Shown here: in pieces, positions 1-64,000 of the stretch
How positions within the stretch are numbered: the stretch's first letter is position 1
How the letters are laid out: each line of letters starts with the position of its first letter
Source of the DNA: Amia ocellicauda
Lineage: Eukaryota; Chordata; Actinopteri; Amiiformes; Amiidae
DNA length: 64,000 bases
NCBI RefSeq assembly: GCF_036373705.1
Contig: NC_089851.1
Span: 55,157,940-55,221,939 of the forward strand
Reading direction: 5' to 3'
The notes under the pieces: model-generated
The model's database searches: none
What the model saw: only the letters and a program-made list of their open reading frames with translations
Told to the model about the DNA's origin: nothing
Position numbers and translations under genes: made by a program

Positions 1-1362
1 GTGGGCATGGCCTCCACCAAACCCGGTCATGTGAGATCCACCCATGGGAGTTCCAGTAATGAACCTCCCCGTCTCAGCCCGGTCAACATAGGGGGCCGCA
101 GAGTTGATGCCCTGCTGGATTCAGGTAGCATGGTCACCTTGGTGATCCCTGACATCATGCCCAAAACCCAGAGGAAGCGGCTTGCTCCTATTTCAATCAC
201 CTGCATACATGGGGACATGAAAAGATACCCCTTTGCCCAAATGAGGATCTACACACCGAAAGGACGATGCGTGATTTCCACCAGATCTGACCCAGTACTG
301 TGGGAGATTTGGGACTGCCCAGATGGAAGACCTTACCCTTCAAAACGCCCGGCGGAATGTGCAGGTAATAAATGGGACGGCTGTGGACCCCACCCGACCA
401 CTTTCATATCCTCATTTCGCCATGCGCCCTAACCTGTTGTATCAAATGACAAAGAAAAATAATGTTGTCTATGCACAGCTCCTTGTACCCACCCCTTTCA
501 GGCACACTGTTCTGAATCTCTCCCATAGCCACCTGCTTGGGGGACACCTGGGAAGAGCGAAAACCCTGGAGAGGCTGCTGCAAAGATTCTTTTGGCCAGA
601 GGTATATGCTGAGGTTATACGTTACTGTCAAAGCTGTCCAGAATGCCAGCGTACGGCCCCCATGCCATCGTTCCGCAACCCTCTCATACCAATTCCGGTA
701 ATAGGCATGCCTTTTGAGAGAATAGGCATGGATTTAATTGGACCTTTACCCAAGTCGGCCAAAGGTTTCCAGCACATCCTGGTGGTAGTGGACTATGCCA
801 AAAGGTACTCTGAGGCCATGCCTTTGCGTATGCCACCACAAAAAATATAGCCCAAGAGCTAATCCAAATGTTTTCCAGAGTCGGGCTGCCCAAAGAAATT
901 TTGGTACACCGTTCATGTCCAAGGTAATGAAAGATGTGTGCCATCTTCTCCGAATTAAGTCTTCACACTTCTGTTTACCATCAACAGACGGACGGTCTAG
1001 TGGAGCGGTTTAACAAAACGTTAAAAAGCATGCTGAGGAGGACGATGGAAAGGGATGGGCGTAACTGGGATCAACTGCTCCCTTTTCTCATATTCACCAT
1101 CTGGGAAGTACCCCAATCTTCCACAGGTTTTTCACCTTTTGAGCTTTTTTTTTCCCACAGATCGCGAGGCCTCCTCAACATCACAAAAGAAAACTGGGAA
1201 CAGCAACCCTGCCCAGGGAAGGTCGCTATCACAGAGGAGGTAAGGAAAATGCTTGAGCTTGGTGTCAGATGGCCTCTACCAAGCGGCTCGCGTCCGGCCA
1301 CTGGGCTGGCCCCGTGTTCTCGCCCACCATGCACCTGCAACCAGGTAAGAGATCTGTGTTAG
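1..1362 (+). mobile_element. Ty3/Gypsy-like LTR retrotransposon fossil (pol part)
   Basis: This is a broken internal part of an LTR retrotransposon that continues beyond the left edge. Visible parts are an aspartic protease-like stretch with the DSG signature near 115-130, an integrase zinc-finger region (H-H-C-C spacing, ending CQSCPEC) near 500-650, and an integrase core with the MDLIGP and YHQQTDG blocks near 690-1050. The wording of these blocks is that of vertebrate Gypsy-type integrases. Several breaks are present and no long terminal repeat was recognised in the window. It is an old copy. Confidence 0.85.
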
Positions 1363-1888
1363 GAAGCATCCTTCACACCTCATAGTCACTACTTACAGGC
1401 ACATACTCGTATTCATCTGCTTCTCGGCAGTGATTTAAAATGTGTCTTTATATCACACCTCTTCAAGCTGTCCACTCCCGGAGCGACTGAAGACCTCCTC
1501 CCAGCTTTGAAGCGCCCCTGAGTCAGCCTGTCCTTGTGACGGGACGGGTACAAGAGGCGCTGCTTGTCTCCCTCGGGGAGCTGCTGCCACAGGTGTACCA
1601 GCTCCGCCACCTGGCGATTGGTCAGGAATGCCTGGGCTCTCAGGTCCACCAGACAGCTGGCCAACTGCTGGACGTGCTGGAGCCCAGGAACGCCATCAGG
1701 GCCGCACGATTCCTGAAACAACAGGATACAGACGACAGTCAGTTACAGGACCATGTTCTGGCAATAGCTATCATTCCAGGGTTTTGTGCACTACAATGTA
1801 AGAGACGAGCTGAGCGCCATCACTGCCTCCTCACCTCGGGATTAGCAACGGGGGGGCGTCTCCTGCAGCGCAGGGGGGCTCCATCTCG

Positions 1889-1975
1889 GGAGACGGGGGC
1901 AGTCGGGCCATTGACCGCGCAGGAGACGGGGGCAGTCGGGCCTTTGACCGCACAGGAGACGGGGGCAGTCGGGCA
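1889..1975. repeat. 33-bp coding minisatellite in DUF6729-type exon
   Basis: Just under three copies of a 33-bp unit lie inside the acidic/proline-rich exon. On the minus strand each encodes ARLPPSP plus four variable residues, so the repeat keeps the reading frame. Confidence 0.8.
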
Positions 1976-4118
1976 GCAGACGGGGCGAAGGGGTTGGAGA
2001 TGGTGGGGTCATCGTCTTCCTCAAAGCCCTCGTCGTCACTCTCCTTCCTGTCTGAGTCTTGGCCAGCTGCCTCGTCCGGGACGTTGGGGTCGCTGTGCAC
2101 ACGTTGGAGCTCTTTCCCTGTCTGTGAGTACAGGTACTTGATCCCAATGAGCTCCCCTTCAACACAATCATAACAGAAGCATGGGTTCACCGCTTTTATT
2201 ATTTTCATAACACTGCTAAAGAGCACCTTACAAATCAACCCCCCACACTGACACGCTCACTGACGCGTGTACACGCCTGACTTCACGAACCCCTCCGACA
2301 GGTCCCTGGCCAGCACCTTCTGGCTCAGGTTGCCCAGGGCGTTCTGCAAGGAGCCACTGTAGGAGCACAGAAGCTTGCCAGCATCCTCCATGGCCGCCAC
2401 TGCACGGTCCGCGTTCCACCTCACCAGGCCCTCCAGCAGAAATGCCAGGAAGTGCACATCGCTGGCACTGGTGCCTGAGCAGAGCAGGAGGAAACAGAAA
2501 CACACACTTCAATACAGTTCAAAATATACTCTTCACAAAGCCATAGTATATAAATATACACGTACTGTAACAATTACAGAAAAAAAAACTAGTCTACTGA
2601 TCCACTGGGTTCAAAAAGCATAATAGAATCTGGCGTCTTTATTTGCGGTGCAGCTGGCACTAACCTGGGATGAAAAGGGCCAGGTGGAGGTGGAAAGACT
2701 CCAAGGAGATCGATCCACAGGCGCAGCGGTATACTGGCAGCAGCACACCCCCCTTCCGCAGCTGCCCTGTCTGGGTATACAGCTGCACCCCCTCGGGGTC
2801 CTGAATGCAGGCGAGGTGGGGCCGCTGTGTCTTCCAGATGGCCTGGATCTGCTTGTGGTCCAGCAGCGGCACGCCCATGGTGTCCAGCCCCCTCCTGCTG
2901 TCAAAAATGTCCAGCAGCTCCTGGATGAGCCGCTCCGTATCCTGTGCCCCCCGGCCACCTTCGACCGTCCAGCCACAGAGCAGCAGTCCCAGTCCACATA
3001 CAGGATCTGAGGGGGAGCCTCTCCGGCCAAGCGGTACCACTCCACCAGCCCAGCAGCCATGGGCTGCAGCCCCTCACCCTCTCCGCATGTTAGCACCGAG
3101 TTCAGGACCTGCCCGAACTCATTGCCGACGTTGGTGGCCCACGCTGCCGTGCCAGTGGCTGCTCCTGCGAGCTTCCTGGTCAACTGAAAAATGTATGAGA
3201 CACATTAAGTTATTAGGTCTTTAATTGTAATGCATTCAGCTGAGCGGCACCACGATGCACCAAGTGGCCGCTGAGACCGCAGCACAAAAAATCTGACTGA
3301 CGATACTCACCTTCTTTGTCGAGTCCAGTTTTAAAATGGACCCGAACACAGACGTGACCTGGGCCTTTACCTCGGCCAGCTGCCCTAGCACGTCGAGGTC
3401 ATACACTGCCAGCAGCCACTTGGGTCCAGGCACCGGTGGCATGGGTGGCGGTGGCCGGAAGCTCGGGACTACAGGTGCAGAGGTCACAAAGGGCTCGCAG
3501 TCTGCGAGGTACCGCAGGGTTTTTACGCTGCCACGCCTCGCTGTGCTGCTCCTGCAGCTGTTTGCACAGCCGGGTGGCGCTGTTCCCCAGGGTGTGCTCC
3601 CTCATGAGACTCAGCACCGTGTAGTCGCAGGACAGCCTGCCCAAGACACAGCAGTACAGCAGTTAGAGTTCAGGAAACATTTCAGCAGAGAGGGAGGGGG
3701 GGAGGGAAAGCACAGATGCTGTGTGGTGAATTGTCTCCATACGGGTAGGTGAGGATGGCCGGGAACTGGCTCCGATGAGCCACATCCAGCTGCTGCAGCA
3801 CATCTCCGGACCAGCCTGCGTACTTCTTTGAGCCTGTGTCCCTCACACTGGGGCTGGATGCAGGTGAGCTTCACAGCCCAAATGCGGTAGGGCATCCACA
3901 GGAACAGCGGCCGAGCGAAGTGCAGGCTGGGAGAGGCCGGGGGCTGCCGATACACTGGGCAGGGCTAGGGAGGGAACAACCACAGACGCAGGTCCGAGGT
4001 CAGCTCCAGCTTCCCAAACCTGCTCCTAGTGAACAGGGCCTTGGAGACCCACTGCAGCTGCTCAGCGGGCAGCGTCTGCTTCCAGCCCTCAGGAAGCAGG
4101 ACCTGCAGAAACACAGGG

Positions 4119-4234
4119 ACAGACAGACAGACAGACAGACAGACAGTGACAGGAGTTGCCAGGACACTACGGATACTGCACCCAGATTTAACAAACACAC
4201 AAAGACACACTCACACACACACACACACACACAC
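4119..4234. repeat. Intronic CAGA and CA microsatellites
   Basis: A (CAGA)n tract at 4119-4146 and a (CA)n tract at 4208-4234 lie in the intron between the 4320-4244 and 4102-3743 exons of the DUF6729-type pseudogene. Confidence 0.9.
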
Positions 4235-6185
4235 CACTCTTACCCCCACCAGGCTGCTCCGCTGAACCGAGCGGTGTCGGCTGCTGAGCTGAGCTAGCCA
4301 TGGCCGCTGCCCCCGGCTCCTGCACTGAAGACACTAGAGATAAAACGGGAGATTCAAAATCTCGCAACAACAGAGATGTAACTAATGGTGAAATTATCCA
4401 AATCTATGTTAATTCCAAGGTGACTAGGTCTATGAAGCCTTATCATTCAATCAACCATGTTACTGTGCCACTACATCATATCACACCATGCCACTACATC
4501 ACGCCATGCCACTACACTATATCACAGCGTGCCACTCCACATGCACAGCACACACGGTGAGGATGCAACGCATAGCAAACATGCAGCTCAGCGCATAAAG
4601 CCAGGGGTCACAGATACTTGGGGGTGTCGAGGCAGGGCAGACGAGGTGACTGTAAAGCGATATGTAGCCAAAGCACCGTGTGGACCCCGGGTCCATCTCA
4701 CTTACCTTACACTGGGAGATCCATCCATCTTAAGCTAACAAAATACAACAATACAAGTTAGTTTGTGCCAAATGGCAAGAACTCCATCTTGAACCTGAAA
4801 TGACTGACATTTAGACATGTATTGAAATAGGCTGATATTTGTAACAGCTGCGTGAAGACTTACGTGGGGGGGCCATGTCCTCCACAGCTGCCAGCAGCTC
4901 AGCGTCAGTGAGTGCATCGTTGCTGAAGGCCAGTGACGGGCGCTCCTTCCTGGACACCGTTGGAAGGAGGAGTAAACGTGCGCTGTAACGGTGGGCATTT
5001 GGTACAGGGGTCATGGTAACTGGTGTATTTTGTTTTTGAAATCACAAAATGTGTGCGATTATCGTGTGTTTGCCGTCGGTCTGTTTTAAGTGTGAACTTT
5101 AAATTGTGTGATAGCCCTGGTATAACTGTTTACCTAATTGCTGCCTTAATAAACTACAATTAATTCTAATTGCTCAAATCACACACTTCCACAAAATGAA
5201 CCTTTTGCCACTGGAGCTCTGGACTTGGTGGCAGACGAGGAGAAGGTGGGAGTCGACTGCGAGGCACTCGTCCTGGGAGGCTGGCAGGGTGCAGGCACCG
5301 AGGGTGTGGGCTGGGAGGAGGCAGGCTGTGCTGCTGGCTTCTGGGCCTGTGACTCCCTGTCCCGCCGCAGGATGTATGCCAGGAATTTGGCCATCTGCGT
5401 TCCGGGCTGGGGAGTCTGCCTCCTTATCCATCTCACATACCTGTAATAAACCCAGGTTCTCTGTCTAACTACAACTACACTGACTATACAACTGCAGGCC
5501 AGGGTGCTCTTAATTCCCTGAAACATACATAAACTAGAGTAGGCAATAGTTATTAGAATAGATTAATACACACCCTCTCCTCTCCTTGTCTGTGGCCTCG
5601 TAGAGCTCCTGCCAGGTCTGGCCCTTGTGGGCCCTGAAGCCCACCACCTGCTGGTCCTCCCGGCCACTCTGGGACGCCATGGCGCGGGTGGCATTCCTGG
5701 CCCTCCGGTCACCCACAGCGATGGTGACTTTTGGGAAGCCACAGGCGTAGCTGGCCAGCGCGTCCTTGTTGGCCATGTACACCGTGTCAGACATGTCCAT
5801 CTCCCGCTCCTTCTGATGAGCGGCCACGAGAGACACGGCGTACCCACCGTCGTTCTCCAGGATCCACTTGAATGTCTGACCCCGGTACCTGCCAAACTGC
5901 AGGGTACTCTGGCTGAGTACCAGTTTGGCATTCCCGGGGTCACCCCCCTGAGACAGGATGCGGGCCACAGCATCCTTCCGGACTCAAGAGGTGTGAGGGG
6001 GACAAATGGATCGCTGGAGGACTTGGTGGCAGACGCGACGCTTTTAGCTTCAGTTGTGGCTTGCAGGACCAGCAGGGAGCTGAACTGTGGGGTGGCCTTC
6101 ATGTTCCTGTACAGCAGGTACAAATAGTCAGGAAGTCACTGACAAACAATATTGAATAAGGAGATCATTACAATTAGTATGTTTT

Positions 6186-6210
6186 ATTATTATTATGAAT
6201 AGTAATAATA

Positions 6211-6258
<48 letters not shown>

Positions 6259-6648
6259 TTAAAAAATAACAATACTTTCAATTAAATGACAACAAATAAT
6301 ACAAGATATGTTATAATTCATCATATACCTTGTATCACTGCTACAATTATTCGTATTATGATTCGTACTAGTACTATTATCATCATCCTCATTATTATTA
6401 CTATTATTATGATGATGATGATGTGACGCAGTGAAACGCTACACGATTTTTTCTGTTTTATGTTTCAATGCAGCACATACTACTACTACTAAATAGTATT
6501 TTAATACCATTATTAATACTATTATGATGATGATGTGACACAATGACTAATAATAATAATAATAATAATAATATCGTCTCCGGCTTCCCCACGACCCTCA
6601 CCAGGATAAGCAGTTTCGAAAATGAATGGATGGATGGATGGATGGATG

Positions 6649-6703
<55 letters not shown>

Positions 6704-7140
6704 CATTATTATTAATACTATTCTTATTCTTATCATTATGTGACGCAGTGAAACGTATCTTTGACTTTTTTACGGTTCAAAACACTTCTCTCTCAACAGT
6801 ATAGAAGACACATACCTTACACAAAACACCAGGGTTATTATCAAATGTATAAAAAGCATGAAATAACACCGCAAACACAGCAGGTCATATAAACAGATCG
6901 TATTAACACATTAATCGACAGACCGATTGATCAATTAAGAAAATGCTTACTTACGTGGATCGATAGCAAAAAATAAAATAATAGGAAGGAAGGAAGGAAG
7001 GAAGGAAAGAAGGAGGGAGGGAGGGAGGGATGGAGGGAGGCATAGATAGAAAAATAGATCGATAGATAAAGATAAAGCTAGATTGATAGAATATATATAT
7101 ATAGATAGAGACAGAGAGAGAGATATTGATGTCTGTCTGT
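6186..7140. repeat. Microsatellite cluster (AAT, ATGG, GGAA, GGGA, ATAG)
   Basis: This stretch holds no gene. It contains AAT/ATT runs at about 6206-6256, 6548-6573 and 6652-6710, a GGAA/GGGA purine block at about 6985-7032 and ATAG-type tracts at about 7040-7140. The flank GTGACGCAGTGAAACG occurs twice, near 6424 and 6740, showing local duplication. Confidence 0.9.
6575..6651 (+). mobile_element. 3' tail of an L2-like LINE or SINE
   Basis: The text CACCAGGATAAGCAGTTTCG followed by GAATGGATGGATGG repeats is the usual 3' end of common fish L2-type retroposons. Only the tail is present. A related longer tail lies at 32821-33070. Confidence 0.6.
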
Positions 7141-7633
7141 ATGTCTGTCTGTAAGTCTCAAAGATTCTTTTCACTCCCTAGGCAACGTCTGACAAAACAC
7201 GTATTTACTATTAGAAGTCCACCCGCAAAGCCCGCCTCTCCGGGTCATGTAGCCAACCAGCTGAAAGAAAACACATTGAGTGGCGTGGGAAATCGGGGGT
7301 TGTTCCAGCGGCAATTGTAAGCAATCCATGCAGGCTGAGGCTGCCAATTTCAGTGGAATTTTAGAAAAAGCAGTCGTTCCCATTGGTTACATTTTAGTAT
7401 GTCGATACAGAGCACATTCAGCCTATCTGGGCGCAAGGATGACACGCAAATTCTTGAAGCGTTCCATATTTTGGTCAGGTTCTCCGCAGCGCGCCGGTTC
7501 CCCTTGGCATCGCGGACATCTGGTGCTTGCGTCGCGGGCGGTTTGTCGCACTGCGGCAGCTCTCCCTCTCGCACTCCTGCGTCGCAGCGGATCTATCGAC
7601 CCCTTTCGATGCGGGCGAATTTTCCCGCCGTTT

Positions 7634-7666
7634 TTTCCTTTTTTTTTTTTTTGGGGGGGGGGGGGA
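7634..7666. repeat. Poly-T to poly-G tract
   Basis: A run of about 14 T is followed directly by about 13 G within a GC-rich stretch (about 7480-7690). It is a simple tract with G-quadruplex potential on the plus strand. No gene is assigned to it. Confidence 0.8.
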
Positions 7667-7884
7667 GGCGTGCAGACGACCGATTGTCATTTCTCACTAC
7701 TTCTTTCTCAGCAGACACCCTGGGCTCAGGGTGAAAAGGGTCACATGCATATGAGATGTTTGGGCAATGCGAGTTCTCGACTACAAATCCGAATTTCCGG
7801 GGTTTTCTCCTTGTCCTCATGCAATTCCAACGGCTTGACATTTGGGAGCTCGTCCAAAACCGACGTCAAACCATAAGCACGGCT

Positions 7885-7973
7885 TCCTTCGAGCCGGAAT
7901 TGAACCAGCGACCTAAGGATGCCCGCTGCCTGAAACCTACAGTCCTCCGCTCTACCAACTGAGCTATCGAAGG
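7885..7973 (-). tRNA. tRNA-Tyr (GTA) with a 16-nt intron
   Basis: Read on the minus strand this matches vertebrate tRNA-Tyr: acceptor CCTTCGA pairs with TCGAAGG, the A-box region is TAGCTCAGTTGG, the anticodon GTA is at 7940-7938 and the T arm is GGTTCAATTCC. A 16-nt intron (7936-7921) sits just 3' of the anticodon, where tRNA-Tyr genes normally carry one. A TTTT Pol III terminator lies 26-29 nt downstream (7859-7856). All stems pair, so it looks functional. Confidence 0.95.
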
Positions 7974-8043
7974 GAAGCCTCTCACCACCTTCCCCTGACA
8001 GTCTCAGTGGCCGTGCAAATGCAAGAAGCACCGTGGCTTGGCT

Positions 8044-9424
8044 CAGTGGTTTTCAACCCGTGTGCCTTGAGGACTACCCAATTGTGTCTTGAGATTTTTA
8101 TCCCCTCAAAAATATTATGTCATTTCGTTAGGTCAACTTCATGAATCTTGTATCAAATCAAACTTATTCAAATTTGTGAAAATGTTACATTTATACATCA
8201 CCTGTAGAAAGCGTTTCATAACTGAAATGTTGTGTTTGCCGGACTGAACGCACACCTACACTGAGTTGCAGTGCTATCAGTGGTACTGAAAGGCAATTGA
8301 TGAAAGGGACAGATGGTGAATTCCTTTTTATCTTGCACTCTGCTTGTCCTTTTTCTAAGTTGGACTGGTGAACGAAATCTATTTTATCAATATTATTCAA
8401 TGTGTTTGTTCTTGCCCTTTTGGTAGGCTTATTTTTTTGATACTGTAACGGAGATGGAGAGGCAGCACCACCCCTCTCGATTAATATGCGGCCATCTCCG
8501 TAGGGGCTGCTGGGAGATAAGAGAAAGGACTGTAAAGAGTGAATTGAGGGCCTGTTAATTGTTATGTATTGATTGTGTACTGTACCGTTGTGTACTGTTG
8601 TTGGATGTCTCCTGTTCCTCTAAGTCTCATTTGGCTTTGGTTTCCCCCCTCTTTGATGAATAATCGGGCTCTAAATAGCCCCGGCGTTTCTCCTGCAGTT
8701 CTTCGTTCTTTCCACTGCTAGCGCTGCCTTTGTGAAGGCGGATGGTGCTTGTGAGAAGTCAACAGCGTGTCCACCGAAAAGGGTGTCTGACTCCTGGTTT
8801 TGGATCCGGAAGGGTTGATAACAAACCGAAACGATTACAATATGATACTGCATAGATTTACTGTGGATATGTATTGTGATCGTGCTCGGCTCAGGTGTGC
8901 GTTCAGTCCGAACACAAAACATTTCGGTCGCGAAACGTCTAATCAAATCGAATAAAACGGCGGGGATAGCATGTTTGATCCGTGTGCTATTGTTTTTCAA
9001 CAATTGTAATGCCCTTTGTAACGTTTAACCGTTTCGTTGAATAGAGCTTGTTATAGGATATTGTGAACTGAACCTATTTCGCTGTGAATTTATATTTACT
9101 GCGAATAGTTTATTGTGTCTGGTCTTGGTCTGTCTGCACTAAATAAATGATTTGTATCAAGTAATTATTTAGTTTGTCTGTCTACTTTTTTACCTAACCA
9201 CTAAAGGTCACTCCTTGCACTTCATACATTTGCCCTTTTAATTACTCCCTTACTGACATACTTTAACATGCAATGTGCAATGTGTCATAATAGTTTTAGC
9301 ACCCTGTTGCCATTCAGGTGAGACAATACCTAGTAAATCCTCATTTTTTTTCAAGTTGGTGCGCCGCGAAGGTTTTTGGTCTCAGCAAAGTGTGCGGTGG
9401 CATTACAACGCTTGGGAACCACTG
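8044..9424. mobile_element. Non-autonomous hAT transposon with 8-bp TSD
   Basis: The left end reads CAGTGGTTTTCAA and the right end, reversed, reads CAGTGGTTCCCAA. Both are hAT-type termini. The flanks 8036-8043 and 9425-9432 are the identical 8-mer GCTTGGCT, the duplication length of hAT elements. No transposase-like frame is visible in the 1,381 bp. An internal inverted repeat (about 8210-8262 against 8890-8940) suggests a nested or composite interior. Confidence 0.85.
8210..8940. repeat. Inverted repeat inside the hAT element
   Basis: About 50 bp around 8221-8262, including GGACTGAACGCACACCT, recur in reverse complement around 8890-8940. The enclosed 630 bp has no recognisable gene. The arms may be the ends of a second element or long subterminal repeats of the hAT. 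Confidence 0.65.
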
Positions 9425-9432
9425 GCTTGGCT

Positions 9433-9626
9433 TGTTGGGCATCCAGGTATGCACTGAGATTACGATCGGCACGATGATTGTCGTTCTCAGGAGAATTGTG
9501 TTTCTTTGCTGATCACGTTCTCTGTCGCTTTTTACACAGTTCTTACAAGTGGCACATTGGGGATGAGGAGCAGGGCATGCTGACACGCATAGCTGTGGAC
9601 TTCTGCATGGCATGGGGCCACAGGTC
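9433..9626. other. Unassigned spacer
   Basis: Between the hAT element and the telomere-like tract I see no gene, RNA or recognisable repeat. Confidence 0.5.
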
Positions 9627-9656
9627 ATTAGGGTTAGGGTTAGGGTTAGGGTTAGG
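9627..9656 (+). repeat. Interstitial telomeric repeat (TTAGGG)n
   Basis: About four TTAGGG units in a row, followed by G/T-rich degenerate sequence up to about 10130. Sequence continues on both sides, so it is interstitial in this assembly. Confidence 0.9.
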
Positions 9657-10130
9657 TTTAAAAAAATAGGTTATTGAGGTTGTCAGGTGAATCAAACCTT
9701 TGGTTCCTCTGACATCCTCAAGTGCACTGGCACTCACAGGTGTTGAGGCTATTGTTGTGTCCTTAAAAGATGCATCCGAAAGTATTCGTTCTATAGTCTG
9801 TTTTGTTAAGGTAATTCAGTGGGATGAGATGTGGTGTAATTGAATGATGTGAAGTTTGTATGTACAAGAATACGTCTTAAAAGTAAGGGGAATGTATGGA
9901 ATTGGGATTAAAATTTAATTATAGAGTCTGGAAGTCTATTACCTAGGTTTTTAAGGGAGTCTGGGTTTTGTTTTGGGGGGTAAATAAGTTATGGGGAATA
10001 AATTTAAGGATAAGTTGTGAAATTGATTATTGGGGATAGGATTGAGGGTTACATTTGAATAATGGTTAGGTTTAGGGATTGGGTTTAGAGGTTGGTTTGA
10101 GTGCCTAGTTAAATTGTGGGCTAATTATAT

Positions 10131-10186
10131 TTTAGGGTTAGGGTTAGGGGTTAGGGGTTAGGGGTTAGGGTTAGGGTTACGGTTAG
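10131..10186 (+). repeat. Interstitial telomeric repeat with TTAGGGG variants
   Basis: TTAGGG and TTAGGGG units lie directly before the first unit of the large satellite. The intervening 9660-10130 is rich in degenerate GGGTTA-like words, so both tracts may belong to one decayed block. Confidence 0.85.
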
Positions 10187-11355
10187 GATCACGGACCACT
10201 GTCAATCAGGTGCTTGCCTTGCCGTCCATCCATCCATCCATCTATCTATCTATCTATCTATCTATGACTCTCGATATCTAACTCTCTTGCTTGCTATCGC
10301 TCCCCCAATGGTCAGTAGCATAGTAGCATAACAGCAGATCAAGAACCACTGTCAATCAGATGCTTGCCTTGCCGTCCATCCATCCATCTATCTATCTATC
10401 TATCTATCTATGACTCTCGATATCTAACTCTCTTGCTTGCTATCGCTCCCCCAATGGTCAGTAGCATTGTAGCATAACAGCAGATCACGGACCACTGTCA
10501 ATCAGATGCTTGCCTTGCCGTCCATACATCCATCCATCTATCTATGACTCTCGATATCTAAATTTCTTCCTTGCTATCGCTCCCCCAATGGTCAGTAGCA
10601 TAGTTGCATAACAGCAGATCACAGACCACTGTCAATCAGATGCTTGCCTTGCCGTCCATCCATCCATCCATCTATCTATCTATGTATCTATGTCTCTCGA
10701 TATCTAACTCTCTTGCTTGCTATCGCTCCCCCAATGGTCAGTAGCATAGTAGCATAACAGCAGATCACGGACCACTGTCAATCAGATGCTTGCCTTGCCG
10801 TCCATCCATCTATCTATCTATCTATCTATGACTCTTGATATCTAACTCTCTTGCTTGCGATCGCTCCCCCAATGGTCAGTAGCATAGTAGCATAACAGCA
10901 GATCACGGACCACTGTCAATCAGATGCTTGCCTTGCCGTCCATCCATCCATCTATCTATCTATCTATCTATGACTCTCGATATCTAACTCTCTTGCTTGC
11001 TATCGCTCCCCCAATGGTCAGTAGCATAGTAGCATTACAGCAGATCAAGAACCACTGTCAATCAGATGCTTGCCTTGCCGTCCATCCATCCATCTATCTA
11101 TCTATCTATCTATGACTCTCGATATCTAACTCTCTTGCTTGCTATCGCTCCCCCAATGGTCAGTAGCATAACAGCAGATCACGGACCACTGTCAATCAGA
11201 TGCTTGCCTTGCCGTCCATCCATCCATCCATCTATCTATCTATGACTATTGATATCTAACTCTCTTGCTTGCTATCGCTCCCCCAATGGTCAGTAGCATA
11301 ACAGCAGATCACGGACCACTGTCAATCAGATGCTTGCCTTGCTGTCCATCCATCC

Positions 11356-11397
<42 letters not shown>

Positions 11398-13702
11398 GAC
11401 TCTCGATATCTAACTCTCTTGCTTGCTATCGCTCCCCCAATGGTCAGTAGCATAGTAGCATAAGAGCAGATCACGGACCACTGTCAATCAGATGCTTGCC
11501 TTGCCGTCCATCCATCCATCTATCTATCTATCTATCTATGACTCTCGATATCTAACTCTCTTGCTTGCTATCGCTCCCCCAATGGTCAGTAGCATAGTAG
11601 CATAACAGCAGTTCACGGACCACTGTCAATCAGATGCTTGCCTTGCCGTCCATCCATCCATCCATGTATCTATCTATCTATCAATGACTCTCGATATCTA
11701 ACTCTCTTGCTTGCTATCGCTCCCCCAATGGTCAGTAGCATAGTAGCATAACAGCAGATCACGGACCACTGTCAATCAGATGCTTGCCTTGCCGTCCATC
11801 CATCTATCTATCTATCTATCTATGACTCTCGATATCTAACTCTCTTGCTTGCTATCGCTCCCCCAATGGTCAGTAGCATAGTAGCATAACAGCAGATCAC
11901 GGACCACTGTCAATCAGGTGCTTGCCTTGCCGTCCATCCATCCATCCATCTATCTATCTATCTATCTATGACTCTCGATATCTAACTCTCTTGCTTGCTA
12001 TCGCTCCCCCAATGGTCAGTAGCATAGTAGCATAACAACAGATCATGGACCACTGTCAATCAGATGCTTGCCTTGCCGTCCATCCATCTATCTATCTATC
12101 TATCCATGACTCTCGATATCTAACTCTCTTGCTTGCTATCGCTCCCCCAATGGTCAGTAGCATAGTAGCATAACAGCAGATCACGGACCACTGTCAATCA
12201 GATGCTTGCCTTGCCGTCCATCCATCCATCTATCTATCTATCTATGACTCTTGATATCTAACTCTCTTGCTTGCTATCGCTCCCCCAATGGTCAGTAGCA
12301 TAGTAGCATAACAGCAGATCACGGACCACTGTCAATCAGATGCTTGCCTTGCCGTCCATCCATCCATCTATCTATCTATCTATCTATGACTCTCGATATC
12401 TAACTCTCTTGCTTGCTATCGCTCCCCCAATGGTCAGTAGCATAGTAGCATAACAGCAGATCACGGACCACTGTCAATCAGATGCTTGCCTTGCCGTCCA
12501 TCCATCTATCTATCTATCTATCTATGACTCTCGATATCTAACTCTCTTGCTTGCTATCGCTCCCCCAATGGTCAGTAGCATAGTAGCATAACAGCAGATC
12601 ACGGACCACTGTCAATCAGATGCTTGCCTTGCCGTCCATCCATCCATCTATCTATCTATGACTCTTGATATCTAACTCTCTTGCTTGCTATCGCTCCCCC
12701 AATGGTCAGTTGCATAGTAGCATAACAGCAGATCACGGACCACTGTCAATCAGATGCTTGCCTTGCCGTCCATCCATCCATCCATCTATCTATCTATCTA
12801 TCAATGACTCTCGATATCTAACTCTCTTGCTTGCTATCGCTCCCCCAATGGTCAGTAGCATAGTAGCATAACAGCAGATCACGGACCACTGTCAATCAGA
12901 TGCTTGCCTTGCCGTCCATCCATCCATCCATCTATCTATCTATGACTCTTGATATCTAACTCTCTTGCTTGCTATCGCTCCCCCAATGGTCAGTAGCATT
13001 GTAGCATAACAGCAGATCACGGACCACTGTCAATCAGATGCTTGCCTTGCCGTCCATCCATCCATCAATCTATCTATCTATCTATGACTCTTGATATCTA
13101 ACTCTCTTGCTTGCTATCGCTCCCCCAATGGTCAGTAGCATTGTAGCATAACAGCAGATCACGGACCACTGTCAATCAGATGCTTGCCTTGCCGTCCATC
13201 CATCCATCTATCTATCTATCAATCTATGACTCTTGATATCTACCTCTCTTGCTTGCTATCGCTCCCCCAATGGTCAGTAGCATAGTAGCAAATCAGCAGA
13301 TCACGGACCACTGTCAATCAGATGCTTGCCTTGCCGTCCATCCATCTATCTATCTATCTATCTATCTATGACTCTCGATATCTAACTCTCTTGCTTGCTA
13401 TCGCTCCCCCAATGGTCAGTAGCATAGTAGTATAACAGCAGATCACGGACCACTGTCAATCAGATGCTTGCCTTGCCGTCCATCCATCCATCTATCTATC
13501 TATCTATCTATCAATGACTCTCGATATCTAACTCTCTTGCTTGCTATCGCTCCCCCAATGGTCAGTAGCATAGTAGCATAACAGCAGATCATGGACCACT
13601 GTCAATCAGATGCTTGCCTTGCCGTCCATCCATCTATCTATCTATCTATCTATGACTCTTGTTATCTAACTCTCTTGCTTGCTATCGCTCCCCCAATGGT
13701 CA
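10187..13702 (+). repeat. Satellite block 1 (about 25 units)
   Basis: Tandem units of 134-160 bp. Each has a constant part starting AGCAGATCACGGACCACTG, a variable core of 2-4 CATC and 3-10 TATC repeats, and a second constant part with CTCTTGCTTGCTATCGCTCC and GGTCAGTAGCATAGTAGC. Most length variation comes from the tetranucleotide core. Short open frames here are repeat translations. Confidence 0.97.
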
Positions 13703-13802
13703 CGTATGTTGCATTCAACGACAAAGAAAATCGTGTGCTGGAAATGATTTTTGGCAACTGTGAAGGAACTGCACGACTGCAGCAAACACAACACCTCTGT
13801 CT

Positions 13803-13876
13803 GTCTCTGTGGCGCAATCGGTCAGCGTGTTTGGCTGTTAACCAAAAGGATGGTGGTTCGAATCCACCCAGGGACG
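13803..13876 (+). tRNA. tRNA-Asn (GTT), cassette 1
   Basis: A 74-nt vertebrate-type tRNA-Asn. Acceptor GTCTCTG pairs with CAGGGAC, the A box is TGGCGCAATCGG, the anticodon GTT is at 13837-13839 and the B box GGTTCGAATCC is intact. The third anticodon-stem pair is T-A where cassette 2 has C-G. A TTTT terminator follows within 10 nt. It folds throughout with one G-T pair in the D stem. Confidence 0.92.
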
Positions 13877-14040
13877 GCCCACTTTTCCCCCCGCCCCTTG
13901 TTATTGTTTCTACTTCTGGCGGTCAGCTTGCCAGACTGCGGCTACAGTAACCTTAAGCTGCTTGCTGCGGACGGCCATCTTGCAAAAATGTATTGAGCGT
14001 TTAGAAACTTCCTTTCTATTGCCTAGGCCAACATAAACCA

Positions 14041-14114
14041 AGGCACTGCTGGGAGTCGAACCCAGGGTTTCCTGTTTACAAGACAGGTGCTTTGACCAAC
14101 TAAGCCACGGTGCC
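14041..14114 (-). tRNA. tRNA-Thr (TGT), cassette 1
   Basis: A 74-nt tRNA-Thr body: D arm GGCTTAGTTGGTC, anticodon TGT at 14080-14078 between CCTGT and ACAGG, and an intact T arm with TTCGACT loop. The acceptor GGCACCG/CAGTGCC has one C-A mismatch at pair 6-67, shared by the other TGT copies. No TTTT follows closely; the first T run is about 60 nt downstream. Confidence 0.88.
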
Positions 14115-14158
14115 AGGACTCTCTCTTTCCCCAGTGCCTACACTCAGGTGTAAGGCAC

Positions 14159-14273
14159 AAAACAAAACAAAACAAAACAAAACAAAACAAAACAAAACAA
14201 AACAAAACAAAACAAAACAAAACAAAACAAAACAAAACAAAACAAAACAAAACAAAACAAAACAAAACAAAAC
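14159..14273 (+). repeat. (AAAAC)23 microsatellite, cassette 1
   Basis: Twenty-three pure AAAAC units, the longest of the five cassette copies. Long frames across it are repeat artefacts. Confidence 0.95.
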
Positions 14274-14502
14274 AAAATCTGGATGCAGGCTGCAACAAAG
14301 GAAGCACACAGAGGTGAAAACGTAAGGTTGAGAGGAGCAACAAGCTCCCTGTTGCGACTGTCCAGGGGCGGCAATGGGAATTGGATGTTGGCCGTAGCGC
14401 GTGACCTTTGGGTTCTGGTTCATCTTTACAAACCGGCGTCTGTCCAGTTGGCTTTCCGGTTCATTACGTCCTCTGATGGCTTTACGATAAGCCTATCTTG
14501 CA

Positions 14503-14608
14503 ATCAGATGCTTGCCTTGCCGTCCATCCATCCATCCATCTATCTATCTATCTATCTATGACTCTCGATATCTAACTCTCTTGCTTGCTATCGCTCCCCC
14601 AATGGTCA
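14503..14608 (+). repeat. Satellite block 2 (single partial unit)
   Basis: One partial satellite unit separates cassettes 1 and 2. It is joined to cassette 1 at AATCAGATGC rather than at the usual exit point, so this border is a separate recombination junction. Confidence 0.9.
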
Positions 14609-14708
14609 CGTATGTTGCATTCAACGACAAAGAAAATCGTGTGCTGGAAATGATTTCTGGCAACTGTGAAGGAACTGCACGACTGCAGCAACCGCAACAC
14701 CTCCGTCT

Positions 14709-14782
14709 GTCTCTGTGGCGCAATCGGTCAGCGCGTTCGGCTGTTAACCGAAAGGATGGTGGTTCGAACCCACCCAGGGACG
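14709..14782 (+). tRNA. tRNA-Asn (GTT), cassette 2
   Basis: The most canonical of the six Asn copies. Acceptor, D, anticodon and T stems all pair, the anticodon GTT is at 14743-14745 with a TTCGG/CCGAA stem, the B box is GGTTCGAACCC, and a TTTT terminator follows. It is the likeliest functional Asn gene here. Confidence 0.95.
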
Positions 14783-14946
14783 GCCCACTTTTCCCCCCGC
14801 CCCTTGTTATTGTTTCTACTTCTGGCGGTCAGCTTGCCAGACTGCGGCTACAGTAACCTTAAGCTGCTTGCTGCGGACGGCCATCTTGCAAAAATGTATC
14901 GAGCGTTTAGAAACTTCCTTTCCATTGCCTAGGCCAACATAAACCA

Positions 14947-15020
14947 AGGCACCGCTGGGATTTGAACCCAGGACCTCCTGTTTACTAGACAGGCGCTTTA
15001 ACCAACTAAGCCTCGGCGCC
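14947..15020 (-). tRNA. tRNA-Thr (AGT), cassette 2
   Basis: A 74-nt tRNA-Thr with anticodon AGT (14986-14984), CCTGT/ACAGG stem and T arm CTGGG/CCCAG. Position 8 is A instead of the conserved T. Its downstream flank is the one that follows tRNA-Thr(TGT) in the other cassettes, marking a crossover between the two Thr genes. Confidence 0.9.
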
Positions 15021-15042
15021 AAATCTGCCGCTGCTGCTGCTG

Positions 15043-18000
15043 ATAGTAGCATAACAGCAGATCACGGACCGCTGTCAATCAGGTGCTTGCCTTGCCGTCC
15101 ATCCATCCATCCATCCATCTATCTATCTATCTATCTGTCTATCTATGACTCTCGATATATAACTCTCTTGCTTGCTATCGCTCCCCCAATGGTCAGTAGC
15201 ATAGTAGCATAACAGCAGATCACGGACCACTGTCAATCAGATGCTTGCCTTGCCATCCATCCATCCATCTATCTATCTATCTATCTATCTATGACTCTCG
15301 ATATCTAACTCTCTTGCTTGCTATCGCTCCCCCAATGGTCAGTAGCATAGTAGCATAACAGCAGTTCACGGACCACTGTCAATCAGATGCTTGCCTTGCC
15401 GTCCATCCATCCATCTATCTATCTATCTATCTATCTATGACTCTCGCTATCTAACTCTCTTGCTTGCTATCGCTCCCCCAATGGTCAGTAGCATAGTAGC
15501 ATAACAGCAGATCACGGACCACTGTCAATCAGATGCTTGCCTTGCCGTCCATCCATCTATATATCTATCGATGACTCTCGATATCTAAATCTCTTGCTTG
15601 CTATCGCTCCCTCAAAGGTCAGTAGCATAGTAGCATAACAGCAGATCACAGACCACTGTCAATCAGATGCTTGCCTTGCCGTCCATCCATCCATCTATCT
15701 ATCTATCTAGCTATGACTCTCGATATCTAACTCTCTTGCATGCTATCGTTCCCCAATGGTCAGTAGCATAGTAGCATAACAGCAGATCACGGACCACTGT
15801 AAATCAGATGCTTGCCTTGCCGTCCATCCATCCATCCATCTATCTATGACTCTCGATATCTAACTCTCTTGCTTGGTATCGCTCCCCCAATGGTCAGTAT
15901 CATTGTAGCATAACAGCAGAACATGGACCACTGTCAATCAGATGCTTGCCTTGCCGTCCATCCATCCATCTATCTATCTATCTATCTATCTATGACTCTC
16001 GATATCTAACTCTCTTGCTTGCTATCGCTCCCCCAATGGTCAGTAGCATTGTAGCATAACAGCAGATCACGGACCACTGTCAATCAGATGCTTGCCTTGC
16101 CGTCCATCCATCCATCTATCTATCTATCTATGACTCTTGATATCTAACTCTCTTGCTTGCTATCGCTCCCCCAATGGTCAGTAGCATAGTAGCATAACAG
16201 CAGATCACGGACCACTGTCAATCAGATGCTTGCCTTGCCGTCCATCCATCTATATATCTATCTATGACTCTCGATATCTAATTCTCTTGCTTGCTATCGC
16301 TCCCTCAATGGTCAGTAGCATAGTAGCATAACAGCAGATCACGGACCACTGTCAATCAGATGCTTGCCTTGCCGTCCATCCATCTATATATCTATCTATG
16401 ACTCTCGATATCTAATTCTCTTGCTTGCTATCGCTCCCTCAATGGTCAGTAGCATAGTAGCATAACAGCAGATCACGGACCACTGTCAATCAGATGCTTG
16501 CCTTGCCGTCCATCCATCCATCTATCTATCTATCTGTCTATGACTCTCGATATCTAACTCTCCTGCTTGCTATCGCTCCCCCAATGGTCAGTAGCATAGT
16601 AGCATAACAGCAGATCACGGACCACTGTCAATCAGATGCTTGCCTTGCCGTCCATCCATCTATATATCTATCTATGACTCTCGATATCTAATTCTCTTGC
16701 TTGCTATCGCTCCCTCAATGGTCAGTAGCATAGTAGCATAACAGCAGATCACGGACCACTGTCAATCAGATGCTTGCCTTGCCGTCCATCCATCCATCTA
16801 TCTATCTATCTGTCTATGACTCTCGATATCTAACTCTCCTGCTTGCTATCGCTCTCCCAATGGTCAGTAGCATAGTAGCATAACATCAGATCACGGACCA
16901 CTGTAAATCAGATGCTTGCCTTGCCGTCCATCCATCCATCCATCTATCTATGACTCTCGATATCTAACTCTCTTGCTTGGTATCGCTCCCCCAATGGTCA
17001 GTATCATTGTAGCATAACAGCAGAACATGGACCACTGTCAATCAGATGCTTGCCTTGCCGTCCATCCATCCATCTATCTATCTATCTATCTATCTATCTA
17101 TGACTCTCGATATCTAACTCTCTTGCTTGCTATCGCTCCCCCAATGGTCAGTAGCATTGTAGCATAACAGCAGATCACGGACCACTGTCAATCAGATGCT
17201 TGCCTTGCCGTCCATCCATCCATCCATCTATCTATCTATCTATCTATGACTCTCGATATCTAACTCTCGTGCTTGCTATCGCTCCCCCAATGGTCAGTAG
17301 CATAGTAGCATAACAGCAGATCACGGACCACTGTCAATCAGATGCTTGCCTTGCCGTCCATCCATCTATATATCTATCTATGACTCTCGATATCTAATTC
17401 TCTTGCTTGCTATCGCTCCCTCAATGGTCAGTAGCATAGTAGCATAACAGCAGATCACGGACCACTGTCAATCAGATGCTTGCCTTGCCGTCCATCCATC
17501 CATCTATCTATCTATCTGTCTATGACTCTCGATATCTAACTCTCCTGCTTGCTATCGCTCCCCCAATGGTCAGTAGCATAGTAGCATAACATCAGATCAC
17601 GGACCACTGTCAATCAGATGCTTGCCTTGCCGTCCATCCATCCATCCATCTATCTATCTATCTATGACTCTTGATATCTAACTCTCTTGCTTGCTATTGC
17701 TACCCCAATGGTCAGTAGAATAGTAGCATATCAGCAGATCATGGACCACAGTCAATCAGATGCTTGCCTTGCCGTCCATCCATCCATCTATCTATCTATC
17801 TATCTATGACTCTCGATATCTAACTCTCTTGCTTGCTATCGCTCCCCCAATGGTCAGTAGCATAGTAGCATAACATCAGATCACGGACCACTGTCAATCA
17901 GATGCTTGCCTTGCCGTCCATCCATCTATCTATCTATCTATCTATCTATCCATCTATCTATCCATCTATCTATGACTCTCGATATCTAACTCTCTTGCTT

Positions 18001-19450
18001 GCTATCGCTCCCCCAATGGTCAGTAGCATAGTAGCATAACAGCAGATCACGGACCACTGTCAATCAGATGCTTGCCTTGCCGTCCATCCATCCATCTATC
18101 TATCTATTTATCTATCTATGACTCTCGATATCTAACTCTCTTGCTTGCTATCGCTTCCCCAATGGTCAGTAGCATAGTAGCATAACATCAGATCACGGAC
18201 CACTGTCAATCAGATGCTTGCCTTGCCGTCCATCCATACATCCATCTATCTATCTATCTATCTATGACTCTCGATATCTAACTCTCTTGCTTGCTATCGC
18301 TCCCCCAATGGTCAGTAGCATAGTAGCATAACAGAAGATCACGGACCACTGTCAATCAGATGCTTGCCTTGCCGTCCATCCATCTATCTATCTATCTATC
18401 TATCTATGACTCTCGATATCTAACTCTCTTGCTTGCTATCGCTCCCCCAATGGTCAGTAGCATAGTAGCATAACATCAGATCACGGACCGCTGTCAATCA
18501 GATGCTTGCCTTGCCGTCCATCCATCCATCTATCTATCTATCTGTCTATGACTCTCGATATCTAACTCTCCTGCTTGCTATCGCTCCCCCAATGGTCAGT
18601 AGCATAGTAGCATAACAGCAGATCACGGACCACTGTCAATCAGATGCTTGCCTTGCCGTCCATCCATCCATCCATCTATCTATCTATCTATGACTCTTGA
18701 TATCTAACTCTCTTGCTTACTATCGCTACCCCAATGGTCAGTAGAATAGTAGCATATCAGCAGATCACGGACCACTGTCAATCAGATGCTTGCCTTGCCG
18801 TCCATCCATCCATCTATCTATCTATCTATCTATGACTCTCGATATCTAACTCTCTTGCTTGCTATCGCTCCCCCAATGGTCAGTAGCATAGTAGCATAAC
18901 TGCAGATCACGGACCACTGTCAATCAGATGCTTGCCTTGCCGTCCATCCATCCATCTATCTATCTATCTATCTATGACTCTTGATATCTAACTCTCTTGC
19001 TTGCTATCGCTCCCCCAATGGTCAGTAGCATTGTAGCATAACAGCAGATCACGGACCACTGTCAATCAGATGCTTGCCTTGCCGTCCTTCCATCCATCTA
19101 TCTATCTATCTATCTATCTATGACTCTCGATATCTAACTCTCTTGCTTGCTATCGCTCCCCCAATGGTCAGTAGCATAGTAGCATAAATGCAGATCACGG
19201 ACCATTGTCAATCAGATGCTTGCCTTGCCGTCCATCCATCCATCTATCTATCTATCTATCTATGACTCTTGATATCTAACTCTCTTGCTTGCTATCGCTC
19301 CCCCAATGGTCAGTAGCATAGTATCATAACAGCAGATCACGGACCACTGTCAATCAGATGCTTGCCTTGCCGTCCATCCATCTATCTATCTATCTATCTA
19401 TGACTCTTGATATCTAACTCTCTTGCTTGCTATCGCTCCCCCAATGGTCA
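15043..19450 (+). repeat. Satellite block 3 (about 31 units)
   Basis: Same satellite, with more unit variants. A CTATATATCTATC core variant recurs near 15546, 16250, 16385, 16665 and 17366, showing that groups of units were copied together as higher-order repeats. Confidence 0.97.
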
Positions 19451-19540
19451 CGTATGTTGCATTCAACGACAAAGAAAATCGTGTGCTGGAAATGATTTTT
19501 GGCAACTGTGAAGGAACTGCACGACTGCAGCAACCACATC

Positions 19541-19614
19541 ATGTCTGTGGCGCAATCGGTCAGCGCGTTTGGCTCCTAACCGAAAGGATGGTGGTTCGAA
19601 TCCACCCAGGGACG
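19541..19614 (+). tRNA. tRNA-Asn-derived copy with CCT (Arg) anticodon, cassette 3
   Basis: The body is tRNA-Asn with intact A box and B box (GGTTCGAATCC), but the loop reads CTCCTAA, giving anticodon CCT at 19575-19577 (an Arg AGG reader by anticodon). The 5' acceptor strand is ATGTCTG, which mismatches the 3' strand CAGGGAC at pairs 1 and 3 because of a small 5' deletion. It is probably a tRNA pseudogene, although Pol III promoter elements and terminator remain. Confidence 0.85.
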
Positions 19615-19778
19615 GCCTGCTTTTCCCCCCGCCCCTTGTTATTTTTTCTACTTCTGGCGGTCAGCTTGCCAGACTGCGGCTACAGTAACCTTAAGCTGCT
19701 TGCTGCGGACGGCCGTCGTGCAAAAATGTATTGAGCGTTTAGAGACTTCCTTTCCATTGCCTAGGCCAACATAAACCA

Positions 19779-19852
19779 AGGCACTGCTGGGAGTCAAACT
19801 CAGGGTTTCCTGTTTACAAGACAGGCGCTTTGACCAACTAAGCCACGGTGCC
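19779..19852 (-). tRNA. tRNA-Thr (TGT), degenerate, cassette 3
   Basis: Same tRNA-Thr(TGT) body as in cassette 1, with changes in the T arm (stem mismatch and loop TTTGACT) that weaken the B box. Probably a pseudogene. Confidence 0.82.
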
Positions 19853-19896
19853 AGGACTCTCCCATTCCCCAGTGCCTACACTCAGGTGTAAGGCAC

Positions 19897-20001
19897 AAAA
19901 CAAAACAAAACAAAACAAAACAAAACAAAACAAAACAAAACAAAACAAAACAAAACAAAACAAAACAAAACAAAACAAAACAAAACAAAACAAAACAAAA
20001 C
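19897..20001 (+). repeat. (AAAAC)21 microsatellite, cassette 3
   Basis: Twenty-one AAAAC units at the same cassette position as in cassette 1. Confidence 0.95.
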
Positions 20002-20291
20002 AAAATCTGGATGCAGGCTGCAACAAAGGAAGCACACAGAGGTGAAAACGTAAGGTTGACGGGAGCAACAAGCTCCCTGTTGCGACTGTCCAGGGGCGGT
20101 AATGGGAATTGGACGTTGGCCGTAGCGCGTGTCCTTTGGGTTCTGGTTCTTCTTTACAAACCGGTGTCTGTCCAGTTGGCTTTCCGGTTCATTACGTCCT
20201 CTGATGGCTTTACGATAAGCCTATCTTGCTAAAACTGATGGTCGACAAAGCGGAAGCACAAGCTTCGCAAGGAGCACAGAAAGCCCGCCTA

Positions 20292-20365
20292 AGGCACCGC
20301 TGGGATTTGAACCCAGGACCTCCTGTTTACTAGACAGGCGCTTTAACCAACTGAGCCACGGCGCC
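20292..20365 (-). tRNA. tRNA-Thr (AGT), cassette 3
   Basis: A 74-nt tRNA-Thr(AGT): acceptor GGCGCCG/CGGTGCC, T8 conserved, anticodon AGT, T arm intact with TTCAAAT loop. It has one C-A opposition in the D stem. A plausible functional gene, though no T run lies close downstream. Confidence 0.92.
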
Positions 20366-20388
20366 AAACCTGCAGCTGCTGCTGCTGA

Positions 20389-22733
20389 TAGTAGCATAAC
20401 AGCAGATCACGGACCGCTGTCAATCAGGTTCTTGCCTTGCCGTCCATCCATCCATCCATCTATCTATGACTCTCAATATCTAACTCTCTTGCTTGCTTTC
20501 TCTCCCCCAATGGTCAGTAGCATAGTAGCATAACAGCAGATCACGGACCACTGTCAATCAGGTGCTTGCCTTGCCGTCCATCCATCTATCTATCTATCTA
20601 TCTATGACTCTTGATATCTAACTCTCTTGCTTATTATTGCTCCCCCAATGGTCAGTAGCATAGTAGCATAACAGCAGATCACGGACCACTGTCAATCAGA
20701 TGCTTGCCTTGCCGTCCATCCATCCATCCATCTATCTATCTATCTATCTATGACTCTCGATATCTAACTCTCTTGCTTGCTATCGCTCCCCCAATGGTCA
20801 GTAGCATAGTAGCATAACTGCAGATCACGGACCACTGTCAATCAGATGGTTGCCTTGCCGTCCATCCATCCATCTATCTATCTATCTATCTATCTATGAC
20901 TCTTGATATCTAACTCTCTTGCTTGCTATCGCTCCCCCAATGGTCAGTAGCATTGTAGCATAACAGCAGATCACGGACCACTGTCAATCAGATGCTTGCC
21001 TTGCCGTCCATCCATCCATCTATCTATCTATCTATCTATGACTCTCGATATCTAACTCTCTTGCTTGCTATCGCTCCCCCAATGGTCAGTAGCATAGTAG
21101 CATAACAGCAGATCACGGACCACTGTCAATCAGATGCATGCCTTGCCGTCCATCCATCCATCCATCCATCTATCTATCTATCAATGACTCTCGATATCTA
21201 ACTCTCTTGCTTGCTATCGCTCCCCCAATGGTCAGTAGCATAGTAGCATAACAGCAGATCACGGACCACTGTCAATCAGATGCTTGCCTTACCGTCCATC
21301 CATCCATCCATCTATCTATCTATCTATCAATGACTCTCGATATCTAACTCTCTTGCTTGCTATCGCTCCCCCAATGGTCAGTAGCATAGTAGCATAACTG
21401 CAGATCACGGACCACTGTCAATCAGATGGTTGCCTTGCCGTCCATCCATCCATCTATCTATCTATCTATCTATGACTCTTGATATCTAACTCTCTTGCTT
21501 GCTATCGCTCCCCCAATGGTCAGTAGCATTGTAGCATAACAGCAGATCACGGACCACTGTCAATCAGATGCTTGCCTTGCCGTCCATCCATCCATCTATC
21601 TATCTATCTATCTATGACTCTCGATATCTAACTCTCTTGCTTGCTATCGCTCCCCCAATGGTCAGTAGCATAGTAGCATAACAGCAGATCACGGACCACT
21701 GTCAATCAGATGCATGCCTTGCCGTCCATCCATCCATCCATCTATCTATCTATCAATGACTCTCGATATCTAACTCTCTTGCTTGCTATCGCTCCCCCAA
21801 TGGTCAGTAGCATAGTAGCATAACAGCAGATCACGGACCACTGTCAATCAGATGCTTGCCTTACCGTCCATCCATCCATCCATCTATCTATCTATCTATC
21901 AATGACTCTCGATATCTAACTCTCTTGCTTGCTATCGCTCCCCCAATGGTCAGTAGCATAGTAGCATAACAGCAGATCACGGACCACTGTCAATCAGATG
22001 CTTGCCTTGCCGTCCATCCATCCATCCATCTATCTATCTATCAATGACTCTCGATATCTAACTCTCTTGCTTGCTATCGCTCCCCCAATGGTCAGTAGCA
22101 TAGTAGCATAACAGCAGATCACGGACCACTGTCAATCAGATGCTTGCCTTACCGTCCATCCATCCATCCATCTATCTATCTATCTATCAATGACTCTCGA
22201 TATCTAACTCTCTTGCTTGCTATCGCTCCCCCAATGGTCAGTAGCATAGTAGCATAACAGCAGATCACGGACCACTGTCAATCAGATGCTTGCCTTGCCG
22301 TCCATCCATCCATCTATCTATCTATCTATGACTCTCGATATCTAACTCTCTTGCTTGCTATCGCTCCCCCAATGGTCAGTAGCATAGTAGCATAACAGCA
22401 GATCACGGACCACTGTCAATCAGGTGCTTGCCTTGCCGTCCATTCATCCATCTATCTATCTATCTATCTATGACTCTCGATATCTAACTCTCTTGCTTGC
22501 TATCGCTCCCCCAATGGTCAGTAGCATTGTAGCATAACAGCAGATCACGGACCACTGTCAATCAGATGCTTGCCTTGCCGTCCATCCATCCATCTATCTA
22601 TCTATCTATCTATGACTCTCGATATCTAACTCTCTTGCTTGCTATCGCTCCCCCAATGGTCAGTAGCATAGTAGCATAACAGCAGATCACGGACCACTGT
22701 CAATCAGATGCTTGCCTTGCCGTCCATCCATCC

Positions 22734-22783
<50 letters not shown>

Positions 22784-24114
22784 GACTCTTGATATCTAAC
22801 TCTCTTGCTTGCTATCGCTCCCCCAATGGTCAGTAGCATAGTAGCATAACATCAGATCACGGACCACTGTCAATCAGATGCTTGCCTTGCCGTCCATCCA
22901 TCCATCCATCTATCTATCTATCTATCAATGACTCTCGATATCTAACTCTCTTGCTTGCTATCGCTCCCCCAATGGTCAGTAGCATAGTAGCATAACAGCA
23001 GATCACGGACCACTGTCAATCAGATGCTTGCCTTGCCGTCCATCCATCCATCCATCTATCTATCTATGACTCTTGATATCTAACTCTCTTGCTTGCTATC
23101 GCTCCCCCAATGGTCAGTAGCATTGTAGCATAACAGCAGATCACGGACCACTGTCAATCAGATGCTTGCCTTGCCGTCCATCCATCCATCTATCTATCTA
23201 TCTATCTATCTATGACTCTCGATATCTAACTCTCTTGCTTGCTATCGCTCCCCCAATGGTCAGTAGCATAGTAGCATAACAGCAGATCACGGACCACTGT
23301 CAATCAGATGCTTGCCTTGCCGTCCATCCATCCATCTATCTATCTATCTATCTATCTATGACTCTTGATATCTAACTCTCTTGCTTGCTATCGCTCCCCC
23401 AATGGTCAGTAGCATAGTAGCATAACATCAGATCACGGACCACTGTCAATCAGATGCTTGCCTTGCCGTCCATCCATCCATCCATCTATCTATCTATCTA
23501 TCAATGACTCTCGATATCTAACTCTCTTGCTTGCTATCGCTCCCCCAATGGTCAGTAGCATAGTAGCATAACAGCAGATCACGGACCACTGTCAATCAGA
23601 TGCTTGCCTTGCCGTCCATCCATCCATCCATCTATCTATCTATGACTCTTGATATCTAACTCTCTTGCTTGCTATCGCTCCCCCAATGGTCAGTAGCATT
23701 GTAGCATAACAGCAGATCACGGACCACTGTCAATCAGATGCTTGCCTTGCCGTCCATCCATCCATCTATCTATCTATCTATCTATGACTCTCGATATCTA
23801 ACTCTCTTGCTTGCTATCGCTCCCCCAATGGTCAGTAGCATAGTAGCATAACAGCAGATCACGGACCACTGTCAATCAGATGCTTGCCTTGCTGTCCATC
23901 CATCTATCTATCTATCTATCTATCAATGACTCTCGATATCTAACTCTCTTGCTTGTTATCGCTCCCCCAATGGTCAGTAGCATAGTAGCATAACAGCAGA
24001 TCACGGACCACTGTCAATCAGATGCTTGCCTTGCCGTCCATCCATCTATCTATCTATCTATCTATGACTCTTGATATCTAACTCTCTTGCTTGCTATCGC
24101 TCCCCCAATGGTCA
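20389..24114 (+). repeat. Satellite block 4 (about 26 units)
   Basis: Same satellite. Four-unit higher-order repeats of about 580 bp are visible: the GATGGTTGCC variant at 20843 and 21423, the GATGCATGCC variant at 21131 and 21711, and the CCTTACCGTCC variant near 21289, 21861 and 22149. Confidence 0.97.
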
Positions 24115-24204
24115 CGTATGTTGCATTCAACGACAAAGAAAATCGTGTGCTGGAAATGATTTTTGGCAACTGTGAAGGAACTGCACGACTGCAGCAACCA
24201 CATC

Positions 24205-24278
24205 ATGTCTGTGGCGCAATCGGTCAGCGCGTTTGGCTCTTAACCGAAAGGATGGTGGTTCGAATCCACCCAGGGACG
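24205..24278 (+). tRNA. tRNA-Asn-derived copy with CTT (Lys) anticodon, cassette 4
   Basis: Asn body with loop CTCTTAA, giving anticodon CTT at 24239-24241 (a Lys AAG reader by anticodon). It shares the damaged 5' acceptor strand ATGTCTG with cassettes 3 and 5. The A box, B box and TTTT terminator are kept. Probably a pseudogene, possibly transcribed. Confidence 0.85.
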
Positions 24279-24442
24279 GCCTGCTTTTCCCCCCGCCCCT
24301 TGTTATTTTTTCTACTTCTGGCGGTCAGCTTGCCAGACTGCGGCTACAGTAACCTTAAGCTGCTTGCTGCGGACGGCCGTCGTGCAAAAATGTATTGAGC
24401 GTTTAGAAACTTCCTTTCCATTGCCTAGGCCAACATAAACCA

Positions 24443-24516
24443 AGGCACTGCTGGGAGTCCAACCCAGGGTTTCCTGTTTACAAGACAGGCGCTTTGACCA
24501 ACTAAGCCACGGTGCC
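24443..24516 (-). tRNA. tRNA-Thr (TGT), degenerate, cassette 4
   Basis: tRNA-Thr(TGT) body with T loop TTGGACT, which replaces the conserved C of the B box. Probably a pseudogene. Confidence 0.82.
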
Positions 24517-24560
24517 AGGACTCTCCCATTCCCCAGTGCCTACACTCAGGTGTAAGGCAC

Positions 24561-24650
24561 AAAACAAAACAAAACAAAACAAAACAAAACAAAACAAAAC
24601 AAAACAAAACAAAACAAAACAAAACAAAACAAAACAAAACAAAACAAAAC
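24561..24650 (+). repeat. (AAAAC)18 microsatellite, cassette 4
   Basis: Eighteen AAAAC units. Confidence 0.95.
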
Positions 24651-24940
24651 AAAATCTGGATGCAGGCTGCAACAAAGGAAGCACACAGAGGTGAAAACGT
24701 AAGGTTGACGGGAGCAACAAGCTCCCTGTTGCGACTGTCCAGGGGCGGTAATGGGAATTGGATGTAGGCCGTAGCGCGTGTCCTTAGGGTTTTGGTTCTT
24801 CTGTACAATCCGGCGTCTGTCCAGTTGGCTTTCCGGTTCATTACGTCCTCTGATGGCTTTACGATAAGCCTATCTTGCTAAAACTGATGGTCGACAAAGC
24901 GGAAGCACAAGCTTCGCAAGGAGCACAGAAAGCCCGCCTA

Positions 24941-25014
24941 AGGCACCGCTGGGATTTGAACCCAGGACCTCCTGTTTACTAGACAGGCGCTTTAACCAAC
25001 TGAGCCACGGCACC
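24941..25014 (-). tRNA. tRNA-Thr (AGT), cassette 4
   Basis: As the cassette 3 copy but with acceptor GGTGCCG, which gives a T-G pair at 3-70. Otherwise it folds as a standard tRNA-Thr(AGT). Confidence 0.9.
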
Positions 25015-25038
25015 AAATCTGCAGCTGCTGCTGCTGAT

Positions 25039-25875
25039 AGTAGCATAACAGCAGATCACGGACCACTGTCAATCAGGAGCTTGCCTTGCCGTCCATCCAT
25101 CCATCTATCTATCTATGACTCTCAATATCTAACTCTCTTGCTTGCTATCGCTCCCCCAATGGTCAGTAGCATAGTAGCATAACAGCAGATCACGGACCAC
25201 TGTCAATCAGGAGCTTGCCTTGCCGTCCATCCATCCATCTATCTATCTATCTATCTATGACTCTCGATATCTAACTCTCTTGCTTGCTATCGCTCCCCCA
25301 ATGGTCAGTAGCATAGTAGCATAACAGCAGATCACGGACCACTGTCAATCAGATGCTTGCCTTGCCGTCCATCCATCCATCTATCTATCTATCTATCTAT
25401 GACTCTCGATATCTAACTCTCTTGCTTGCTATCGCTCCCCCAATGGTCAGTAGCATAGTAGCATAACAGCAGATCATGGACCACTGTCAATCAGATGCTT
25501 GCCTTGCCGTCCATCCATCCATCTATCTATCTATCTATCTATCTATGACTCTTGATATCTAACTCTCTTGCTTGCTATCGCTCCCCCAATGGTCAGTAGC
25601 ATAGTAGCATAACATCAGATCACGGACCACTGTCAATCAGATGCTTGCCTTGCTGTCCATCCATCTATCTATCTATCTATCTATCAATGACTCTCGATAT
25701 CTAACTCTCTTGCTTGTTATCGCTCCCCCAATGGTCAGTAGCATAGTAGCATAACAGCAGATCACGGACCACTGTCAATCAGATGCTTGCCTTGCCGTCC
25801 ATCCATCTATCTATCTATCTATCTATGACTCTTGATATCTAACTCTCTTGCTTGCTATCGCTCCCCCAATGGTCA
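25039..25875 (+). repeat. Satellite block 5 (6 units)
   Basis: Six units between cassettes 4 and 5. The first four, including the CAATCAGGAGCTTGCC variants, recur in the same order at the start of block 6, so block and cassette were duplicated as a piece of about 1.75 kb. Confidence 0.97.
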
Positions 25876-25965
25876 CGTATGTTGCATTCAACGACAAAGA
25901 AAATCGTGTGCTGGAAATGATTTTTGGCAACTGTGAAGGAACTGCACGACTGCAGCAACCACATC

Positions 25966-26039
25966 ATGTCTGTGGCGCAATCGGTCAGCGCGTTTGGCTC
26001 TTAACCGAAAGGATGGTGGTTTGAATCCACCCAGGGACG
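25966..26039 (+). tRNA. tRNA-Asn-derived copy with CTT (Lys) anticodon, cassette 5
   Basis: Near-identical to the cassette 4 copy, with anticodon CTT at 26000-26002 and acceptor ATGTCTG. Its B box is further changed to GGTTTGAATCC, so it is the most decayed Asn-type copy. Confidence 0.83.
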
Positions 26040-26203
26040 GCCTGCTTTTCCCCCCGCCCCTTGTTATTTTTTCTACTTCTGGCGGTCAGCTTGCCAGACT
26101 GCGGCTACAGTAACCTTAAGCTGCTTGCTGCGGACGGCCGTCGTGCAAAAATGTATTGAGCGTTTAGAAACTTCCTTTCCATTGCCTAGGCCAACATAAA
26201 CCA

Positions 26204-26277
26204 AGGCACTGCTGGGAGTCCAACCCAGGGTTTCCTGTTTACAAGACAGGCGCTTTGACCAACTAAGCCACGGTGCC
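26204..26277 (-). tRNA. tRNA-Thr (TGT), degenerate, cassette 5
   Basis: Same T-loop change (TTGGACT) as the cassette 4 copy, consistent with recent duplication of the whole cassette. Probably a pseudogene. Confidence 0.82.
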
Positions 26278-26321
26278 AGGACTCTCCCATTCCCCAGTGC
26301 CTACACTCAGGTGTAAGGCAC

Positions 26322-26391
26322 AAAACAAAACAAAACAAAACAAAACAAAACAAAACAAAACAAAACAAAACAAAACAAAACAAAACAAAAC
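26322..26391 (+). repeat. (AAAAC)14 microsatellite, cassette 5
   Basis: Fourteen AAAAC units. Confidence 0.95.
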
Positions 26392-26681
26392 AAAATCTGG
26401 ATGCAGGCTGCAACAAAGGAAGCACACAGAGGTGAAAACGTAAGGTTGACGGGAGCAACAAGCTCCCTGTTGCGACTGTCCAGGGGCGGCAATGGGAATT
26501 GGATGTTGGCCGTAGCGCGTGTCCTTTAGGTTCTGGTTCTTCTGTACAATCCGGCGTCTGTCCAGTTGGCTTTCCGGTTCATTACGTCCTCTGATGGCTT
26601 TACGATAAGCCTATCTTGCTAAAACTGATGATCGACAAAGCGGAAGCACAAGCTTCGCAAGGAGCACAGAAAGCCCGCCTA

Positions 26682-26755
26682 AGGCACCGCTGGGATTTGA
26701 ACCCAGGACCTCCTGTTTACTAGACAGGCGCTTTAACCAACTGAGCCACGGCGCC
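26682..26755 (-). tRNA. tRNA-Thr (AGT), cassette 5
   Basis: Canonical 74-nt tRNA-Thr(AGT), matching the cassette 3 copy including acceptor GGCGCCG/CGGTGCC. Confidence 0.92.
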
Positions 26756-26778
26756 AAATCTGCAGCTGCTGCTGCTGA

Positions 26779-29700
26779 TAGTAGCATAACAGCAGATCAC
26801 GGACCACTGTCAATCAGGAGCTTGCCTTGCCGTCCATCCATCCATCTATCTATCTATGACTCTCAATATCTAACTCTCTTGCTTGCTATCGCTCCCCCAA
26901 TGGTCAGTAGCATAGTAGCATAACAGCAGATCACGGACCACTGTCAATCAGGAGCTTGCCTTGCCGTCCATCCATCCATCTATCTATCTATCTATCTATG
27001 ACTCTCGATATCTAACTCTCTTGCTTGCTATCGCTCCCCCAATGGTCAGTAGCATAGTAGCATAACAGCAGATCACGGACCACTGTCAATCAGATGCTTG
27101 CCTTGCCGTCCATCCATCCATCTATCTATCTATCTATCTATGACTCTCGATATCTAACTCTCTTGCTTGCTATCGCTCCCCCAATGGTCAGTAGCATAGT
27201 AGCATAACAGCAGATCATGGACCACTGTCAATCAGATGCTTGCCTTGCCGTCCATCCATCCATCTATCTATCTATCTATCTATCTATGACTCTTGATATC
27301 TAACTCTCTTGCTTGCTATCGCTCCCCCAATGGTCAGTAGCATAGTAGCATAACATCAGATCACGGACCACTGTCAATCAGATGCTTGCCTTGCCGTCCA
27401 TCCATCCATCTATCTATCTATCTATCTATGACTCTCGATATCTAACTCTCTTGCTTGCTATCGCTCCCCCAATGGTCAGTAGCATAGTAGCATAACAGCA
27501 GATCACGGACCACTGTCAATCAGATGCTTGCCTTGCCGTCCATCCATCCATCCATCTATCTATCTATGACTCTTGATATCTAACTCTCTTGCTTGCTATC
27601 GCTCCCCCAATGGTCAGTAGCATAGTAGCATAACAGCAGATCACGGACCACTGTCAATCAGATGCTTGCCTTGCCGTCCATCCATCTATCTATCTATCTA
27701 TCTATGACTCTTGATATCTAACTCTCTTGCTTGCTATCGCTCCCCCAATGTTCAGTAGCATAGTAGCATAACAGCAGATCACGGACCACTGTCAATCAGG
27801 TGCTTGCCTTGCCGTCCATCCATCCATCCATCCATCTATCTATCAATCTATCTATGACTCTTGATATCTAACTCTCTTGCTTGCTATCGCTCCCCCAATG
27901 GTCAGTTGCATAGTAGCATAACAGCAGATCACGGACCACTGTCAATCAGATGCTTGCCTTGCCGTCCATCCATCCATCCATCTATCTATCTATCTATCAA
28001 TGACTCTCGATATCTAACTCTCTTGCTTGCTATCGCTCCCCCAATGGTCAGTAGCATAGTAGCATAACAGCAGATCACGGACCACTGTCAATCAGATACT
28101 TGCCTTGCCGTCCATCCATCTATCGATCTATCTATCTATAACTCTTGATATCTAACTCTCTTGCTTGCTATCGCTCCCCCAATGGTCAGTAGCATAGAAG
28201 CATAACAGCAGATCGCGGACCACTGTCAATCAGATGCTTGCCTTGCCGTCCATCCATCCATCCATCTATCTATCTATCTATCAATGACTCTCGATATCTA
28301 ACTCTCTTGCTTGTTATCGCTCCCCCAATGGTCAGTAGCGTAGTAGCATAACAGCAGATCACGGACCACTGTCAATCAGATGCTTGCCTTGCCGTCCATC
28401 CATCTATCTATCTATCTATCTATGACTCTTGATATCTAACTCTCTTGCTTGCTATCGCTCCCCCAATGTTCAGTAGCATAGTAGCATAACAGCAGATCAC
28501 GGACCACTGTCAATCAGGTGCTTGCCTTGCCGTCCATCCATCCATCTATCTATCTATCTATCTATGACTCTTGATATCTAACTCTCTTGCTTGCTATCGC
28601 TCCCCCAATGGTCAGTAGCATTGTAGCATAACAGCAGATCACGGACCACTGTCAATCAGATGCGTGCCTTGCCGTCCATCCATCCATCCATCTATCTATC
28701 TATCTATCAATGACTCTCGATATCTAACTCTCTTGCTTGCTATCGCTCCCCCAATGGTCAGTAGCATAGTAGCATAACAGCAGATCACGGACCACTGTCA
28801 ATCAGATGCTTGCCTTGCCGTCCATCCATCTATCTATCTATCTATCTATCTATGACTCTCGATATCTAACTCTCTTGCTTGCTATCGCTCCCCCAATGGT
28901 CAGTAGCATAGTAGCATAACAGCAGATCACGGACCACTGTCAATCAGGTGCTTGCCTTGCCGTCCATCCATCCATCTATCTATCTATCTATCTATGACTC
29001 TTGATATCTAACTCTCTTGCTTGCTATCGCTCCCCCAATGGTCAGTAGCATTGTAGCATAACAGCAGATCACGGACCACTGTCAATCAGATGCGTGCCTT
29101 GCCGTCCATCCATCCATCCATCTATCTATCTATCTATCAATGACTCTCGATATCTAACTCTCTTGCTTGCTATCGCTCCCCCAATGGTCAGTAGCATAGT
29201 AGCATAACAGCAGATCACGGACCACTGTCAATCAGATGCTTGCCTTGCCGTCCATCCATCTATCTATCTATCTATCTATCTATGACTCTCGATATCTAAC
29301 TCTCTTGCTTGCTATCGCTCCCCCAATGGTCAGTAGCATAGTAGCATAACAGCAGATCACGGACCACTGTCAATCAGATACTTGCCTTGCCGTCCATCCA
29401 TCTATCGATCTATCTATCTATAACTCTTGATATCTAACTCTCTTGCTTGCTATCGCTCCCCCAATGGTCAGTAGCATAGTAGCATAACAGCAGATCACGG
29501 ACCACTGTCAATCAGATGCTTGCCTTGCCGTCCATCCATCCATCCATCTATCTATCTATCTATCTATGACTCTTGATATCTAACTCTCTTGCTTGCTATC
29601 GCTCCCCCAATGGTCAGTAGCATAGTAGCATAACAGCAGATCACGGACCACTGTCAATCAGATGCTTGCCTTGCCGTCCATCCATCCATCCATCTATCTA

Positions 29701-30049
29701 TCTATCTATCAATGACTCTCGATATCTAACTCTCTTGCTTGCTATCGCTCCCCCAATGGTCAGTAGCATAGTAGCATAACAGCAGATCACGGACCACTGT
29801 CAATCAGGTGCTTGCTTGCCGTCCATCCATCCATCCATCTATCTATCTATCTATCTATGACTCTTGATATCTAACTCTCTTGCTTGCTATCGCTCCCCCA
29901 ATGGTCAGTAGCATTGTAGCATAACAGCAGATCACGGACCACTGTCAATCAGATACTTGCCTTGCTGTCCATCCATCTATCTATCTATCTATCTATCTAT
30001 GACTCTCGATATCTAACTCTCTTGCTTGCTATCGCTCCCCCAATGGTCA
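26779..30049 (+). repeat. Satellite block 6 (about 23 units)
   Basis: Same satellite, with higher-order copies: the GATGCGTGCC variant at about 28660 and 29090, and the GATACTTGCC plus TATCGATC variants near 28095-28125 and 29378-29408. Confidence 0.97.
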
Positions 30050-30149
30050 CGTATGTTGCATTCAACGACAAAGAAAATCGTGTGCTGGAAATGATTTTTG
30101 GCAATTGTGAAGGAACTGGACGACTGCAGCAACCACAACACCTCTGTAT

Positions 30150-30223
30150 GTCTCTGTGGCGCAATCGGTCAGCACGTTTGGCTGTTAACCGAAAGGATGG
30201 TGGTTCGAATCCACCCAGGTACG
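30150..30223 (+). tRNA. tRNA-Asn (GTT), cassette 6
   Basis: Asn body with anticodon GTT at 30184-30186 and intact B box. The 5' acceptor GTCTCTG faces CAGGTAC, giving one C-T mismatch, and the D stem has one mismatch. The anticodon-stem pair 29-41 is T-G. Functional status is uncertain. Confidence 0.87.
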
Positions 30224-30387
30224 GCCCACTTTTCCCCCCGCCCCTTGTTATTGTTTCTACTTCTGGCGGTCAGCTTGCCAGACTGCGGCTACAGTAACCT
30301 TAAGCTGCTTGCTGCGGACGGCCATCTTGCAAAAATGTATTGATCGTTTAGAAACTTCCTTTCCATTGCCTAGGCCAACATAAACCA

Positions 30388-30461
30388 AGGCACTGCTGGG
30401 AGTCGAACCCAGGGTTTCCTGTTTACAAGACAGGCGCTTTGACCAACTAAGCCACGGTGCC
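30388..30461 (-). tRNA. tRNA-Thr (TGT), cassette 6
   Basis: tRNA-Thr(TGT) with the conserved TTCGACT T loop, as in cassette 1, and the family-wide acceptor C-A mismatch. Confidence 0.87.
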
Positions 30462-30505
30462 AGGACTCTCCCATTCCCCAGTGCCTACACTCAGGCGTAA
30501 GGCAC

Positions 30506-30570
30506 AAAACAAAACAAAACAAAACAAAACAACACAAAACAAAACAAAACAAAACAAAACAAAACAAAAC
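30506..30570 (+). repeat. (AAAAC)13 microsatellite, cassette 6
   Basis: Thirteen units, one of them the variant AACAC at 30531-30535. Confidence 0.95.
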
Positions 30571-30860
30571 AAAATCTGGATGCAGGCTGCAACAAAGGAA
30601 GCACACAGAGGTGAAAACATAAGGTTGACGGGAGCAACAAGCTCCCTGTTGCGACTGTCCAGGGGCGGCAATGGGAATTGGATGTTGGCCGTAGCGCGTG
30701 TCCTTTGGGTTCTGGTTCTTCTTTACAAACCGGCGTCTGTCCAGTTGGCTTTCCGGTTCATTACGTCCTCTGATGGCTTTACGATAAGCCTATCTTGCTA
30801 AAACTGATGGTCGACAAAGCGGAAGCACAAGCTTCGCAAGGAGCACAGAAAGCCCGCCTA

Positions 30861-30934
30861 AGGCACCGCTGGGATTTGAACCCAGGACCTCCTGTTTACT
30901 AGACAGGCACTTTAACCAACTGAGCCACGGCGCC
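30861..30934 (-). tRNA. tRNA-Thr (AGT), cassette 6
   Basis: tRNA-Thr(AGT) with one D-stem change (AAAGTGCC for AAAGCGCC). Otherwise as the cassette 3 copy. Confidence 0.88.
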
Positions 30935-30959
30935 AAATCTGCTGCTGCTGCTGATAGTA

Positions 30960-31650
30960 GCATACCCCACCGGGTACCACTCATCTCCACTACAAATAGG
31001 AAAAAGAGGCTACAATTTGCACAAGCTCACCAAAATTGGACAGTTGAAGACTGAAAAAATGTTGCCTGGTCTGATGAGTCTCGATTTCTGTTGAGACATT
31101 CAGATGGTAGAGTCAGAATTTGGCGTAAACAGAATGAGAACATGGATCCATCATGCCTTGTTACCACTGTGCAGGCTGGTGGTGGTGGTGTAATGGTGTG
31201 GGGGATGTTTTCTTGGCACACTTTATGCCCCTTATTGCCAATTGGGCATCGTTTAAATGCCACGGCCTACCTGAGCATTGTTTCTGACCATGTCCATCCC
31301 TTTATGACCACCATGTACCCATCCTCTGATGGCTACTTCCAGCAGGATAATGCACCATGTCACAAAGGTCGAATCATTTCAAATTGGTTTCTTGAACATG
31401 ACAATGAGTTCACTGTACTAAACTGGCCCCCACAGTTACCAGATCTCAGCCCAATAGAGCATCTTTGGGATGTGGTGGAACGGGAGCTTTGTGCCCTGGA
31501 TGTGCATCCCACAAATCTCCATCAATTGCAAGATGCTATCCTATCAATATGGGCCAACATTTCTAAAGAATGCTTTCAGCACCTTGTTGAATCAATGCCA
31601 CGTAGAATTAAGGCAGTTCTGAAGGCAAAAGTGGGTCAAACACCAAGTGA
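30960..31650 (+). mobile_element. Tc1/mariner transposase fragment (DD36E type)
   Basis: The frame covers the catalytic two thirds of a transposase: WSDESRF (first D at 31073), QQDNAPCH (D at 31346) and LSPIEHLWD (E at 31457). Thirty-six residues separate the last two, as in the DD36E (Incomer) group. One in-frame TGA at 31052-31054 replaces an expected Trp codon. The 5' part with the DNA-binding domain is absent: the fragment starts at the satellite edge near 30960. The 3' inverted repeat is also absent. An inactive, doubly truncated copy. Confidence 0.9.
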
Positions 31651-32702
31651 GTACCAAGTGAAATCTATTAAAGTATTGAAGTATCCCAATGTTATAAGTT
31701 ACACTTCATGTATACATGTGTTTGGAAGTTTATCCAAATATATTCTACCAGTATATTTAGAATGCAACATTTTTGCAGTCTAATATATTCACAGTATACA
31801 ATACATGCAATATGAGATTGTTGTGTATTTAGCAGTATACTAAATGTATATTATAAGGAGACATATATGTATGCATTTTTATATATTTAGTATAAAATAC
31901 ATGTGTAGATGTTACAGTATATTTGCATATCATTATATATATTAAAAACAAGTTTACATATAATTCTGAATATACTTAAGTTATATTAAACAATATTTGT
32001 ATTGTATAATATAGTGTATTTGACCATATTTATGTATCAAGTGACATACTAAAACTGCAATTGATATTTAAAAGTATATTTTCACCATATATTATAAAAT
32101 GGTATGCACATTTATAAAACATATTAATACATTAAAATACATTTCATATTTCAGAATAATATATATTTTTAAATATTTTCTTTTTGTAAGGGTATCTTCC
32201 ATAAATGCAGTTTTACCAAACAAAGGAAAACCAGGAAAGGTTGGTGGAGGAGATTACGCAGTTTTGGCAGCCCATTCTGAAACCCACTGCAGAATATATT
32301 CTGGCAGGAGGTCTGATTAAAATACTGGAAAATCTTCAATCAAAGTCAAGAAATGTGTCAAAAGGCTTCCAGTTTCCTTTCCTGCCATGAGAAGTATGCT
32401 GATTTCAGAACCTCTATGAAGTAGATTCCTTATTTTTCAAAAAATAAGTAATGGTTATTTTTTTCACTGTTTCCTCAATATATTAATAATAAACTGTTTT
32501 ATTTTTTTCTGCAAAATAAGTAAAGTTTACTTATTTATTTCTGGAGAAATAAGTAATAGTTACTCATTCCTTATTTCTGTTTCCCTGTTTTTTCACAAAA
32601 TAAGTAATGGTTATTTCAAAAATCCCTGTTTACAAATGTAAGGACTTATAGGACAACAGCATTACATACAGATAGATAACATACATTAGTTATTATGCTT
32701 AC
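31651..32702. other. AT-rich spacer with one candidate frame
   Basis: Mostly AT-rich sequence with many TATA and GTATAC words. A local repeat of AAATAAGTAA words lies at about 32440-32620. The only protein-like stretch is at 32205-32390. Confidence 0.6.
32205..32390 (+). CDS. Unrecognised 61-residue open frame (possible exon remnant)
   Basis: The frame reads as ordinary protein (ERLVEEITQFWQPILKP, then AEYILAGGLIKILENLQSK) with an amphipathic, helix-like pattern and normal amino-acid balance, unlike the surrounding AT-rich DNA. It ends at a TGA at 32388-32390. No family is recognised and no clear splice sites were assigned. It may be a terminal exon or an old gene fragment. Confidence 0.3.
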   Translation: MQFYQTKENQERLVEEITQFWQPILKPTAEYILAGGLIKILENLQSKSRNVSKGFQFPFLP

Positions 32703-33284
32703 AAGTGTCCATTATAAACAATCTATTAACAAATTATTGATTATGTTATTGTTATATGATTATTACAAATTATACATATATTAGACATTTTTATTTAAAC
32801 ATTTTTGCTATACTATGTAGTTTGCATGTTCTCCCCGTGTCCACGTGGGTTTCCTCCCACCGTCCAAAGACATGTGGGTTAGGTTAATTGGCTTCTCTAA
32901 ATTGCCCTGTATGTGGGTGTGTCTGCGTGTGTGTGTGTGTGTGTGTGTGTGTTGCCCAGCGATGGACTGGGGTCCCGTCCTGGGTGTATTCCTGCCTTGT
33001 GCCCTTTGCCTGCCGGGATCAGTGCTCGGCGACCTTCGCCAGGATAACTGGTTTCAAAAATGGATGGATAATAGCAGTAATTAACTGGCATGGCAGTTAA
33101 TGATAATAGATTGATATCGGTGTGCGAATGTCATGTTATTATACCCTTTATTAAATATGTTATTAAATACCTTAAAACATATTATAGCAAAAAAGTTTAA
33201 AAATGTCTAATATATTAATAAATTGTAAAATTAATCATATAATAATAACATAACATGTTAATAGATTGTTTATAATGGACACTT
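32703..33284. mobile_element. Foldback MITE interrupted by a LINE tail
   Basis: The arms 32703-32812 and 33180-33284 are reverse complements. The outer 28 bp, starting AAGTGTCCATTATAAACAAT, match perfectly and inner parts match well. The centre holds the L2-like tail at 32821-33070, so the foldback element was probably the target of that insertion. Confidence 0.75.
32821..33070 (+). mobile_element. L2-like LINE 3' end
   Basis: Typical fish L2-type 3' sequence: TTCTCCCCGTGTCCACGTGG, then GTTAATTGGC, a (TG)n tract, GCGATGGACTGGGGTCCCG and a terminal ATGGATGGAT. Only about 250 bp are present; frames across it are not genes. Confidence 0.75.
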
Positions 33285-33559
33285 AAAATAAAGCATTACC
33301 ATTATTCTTAATACATGGATACAAGATAATCAACAACATGGGAGGGCTTGAGAATCTGCTATGGCTTTGTGCAAGGAAATTTGGCACTGAATAAATGTTG
33401 GCTACGGCAAACATGCGCTGCTGTACAGGCTGACAGAGACACTGTGATGCATTTCTTCAATGAGTGATGCTTACTTAATCTTTATTTCCATTTCCCAGTT
33501 TAAGGACACTTATCTCTACAGCATTACTTCAGTAGTTCACGCAGCCCCCTATAGAAGTC

Positions 33560-34560
33560 AGCGGAAGATGTAGTGATTGAAGTAATGGAGGTATCTTGGC
33601 CTGTACACACTTGGCAGAGGGAACGACAGCCTGGCCATGGAACACCTACCCCCAGCTCCATCTTGAGATTAGCGATTGTTCTCTTGATTGTTGACATTGA
33701 CACAGATACGCCTACCTCCTGGAGGGTATTCTTGATCTGGCCAACTGTTGTGAAGGGGTTTTCCTCACCAGGGAAAATATTCTGTCATCCACCACAGTTG
33801 TTTTCCGTGGTGTTCCTGGCCTTTTGGTGTTCCTGCGCTCACCAGTACGTTCTTATTAGTGGATTTGGCCACACCTAATGTTTTTGCTCTCTGATTGGTT
33901 TGTTTTGATATCTAAGGCAAAACACCCCAAGAACAAGCAGGATCTAAAGACAGCTGTAGTGCAGGCCTGGCATAGCATCACCAGGGAAGAAACCCAGCAT
34001 CTGGTGATGTCTATGGGTTCCAGACTTCAGGCAGTCATTGACTGCAAAGGATTTGCAACTGATAGGGAGACATTTTACTCCCTCAATAAACAGGCGGACA
34101 AGGAATACTCAGGACCCGATTTAACTGAAATAATACCAAAATAGTTTATTCAGCTACAACTAAGTGCTCTGGAGATGGTCAGTCAGCAAGACACATCTAA
34201 GGTTTTTCTAAAGAACATGCTATCATATACAAGATGACTCCCTTTGGTTGCTGGGCAACTGGATGACGTCAATGATGTACCCCAAACTTGATCACAGACT
34301 TCACCTTTGTCTTCTGTTTTCTCTATAGCCTTGGATGAAAATGTTTTTCTAAAAATCAGCTACACAGAACTACTGCACCTGTCCTCTGCGGAGCAATACA
34401 CAAAGCTTAAATTCATACATGGGTTACACAATCTTACTGCAACAATGGTGCAAATATATTTGGCATTCGGACAGGCCACTGTCCCGCATCACAACCAAGT
34501 ATTGAAACTCACAATTTAATTAATGATTATGTTAGTTTGTCCAAATACTTTTGAGCCCCT
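33560..34560. mobile_element. Decayed, rearranged Tc1-like element
   Basis: On the minus strand about 33870-33600 encodes a Tc1-type DNA-binding region (TVVDDRIFSLVRKNPFTT, then a second helix-turn-helix). On the plus strand about 33915-34075 encodes a Tc1 transposase C terminus (KTAVVQAWHSITREE ... RLQAVIDCKGFATD). A Tc1-like end, TTTGTCCAAATACTTTTGAG, lies at 34535-34554. The catalytic middle is missing and the halves face opposite ways, so this is either an inversion or two copies. Confidence 0.65.
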
Positions 34561-34925
34561 AAAATTAAAGTCACAGAGGGGTTTATATGTGTAGCAGAGA
34601 GGAGCAGAGGACGGTGAAGGAGAGTGCTGGTACAATGGGAGTTCGAGGATGATAGAACAAGTGCACATGGTGCCGAGGAATGTTAAGTGGCTGATTGCTG
34701 GGGAATGTGAGGGTTTAGAATTCCGGTGATGCTGACCTCTGCAGGGGAGCTTGTGAATTGCGGGATGTGTGGGATACAACAGTGACAATACCACTTGTTA
34801 TTGTGTGTTTGAGTTTACTTGCATGGATTGTCTATTCATGTCAATATTAAAATTCCAAAGCATAACATTTATTCACAACATGCTTTAGTGTTAAATGTTT
34901 GATATGGCAGCGCATATAAAGGTGT
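34561..34925. other. Unassigned spacer
   Basis: Mixed-composition sequence without a recognisable gene or repeat. Confidence 0.5.
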
Positions 34926-35385
34926 ATACAGCTCTGGAAAAAATTAAGAGACCAGTGCACAATTATCAGTTTCTCTGGTTTTACTATTTATAGGTATATG
35001 TTTTGGTAAAATGAACATTTTTGTTTTATTCTATAAACTGCTGAAAACATTTTTCCCAAATTCCAAATAAAAATATTGTCATTTAGAGCATTTATTTGCA
35101 GAAATTTACAACTGGACAAAATTACAAAAAAGATGCAGTGTTGTCAGACCTCAAATAATGCAAAGAAAATAAGTTCATATTAATTTTTAAAAAACATAAT
35201 ACTAATGTTTTAACTTACAAAGAGTTCAGAAATTAATATTTGGTGATTTTCAATCACAGCATTCATGCGTCTTGGCATGCTCTCCACCAGTCTTTCACAT
35301 CGCTGTTGGGTGACTTTATGCCACTCCTGGCGCACAAATTCAAGCAACTCGGCTTTGATTGATGCGTCCTTCACAAAGACAAATC
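34926..35385 (-). mobile_element. 5'-truncated Tc1-like element
   Basis: The end CAGCTCTGGAAAAAATTAAG is the terminal repeat of a common fish Tc1 family. About 35380-35225 on the minus strand encodes the transposase C terminus (LLEFVRQEWHKVTQQ ... MPRRMNAVIENH). The rest of the transposase and the other terminus are absent. Confidence 0.8.
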
Positions 35386-35394
35386 TGCATCTCT

Positions 35395-35465
35395 TCCTGC
35401 TTGTCTGCTATCTCTGCCTGGATGCACTCACACCACCTCAAGCTCAACCTCTCCAAATCTTTTTT
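35395..35465 (+). mobile_element. LINE reverse-transcriptase scrap
   Basis: The frame ISAWMHSHHLKLNLSKS matches the conserved block after the catalytic YADD region in L2/Rex-type LINEs. Only about 70 bp remain, directly abutting the truncated Tc1. Confidence 0.6.
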
Positions 35466-35577
35466 ACATTCCGTTAATTCCTTTAGAAATCAGGATAAAT
35501 TGGGTAAAACCAGAAAAGCATCTAATTAATTCTCATTCAGGAGTCAACATAAAAAACAGAAAAGAAACAGAAAACCA

Positions 35578-35760
35578 TCCTGAGGTTCTGTGACACCGAA
35601 GAAGGTTTCCTACTGTTCACAGAGAAAGGGGAGCAATTGCTTGCCCCAGTGGAGGACCTTCTATGGCAGATGGGATTGAAGACTGTGGAGGAGATCGAAC
35701 AGCTTCTCCCTGTAGTAGCAGACATAACTATCCAAAGTAAAAAAAAAATGCAATCAATCT
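35578..35760 (+). CDS. Unrecognised open frame, possible exon
   Basis: An open stretch without an ATG at its start reads RFCDTEEGFLLFTEKGEQ, then VEDLLWQMGLKTVEEIEQLL and VVADITIQSK. The composition is protein-like and acidic, unlike the flanking AT-rich DNA. It may be an internal exon; an acceptor-like AG precedes it but no donor was assigned. No family is recognised. Confidence 0.3.
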
Positions 35761-35769
35761 ATTGCAATT

Positions 35770-38548
35770 AGCAATGAGGAGTAGCATTTAGTGCTATTGT
35801 TTGGCTCCAAACCAGAAGCCTATTGGATGATGTGTTATTTTAAATAAGTATGTATAATATAAAAATAGTAACAGACTGATTTGTTTTTTTGTATACACAT
35901 ATTTTACTGTTTTAGTTTTTAATTTACTTTTTTTTAATTAAGTTAATTACATGCAATTAAATGTGTGTGTATATATATGTTTCCAATTTTGTTTACTTTT
36001 TAACAAAATTAAAGTGTTCCGAAGCCCAACACTGCACCAGTCTATCACAAGGCAACTCTAATTATCTCTAATTAAGGACACAAGTCTAACACAGGGTATC
36101 TCTAATTCTAATGTTTGTTATATTTCTTTTAGATAATTTTCAAGATAAGAAAATGTACAAACAAATGATATATGCCAATATTCAGTAAATAATTATCCAT
36201 TAAGTTTAATCTGAGGATTTTTACAGCTTTTCTTCTACCCCCAAAATTCCAACTCCTGTTACAACTTTGGTAGAAACATAGTATACATACCAGCCAATTA
36301 ATTCCCTATATTATCCTTATCTAATAGCCTTAGCTTATTTTCCTTAAACACCTTTTTCAAATCATTTAACGTTTCGATTATTTTCAAAAACTACTACTAG
36401 TAGCTTACTACTGTTAACAATAACTTACATGTACTTATAGTAACTTACATACTGTAGCATTGGAGGGGCATTTTATTGGTTATTATGAATTATTATTTAT
36501 TATTTTGTTTTGTAAGGATAAGGGTGTCTGCCAAGAGATAAATAATAATAATAATTTAATTATTGAAACAGCGATACACAGCAGACCGACACTGTACACA
36601 CTGCCGGTTTTTCTGCCGCTCACGCTTGGCTGCCTGAAGAGCTGGAGTCTCTGGCCTGCGCCCCCTCCTCCCCTGTCTGCTGGCCAGGAGCCGTAAGTGT
36701 CCATCCTCATTTCTGATGCCAATGTAGTATTTTCAGTGGGGGAAAACAAGTAGCCCACAAATCGCTTGCTTACTTGCTGCTAGATTTATTGAAGAAAAAA
36801 ACTACGCGCCTCTTGCCCAGAAGAAGTTCACACAGTTCCAGGTGTTGCTCCGCACACGTGGTCACCAACTCTAAAACCCCTGCACACACCCTAATAAACC
36901 CCAGCTACCTTACCTAAATTAGCATAACACATTTTTAAATAAATTAAACTGAGCACTTTATCTCCGTTGTTACACATACATAGTATTAATAATTATACTG
37001 TTCTTACCATATGTAAATCCTGCAATAAATCATTCCCCAGCATGAAGTAATTTTCACAAAACGAAATCCAAATATAAATTTTTGCTAGTCTTTAGATGTG
37101 CCCAGCAAATGTAGTCTGTAACTCTAAGTTAAAACTTTAATAACACTCATGTATTACAATCAAACTTGAAAAATAGGGCATCCAAAACAGGAATGTCACA
37201 AAATGTTGTATCACTATATTAAAATAATATCATATGAAAGCTGTTGGGACTGAGGGACGGAAGCTCAGTTCGTTAGCTTTGCCCCTCATATTAGGAATTG
37301 GGGGTGCACAAAATGTACTAATTTATGTTTAATCTTAATTGTAAACTACTGTAAATAAATGAATAAACATATCAAGATGGCTTCCTTTGATCTACTGGCA
37401 GAGGTCTGGTCTCATAGTTCTCAAAGCAACTGTTGATCAATAATGATGAGGTGACCTCTCCAGCCACAGATTAGCCACAGAAATCTTGAAGGAGATGCTG
37501 GGAGTGACTTCTGCAGTGTCAGAACAGCCTTGCTAAAATTTGCTTGCTTGACAATTAATACAATTGGCTCTGTTGACATGTTTTTCAATCATTAATATAA
37601 AACATTATACAGTTTATACAAAACATTAATACCGGCTCTTCAAAAAGTTTTACATTTATATTTATAAATGTTATTTTGTATACTGGTAAGTTAGCCTTGA
37701 TTGGTCTTTGTTCACATATTTTTCTTTTTAAGCTGTCAAAAGCAAAATATTCCATACCTCTGTTTTGGATAGCGTACAGTTGCTAATAATAATACAAACC
37801 ATACATTTCATTACAATAACACACACACATATATATTAAGGCTGTCAGTCCATTCAAATATTTGATCGGTTAATCAATGGGCAATTGCTGATTAATCGGG
37901 CACTTATTAAAATAAAAACAACGCTGTAACATGAATGGTAAAATATATATATATATAGGAATATATATTTAAAAAACACCAAATCATTATAATAAGCAAA
38001 CTAAATTATAATTGCTACAGCAAATGGGTGCTCACAAATTATACTGTAAACTACACTGCTCTTGTAAGAAAAGCATTGCATGCAAATGAAACAGAAAACC
38101 TTTCCTTGTCTTCAATATTTCCTTACAAATCGAGTTTGAATCCAAAGTTTAGTTTCCCATTAGCGGCTTGTGACCCTGTAGTTTGTGTGCTGATACTGTA
38201 CACGTGATGTGATCTTTTGCATGATTTGCCTTTATAATTTAACTCTAGAAGTGCACGGCTGGTCAGTTTGACTGATTTAATTTGAATTACTATGTGTTCC
38301 TGAATACACTATGGATACCAATTCCTGACTTTTCCTAAATATATGTATTAAATATGCCTACAGCATTTTAGCTTTTTTTATTAAGTTTTTTATTTGATCA
38401 TTATTATACTATAGTTTTGGCTCTTGTAGGTAGTTTGAAATGTCGGTGCTTCTAGTGTGTACTGTATACTAGCCAGTCATTATAATAGACATTTTTAATT
38501 TGTTTAAATCTGCTTGATAAATGATCTTTTAAGACCTATACTGTGATG

Positions 38549-38593
<45 letters not shown>

Positions 38594-40429
38594 TGTGTCA
38601 TTTATGTTGTTGTAACTTACCATTACATATAGTGTGCCTTCCAGATGTATGCATACCCCTGATTCAATGTAACAAAAATAGTTTTAGCAAAGAAAAGAGA
38701 ACAATGTTTTTTGTTTGTTTTTGTTTTGTTTAAATACATGCACACATGAAACAATGTAGGACTATCAGTGTTAGATATCGCAAAAATATTAAAGTACAAG
38801 TTTTGAACAAATATGCAAATATGTTTTTGCGAAGTACAGTACTGAAACTAGTATTGCTTTCATTAATTTCTGCAACAAATACTGAGTGTACACTTGCATA
38901 GATGTGAGTGAAGCCATCTTCTTTTTGCCAATGTACAGCATGGCAGAAGCTGCCATAACTAAATATTCCTATACATATTTACACTCTTGATCTTGCTTTT
39001 CTCTTTCAAAACTCAAAACTTCACCATGTAGTCTCGCTCCCAAACACCCTTTATATAGCATGCAATTGCATCACGATTTAATCTGTATTCACCTGATTAA
39101 ATCATGCAATTTCATGCATTCGGATTTCATGAAATCCAACGAAATTGAACACATTCGGATTCCATGGAAATTTCATAGTGTATCGCAAAGCTCTTTACAA
39201 GAAAATATAGTTAATTAAATATTAAAACTACAATTAAGATAGACAATAAAACAATACAATTATACTATAGTACTTACTACAGTAGTACAACAAATACTGT
39301 AGGACACTGTTGTATACCACACTAAACTTTTATACTATGGTATACTGAATAATGTGTGACATACGATAGTACAATGTTATACTACAGTATACTCTTGTTA
39401 CGTGATATACTATAGTATCTTGTAATGTACTATAGTGCCTCCTACGGTACTTAGACAAATATTGAACTACCCTGTTGTATACTATAGTTTACTGTAGTAC
39501 CTTGTGATGTACTATAGTACTTAATATATTACATGTACACTGAAACATACTGCTTACTGTACTTCCACAATGTTTCTCATGGAACTTTAGCATTCTAGTT
39601 ATAAATAATATCATCATTATTATTATGCTTTTACTTTGTATTGCCTACAGGTCTTACACATACTAGTACAGACTGTTACCGAGGGTCTGGTGGAGAGAAA
39701 ATGGCCACCTATTCCTTAAGAAAATCATATTAATAAATATATCTTCACTTCAGACATTTGTGACATTGCTATATTTAAAACAATTTATACAAATAACAGA
39801 ATTAAGATAAAATTGTGGTGCAGTTCCCCTTAAAGTTTAAGAAAAACTTATTTTAGCAAATACATTGTTTATTCATTACTTGAATCGCTTCACATTACAT
39901 AAATAAATGAATAAATGTAGTAGTGTTGACATAAATAAATGTCCATTTGAACTTGTATTTATGTATTAATGTATTGATTATTTTCACTGTAATTAAAATT
40001 TAAAACAAATTCACAGTGAAAATAATAAATAAATGTTGAAATAAATAAATACATGTTCTAATAAATACATGGAGATTTATTTATTATTGTATTTAATTCA
40101 AAATCTGTTTATTTATCCATCTATTTATTTCCACATTAATTAATGTATTTATTATTTTCTCCATGTATTTATTTTTAATTTTGTCATGGATAGTATGGAG
40201 GATAATTTGTGCCAAAATGTAAAAAAAAAAAAAAAAAATGTATAAATAAATAAATATGTAGATAGTAAAGACGTTAATTCCGTTCGGAACTTAAAATGGT
40301 GTCCAGACTGTTCCTATTGCACAGACCTCCTGATGTGCCTTGTCCTAATGGATAATTTCTGTAATGGATAATTTAATCGCTGGATCTATAGAGTTGAACA
40401 TAAGACAACATACGGACATACGGACATAC
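35770..40429. other. AT-rich gene-free region
   Basis: I see no gene in these 4.7 kb. Recognisable items are a SINE/LINE-like tail ending in AAT repeats near 36510-36555, a hAT-like partial end near 37840 (AAGGCTGTCAGTCCATTC), a TA microsatellite at about 38550-38592, a duplicated block of about 60 bp spaced about 167 bp apart (about 39262-39320 and 39430-39490), and ATAAATAA-rich sequence at 39890-40260. Confidence 0.6.
38550..38592. repeat. (TA)n microsatellite
   Basis: About 21 uninterrupted TA units. Confidence 0.95.
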
Positions 40430-41838
40430 TCGGTCAGGCGCAATAGTAAAAACTAATTGGAGCTATTTGCTCCTTAGTGATATACTTTGCTTTTCCAGCT
40501 GTAAATATATATAACACATACATCAGAAATCAACGTGATAACTATATGAAACACCAGGTATGCAACTAAATAAGCTTGAGAAGGTAAATGGAAAAATGGA
40601 GAGCAGCAGCAATCTAAAGCTACTTAAATTGTTAGATTGTGTTTTAAAGTACACAAAATGAAACTTAGAGAATAAAGTGTTTACTACTATATTATGATAT
40701 TAGAAGTATTGATGGTACTACTAATGTAATTAAATTGATACATTTCAATCAAATAAGTGTAGATGGTTTATTGAGATTGAAATGGCTTGTTCCTTAAAAT
40801 ATTAGACCACAAGAGGGGGAACTTGACCTTGAATACTCTACTTACCAAAACCTTTAAGCAACAATTGTTGTCAACATGTGTCTTCATCTGATTCATATTT
40901 TTATGAGTCTGAAGCCATACATTTCTCGACTCCAAGCACCTGGAAGACTCAAAAGTTGGGGGCCAAGCAACGAAGTTGCTGGAACCCTATTGTTAGGATT
41001 ATTATTTTTCAGCAGTATCTTTTCAAAAGCCTATAGAAACCAATGCTTGATGAAAACTCATGAAACTTCATACAGTGATAGATGGCTATGTAGTACTATG
41101 CCATATTCAATATGGAGGCCATATGTCACATGGTCTGGTGGCCATAGTGGCTTAAGTGACACATTTTGGAAAATATACAAAAATCTTCTTCTCCGAAACC
41201 GCAGACGGGACAGATGTGAAACTTGGTGTGTGATGTTATGTTATGGCCTAAATTCAGATTTGTTCAAAACAAGTCAATAAGTCATATGGTTTGGCAGCCA
41301 TATTGGATTGGCCAAGAATCTTCAAAGATCTTAATCTCCGAAATGGTTGGTCTGATTGATATGAAATTTTGTACACATGACCTTGGCTAGCTCCTCTATC
41401 AGATTTGTTCAAGGCAAGTTGATTGAGAAAACAAAATGGCCGCCATGAGCCAATCAAATTTCAGAGATGGTCAAGTTGCAAATAAATGCATATGGTGCAG
41501 TATGGAACTATGTTAGAATGTATTGGACTGATTGTTACTTGACAGAATTGATCCCATAAGCAATGTGGTGGTCACTGGTCATTATTATTATTATTATTAT
41601 TATACTTATTTTTTCTTCTCTTCCACCAGAATATGTTCAAATGCCTATAACTTTTGAACCGCAGTCAAAAAAGTCACCATGGATGTAGGGGTCTATGGCA
41701 TGGTCACTAGATCGCAAAATGGCGGCATAATGTCACATGGTTTGGTAGCCAACTTGATTGTAGTCCAGGCAAAAAATTACAGTTTTCAAACATAGTTTTC
41801 TCAGGAACGGGAAAGATATTGTACATATTGCGCTTATG
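40430..41838 (+). repeat. R1 unit of a 2.25-kb tandem repeat, left part
   Basis: From about ACATACTCGGTCAGGCGC onward this segment aligns by eye with R2 (56430-57707) along its length, including ACCACAAGAGGGGGAACTT and the ATATGG/CCATAT-rich middle. The start of the unit also recurs at 63870-64000 (R3). It runs directly to the Polinton edge and continues at 52646. No gene is recognised in it. Confidence 0.8.
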
Positions 41839-42401
41839 AGTAGTAATGATGGCACTTTATGTCAAAGTGTCAGGTGGCCCCACCCCTACCCAGAAGCCCC
41901 ATGGGCTGGGAAGCCCCGCCTTACCCAGAAGCCCCACGGGCCAAGAAGCCCCTCCTTACCCTGTACCCTTTGATCCTCTCCAGTCAGCCAACTTGTTAGG
42001 TTACAGGTTTTACCTTTTGACCCTCTCCTGTCAGCCATCTTGTTTGGATGACCGTAATCTTGTTAGGATGACAGCCATCTTGTTTGGATGACCTCCATCT
42101 TGTTAGGATGACAGGCATTTTGGAAAGGGCACAGGTCATCTTGACAAGTGTTTACTGCCATCTCACCCTGATGGTGTATGTGTGTGTGTGTGTGTAATGT
42201 TTAAGAGTTTAAACTTATTATTATTTGTGTTATGTTTTATGATTAGGTTTGTTATGATAAGTTGTTAGCAAAATAAAATACATTAAAATAAAAAGAGAAC
42301 AACAACATAAAGTTTTAATAAAAAAGTATTTTAAACTGTGTTTAGTGATGTGCGTGTGATGATTTTAGGTTATATATTTTATGATTATTTTTGGGGTGGT
42401 A
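41839..42401 (+). repeat. Polinton left terminal inverted repeat
   Basis: Contains two tandem arrays: about 36-bp units around CAGAAGCCCCATGGGC and 20-bp units around CATCTTGTTTGGATGAC, then a GT microsatellite and a GGGGTGGTA inner border. Matched in reverse by 52028-52645. Confidence 0.92.
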
Positions 42402-42638
42402 CAGTGTTGGAAAAATAAAAGAGAAAGAAAAGGTATAGACATTCAAAATATGAGACTCAGTAAAATATATTTCAATGTCAATATTTTATTGTGACAGCTC
42501 TAAAAATGACAACAAGGCATCAAGTCAGATGTAGACAGTGAGATTAGATACTGACTCGGGTGACCAATGATCCCGCTTCCCCAACACCTACAGCAGCCAG
42601 GAAGAAACAACTGAACTGTACTGCACTAGCTACTCCCT

Positions 42639-43267
42639 CTACTTGTTTATTGGCCAGGGCAGTGACACTATTCTGTCTAGCACAGTGTAGAAATTGGGTT
42701 TGGTCATGATAGGGATAGTATTTCCAAAAGAACTCTGCAGAACTTTTTGGACAGATGTAAAAGCAGATTCACCAGGATGTGTCTCTTTATACAGCATTCT
42801 CTTGAGCACATTGGGGAGGGACGCCACTGTTTTTTCAACATCAGCAACTAGCGATTTCACATCAGAATTACCAGTATCATACAAATCACCAAACTTGTGA
42901 GCTATTAGAGTGAGGATGACATCTTCAAACATAGATTCCTCAAACATACGTAAACGTAATTCCAGGGGCCCCGGGGGTTTCTTTCTCTGAAAAAATATAG
43001 GAATTAATATAATGTCTTATTGCACAGAAAAGCAGAGCAGGCACAAACAGTATTTTATTTATGTTTGTAAAACACTTGATAAGCCTTGTTTTTTATAACC
43101 TTCTCAACTATTTGCATTACTTTCTCATCCACACTTTCTAACAAGTCACTAAACCATCTTGAAGGTAGAGTGCATGTTTCAGAGAAAAGCACGCAGTAAG
43201 ACAGCCCGCTACTGTAAAAAGAGGTAAGCAGACAAATAGCACAGTTAACCCCACTCCGAGTGTGCAT
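42639..43267 (-). pseudogene. Unrecognised minus-strand frames at the Polinton left end
   Basis: Protein-like open stretches on the minus strand lie just inside the left inverted repeat. One contains LTLIAHKFGDLYDTG and is rich in hydrophobic, helix-type residues; the other contains SVDEKVMQIVEKVIKNKA. I do not recognise a family. The position fits a cargo gene of the Polinton. Confidence 0.4.
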
Positions 43268-43639
43268 AAAGAGATAGACAGGTCAGGTGAACAAATACCC
43301 TGTACAGGCATTCAGACCTCTGATGATTCTAGGGCCCTGTTGTTTAGTAAAATATGTCACATTTGTTGGCAACTGGTAGAAGATTTACACACAGCTCATA
43401 GAAAAATACATGTTTTGACAAATGTGGTAAAACAAAAAGGGTATAACATCGAGTTTGCTGAATCGTCACACTGTGAGTGAAAACCGCAATTAACAAATAA
43501 TGAAACAAGTAAGACACAAAGACACTCGGTCTGCACGTATCACAGCAGTACTGATAAAGAATATTAATGTAGCCAAAAGAATGCTGCGTAGGCTTAAATC
43601 TAGAATGGATGTGTCACAATTAGCAGGATCACAGACACC

Positions 43640-44055
43640 ATTACAGCACAGTGGCGGTTGATGACCACCCAGCAAACTTGGAAATTCAGGAATATATTGA
43701 TTTGATTGTGTCTGATGAATTAGCATTAGAAGCTGATAATAATAACCAACCAGACTTGGAAATTCAGGAATATATAGATTTGCACGTGTCTGATGGGTAA
43801 GCATTAGAAGCGAATAATAATGATAATCAGATTGGGGGTGGTGATGTAGCAATGTTAGAGGTGAATAATGAAAATGCTGAACAAATGGTTGAGTGTGGTA
43901 ATGGCGGGGACCCGCCTCGGGTGTTTTTGGAGCGTATTCGTCACTATGACCGGGAACTTAACAGGTTCCGGGGAATGGAGTTTTATGAAGAATTCAGGTT
44001 TGTGAATCTGGATCTGGTAGAATCGTACTGGTGCTGTGCAAGGGCTGTTAAATGA
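43640..44055 (+). pseudogene. Polinton acidic protein remnant with internal tandem repeat
   Basis: An acidic, Asn-rich coding-like region in which a unit of about 78 bp encoding NLEIQEYIDL is present twice (about 43670-43747 and 43748-43825). It is followed by ERIRHYDRELNRFRGMEFYE. It lies just upstream of the polymerase. Function unknown. Confidence 0.45.
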
Positions 44056-44216
44056 AATATCACACAATGTGGGTCCTAATGATTTTGTACAGCTTAGACT
44101 GAGCTCGGGGTCATTAAATAATGCTTTCTGTTAGAGGAGGCAACATTTGGGGGAGCTGAAACAGATTTCCTAGAGAGCATAGCTAATTTACTGCAAAGTC
44201 ACACCGAAATCCTAAT

Positions 44217-47200
44217 ATGCAAGGTGGGGTACGGAGACGTATAAAAGGTATTTTGTTTTGCAAGATAATAGACAAGAAAAGGGCATGCCTCACTGATTTC
44301 AAAAACCAAGGTAACAATTTATGTTTTGCCGCCAGTGTGTACCGCCTGTGGAAAGGGAAAGAATGCACAGATGTTTGTTTTACTTCACAAACAGCATTAC
44401 TACGGGGTTTTAAACATCAGAACATTTATAGGTGTTAACTATTTCTGTGATTATTGCCACGCAGTATATGGGCATAAAAATAGTCACACGTGTCGGAATT
44501 TGTGCAGAGCGTGTTTAGACCCCCACTGTTTTGAGGTTAAAGAGACCATCACCAGATGCGATGTATGTAAAATATTCTGTAGAGGTGGTGTCTGTCTCAG
44601 GAGACACAAGGCTAAAGCTGCCACCAAAGAGATTCAGTGTGTTCAACACTTTTACTGTACAGAGTGCCGGACTTTTCTCCCAATAATGCACACTTGCGAA
44701 GAAAAGCTCTTTCCGCGCTGTAAAAGTGTTATCCAGACACCTGACAATCATGTATGCTACATGAGCGTAATAAACATCCCCAAACAATCGGAAAAATACA
44801 TTTTCTTTGATTTTGAATGCATGCAAGAAACAGGACACACATCCCAAATTATGTTTATGCCTCACACATAAACAACAAACGCACATGGGAGTTTTATGGG
44901 GATTCTTGCTTATCTGACTTTGTGAAATGTTTCATTGACACGTGTTTTAAAAACTACACTTTTATTTCACACAATGGTAAAGGCTATGATAACTACTTGG
45001 TCATTAGAGAGCTCATACGTGAAAAGGTTGCTACACACTTCATCACACAAGGAGGTAAAATTATGTGCATGACAGTGACCGCTCTGAACATCAGGTTCAT
45101 TGATTCATTACATTTCTTGCTTCTTAAACTGAGCAATATGCCAAAAGCAATGGGGTTTGAGGGTGAGAAAGGCCATTTCCCACACTTCTTTAACACGGTC
45201 GCAAACCAAAATTATGTAGGACCCTTACCCGCTGAACAATTTTACGGGGTAGACTACATGATGGGTGCTGATAAAACACAGTTTCAGGAATGGTACGATG
45301 AGCACAAACTCGATGAATTGAAGCGGTAATGTAGACAGGACGTGGACATACTGAGACAAGCTTGTACTACATTTAGAAACGAGATATTAAGTATGACAGA
45401 TGAGATACGTCTGAAGTGTCCGTCTGACCCTGATTCAGACCTGATTAAAGTCAGTCTTGACCCGTTTCAGTACATCACATTAGCCTCTGTGTGTATGACC
45501 ATGTACCGGTACATGTTTCTCAGACCGCAGACCATAGCATTAGTCCCGCACGACAATTATCACAAACAGAAAAAGCGGTTCTTGACCCCCGCTATTCAGT
45601 GGCTCATGTATACTGAACACACAGACAACATCAGTATACAACACGCACTAAAGCTGGGTGGTGAGCATAAATTTGGCCCGTACTATCTAGATGGTTTTGC
45701 AGTAATAAACGGTGTGTACACTGCTTTTGAGTACCATGGATGTTTTTTTCATGGTTGCGATACCTGTTATAGCGAAAATGACGTTAACAGTGTGACAAAA
45801 ACAACATTCGGCTGGCTATATCAAAAGACAATGTATAAAACCGAATTCTTAAAATTACAAGGGTTTGATGTTAAAGTGATGTGGGAACACAAATGGAAGA
45901 CAATGCTGAATGAAGACCAGGATGTTAGGGCATTTATTTCCGAATCACAGTTACCAGCGCCTTTAGACCCCAGGGAGTCTCTATTCGGTGGGTGGACGAA
46001 TGCAGTGACCCTGTATTATCAACCAAAACCTGGCTAGGAACTCCGTTACTATGATTTCACCAGTCTGTACCCGTTTGTAAATAAAACCAAATTGTACCCC
46101 GTTGGTCACCCGGATATAATATGCGAGGGCTTTGAAGATTTACAAAATTACTTTGGGCTCGCAAAAGTCAAAGTTTACCCTCCTAGAAGGTTGTTTTTCC
46201 CTGTGCTACCGACCAGGGTTGGTAAAAAACTGTTCTTTACACTCTGTCGGACGTGCGCTGACACCCAGCAGGGCCCCCCTGAACAAACAGCGACGAGCAG
46301 AGAGCGCTTACCGGTGTCTGGTGCATGCCAGAGCTGCTGTCTGCTGTAGATAAGGGTTACAGAATAGCAGAAATATACGAGATCTGGCACTTTAAGCACT
46401 CGACCAACACGTTGTTTAGTGAATATATTAAAACGCATTTAAAAGGCAAACAAGAAGCTTCAGGCTACCCCCAGTGGTGCAAAAATGACACAGACCGTGA
46501 ACACTACATCAGAGAGTAACATGACAGAGAGGGGGTACACTTGGACCATTACAACATTACTAAGAATCCGGCCAAAAGACAGATTTCAAAACTGTTTTTG
46601 AATTCTTTATGGGGAAAATTTGGATAACGACCAGATTTACAAAACACCAGTATTGTGAGAGACCCCAACGAATTATTTAAATACGTGTTTGCCCCATACC
46701 ACGAGGTCCCGTCTTGTGATTTTATTGATGATGACGATGATTTTATGTGCCTGTGTCACCTGGAAACGGGGAAAAGAGCACTACAATCAGCTTTCAAATG
46801 TAAATATTTGTATTGCCAGTTTCACCACCGCCTATGCTAGGTTAGAACTGTACTCTCTTCTGGATTCATTGTTTGTATCGTTGTTTGTATTATGACACTG
46901 ATTCAATCATTTATGTAAGCAGACCAGGACAGTGGGACCCCAAGTTAGGAGATTATCTGGGTCAATTGACAAGTGAGCTGCCTCCGGATCAGCACATTAC
47001 AGAGTTTCTTGCAACAGGACCTAAATCCTATGGATATAAGCTCTCAGGAGGGAAAGCCTGTATCAAGGTAAAGGGTATCACATTAAACGTGGCTAATAGT
47101 GAGAAAATTAATTTCGATAGCCTAAAAGATTTGATACTTGACTATGCGGATAAGTAGGCTGGTGCAAATGGTGAAATAAAAGACATTGCACTGCGGCAAC

Positions 47201-47460
47201 CGGGGATAGTACGTGTTAAACGTGACTGGCACTTTGAGATGAGAACACTGCAAAAGACCGAGAGATAAATTACAGATTACAACGTTAGCTCGACAGATGT
47301 ATCCAGGCAAATCTCAATATTTTTTGGAAGCTTTTGAAGATGCCACCAAGAAGTATTTCGGATACTTATTTGTCGATGTCATGTCAAAGACCCCTGATGA
47401 ATACCGTTTAAGGACGGGTCTTTTCCCCCCTGACATCCCGGTGGTTTATGTGTTTAAAAA
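44217..47460 (+). pseudogene. Polinton protein-primed DNA polymerase B (fossil)
   Basis: A broken family-B polymerase of the protein-primed type. A Cys-rich N-terminal region comes first, then exonuclease-type blocks (FFDFECMQETG near 44810; HNGKGYDNYLV near 44975) and polymerase blocks (YDFTSLYPFV near 46060, FLNSLWGKFG near 46600, YYDTDSIIYV near 46885). In intact Polintons this enzyme replicates the element from protein-primed ends. Roughly eight to ten breaks are present. Confidence 0.9.
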
Positions 47461-47503
47461 ACAAAGAAAGTAAAAGCCGCTGGTTTTCCAGCGTTGAGCA
47501 CAT

Positions 47504-47852
47504 TTGCTGTCTGTGACTCTGGCTGTCAGTATGTCACTGCGTATGAAGAGAAAACTGGCTCTCCTGCAGCTGCTGGTTAAAGCCAAGCCGCAACAAGGCC
47601 ATTCTGTGCGCCGCTGGAAGCGACCTGGTACAGGCCGTGTCAGAAATCGCTCTAAATACACTGAAAGGAAACATCCGCTTGAGCGCTAAACAATTTCAGA
47701 AACTCAAGAAAAGTGGCCACATTATAAAAACACTTAGTAAAAAGACAGTGTCTGTTAAGAGAAAGAGAAATCTATTGAATCAGTCTGGGGGGTTTATCGG
47801 TAATTTGCTAAGTATTGCCATTCCCGTCATTACCGGCTTACTGACCAGATGA
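47504..47852 (+). pseudogene. Polinton small basic/hydrophobic protein remnant
   Basis: A Lys/Arg-rich stretch followed by a hydrophobic tail near GGFIGNLLSIAIPVITGLL. This resembles the small membrane-active or core proteins found between the polymerase and the next gene in vertebrate Polintons. The assignment rests on position and composition. Confidence 0.55.
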
Positions 47853-48592
47853 AAATGCAATTCACTGAGAAAATGTATCTAGTACCTCAGAAACAGATGG
47901 GCCAAATTAAAGAGGACTTTCCAGTTGAACACGACATCAGAAAAATAGCCACATATAAATTGGATGGTGAAATGAAAGATATTCTGCAAAGCTCTCAATT
48001 GGGTGAATATGACAAAGCGCTGCAGAGGTACTTGGCCCTGACGCGGCAGGCAGAATCTGAAAAAGCCACTTTGACTTTGCAGATGCCTGACACCAATACC
48101 CCGGCCGAAAAACCGCACACAGAGCCTGTTTTCGATTATATTTTAGACGCTATCCCACAAAGGCAAAATAAAAATGACGAAATGGTGTCCAACAATTCTA
48201 TAGCTAGCTGGAATGAGAATGGGGAATTTGTGTACAAGGGGGGCCCTGTTCGTGGGTCTCATGTGATTGATCTGGTTAGGGCTGTCACACAGCCGCACAC
48301 GCTGGCCACAGGAAGAGCCCCCAAAGGCTGGGGCAGTTTTATGATGGCGATGGCGGAGATTAACATCCCCGGTTCGGTACTGTCTAACAGAATAAACAGG
48401 GAGGTGTTGGAGAAACTGAAAACAACACCTACTAGAGACAGTTCTATGTCTATACAGAGAAATCCTATTTCTCCTGAACCAGACTTTGATATTTCGATGG
48501 AGGGGGTGGCTGCCCCACCCGAAACACCACAAAGAGACCAGCCAGCTAAAAAGCATCGGCTGTTTGGGAAATTACCATGGCTGTCTCTGTAA
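47849..48592 (+). CDS. Polinton conserved protein of unknown function (PY/PX-like)
   Basis: An open frame of 247 codons starting MKMQFTEKMYLVPQKQ, a start typical of a recurrent Polinton protein (XMYLVPQ). It has a coiled, charged first half, a conserved GGPVRGSHVIDLVRA centre and a Pro-rich tail ending in a basic-hydrophobic patch. It overlaps the previous coding region by a few bases. The role is unknown; virion association is inferred from family context. Confidence 0.65.
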   Translation: MKMQFTEKMYLVPQKQMGQIKEDFPVEHDIRKIATYKLDGEMKDILQSSQLGEYDKALQRYLALTRQAESEKATLTLQMPDTNTPAEKPHTEPVFDYILDAIPQRQNKNDEMVSNNSIASWNENGEFVYKGGPVRGSHVIDLVRAVTQPHTLATGRAPKGWGSFMMAMAEINIPGSVLSNRINREVLEKLKTTPTRDSSMSIQRNPISPEPDFDISMEGVAAPPETPQRDQPAKKHRLFGKLPWLSL

Positions 48593-48599
48593 AGCGGGT

Positions 48600-48725
48600 C
48601 CTCATGGTTTTATTTTTTGTATTATTATTTTGGTTGTTGTTTGTTTATATATAGGCTATAGAAATACATACATTGATATTATCTGTAAAATGTTAAATCC
48701 TTGTGTGATTCTGATAATAAAAAAT

Positions 48726-48766
<41 letters not shown>

Positions 48767-48977
48767 GTGTTTGTATGTCAAAGAACATTATCAGTGGTGT
48801 TTCACTGTTTTAGTTTATTTGGTTTTTGTGTGTGCTGAATAAAAAATGTAACGCGTGATAAACAATGGTGTTTGTATGTATGGATTTATTAACTACATAT
48901 AATTACATATAATTCATGTGTATATAATATTTTATTATCAGGTTAGCAGGCGTTACATATATGAGAATGCCACGTCA
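48600..48977. other. Convergent intergenic region of the Polinton
   Basis: The plus- and minus-strand gene blocks end here facing each other. It is AT-rich and holds an ATT microsatellite (about 48727-48767). AATAAA-type words near 48715 (plus) and TTTATT near 48885 could serve as polyadenylation signals for the two blocks. Confidence 0.6.
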
Positions 48978-49598
48978 TTAAGCTGAAACGAGTTGAATTT
49001 TTATATCAACGCCGTTCAGCATTAATTTGTCTTGAAAAAACATGTCTGCATGAATACAACCCAACAATTCTAGTTTTCGGCTTCCTGCTGTATAGGCCGC
49101 TCTATTTCTGAACCCCAGGTTTGTCCCGTTCAGTGCGGTTACTTCATGCTGGCCGGCTGTGTCCTTGACAAAAAGGCCTGTTGAGTACTGTGTGTTCAAA
49201 GTGCTTTCACTGTAGTTGAGAATGGATTCTATTATAGCCCTGTATGGATAACAGTTGTTGCTCTGGCTAATAAGTCTGTCACCGATTGTGATGTCGACCT
49301 GGCTGAAAAGGGAGGCCACGGGGTAATTTACCAGGCCCACCCGATCATCCTGGGCCAGATCAGTGCCATCATGCTTAGTAATTTTACAAGTCAGGTAGAT
49401 GATCGTGTTGTTCAGATCTAGATAGTCTTCTCCGTTTCCAGTGATGTAGAATTCCAGTGGGGCATTGTCAGAGAGCGCTGTGAGGGGGGGCACCTCCACA
49501 TAGAAACTCTTCTCAATGCTGGTCTGTGTGGGCACCAGCTGAAAAAGGTCCAGTTCAGATTTGGTGCACTCCTCAGAACTGCAGTGAACGAAAGCCAT
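48978..49598 (-). pseudogene. Polinton major capsid protein (double jelly-roll), part
   Basis: The N-terminal portion is clear: MAFVHCSSEECTKSELDLF, then GEDYLDLNNT, SLFSQVDITIGDRL, NCYPYRAIIE and a HADMFFQDK block. These match the double jelly-roll capsid protein shared by Polintons and often annotated in animals as an F54H12.2-like protein. Part of the fossil element. Confidence 0.9.
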
Positions 49599-49600
49599 GT

Positions 49601-50013
49601 TTAAAATATATCCCCGCGATGTTGTTGCCTGGAGCTCCTCTTCTTACCAGCCCCGTTTCTCTTATGATTGTGTTTCTTCTGTATAGTCCTTTTAACAGGG
49701 GCCGGCGGTCCTGTGAGCCCCAGTGGTGTCGTTCTTTTCCTTTTAATGCCTCTCCTGACCTTTCGGAGCATGAATTCTACTGGCCACCGCACTTGTAACC
49801 TGCCCGACCACATCTTTAGCTATGTTTCTGGCAGCCAATTTGACGTGTGGTTTGACAATTTCTAATCCGCGTCTCAGAAAAGGCATAGCTACCAGCTACC
49901 CCCGCACCGTATTGTACTGGCATCCCGGCGAAACCGGGGAGGCCGTTACCCGCCTGATACTTGTAGTAGTTCCTATACATGTGCGGGTCTCCATAGTTTT
50001 TAACAATCACCAT
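49601..50013 (-). pseudogene. Polinton small basic protein remnant
   Basis: The region contains YRNYYKYQAGNGLPGF, a signature start of a small Polinton protein lying between the capsid genes, followed by very basic stretches (RRGIKRKRTT). Such proteins are thought to be DNA-condensing core or minor virion components. Part of the fossil. Confidence 0.65.
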
Positions 50014-50016
50014 GAT

Positions 50017-50758
50017 TTAAAAGTGGTTGTATCTAACAGGTTGGAAATGCAACTTCACTATCACCTTGCCGTATGCGAATGTCACATGTCCGTTCTGGTC
50101 AGTCTTTATTTCAGTGCTGATGGTGTCGAATTGATCCATGCTCAGGGGGACATAGTGGGGCTTATCATATAACAGCGTAACAAACTTGCCTTCTTCCCCT
50201 TTTTTAGGTACACAGCACAGAAGCGGGGCATACATGTCACCCACTAGTTGGTGTTCAATTATATCGGTATAAACATACATGTGGTTAAAACCCGCTGTAA
50301 TATCCGCAGGCTGGGGCGATTTCCCCCCCCCCCTTCTCGGGAATGAACCCCAAGACATGTGCTAGCTGGCCCGTGGTAAAAAACAATAAAGTCGAATCCC
50401 TGAAAAGCCTCACGCTTCTAATATAGTTGTATTGAAAGTATACCTTGGGCAATGTGGGGACGGCCTTGACAGCATTATTCATGGCTGTTAACAATACATC
50501 AATGTTTTTATAGTAGCCTTGTGATATTTCATAATACCAGTTTGTATCGGTTGTCTCAGAATGCAATTCAAAGCTCTGTTTCCTGTCAAACGTATTGATG
50601 GTCATGGGGTAGTGCATCTCCACCATCCCTACCTCCCATTTACCTGGTAGATCGATGGATTTGGCTAGATGGTCAGTGAAGTTGGAGCTCTTGTTGTTAG
50701 GAAATAGTGTCTCCGAGGCATTACTGGTAAAAGTCAGGTAAAATCCATTTTCACTCAT
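50017..50758 (-). pseudogene. Polinton minor capsid (penton, single jelly-roll) protein
   Basis: Starts MSENGFYLTFTSNASETLFP, continues through GKWEVGMVEMHYP and LAHVLGFIPEKG, and then a region with PLSMDQFDTISTEIK. These are the hallmarks of the Polinton penton-type minor capsid protein. Part of the fossil. Confidence 0.88.
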
Positions 50759-50850
50759 TTTTTATCCTCTCACAACCCCCGGGGCTATGTCTTTCACCTC
50801 TGAAGCTTTGATCCAACTATTAAATTTAACTCCCCAACTCAGCCATTTGA

Positions 50851-51856
50851 CTAAAACTTGTTTACCCCCCGGCCACGGCCTCTGGAGTCTAAAATTTTCT
50901 GTATTCGATAGACTCTGTCACCATTTGGGTTTATCTTTTGTAACTCTTCGGTGTAAAACTGACCTTTTATGTCGTCACCAGCATAATCTTTTAGTTTGTA
51001 AATAGGCCTTAATCCAGGCACACATTCTTTAACTATGAATATTTCATCTGTGAATGTTTGCTCATACCCCTTTTCAAATTTCCCTTTTATTCTCGACACC
51101 CTCACATGATCACCTTCTTTAAACTTAAATTTTGAAGGTTTGCTTTTTACAAATGACCCATACACAGTCCTCCACACCCTCAGGGCATTGTCATGGGTGA
51201 CATCTACTGGTCGTTCCTTGACAGTTCTATGGAATGTGTGATTGTAACTGTGAAACAGCTCTAAAGTACTTCCACATTTTCGATTTTATAGTCCTATTGA
51301 TTCTCTCTACCACACTGGCTTTCACTTTACTATTTGTCACAAAATGTACAATTTGGTATTGCTTGAGAAGACTTTGAAAACCATGGTTGAGGAATTCTTT
51401 CCCCTGATCTGTCTGCAGTTTCTTTGGAACGCGCCCTTGGGTGAATATTCTTTTAAAGGCGGCACACACTTGCTGACCCGTTTTGTTTTTTAATGGTACT
51501 GCCCAGGCGTATTTGGACAACACATCTATACAGGTTAGAATGTATTTCATACCGTTGTTGAACTTTGAGAACTGACCCATTTCCACCAGGTCTGCCTGCC
51601 ATTGCCAGTCAATGTCTTGTACCAGTGTCAAGTTCCTCTTAAACCTCACCCGCGCTGGTCTGTGCACTGTGTATGTATATTGATCCGATAACCATTGTGA
51701 AACATGTTCTCTTTTTATACGGTCACCCTTTGCTCGGGCACTTCTCAGCAGTGTATCGAGTCCTCCAAAACGACCGGCTTCTTTAGGCGTATAATAGATC
51801 TCTTTTAATCTCTCTTCATGGTTCATTTTCTCGTGATTAATGAATACACCCTTCAA
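50851..51856 (-). pseudogene. Polinton retroviral-like integrase
   Basis: The integrase core is recognised by WQADLVEM, the YILTCIDVLSKYAWAVPL block, LQTDQGKEFLN and a VVERINRTIKSKMWKYF helix. A chromodomain-like or SH3-type C-terminal segment follows (FKEGDHVRVSRIKGKF). This enzyme inserts Polintons and makes the 6-bp duplication. Broken in a few places. Confidence 0.9.
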
Positions 51857-51882
51857 CTTAGTAACTTATACCAAATAGTAAC

Positions 51883-51965
51883 ACCCAGGTGGCTGAGTGG
51901 TTAAGGCATTGGACTTAAGATCTAATAGATGTATGTCTGTGTGGGTTGGAATTCCACTCTGGGTA
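51883..51965 (+). tRNA. tRNA-Leu (TAA)-like gene inside the Polinton
   Basis: An 83-nt tRNA-Leu shape: acceptor ACCCAGG opposite a 3' strand ending CTGGGTA, A-box region TGGCTGAGTGG, anticodon TAA at 51916-51918 in a TTGGA/TCTAA stem, a long variable arm, and a T arm with loop TTGGAAT instead of TTCGAAT. A TTTTTT Pol III terminator starts at about 51970. The B-box change suggests decay, but the fold and terminator remain. It lies between the integrase start and the right inverted repeat. Confidence 0.85.
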
Positions 51966-52027
51966 AGTACTTTTTTGATCAAAACTTTATTTTGTTCTCT
52001 TTTTCTAATTTAATTTATTTTATTTTA

Positions 52028-52645
52028 TACCACCCCAAAAACAATCATAAAATATATAACCTAAAATCATCACATGCACATCACTAAACACAGTTTAAAA
52101 TACTTTTTTATTAAAACTTTATGTTGTTGTTCTCTTTTTATTTTAATGTATTTTATTTTGGTAACAACTTATCGTACCAAACCTAATCATAAAACATAAC
52201 CTAACACAAATAATAATAAGTTTAAACTCTTAAACATTACACACACACAAACACACACACACACACACACACACACCATCAGGGTGAGATGGCGGCGAAG
52301 ACTTGTCAAGATGACCTGTGCCCTTTCCAAAATGCCTGTCATCCTAACAAGATGGAGGTCATCCAAACAAGATGGCTGCCATCCTAACAAGATCACGGTC
52401 ATCCAAACAAGATGGCTGACAGGAGAGGGTCAAAGGGTAAAACCTGTATTCTTACAAGATGGCTGACTGGAGAGGATCAAAGGGTACAGGGTAAGGAGGA
52501 GCTTCTTGGCCCATTGGGCTTCTGGGTAAGGAGGGGCTTCATGGCCCGTGAGGCTTCTGGGTAAGGCGGGTTTCCCAGCCCATGGGGCTTCTGGGTAGGG
52601 GCGGGGCCACCTGTCACTTTGATATAAAGTGCCATCATTACTACT
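52028..52645 (-). repeat. Polinton right terminal inverted repeat
   Basis: Reverse complement of the left repeat, about 55 bp longer mainly because it holds one more copy of the GCTTCTGGGTAAGG-type unit and a longer AC tract (52234-52275). Confidence 0.92.
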
Positions 52646-53601
52646 CTGATGTTAGTACTTGAAATGTGTATTACCAAACATTGATAAGTCACACAGTGTG
52701 GCAACAATCTTGGATTATGCCTCGATTTCTCATAAACCCTTATACTGGCTGATGTGTGCTTTGGTATACAGTATCTTTGGACTGTGTTCTACACATATTC
52801 TAAAAGACAATTCCTACATGAAGAAACATAGCAGTAATGAACAAAATATTTTGACTTACTGTACATTTTGTTCAATTTTAAGCCTGCAAAAACACACTGT
52901 CACCACTGGTAGCAGCATATACCACAAACAGCACTGAGATAAAAAAAAATGAAGCGGCCATCTTGGGCATGTACATCGTAACAACAAAACACTATCAGTC
53001 ACTTGCAACAGTATTAGAGTGGAAACTATTATTTTAAACACACAAGCACTTCTGTCTGCAAATACAAATAGTGTAAATTGAGATGTGTTTAAATTAGGGA
53101 TTATTTCAGCTGTAGAGAAACCTTGAAGAGAAGCAAGAGAAAACAAATGTGAAACTAAAAAATTGGATTAAATGTGATTCACATGAAACATAAATACACA
53201 TTATGTAAAATACATAAAATACATGAAAATCAACAGTGGTACAAGAGCGGTGATGTTGCTGAATCTGTAGTGGTGGATTATTGCTGTCAACTGAACATCA
53301 TTTCAAACTGAGATTGGCTGGATCCATGCATCAGTTCCTGGTTAAATAGTTAACGATGCAACACGGGGGGCGATTTTGTGCTCTTCTCTCTCAGTGAAAT
53401 CGTAACTTATGGTGCCATGTTGTATACTGAACTGTGCAGAATCGCTGGCTCTATTCAATATAATTTAAAGGGCGAACATAAGACGTTTACTGTGCGAGCT
53501 ACAATCGAATAAACGGACCTGCTCATTGAGGCGCTTGATATTAGTAATTGGACATATTTCCCGCTTTATGAAAAACATTGCTTTTACAAGCTGGAATTGT
53601 A
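52646..53601 (+). repeat. R1 unit, right part
   Basis: Continues R1 across the Polinton: GGCTGATGTGTGCTTTGGTA, CAGTCACTTGCAACAGTA, and GATGTTGCTGAATCTGTAGT all recur in order in R2 (57708-58590). No gene is recognised. Confidence 0.82.
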
Positions 53602-54162
53602 CACTGTAAAAAATGTTACATGCAATCTACTTAAAAAAATTATGGTAACATTATTACACATATTTTTTAAGGTTTAGTTTTTTTGCGAAATCTACCCGAA
53701 TAAATTAAGTAAAATTTCCTAAATTATTTAGTCTATGGCACAGAATGAATTTAATTTAATCTTTTTTATTTTATGTTTTCTCACAAATTAATCAAGTAAA
53801 ATTTACTCATTTGTATTAATTAAAATGACTTAATTATAAAATGTACTGCCTTTTTCAGGTTAAGATAATAATGAATACAAAATGCAGTTTTTGTTGACAA
53901 ACATGCTTTTATTGTCTTTTTGGACTGTAACCATAAATAACAAATATATATAAAATGTAAGCAGCAGTTTTAAGACATGAAAAAAAAAAGTTTACATTTC
54001 CCATGTCATTGAGAAACATCATTTTGTTACACAAAAACATGTGCATACAAATAACAACTTGTAGCAAAATGTATAAAACCATTTATGTAGAACAGTATCA
54101 AACGCTCAATCAGTGCAGTTTTTTTTCCACCAGAACTTGGTAATAATGCTTTGCCTCTCAAT

Positions 54163-54459
54163 CTAAGACATGAGTTTGTTTTTAAGTGTTAGTAATTTGG
54201 GGGAAAACTTGCACACATCCAGTTCTAAGAAGAGCTTCTGAAAGGCCTCAAATGTGTGCCTCAGTTCTTTCGAGTAGGTGAGGTTTAGTGCATACGTCAG
54301 TCCAAGAAAAACAGCACAGGCTCTAGACAGATTTTCCAAGCCAGCCATGACTTGCACCCCCTCCAAGATGATGCTGACGTCCTCCTGATCATCCCTCTTG
54401 CAGATGGCAATTTTCATTATTTGCGGCAGGAGATCTTGCTGTACATCTGTATTGTCGCA
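54163..54459 (-). CDS. C-terminal exon of an uncharacterised multi-copy fish protein
   Basis: A minus-strand exon with acceptor TTTTACAG just upstream (54460-54467), an open frame through LSRACAVFLGLTYALNL and TYSKELRHTFEAFQKLFLEL, a stop at 54163 and an AATAAA signal at about 53909-53914. From memory this C terminus belongs to uncharacterised proteins found in very many copies in fish genomes (motif YPKQLKRTFEVFQKLF). Upstream exons were not found between here and 56428, so the gene is partial. Its place inside terminal inverted repeats suggests that the protein travels with the element. Confidence 0.6.
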   Translation of the reverse strand, partial: CDNTDVQQDLLPQIMKIAICKRDDQEDVSIILEGVQVMAGLENLSRACAVFLGLTYALNLTYSKELRHTFEAFQKLFLELDVCKFSPKLLTLKNKLMS

Positions 54460-55119
54460 CTGTAAAACAACCATTAAATAAGTATTTGTATCTTGTCTGT
54501 CTCTCTATCATTATATATCTGTCCATAATTATAAAGTTTATTTGTGTATGGTTGTAAACAAACATTTTGAAACATTTTTCTAATAACAGCTTAAAATTCT
54601 AAATTTCTTTGTAAACACTAAAACAAAAAAATATGTTTCAGTGGACGGCACACACTGTCAAAATAACAAGCTCAAATATAGTTTCACCAATGACAGAGGG
54701 TGTATTCAGGGTAAAGAAAAAAAAATACATTTGGTGACACCAGTGTAGGGGGGAAAACTGCAAATTAACCATGTTTACATGAGGAATATAGTGCATTCAG
54801 AATGTAAAACAGCCCCCACATTAATTCTAATTTTCAGTTTACTTATTCTGATTGTTGGGGTAAAGTTGTTTTCCCAATTATAAAGAATACCTTATCAATT
54901 ATTTCTTCCTGTGTCTCGGAACTGCCCTGGGACATATGCAAAGAAAATTTCATTCAGGTTCGGGACTGCCCCGAACCACCTATGAAATATTGCTTGTAGA
55001 TGTATAAAAGGCTGTGTGAAACTTTCAATAAACGAAGATAAACAAACTGACATTGTGTCAGTGACTTTATTTCCCGGGCCTGTCTCCTGCTGAGAGTCTA
55101 AACTGTTACTGGAAGCGCT

Positions 55120-55320
55120 CACTGGGGTGCCTGATTCACTGGGATCCGAAGGGTTGCTTCAACTGAAGCTTTGCACCTTAACACTGATGTTGATCCCAAT
55201 CTGTAAATGTAACTGGTCCTACTTGCACCGCTCCAAGCAGAATTCGAACCAGCTTCACCGGCATTGGAGGTGGGTGCACTAACAAGGACGCTAAAGATCA
55301 TAGCCTCTAGCATCAGTCAC
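55120..55320 (-). mobile_element. tRNA-derived SINE (head region)
   Basis: On the minus strand a Pol III B box, GGTTCGAATTC, lies at about 55233-55243 and an A-box-like TAGCGTCCTTGTTAGTGC lies about 40 nt upstream. The layout resembles the tRNA-like head of fish SINEs. The exact ends were not resolved. Confidence 0.5.
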
Positions 55321-55468
55321 TGGGGCACCTCTTGAGGCCAAGTGGAGTGAGGTTTACTCACACAGCTCTTAGCTGGTCTCTGTTACATATAAATGAGATT
55401 ACACTCTGCCTTACATCACGCCTTTTGGGTTTGAGGACTGAAAGATATAACCTACATTTTTTTTGTTT

Positions 55469-55654
55469 GGTTACACTATTTCGATGGTCCACTTTAGACA
55501 TTCTACTAACTGTAAGTAACTACTCTCATTAGAGTATTAGTAGACTGCAAGTAAACTGTTAGATTAGGGTTAATAGATTACGTTAACACGTAGTTGCAAA
55601 GTTACTTATAATCAGTAGAATTTCTAAAGTGGACCACCAAAATAAAGTGTTACC
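55469..55654. mobile_element. Short palindromic MITE
   Basis: The end GGTTACACTATTTCGATGG is matched in reverse by CCACCAAAATAAAGTGTTACC (last base 55654), and the two halves are largely complementary (TCCACTTTAGACATTCTACT against AGTAGAATTTCTAAAGTGGA). This is a very common fish MITE; the centre keeps a TTAGGGTTA word. Confidence 0.8.
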
Positions 55655-55971
55655 TTTTTTAATATAGTGGCTGACAAAAGTCTTATTTGTGTTAAATATT
55701 TTCACAGTAGTTTTAGACAATTTAATTGTAAAAAAGTATTTTTCAAGTTCATCCCCTTGGAATTATAAGGTTCTATCTGACATTTTTGACAAAATTGAGT
55801 TATTCAAATATTCTTATTCTGTGACAACTTATTTACATTATGTGACTTTTTTTTAAGTTGTGTACATTTTTGGACTTTTTATTTAGAAAACAAAAAGGTT
55901 CTGTCTACAAAGTTGAACTCAAACTTCGTACTATAAGGTTCTATTTGCGAGCCAATCAGCACTTATCTAAT

Positions 55972-56040
<69 letters not shown>

Positions 56041-56051
56041 CTATCTATCTC
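55972..56051. repeat. (TATC)n microsatellite
   Basis: About 19 tetranucleotide units. It is the same motif as the core of the central satellite, but without the satellite's flanking sequence. Confidence 0.95.
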
Positions 56052-56428
56052 TCTTTTGGCTATTCTTTCTCAAGCCAACATCAAACAAACCTTTCAATCC
56101 ATACTGATCTCTAGAGAGAAAGACATTTTACCTGTCACACTTTTTGTGGAATATTGGATTTCGTTAATTTAAGACACCTGTTTCAACTCATCAGCTCGTC
56201 AGAATAGGCAACTAAAATTGAACTAATTCTCTTAAGCCTTAAAATTGCAGAAATGTCCTTAAATAAAAGAGGAAAATGTATCTCTTGGTTCTATTAGTGA
56301 AATCTTCTCAATATTTTGTATCAAACACTAAACCACAATTTCATTAATGAAATGTACACATTATTTTTAATTATTACGTAAAAAAATTTAGTGAAAATTA
56401 CAAGACCCATGATTAATTTTTTACAGTG

Positions 56429-57359
56429 TATAAAACATTGCATTTACAAGCCATAATTATATATAACGTGCACATCTGTAATCAATGTGACAACCAAATG
56501 AAACAGAAATTAAGCTACTAAATGAGGTTCGGATGATAACTGCGAATTGAAAAGCTGCAGCAGTTCTATGCTATACAAGTACACAAATGAGACTTGTAGA
56601 ATAAAGTGTTTACTCATTTATTATGATACCAGAGCTATTTATATTATTAAACTAATTTAATTAAAAATGATATATTGAAATCAAATCAGGGTAGTTGACT
56701 TTTTGAGATTAATACTGGCTTGTACTTCAACATATTTGACCACAAGAGGGGGAACTTCAACATGAAAACTCTTCCGATTTTGTCAAAATTTGCTTTCATC
56801 TGATTTATATTATTAGGGGTGTGAAACCTTACATTTATTGACTGGAATCACCTGGAAGCCTCAATAGTTGTCTGCAACGAATATATTTCATTAGTATTAT
56901 TATGAAAATGTTTCTGCAGTTATTTTCAAAAGCTTATACAAACAATACACTTCATACAGTGATACACAGCTGTGTAGAGCATTGCCATATGTAATATGGA
57001 AGTCATTTGTCACTGGCTGGTTGCCAGATTGGTTTAAGTGACAGATTTTGGACAATTTTCAAACGTCTTCTTCTGTGAAACCGCAGGTACGATTGATGTG
57101 GAATTCTGTACACATGCCCTTGGCTAGATCCTCCATCAGATTTGTTAAAGGCAATACGATTGATGAAACGAGATGCTTAAAGCAATGCTTAAATTGCATA
57201 ACGTGTCATAAATAGCAGGTTTGAAGTACATTAGAATGTATTAGACTGTGTTAGTACTGTGTAGATGTGTATTTGGCCCCCTGCATTGCTGCTTGCAGAT
57301 ATATTTATTATTACGCTTCCAGGTCCAGGATGCCTGGAAGCCTATTGTTGTTGTAAGGA

Positions 57360-57415
<56 letters not shown>

Positions 57416-57416
57416 T

Positions 57417-57455
<39 letters not shown>

Positions 57456-58606
57456 TCTATCTTTTCTTCCGCCAGAATATTTTCAAATGCCTATAACTTT
57501 TGAACTGCTTGGTGAAAACTCACCAAACTATGGTATGAGTGTAGGGGCTATGGTATGGTCACTTGAATACAATATGGTGGCCTAACGTCACATGGTTTGG
57601 CAGCCATCTTGAATGTAGTCCAAAAAATTGGACCGTTTTCAAACAGTGTTTTATCAGGAATGGTAAAGAGTTGAGTTATGAAACTTTTTCTACATAGTGT
57701 GCTTATGTAAATACTTGATTTGGATATATCAAGAAAATGATAAGTCACATGGTGTGCTCACAATTTTCAATTAAGCTGAAAACACTTGAGCCTCAGCTCC
57801 TCATAGACCATTTGACTGGCTGATGTGTGCTTTGGTATACAGCATCTGTGGACTGTTCTCTACAAATATTCTATAAGAAAAGTTCCTACATGAAGAAATA
57901 TGGGCGCAATGAACAAATGTTTTAGACAAAAAGACATTTTTTTTACTGTAATGATGCACTGTCTCCACTTGTGGCAGCATATATCATATTTTTCACTGAG
58001 AAAACAAGATTCAGGCGCCATCTTTGGCATGCACATCGTAAAAACTAAGAACTATCAGTCACTTGCAACAGTACTACAATGGAAAGTATCTGTTTAAACA
58101 CACAGACACTTCTGCAAGCAAATACAAATAGTATAAACTAAGATTTGTTATAGTGAGGGATCGTTTCAGAAAGAAAGCCGTTGAGAAAAGCTAGACAAAC
58201 CGAAAGTGAAACTAAAACATAGAATTAAAAGTGATTCACAAAACACGAAAATACAAGTTATTAAAATAAATACACGAATATGAACAATGGTACAACAGCA
58301 ATGACGTTGCTGAATCTGTAGTGGTGGGTTATTGCTTTAATTTGAAAATCATTTCAATCTGAGATCGAGTGCCACCGCGAGTGCATTACTACTGTTTAAT
58401 GTTAACGATGCAACACGGGGGCACGATTTTGTCCTCTTCTATCTCAGTGAGATCGTATATTATGGTGACATATTATATACTGAACAATGCAGAATCGCTG
58501 GCTCTACAAAGTAGAGTTGAAAGGGTAAACATAAGACGTGTACTGTGCGAGCTACACCCGAAAATACGGACCTACTCTGTCTTTGTACATTGTGACAGCA
58601 AAAGAC
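56429..58606 (+). repeat. R2 unit of the 2.25-kb tandem repeat
   Basis: A full unit by alignment with R1. It keeps the site GCTTATGTAAATACTTGATT (57701-57720), where R1 carries the Polinton, so it serves as a paralogous empty site. It contains ATT and TTTA microsatellites (57361-57452) that expanded only in this copy. Confidence 0.82.
57361..57452. repeat. (ATT)n and (TTTA)n microsatellites
   Basis: About 17 ATT units followed by about 10 TTTA units; open frames here are repeat artefacts. Confidence 0.95.
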
Positions 58607-58894
58607 TAAGGGCAGGATTAAATCAAAAATGTTTGCGAGCGCGAAAAGTCCCAGAAGAGTCACAGGAGGGGATCTCGCAGCTCAGCTCCTCGCTGAATTA
58701 AATCTGAAATGTGCGGAGCTGCGAGCGGGAGGAGCCGGATTTTCTGGCGGGGTTTCTGGGGTGGGCGGGCGCGTGAGAGAAATCGCGAGCCAATCACAGT
58801 GTCTGAAATCTGAGTGACAGCGAGGGCGCGAGAGCAGGACGTGCTGCGAGGAGAGCGATGCGTCGATAAAGCAGAGAAATCAAAACTGTGACCC

Positions 58895-59025
58895 GCCCGC
58901 TAATAGCAAACTACACACCTGTACTCAGTTGCGGCTTCATTTTCAGTAAGATGACACTTTCTTCTAACCATAAATGCAACCGCTGTGATGTACAGGTGTG
59001 TAGTTTGCTATTAGCGGGTGGGTCA
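58895..59025. repeat. Subterminal palindrome of the Harbinger element
   Basis: GCTAATAGCAAACTACACAC near 58902 is matched in reverse by GTGTGTAGTTTGCTATTAGC ending at about 59019, with a spacer of about 75 bp. Variants of the same arm recur near 59100, 59490-59580 and 63165-63300. Confidence 0.8.
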
Positions 59026-59945
59026 AAGTTTTAATTTTATCCAGCCCCACGATAGCGCCTGAAGGTACAGCTCCACGCTGTAAATTGAAAGCATGAGTCT
59101 ACCCGCTGAAACACAATTACAAACCTGTACTGTGTAGCGGCTAAAAAAGAGTAGGAGAAAATAATACAATAATAAAAACAAAGCCGCTCTTGATGACAGC
59201 TGTGTATTTTAAATTTTGTATGTCTTCGCAGACAATCTTATCCAGGCGTTATCTATAGCCGTGGATCAATGCTGGTATCTTCGGTTATATATGAATACCA
59301 GAAAAATGCAAGTCTCTTATTCAGGGACGCTTTAAATCAGCGTTTACTTGTCATGTGCACTTTGTATTGCTCTGTTTTGTAAGATTGCCAATAAACATAT
59401 AATAATAATAAGAATAGTAAGAATAAGAATAATATGTGTAGCGCGGTGTATTCAATAAAAACTGACCCACTGGCTAATACAAAACTACTAAATGAACATC
59501 ATAGTGGTTACATTAATTATTAGAATAAATGATCAACTGAAGAATGAAGCCGCAACTGAGTCCAGTTCTGTAGTTTTGTATTAGCAGCGGTCAAAGATTT
59601 GATTCAATCTGGCCCCTAGTTTGCCGGTATAATGTCGGTTGATGTGTGATTGTTCACTGGATGTGTCCCATTGTGATATGTGGTTGTGAAGCAAATATAT
59701 ATTTCATGGAGATATTGATATAAGTTGTTCGACTCCGATATGACTCAGAATCGCTCATTTCAGGTGTTTAATTTTCTACATTTTCTGCTGGAGGACCCCC
59801 AGACCCCCACCGTGAATCCCTCATTATGCCTCGCGCTCATTTTCCTGGCTACGCCACTGATCCATACATAGATACTCTTTATAGTACACATTGTAATATG
59901 ACAGTGTAATATAATTGTGTATATGTCAGTTGTATATATGTCAAT

Positions 59946-60260
59946 CTACATCATTGATTTTCCACAGTGCCAGCTGTGATAGCGGTGCTGATAGTGGCTT
60001 GGCGCCCCCACAACGTCCCCTACTGTAGTTTGAAAGGAGCCTGTAGCATATAGGCTAACGCGGCACATAATTGTCTCCACGGTAAGAGGATGGTTGCGTG
60101 CAAATCTATTGTTCAATTTATCCTTCAGCAGGTGACACAATAACGATATGCTGTGTCTATCAAACCGATAATGTCTTATTAAAAGGTGATCGGAAGGTCT
60201 AGAAAGTTCCGATGGATCTGAAAGTGTAGGGCTGGCATCGTCTTCCACGCCTTCGGGCAT
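59946..60260 (-). pseudogene. Harbinger (HARBI1-like) transposase N-terminal part
   Basis: The frame has LIRHYRFDRHSISLLCHLL, then PLTVETIMCRVSLYATGSFQ and a VGDVVGAP block, the normal N-terminal region of PIF/Harbinger DDE transposases. It covers only about 100 of the usual 350 or so residues. No catalytic D-D-E region or Myb-like companion protein was seen in the rest of the element, so it cannot move itself. Confidence 0.8.
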
Positions 60261-60538
60261 CGATGTCTGCGGTTATAATTTTAATTGTCATAATAGTCCA
60301 CTTTCTCTTGTATAGATGGCGATATGGTGCTCATTCAATCCAATTGCGTCATGCGTGTGTGATATGTGATTAGTAATGAATGATTGACTGATGCTACATT
60401 ATTACTGGTTTCATTATGTTGTTGCATATCATCTCCGTGTTATATAGGCTGCTGTGTCTAGGATAAAGGCATAACGCTGGCCACCTGCTACTAGATAATT
60501 GATTGTTCAGATTATTCCATATTTTTCTAGAATATATA

Positions 60539-62079
<1,541 letters not shown>

Positions 62080-63475
62080 TATATATATATATTTTTTTTT
62101 TTGTGTGTGGGGGTTTTTGCACCCAATGTGCAGTGCCTAAACGTCACACACTTATATGTGTACTGGCTTGCAAGTTATACAACCATATATGCCTGTAACA
62201 ATATTCTATAAATGTCATCCAGACGTCTCCAGATGCTTTACCTTTTTGTGTACATATTCATAATAGCAATTATACAGCTGCTGACAGTGTAATTCGATGT
62301 AGTGTTTGTGTCTTAAAAGTCGCCTTCATTCCCAAATATACATATAGCCCACGGGCGTCGCTAGACCCTATTCAGTGGGGCTTCAGCCCCACTAAAAATA
62401 TTACGATCAAAGACGTACGAAGCAACGGAGAACAGCGTCCAAACTCCCCCCCATTATGCGTCTGTAGAAACACCGTTTTCCAGCCCCTATAACTGTCAGT
62501 GAGAAGCACCGAGCAGCCTGTAGAGAGAGATGCGTGAACTGTAGAAATACTGTACTGTCCAACATCAGCTACAAAATGCATCAATCACAATCCACATTCA
62601 ATCCGTGTATCCAAATGTATCAAACATGGAAACACCCCCGTAACATAGGGTATAGGCTTAATATACATCATTGTAGTGAGTACGAGTGAGATGTAATATA
62701 CACTTGATAGTGTATATACACTTGATAGTAGCACTTTTCCCATGAAAGATCTGATAAGAAGGAATCAATTGTTAAGACATGAAAGGAAGAAAGCAAGAGC
62801 AGAATAAACAAGTAATGAAACCAAAACGAAACAAAACGAACACGGACACATTGCTGAACAAAACAATATAAATATATATTTTCTCTATGTGCACGAATAA
62901 TAAGCAACATTTCGTTTATGTAGATGTTGGGCGCAACATCTAATGTATTATTATCGCATTGTACAGTTATTTCACTGACACAGAGCCGCACTGTGAATAA
63001 AGCCGGAGCTGCGCTTTCTCTTCACTGTGCCTTAACCGCGAGAGGCTTTAGACTGCGAGAGCATTTTCAGGGTGTTTTCTCGCAGATATTTTCTTGATTT
63101 AATGCAGCGAAAATGTAACCACTCCCAATGTATTGTTGGGCGGGATTAACTACAACTTTAACCAGCCGCTAATAGCAAACTACACAACTGTACATCATGG
63201 GAGTTACTTTAAAAATTAGACGAGAGTAGCATCTAACTAAACATGAAAGCGCGACTGAGTATAGTGGTGTAGTGTTGTAGTAGCGGCTGTGTGAAAGTTG
63301 TGTTTTATTCTCTCTCATTGTGCCAGAAAGGAGCTGAGAGAAGGTCGTTTTGCGGCGCAAATGGGGTCAGATTTAATACCACGATAGTTTAGCAGCGCAA
63401 TTTCCACTCGCAGTCATGCTGCTAATGCTTCTGCAAGCGACTCGCAGCGCAAACATTTTTGATTTAATCCTGCCC
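62080..63475. other. Right part of the Harbinger element, no gene seen
   Basis: AT-rich sequence with a GGGCGTCGCTAGACCC word near 62353, related to a GGCGTAGCCAGG word (reversed) near 59850. GC-rich subterminal palindromes follow from about 63000. No protein-like frame longer than background. Confidence 0.55.
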
Positions 63476-63478
63476 TAA

Positions 63479-64000
63479 GTCACAATCAGTCACTTGCAAC
63501 AGTACAGTATTAGAGTGGAAAGTATTCGTTCAAACACACAAAGACTTCTGCATGCAAATACAAATACTGTGAACTGAGATGTGTTTATATTGAGGGATTG
63601 TTTAAGCTGTAGAGAAACAGGGAAGAAGTACAAGAGAAAATTAAAGCGAAACTAAAAATATGATTTGAATATAAAGTCATTTCAAACTGAAATCGAGTGC
63701 CACCACGAGTGAATGACTTCACTCGAGGGGTGTCCTCTTCTCTCTCAGTGAAATCATAATTTATGGTGACATGTTATATACTGAACTGTGCAGAATCGCT
63801 TGGTCTTTGCTGTAACGTTGAAAGGATGAACATGAGAAGTTTCCTGTGTGAGCTATACCCGAAAAAATTGACATACTCGGTCAGGTGCATTAGTAAAAAC
63901 GAATTGCTGCTATTTGCCCCTTAGTGATATACTTTGCTTTCCCAGGTGTATATATAACACACACATCATTAATCAATGTATTAACCCTGTTTGGTCAAGC
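63479..64000 (+). repeat. R3, partial unit of the tandem repeat
   Basis: Runs from CAGTCACTTGCAACAGTA to the end of the R unit and then straight into the start of another (ACATACTCGGTCAGGTGC near 63870). This head-to-tail passage shows that R is arranged in tandem. It continues beyond the right edge. Confidence 0.8.

Follow-up and report, generated by a model that had tools for sequence, protein, structure and literature searches.

In the accessible portion of its description, the tRNA tandem repeat at human 1q23.3 has several different tRNA genes in each copy, distributed over both strands, together with internal simple repeats, and unequal exchange is expected there (PMC4041453). It is alike in these respects to the Amia ocellicauda locus considered here, but it is built from a uniform 7.3-kb unit with genes in every copy, whereas the present cassettes are occasional insertions in a 142-bp satellite (6 in 112 unit starts). 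The tRNA arrays of Entamoeba similarly have tRNA genes separated by short tandem repeats and undergo tandem homogenisation; however, as far as the available text goes, their regular array units hold most of the organism's tRNA genes (PMC2652664), while here the cassettes are irregular and their genes are decaying. Maize tRNASAT_ZM is likewise a satellite array linked to tRNA sequence (PMC10335936), although, judged by its name, the tRNA sequence lies in the satellite itself. The 142-bp unit contains no such sequence: an Rfam search of two satellite units (304 bases, E up to 5) gave no match, satellite units contained no tRNA match, and every tRNA match of the array falls inside a cassette. An Arabidopsis tRNA-Cys cluster shares repeat units with tRNA genes and a pseudogene, and its copy number varies among ecotypes, but its 0.4-kb units have one tRNA gene each and no carrier satellite, and the word "satellite" occurs 0 times in the accessible text (PMC10701932). 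Among fishes, 65% and 87% of tDNAs are clustered in zebrafish and stickleback, respectively, pseudogenes included, with a figure example containing Thr(AGT or TGT) genes as here; in contrast to the present locus, "satellite" again occurs 0 times in the accessible part of that report (PMC2888827). Finally, higher-order repeats of the alpha satellite type resemble this locus in that multi-unit blocks are copied whole, but they form regular arrays in the available description (PMC8122249), whereas here one such cassette-bearing block was copied, outside any regular array, and it carries genes.

Within the window (the whole 64,000-nucleotide stretch of DNA analysed), the satellite units run head-to-tail through the array (Table 1), and 1 of the 112 unit starts has a truncated 5' end. 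Unit length ranges from 130 to 170 bp, mostly 134-146 bp and largely in 4-bp steps, and an ATCT microsatellite lies inside the unit. A 22-base satellite anchor gave 0 minus-strand matches. Approximately 3.5 kb of satellite 5' of the first cassette is cassette-free. A search of the array flanks for a source of the satellite returned matches centred on microsatellites, a search of the flanks within the window for cassette copies returned nothing beyond ACAAA-like and short weak matches, and a search of viral contigs for relatives with two exact 39-base patterns gave 0 matches.

Table 1. Coordinates of the satellite array, its cassettes and its edges in the window.
Feature	Position	Strand	Remarks
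TTAGGG repeats adjoining the array's left edge	10132..10187	+	
142-bp satellite array with six tRNA cassettes interspersed	10187..30964	+	112 unit starts
Cassette C1	13703..14501	+	truncated; Asn(GTT), Thr(TGT); lacks Thr(AGT) and exit
Cassette C2	14609..15043	+	internal deletion; Asn(GTT), Thr(AGT); exit motif full
Cassette C3	19451..20388	+	Asn-like with CCT anticodon; Thr(TGT), box B broken; Thr(AGT)
Block duplication, first copy (C4 with 2 units upstream, 4 downstream)	23855..25653	+	exact repeats, six identical unit cores
Cassette C4	24115..25037	+	Asn-like with CTT anticodon; Thr(TGT), box B broken; Thr(AGT)
Block duplication, second copy (C5)	25616..27394	+	exact repeats, six identical unit cores
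Cassette C5	25876..26778	+	Asn-like with CTT anticodon, box B broken; Thr(TGT), box B broken; Thr(AGT)
Cassette C6	30050..30954	+	Asn(GTT), Thr(TGT), Thr(AGT); exit ends after TAGTAGCATA
Tc1-like transposon fragment (DDE_3) at the array's right edge	30965..31783	+	boundaries by eye

The six cassettes begin at the positions given in Table 1, and the start-to-start spacings of the first-pass annotation (906, 4842, 4664, 1761 and 4174 bp) are exact, as is the common entry point: AATGGTCA lies directly before the cassette in 6 of 6 cases. For random, independent insertion, the chance of six equal phases in a 142-bp unit is, by simple arithmetic, approximately (1/142)^5. The exit, which had been thought common to all cassettes but the first, is present as the full TAGTAGCATAACAGCAG in 4 of the 6 (C2-C5), but C6 retains only 10 of its 17 bases, keeping TAGTAGCATA and then running into the Tc1-like fragment; C1 is cut short and passes back into a satellite unit at AATCAGATGC. 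Cassette lengths are uneven (799 bp for C1, 435 bp for C2 and 903-938 bp for C3-C6), and the spacing is irregular. The full three-gene set occurs in one order in four of the six cassettes (C3-C6), with C1 and C2 each lacking one gene; C2 is without its middle, the fusion lying at AAGGCAC, a sequence common to its two Thr genes. Pairwise cassette divergence is 0.9-3.4% with C2 left out (the alignment paired its Thr(AGT) gene with Thr(TGT), and its 35-42 differences therefore overstate its distance), compared with a mean of 2.8% among satellite units, which fits the earlier suggestion that satellite dynamics have aged this tRNA gene family.

C4 and C5 represent a single tandem duplication of a cassette plus six satellite units, in which the exact repeats measure 641, 406 and 373 bp and lie 1741, 1761 and 1761 bp apart; six further exact repeats of at least 300 bp consist of satellite units only. 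The rare variant G10A, present in 3 of the 112 units, is confined to the units that immediately follow C3, C4 and C5; this clade is also seen in the cassettes, and we count the variant in favour of co-amplification. Here one multi-unit block has been copied whole with its cassette, but no such block recurs regularly through the array, and the label of higher-order repeat that had been given to the locus is too strong: one cassette-bearing block duplication is demonstrable. A regular repeat of approximately 4.7 kb was rejected, as no long interval between cassettes reproduces another in full. None of the unit lags from 1 to 39 is prominent, and order homology is absent between the C2-C3 and C3-C4 intervals and between C3-C4 and C5-C6, where 179 and 198 of 200 shuffles, respectively, reached the observed score. 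Ten block pairs were compared, and for three of them the score was attained in no more than 1 of 200 shuffles. One is the duplication itself (C4-C5 with C5-C6); the others are C2-C3 with C4-C5 and C2-C3 with C5-C6, both through the five-unit stretch before C3, and the last pair (1/200) has nothing beyond that stretch in common.

We consider it probable (at roughly 0.72) that the cassettes stem from a single founding junction and were copied with neighbouring units through unequal in-register exchange, the tRNA genes being passengers. The origin would have been one junction of a tRNA block (Asn, Thr-TGT, Thr-AGT) with a 142-bp satellite unit, after which unequal in-register exchange among units would have copied and deleted blocks that happened to hold a cassette. 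Exchange between aligned units would keep the entry point at one base while shifting the spacing by whole units, and would gradually replace more distant units, so that likeness between flanks would be expected to fade with distance; the tRNA genes would gain and lose copies along with the satellite and change roughly as fast as the spacers. The co-amplification of cassette and flanking units put forward in the first-pass annotation fits the fixed phase and the shared flanks, as seen in the C4/C5 duplication and in the likeness of the upstream units.

The junction is common to the cassettes, and their upstream flanks are alike in register. The resemblance is collinear across the five units upstream of C1, C3, C4, C5 and C6 (three runs gave P = 0.0010, 0.0014 and 0.0020; without C4, P = 0.0042), these P values being not fully independent in that the test was devised after a unit-order local alignment had suggested it; that alignment, blind to the cassettes, matched the units preceding C5 to those preceding C3 with no shift of register. 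The likeness is gone when the anchors are moved by 6-15 units (P = 0.70-0.84). The signal resides in microsatellite length (P = 0.0018) and SNPs alone are not significant (P = 0.07; 0.24 without C4), which counts against co-amplification. Pairs involving C6 are unremarkable (16-48th percentile) and add little to the signal, the trio C1, C4 and C6 does not reach significance (P = 0.12), and no other units resemble those after C2 (94-97th percentile); for the subset C1, C3 and C5, a post hoc choice, the count was 0/5000. With C5 left out, single units adjacent to cassettes resemble each other no more than random ones do (P = 0.49 before and 0.95 after), the mean divergence of cassette-neighbour units is not below background, and a single-unit test over 12 offsets gave P = 0.006 and 0.03 at upstream positions -3 and -4. 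Early single-neighbour P values (0.00016 for A24G in 4/4 units after cassettes, and 0.00016 for the unit type before cassettes) were rejected because the C4/C5 duplicates had been counted as independent and the tests chosen after looking; A24G occurs in 14/112 units, and in 3% of draws three units taken at random have some variant in common.

Matching trees of cassettes and flanks had been proposed as support for co-amplification; the agreement between cassette and flank distances is not significant (rank correlation 0.20, exact P = 0.27). A simple exchange simulation indicated that the comparison has little power, so that a mismatch would not refute co-amplification. Accepted runs numbered 150/4264 without conversion and 150/2193 with it for a mean block of 2 units, 14/4469 and 19/3551 for 5 units, and 0/4042 and 0/3730 for 10 units; in reading these counts, the mutation weighting is approximate, the observed downstream ratio comes from three cassettes, and no run with long blocks was accepted. 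Divergence in the units that directly follow cassettes exceeds what this simple exchange model produces (0-2% of runs), which counts against co-amplification. If the exchange reading is right, one process can yield a fixed phase together with irregular spacing and a blurred flank tree, so that tree mismatch is no ground for rejecting co-amplification.

The cassettes contain 16 tRNA-like genes, with scores of 51.9-70.6 bits (gathering score, 29). Their naming as tRNA-Asn and tRNA-Thr holds in part: the Asn anticodon GTT is present in three of six cassettes (C1, C2 and C6), but C3 reads CCT and C4 and C5 read CTT. It is very improbable, in our estimation, that selection keeps the array, whether for tRNA dosage or through tRNA genes acting on chromatin to stabilise the satellite. 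Such selection would agree with the intact box B of 5/5 Thr(AGT) genes, with the C1 Asn anticodon stem, which reads as changed on both sides with pairing kept, and with the binding of CTCF to the human 1q23.3 repeats, as given in the accessible part of PMC4041453. However, the tRNA genes are as variable as the spacers (13/221 versus 32/604 variable columns, P = 0.73; non-CpG columns, P = 0.39), and all four broken box B elements among the 16 genes and 3/3 changed anticodons lie within C3-C5, the lineage that has the block duplication. This concentration of damage speaks mildly against selection and makes passive hitch-hiking a better reading than selection for tRNA dosage.

Other histories could yield the same phase. 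The order might be reversed, with a tandem tRNA array coming first and a piece of its spacer becoming the satellite, followed by exchange as above; no feature of the window tells which came first, and the spacers of known tRNA tandem arrays have simple repeats (PMC2652664 for Entamoeba and PMC4041453 for human, in their accessible portions), but the long cassette-free stretch 5' of C1 and the irregular spacing of the remaining cassettes make this unlikely. We regard as quite improbable that circles or broken ends with a cassette and satellite arms re-entered other units by homologous recombination, which would also preserve the phase. In the available text of PMC8122249, rolling-circle copying of satellite circles with re-insertion is put forward as one way in which satellites may spread, and C2 and C6 have little flank in common with the other cassettes; nevertheless, C4 and C5 are side-by-side copies with both flanks in common, as local exchange predicts. 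Least credible are independent, transposon-like insertions at one sequence-specific target, or an assembly artefact. Either would agree with the identical target base in every copy, but the cassettes nest by shared changes, their differences being point changes and STR length. Against insertion, moreover, a comparison of filled and empty units for a target-site duplication found none, the unit reads either as having lost 5 bases (GTAGC) or as cleanly entered if it had the one-copy tail of 2/112 units, and the cassettes contain no transposase-like ORF of at least 120 aa.

If copying from one founding junction is right, the locus would be a small natural archive that allows gene copies and their surrounding satellite to be dated against each other, and the gain, decay and loss of tRNA genes could be interpreted in terms of satellite turnover instead of selection on translation. 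The share of clustered tRNA genes and pseudogenes varies widely among fish genomes, according to the accessible part of PMC2888827, and passive carriage by a satellite would then be one cause of that variation.

A more active role for the cassettes, which we hold to be distinctly unlikely, would have the tRNA block, perhaps via bound Pol III factors, shield the exit-side unit from exchange and conversion, creating an internal "edge" that keeps old variants, while tRNA genes with an Asn body and Lys- or Arg-type anticodons, perhaps transcribed, would be propagated by the satellite. Units before cassettes show no excess of variants (1.75, P = 0.26). The first units after C2, C3 and C4 have 4.0 variants on average versus 1.30 (a post hoc comparison with n = 3; P = 0.0005 by sampling).

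The six tRNA-gene cassettes that interrupt the satellite (C1 to C6, numbered left to right) form an arrangement that is real and unusual, but one that requires no new mechanism; it is best explained by ordinary satellite exchange, which would carry the tRNA block as a passenger, and its interest is as a record in which the turnover of tRNA genes is dated. The array is a single head-to-tail run with 112 unit starts, in which unit length ranges from 130 to 170 bp (mostly 134–146), changes largely in 4-bp steps, and includes an ATCT/ATCC microsatellite. The second of two short interstitial TTAGGG tracts directly adjoins it on the left, and its right border is a Tc1-like fragment, in whose ORF DDE_3 is the sole domain matched. 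As the first-pass annotation had stated, AATGGTCA immediately precedes all six cassettes, and the start-to-start spacings of 906, 4842, 4664, 1761 and 4174 bp are exact. The exit assigned there to all but the first cassette, TAGTAGCATAACAGCAG, is complete in C2–C5 but only partial in C6, where its first 10 bases are followed by transposon; C1 is cut off inside the cassette and returns to the satellite unit at AATCAGATGC. Comparison of filled with empty units revealed no target-site duplication at the junctions, and by our reading either GTAGC was lost from the unit or, supposing that the founder unit carried the one-copy tail present in 2 of the 112 units, nothing was lost.

Positions of features in the window
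Feature	Position	Strand
Retroelement integrase zinc-binding domain	323-850	
ORF matching P0002	5537-5968	
89-base tRNA gene	7885-7973	-
TTAGGG tract	9628-9660	
TTAGGG tract, left border of array	10132-10187	
Satellite array	10187-30964	
C1	13703-14501	
C2	14609-15043	
C3	19451-20388	
C4	24115-25037	
C5	25876-26778	
C6	30050-30954	
First unit past C2	15060	
First unit past C3	20405	
First unit past C4	25054	
First unit past C5	26795	
Element with terminal inverted repeats	41838-52646	
tRNA-Leu(TAA)-like gene	51883-51965	
Tc1/Sleeping Beauty-like transposon	60532-62086	

tRNA genes in tandem repeats are described from Entamoeba (PMC2652664), human 1q23.3 (PMC4041453) and Arabidopsis (PMC10701932), a tRNA satellite from maize (PMC10335936), and clustered tDNAs including pseudogenes from zebrafish and stickleback (PMC2888827); among the matches listed from the open-licence literature, titles and abstract openings contain no description of tRNA cassettes at fixed phase in a short satellite.

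Co-amplification is seen in C4, which was duplicated in tandem together with two units upstream and four downstream to give C5: the two blocks have six consecutive identical unit cores, and stretches of 641, 406 and 373 bp recur exactly at a distance of 1741 or 1761 bp, the 20-bp difference being four units of ACAAA. C3, C4 and C5 form a clade (pairwise differences 13, 13 and 8 over 903–923 bases) with eight substitutions plus a gap in common and one column that places C3 with C4 against C5; C1 and C6 are 20 differences apart, and 24–26 from the members of the clade. Across the array there are nine exact repeats of at least 300 bp, six of them within satellite units only, compared with an average of 2.6 and a maximum of 5 when unit order was shuffled 30 times. 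Local alignment of unit order matches the five units before C5 in register with the five before C3 (0 of 200 shuffles). With cassette entries as anchors, the five units upstream of C1, C3, C4, C5 and C6 have a mean distance of 24.6, a value that 0.10–0.20% of randomly chosen anchor sets reached over three runs (0.42% without C4; C2 was left out, as the truncated C1 precedes it and it has no such flank). This likeness weakens when anchors are shifted 3 units upstream (P 0.05) and is gone at shifts of 6 to 15 units (P 0.70–0.84). All six upstream pairs among C1, C3, C4 and C5 fall within the lowest 0.2–2.8% of 4861 position pairs; downstream flanks are alike for C4–C5 (0.06%), C3–C5 (2.8%) and C3–C4 (8%), and the rare variant G10A occurs in 3 of 112 units, precisely the first units past these three cassettes.

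Other results run contrary to co-amplification. It is microsatellite length that carries the upstream likeness (P 0.0018); SNPs taken by themselves do not reach significance (P 0.07, or 0.24 when C4 is dropped). The four upstream pairs involving C6 lie at 16–48%, the trio C1, C4 and C6 is not significant (P 0.12), and the units past C2 are like no others (94–97th percentile). When C5 is excluded, single units adjoining cassettes resemble each other no more than random units do (P 0.49 upstream, 0.95 downstream); over 12 offsets, this test gave P 0.006 at −3 and P 0.03 at −4. Because, in addition, the long inter-cassette intervals are not whole copies of each other, the term higher-order repeat, proposed in the first-pass annotation for the array, suits the C4/C5 duplication only.

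Matching trees of cassettes and flanking units had been expected under co-amplification, with mismatch counting as refutation. Cassette and flank distances are in fact not significantly correlated (0.20, P 0.27). However, in a simple in-register exchange model matched to the observed divergence, the median divergence of cassette-adjoining units was 0.80–0.87 of background without conversion and 0.86–1.07 with it, and the observed upstream ratio of 0.90 was equalled or exceeded in 39–53% of accepted runs; under this model, such a mismatch is thus what exchange itself would be expected to yield, and it loses its force as a refutation. The downstream ratio of 1.87 was attained in only 0–2% of accepted runs, and the first unit past the cassettes is therefore unusually diverged. 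These units carry 4.0 variants vs 1.30 in the rest (P 0.0005 by sampling; three independent units, C5 left out), and units preceding cassettes show no variant excess. Satellite units differ by a mean of 2.8% across the 89 bases that lie outside the microsatellite (computed for 110 of the 112 units), with no closer likeness between neighbours than between distant units, and the cassettes other than C2 differ mutually by 0.9–3.4%; units and cassettes have thus been turning over on a similar time scale.

Of the 16 tRNA-like genes within the cassettes, six are Asn-like (+), five are Thr(TGT) (−) and another five are Thr(AGT) (−). The earlier assignment to tRNA-Asn holds for the three of six Asn-like genes with anticodon GTT, but C3 has CCT and C4 and C5 have CTT. 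C3–C5 have in common a gap of 10 alignment columns that costs the Asn gene its first base. Four of the 16 genes lack the box B consensus pattern (the Thr(TGT) genes of C3, C4 and C5 and the Asn-like gene of C5), which all five Thr(AGT) genes retain. In the C1 Asn anticodon stem both sides are altered (TTTGG/CCAAA vs TTCGG/CCGAA in C2), so that pairing is retained. C2, in which a deletion fuses the two Thr genes at a common AAGGCAC, may be the least changed cassette, because it has CG at four sites that are TG or CA in the others, including one in the Asn stem (judged against the canonical stem). TTTT lies 7 bases past all six Asn-like genes and only at 53–58 bases past all ten Thr genes. Across C1 and C3–C6, tRNA columns vary like spacer columns (13/221 vs 32/604, P 0.73; non-CpG 5/193 vs 24/544, P 0.39; CpG 8/28 vs 8/60, P 0.14), and taken together the genes therefore show no sign of purifying selection in this comparison, which has little power with five related copies.

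The remaining two tRNA matches of the window fall outside the cassettes. The 89-base gene (59.4 bits), for which ARAGORN gave no decided anticodon, reads as a putative intron-bearing tRNA-Tyr. The other, a tRNA-Leu(TAA)-like gene scoring 46.7 bits, lies inside an element of ~10.8 kb, presumably Polinton/adintovirus-like, which has terminal inverted repeats (87% over 619 aligned bases) and carries part of a type B DNA polymerase (PF03175) as well as an integrase of retrovirus type (PF00665); the gene is flanked by the integrase ORF on one side and by the right-hand terminal repeat on the other. Near the left end of the window, a zinc-binding domain (PF17921, E 6.1e-20) is part of a retroelement, and an ORF matches the bowfin (Amia ocellicauda) protein P0002, with 91% identity and 54% of the query covered; the remaining named matches among 12 (salmonids, Betta, moray) are at 46–61% identity. 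The host is thus probably a bowfin, although one gene, which is perhaps repeat-borne, does not prove it. Toward the right end, the Tc1/Sleeping Beauty-like transposon has inverted repeats and a transposase in two ORF pieces (PF25787, PF01498, PF13358).
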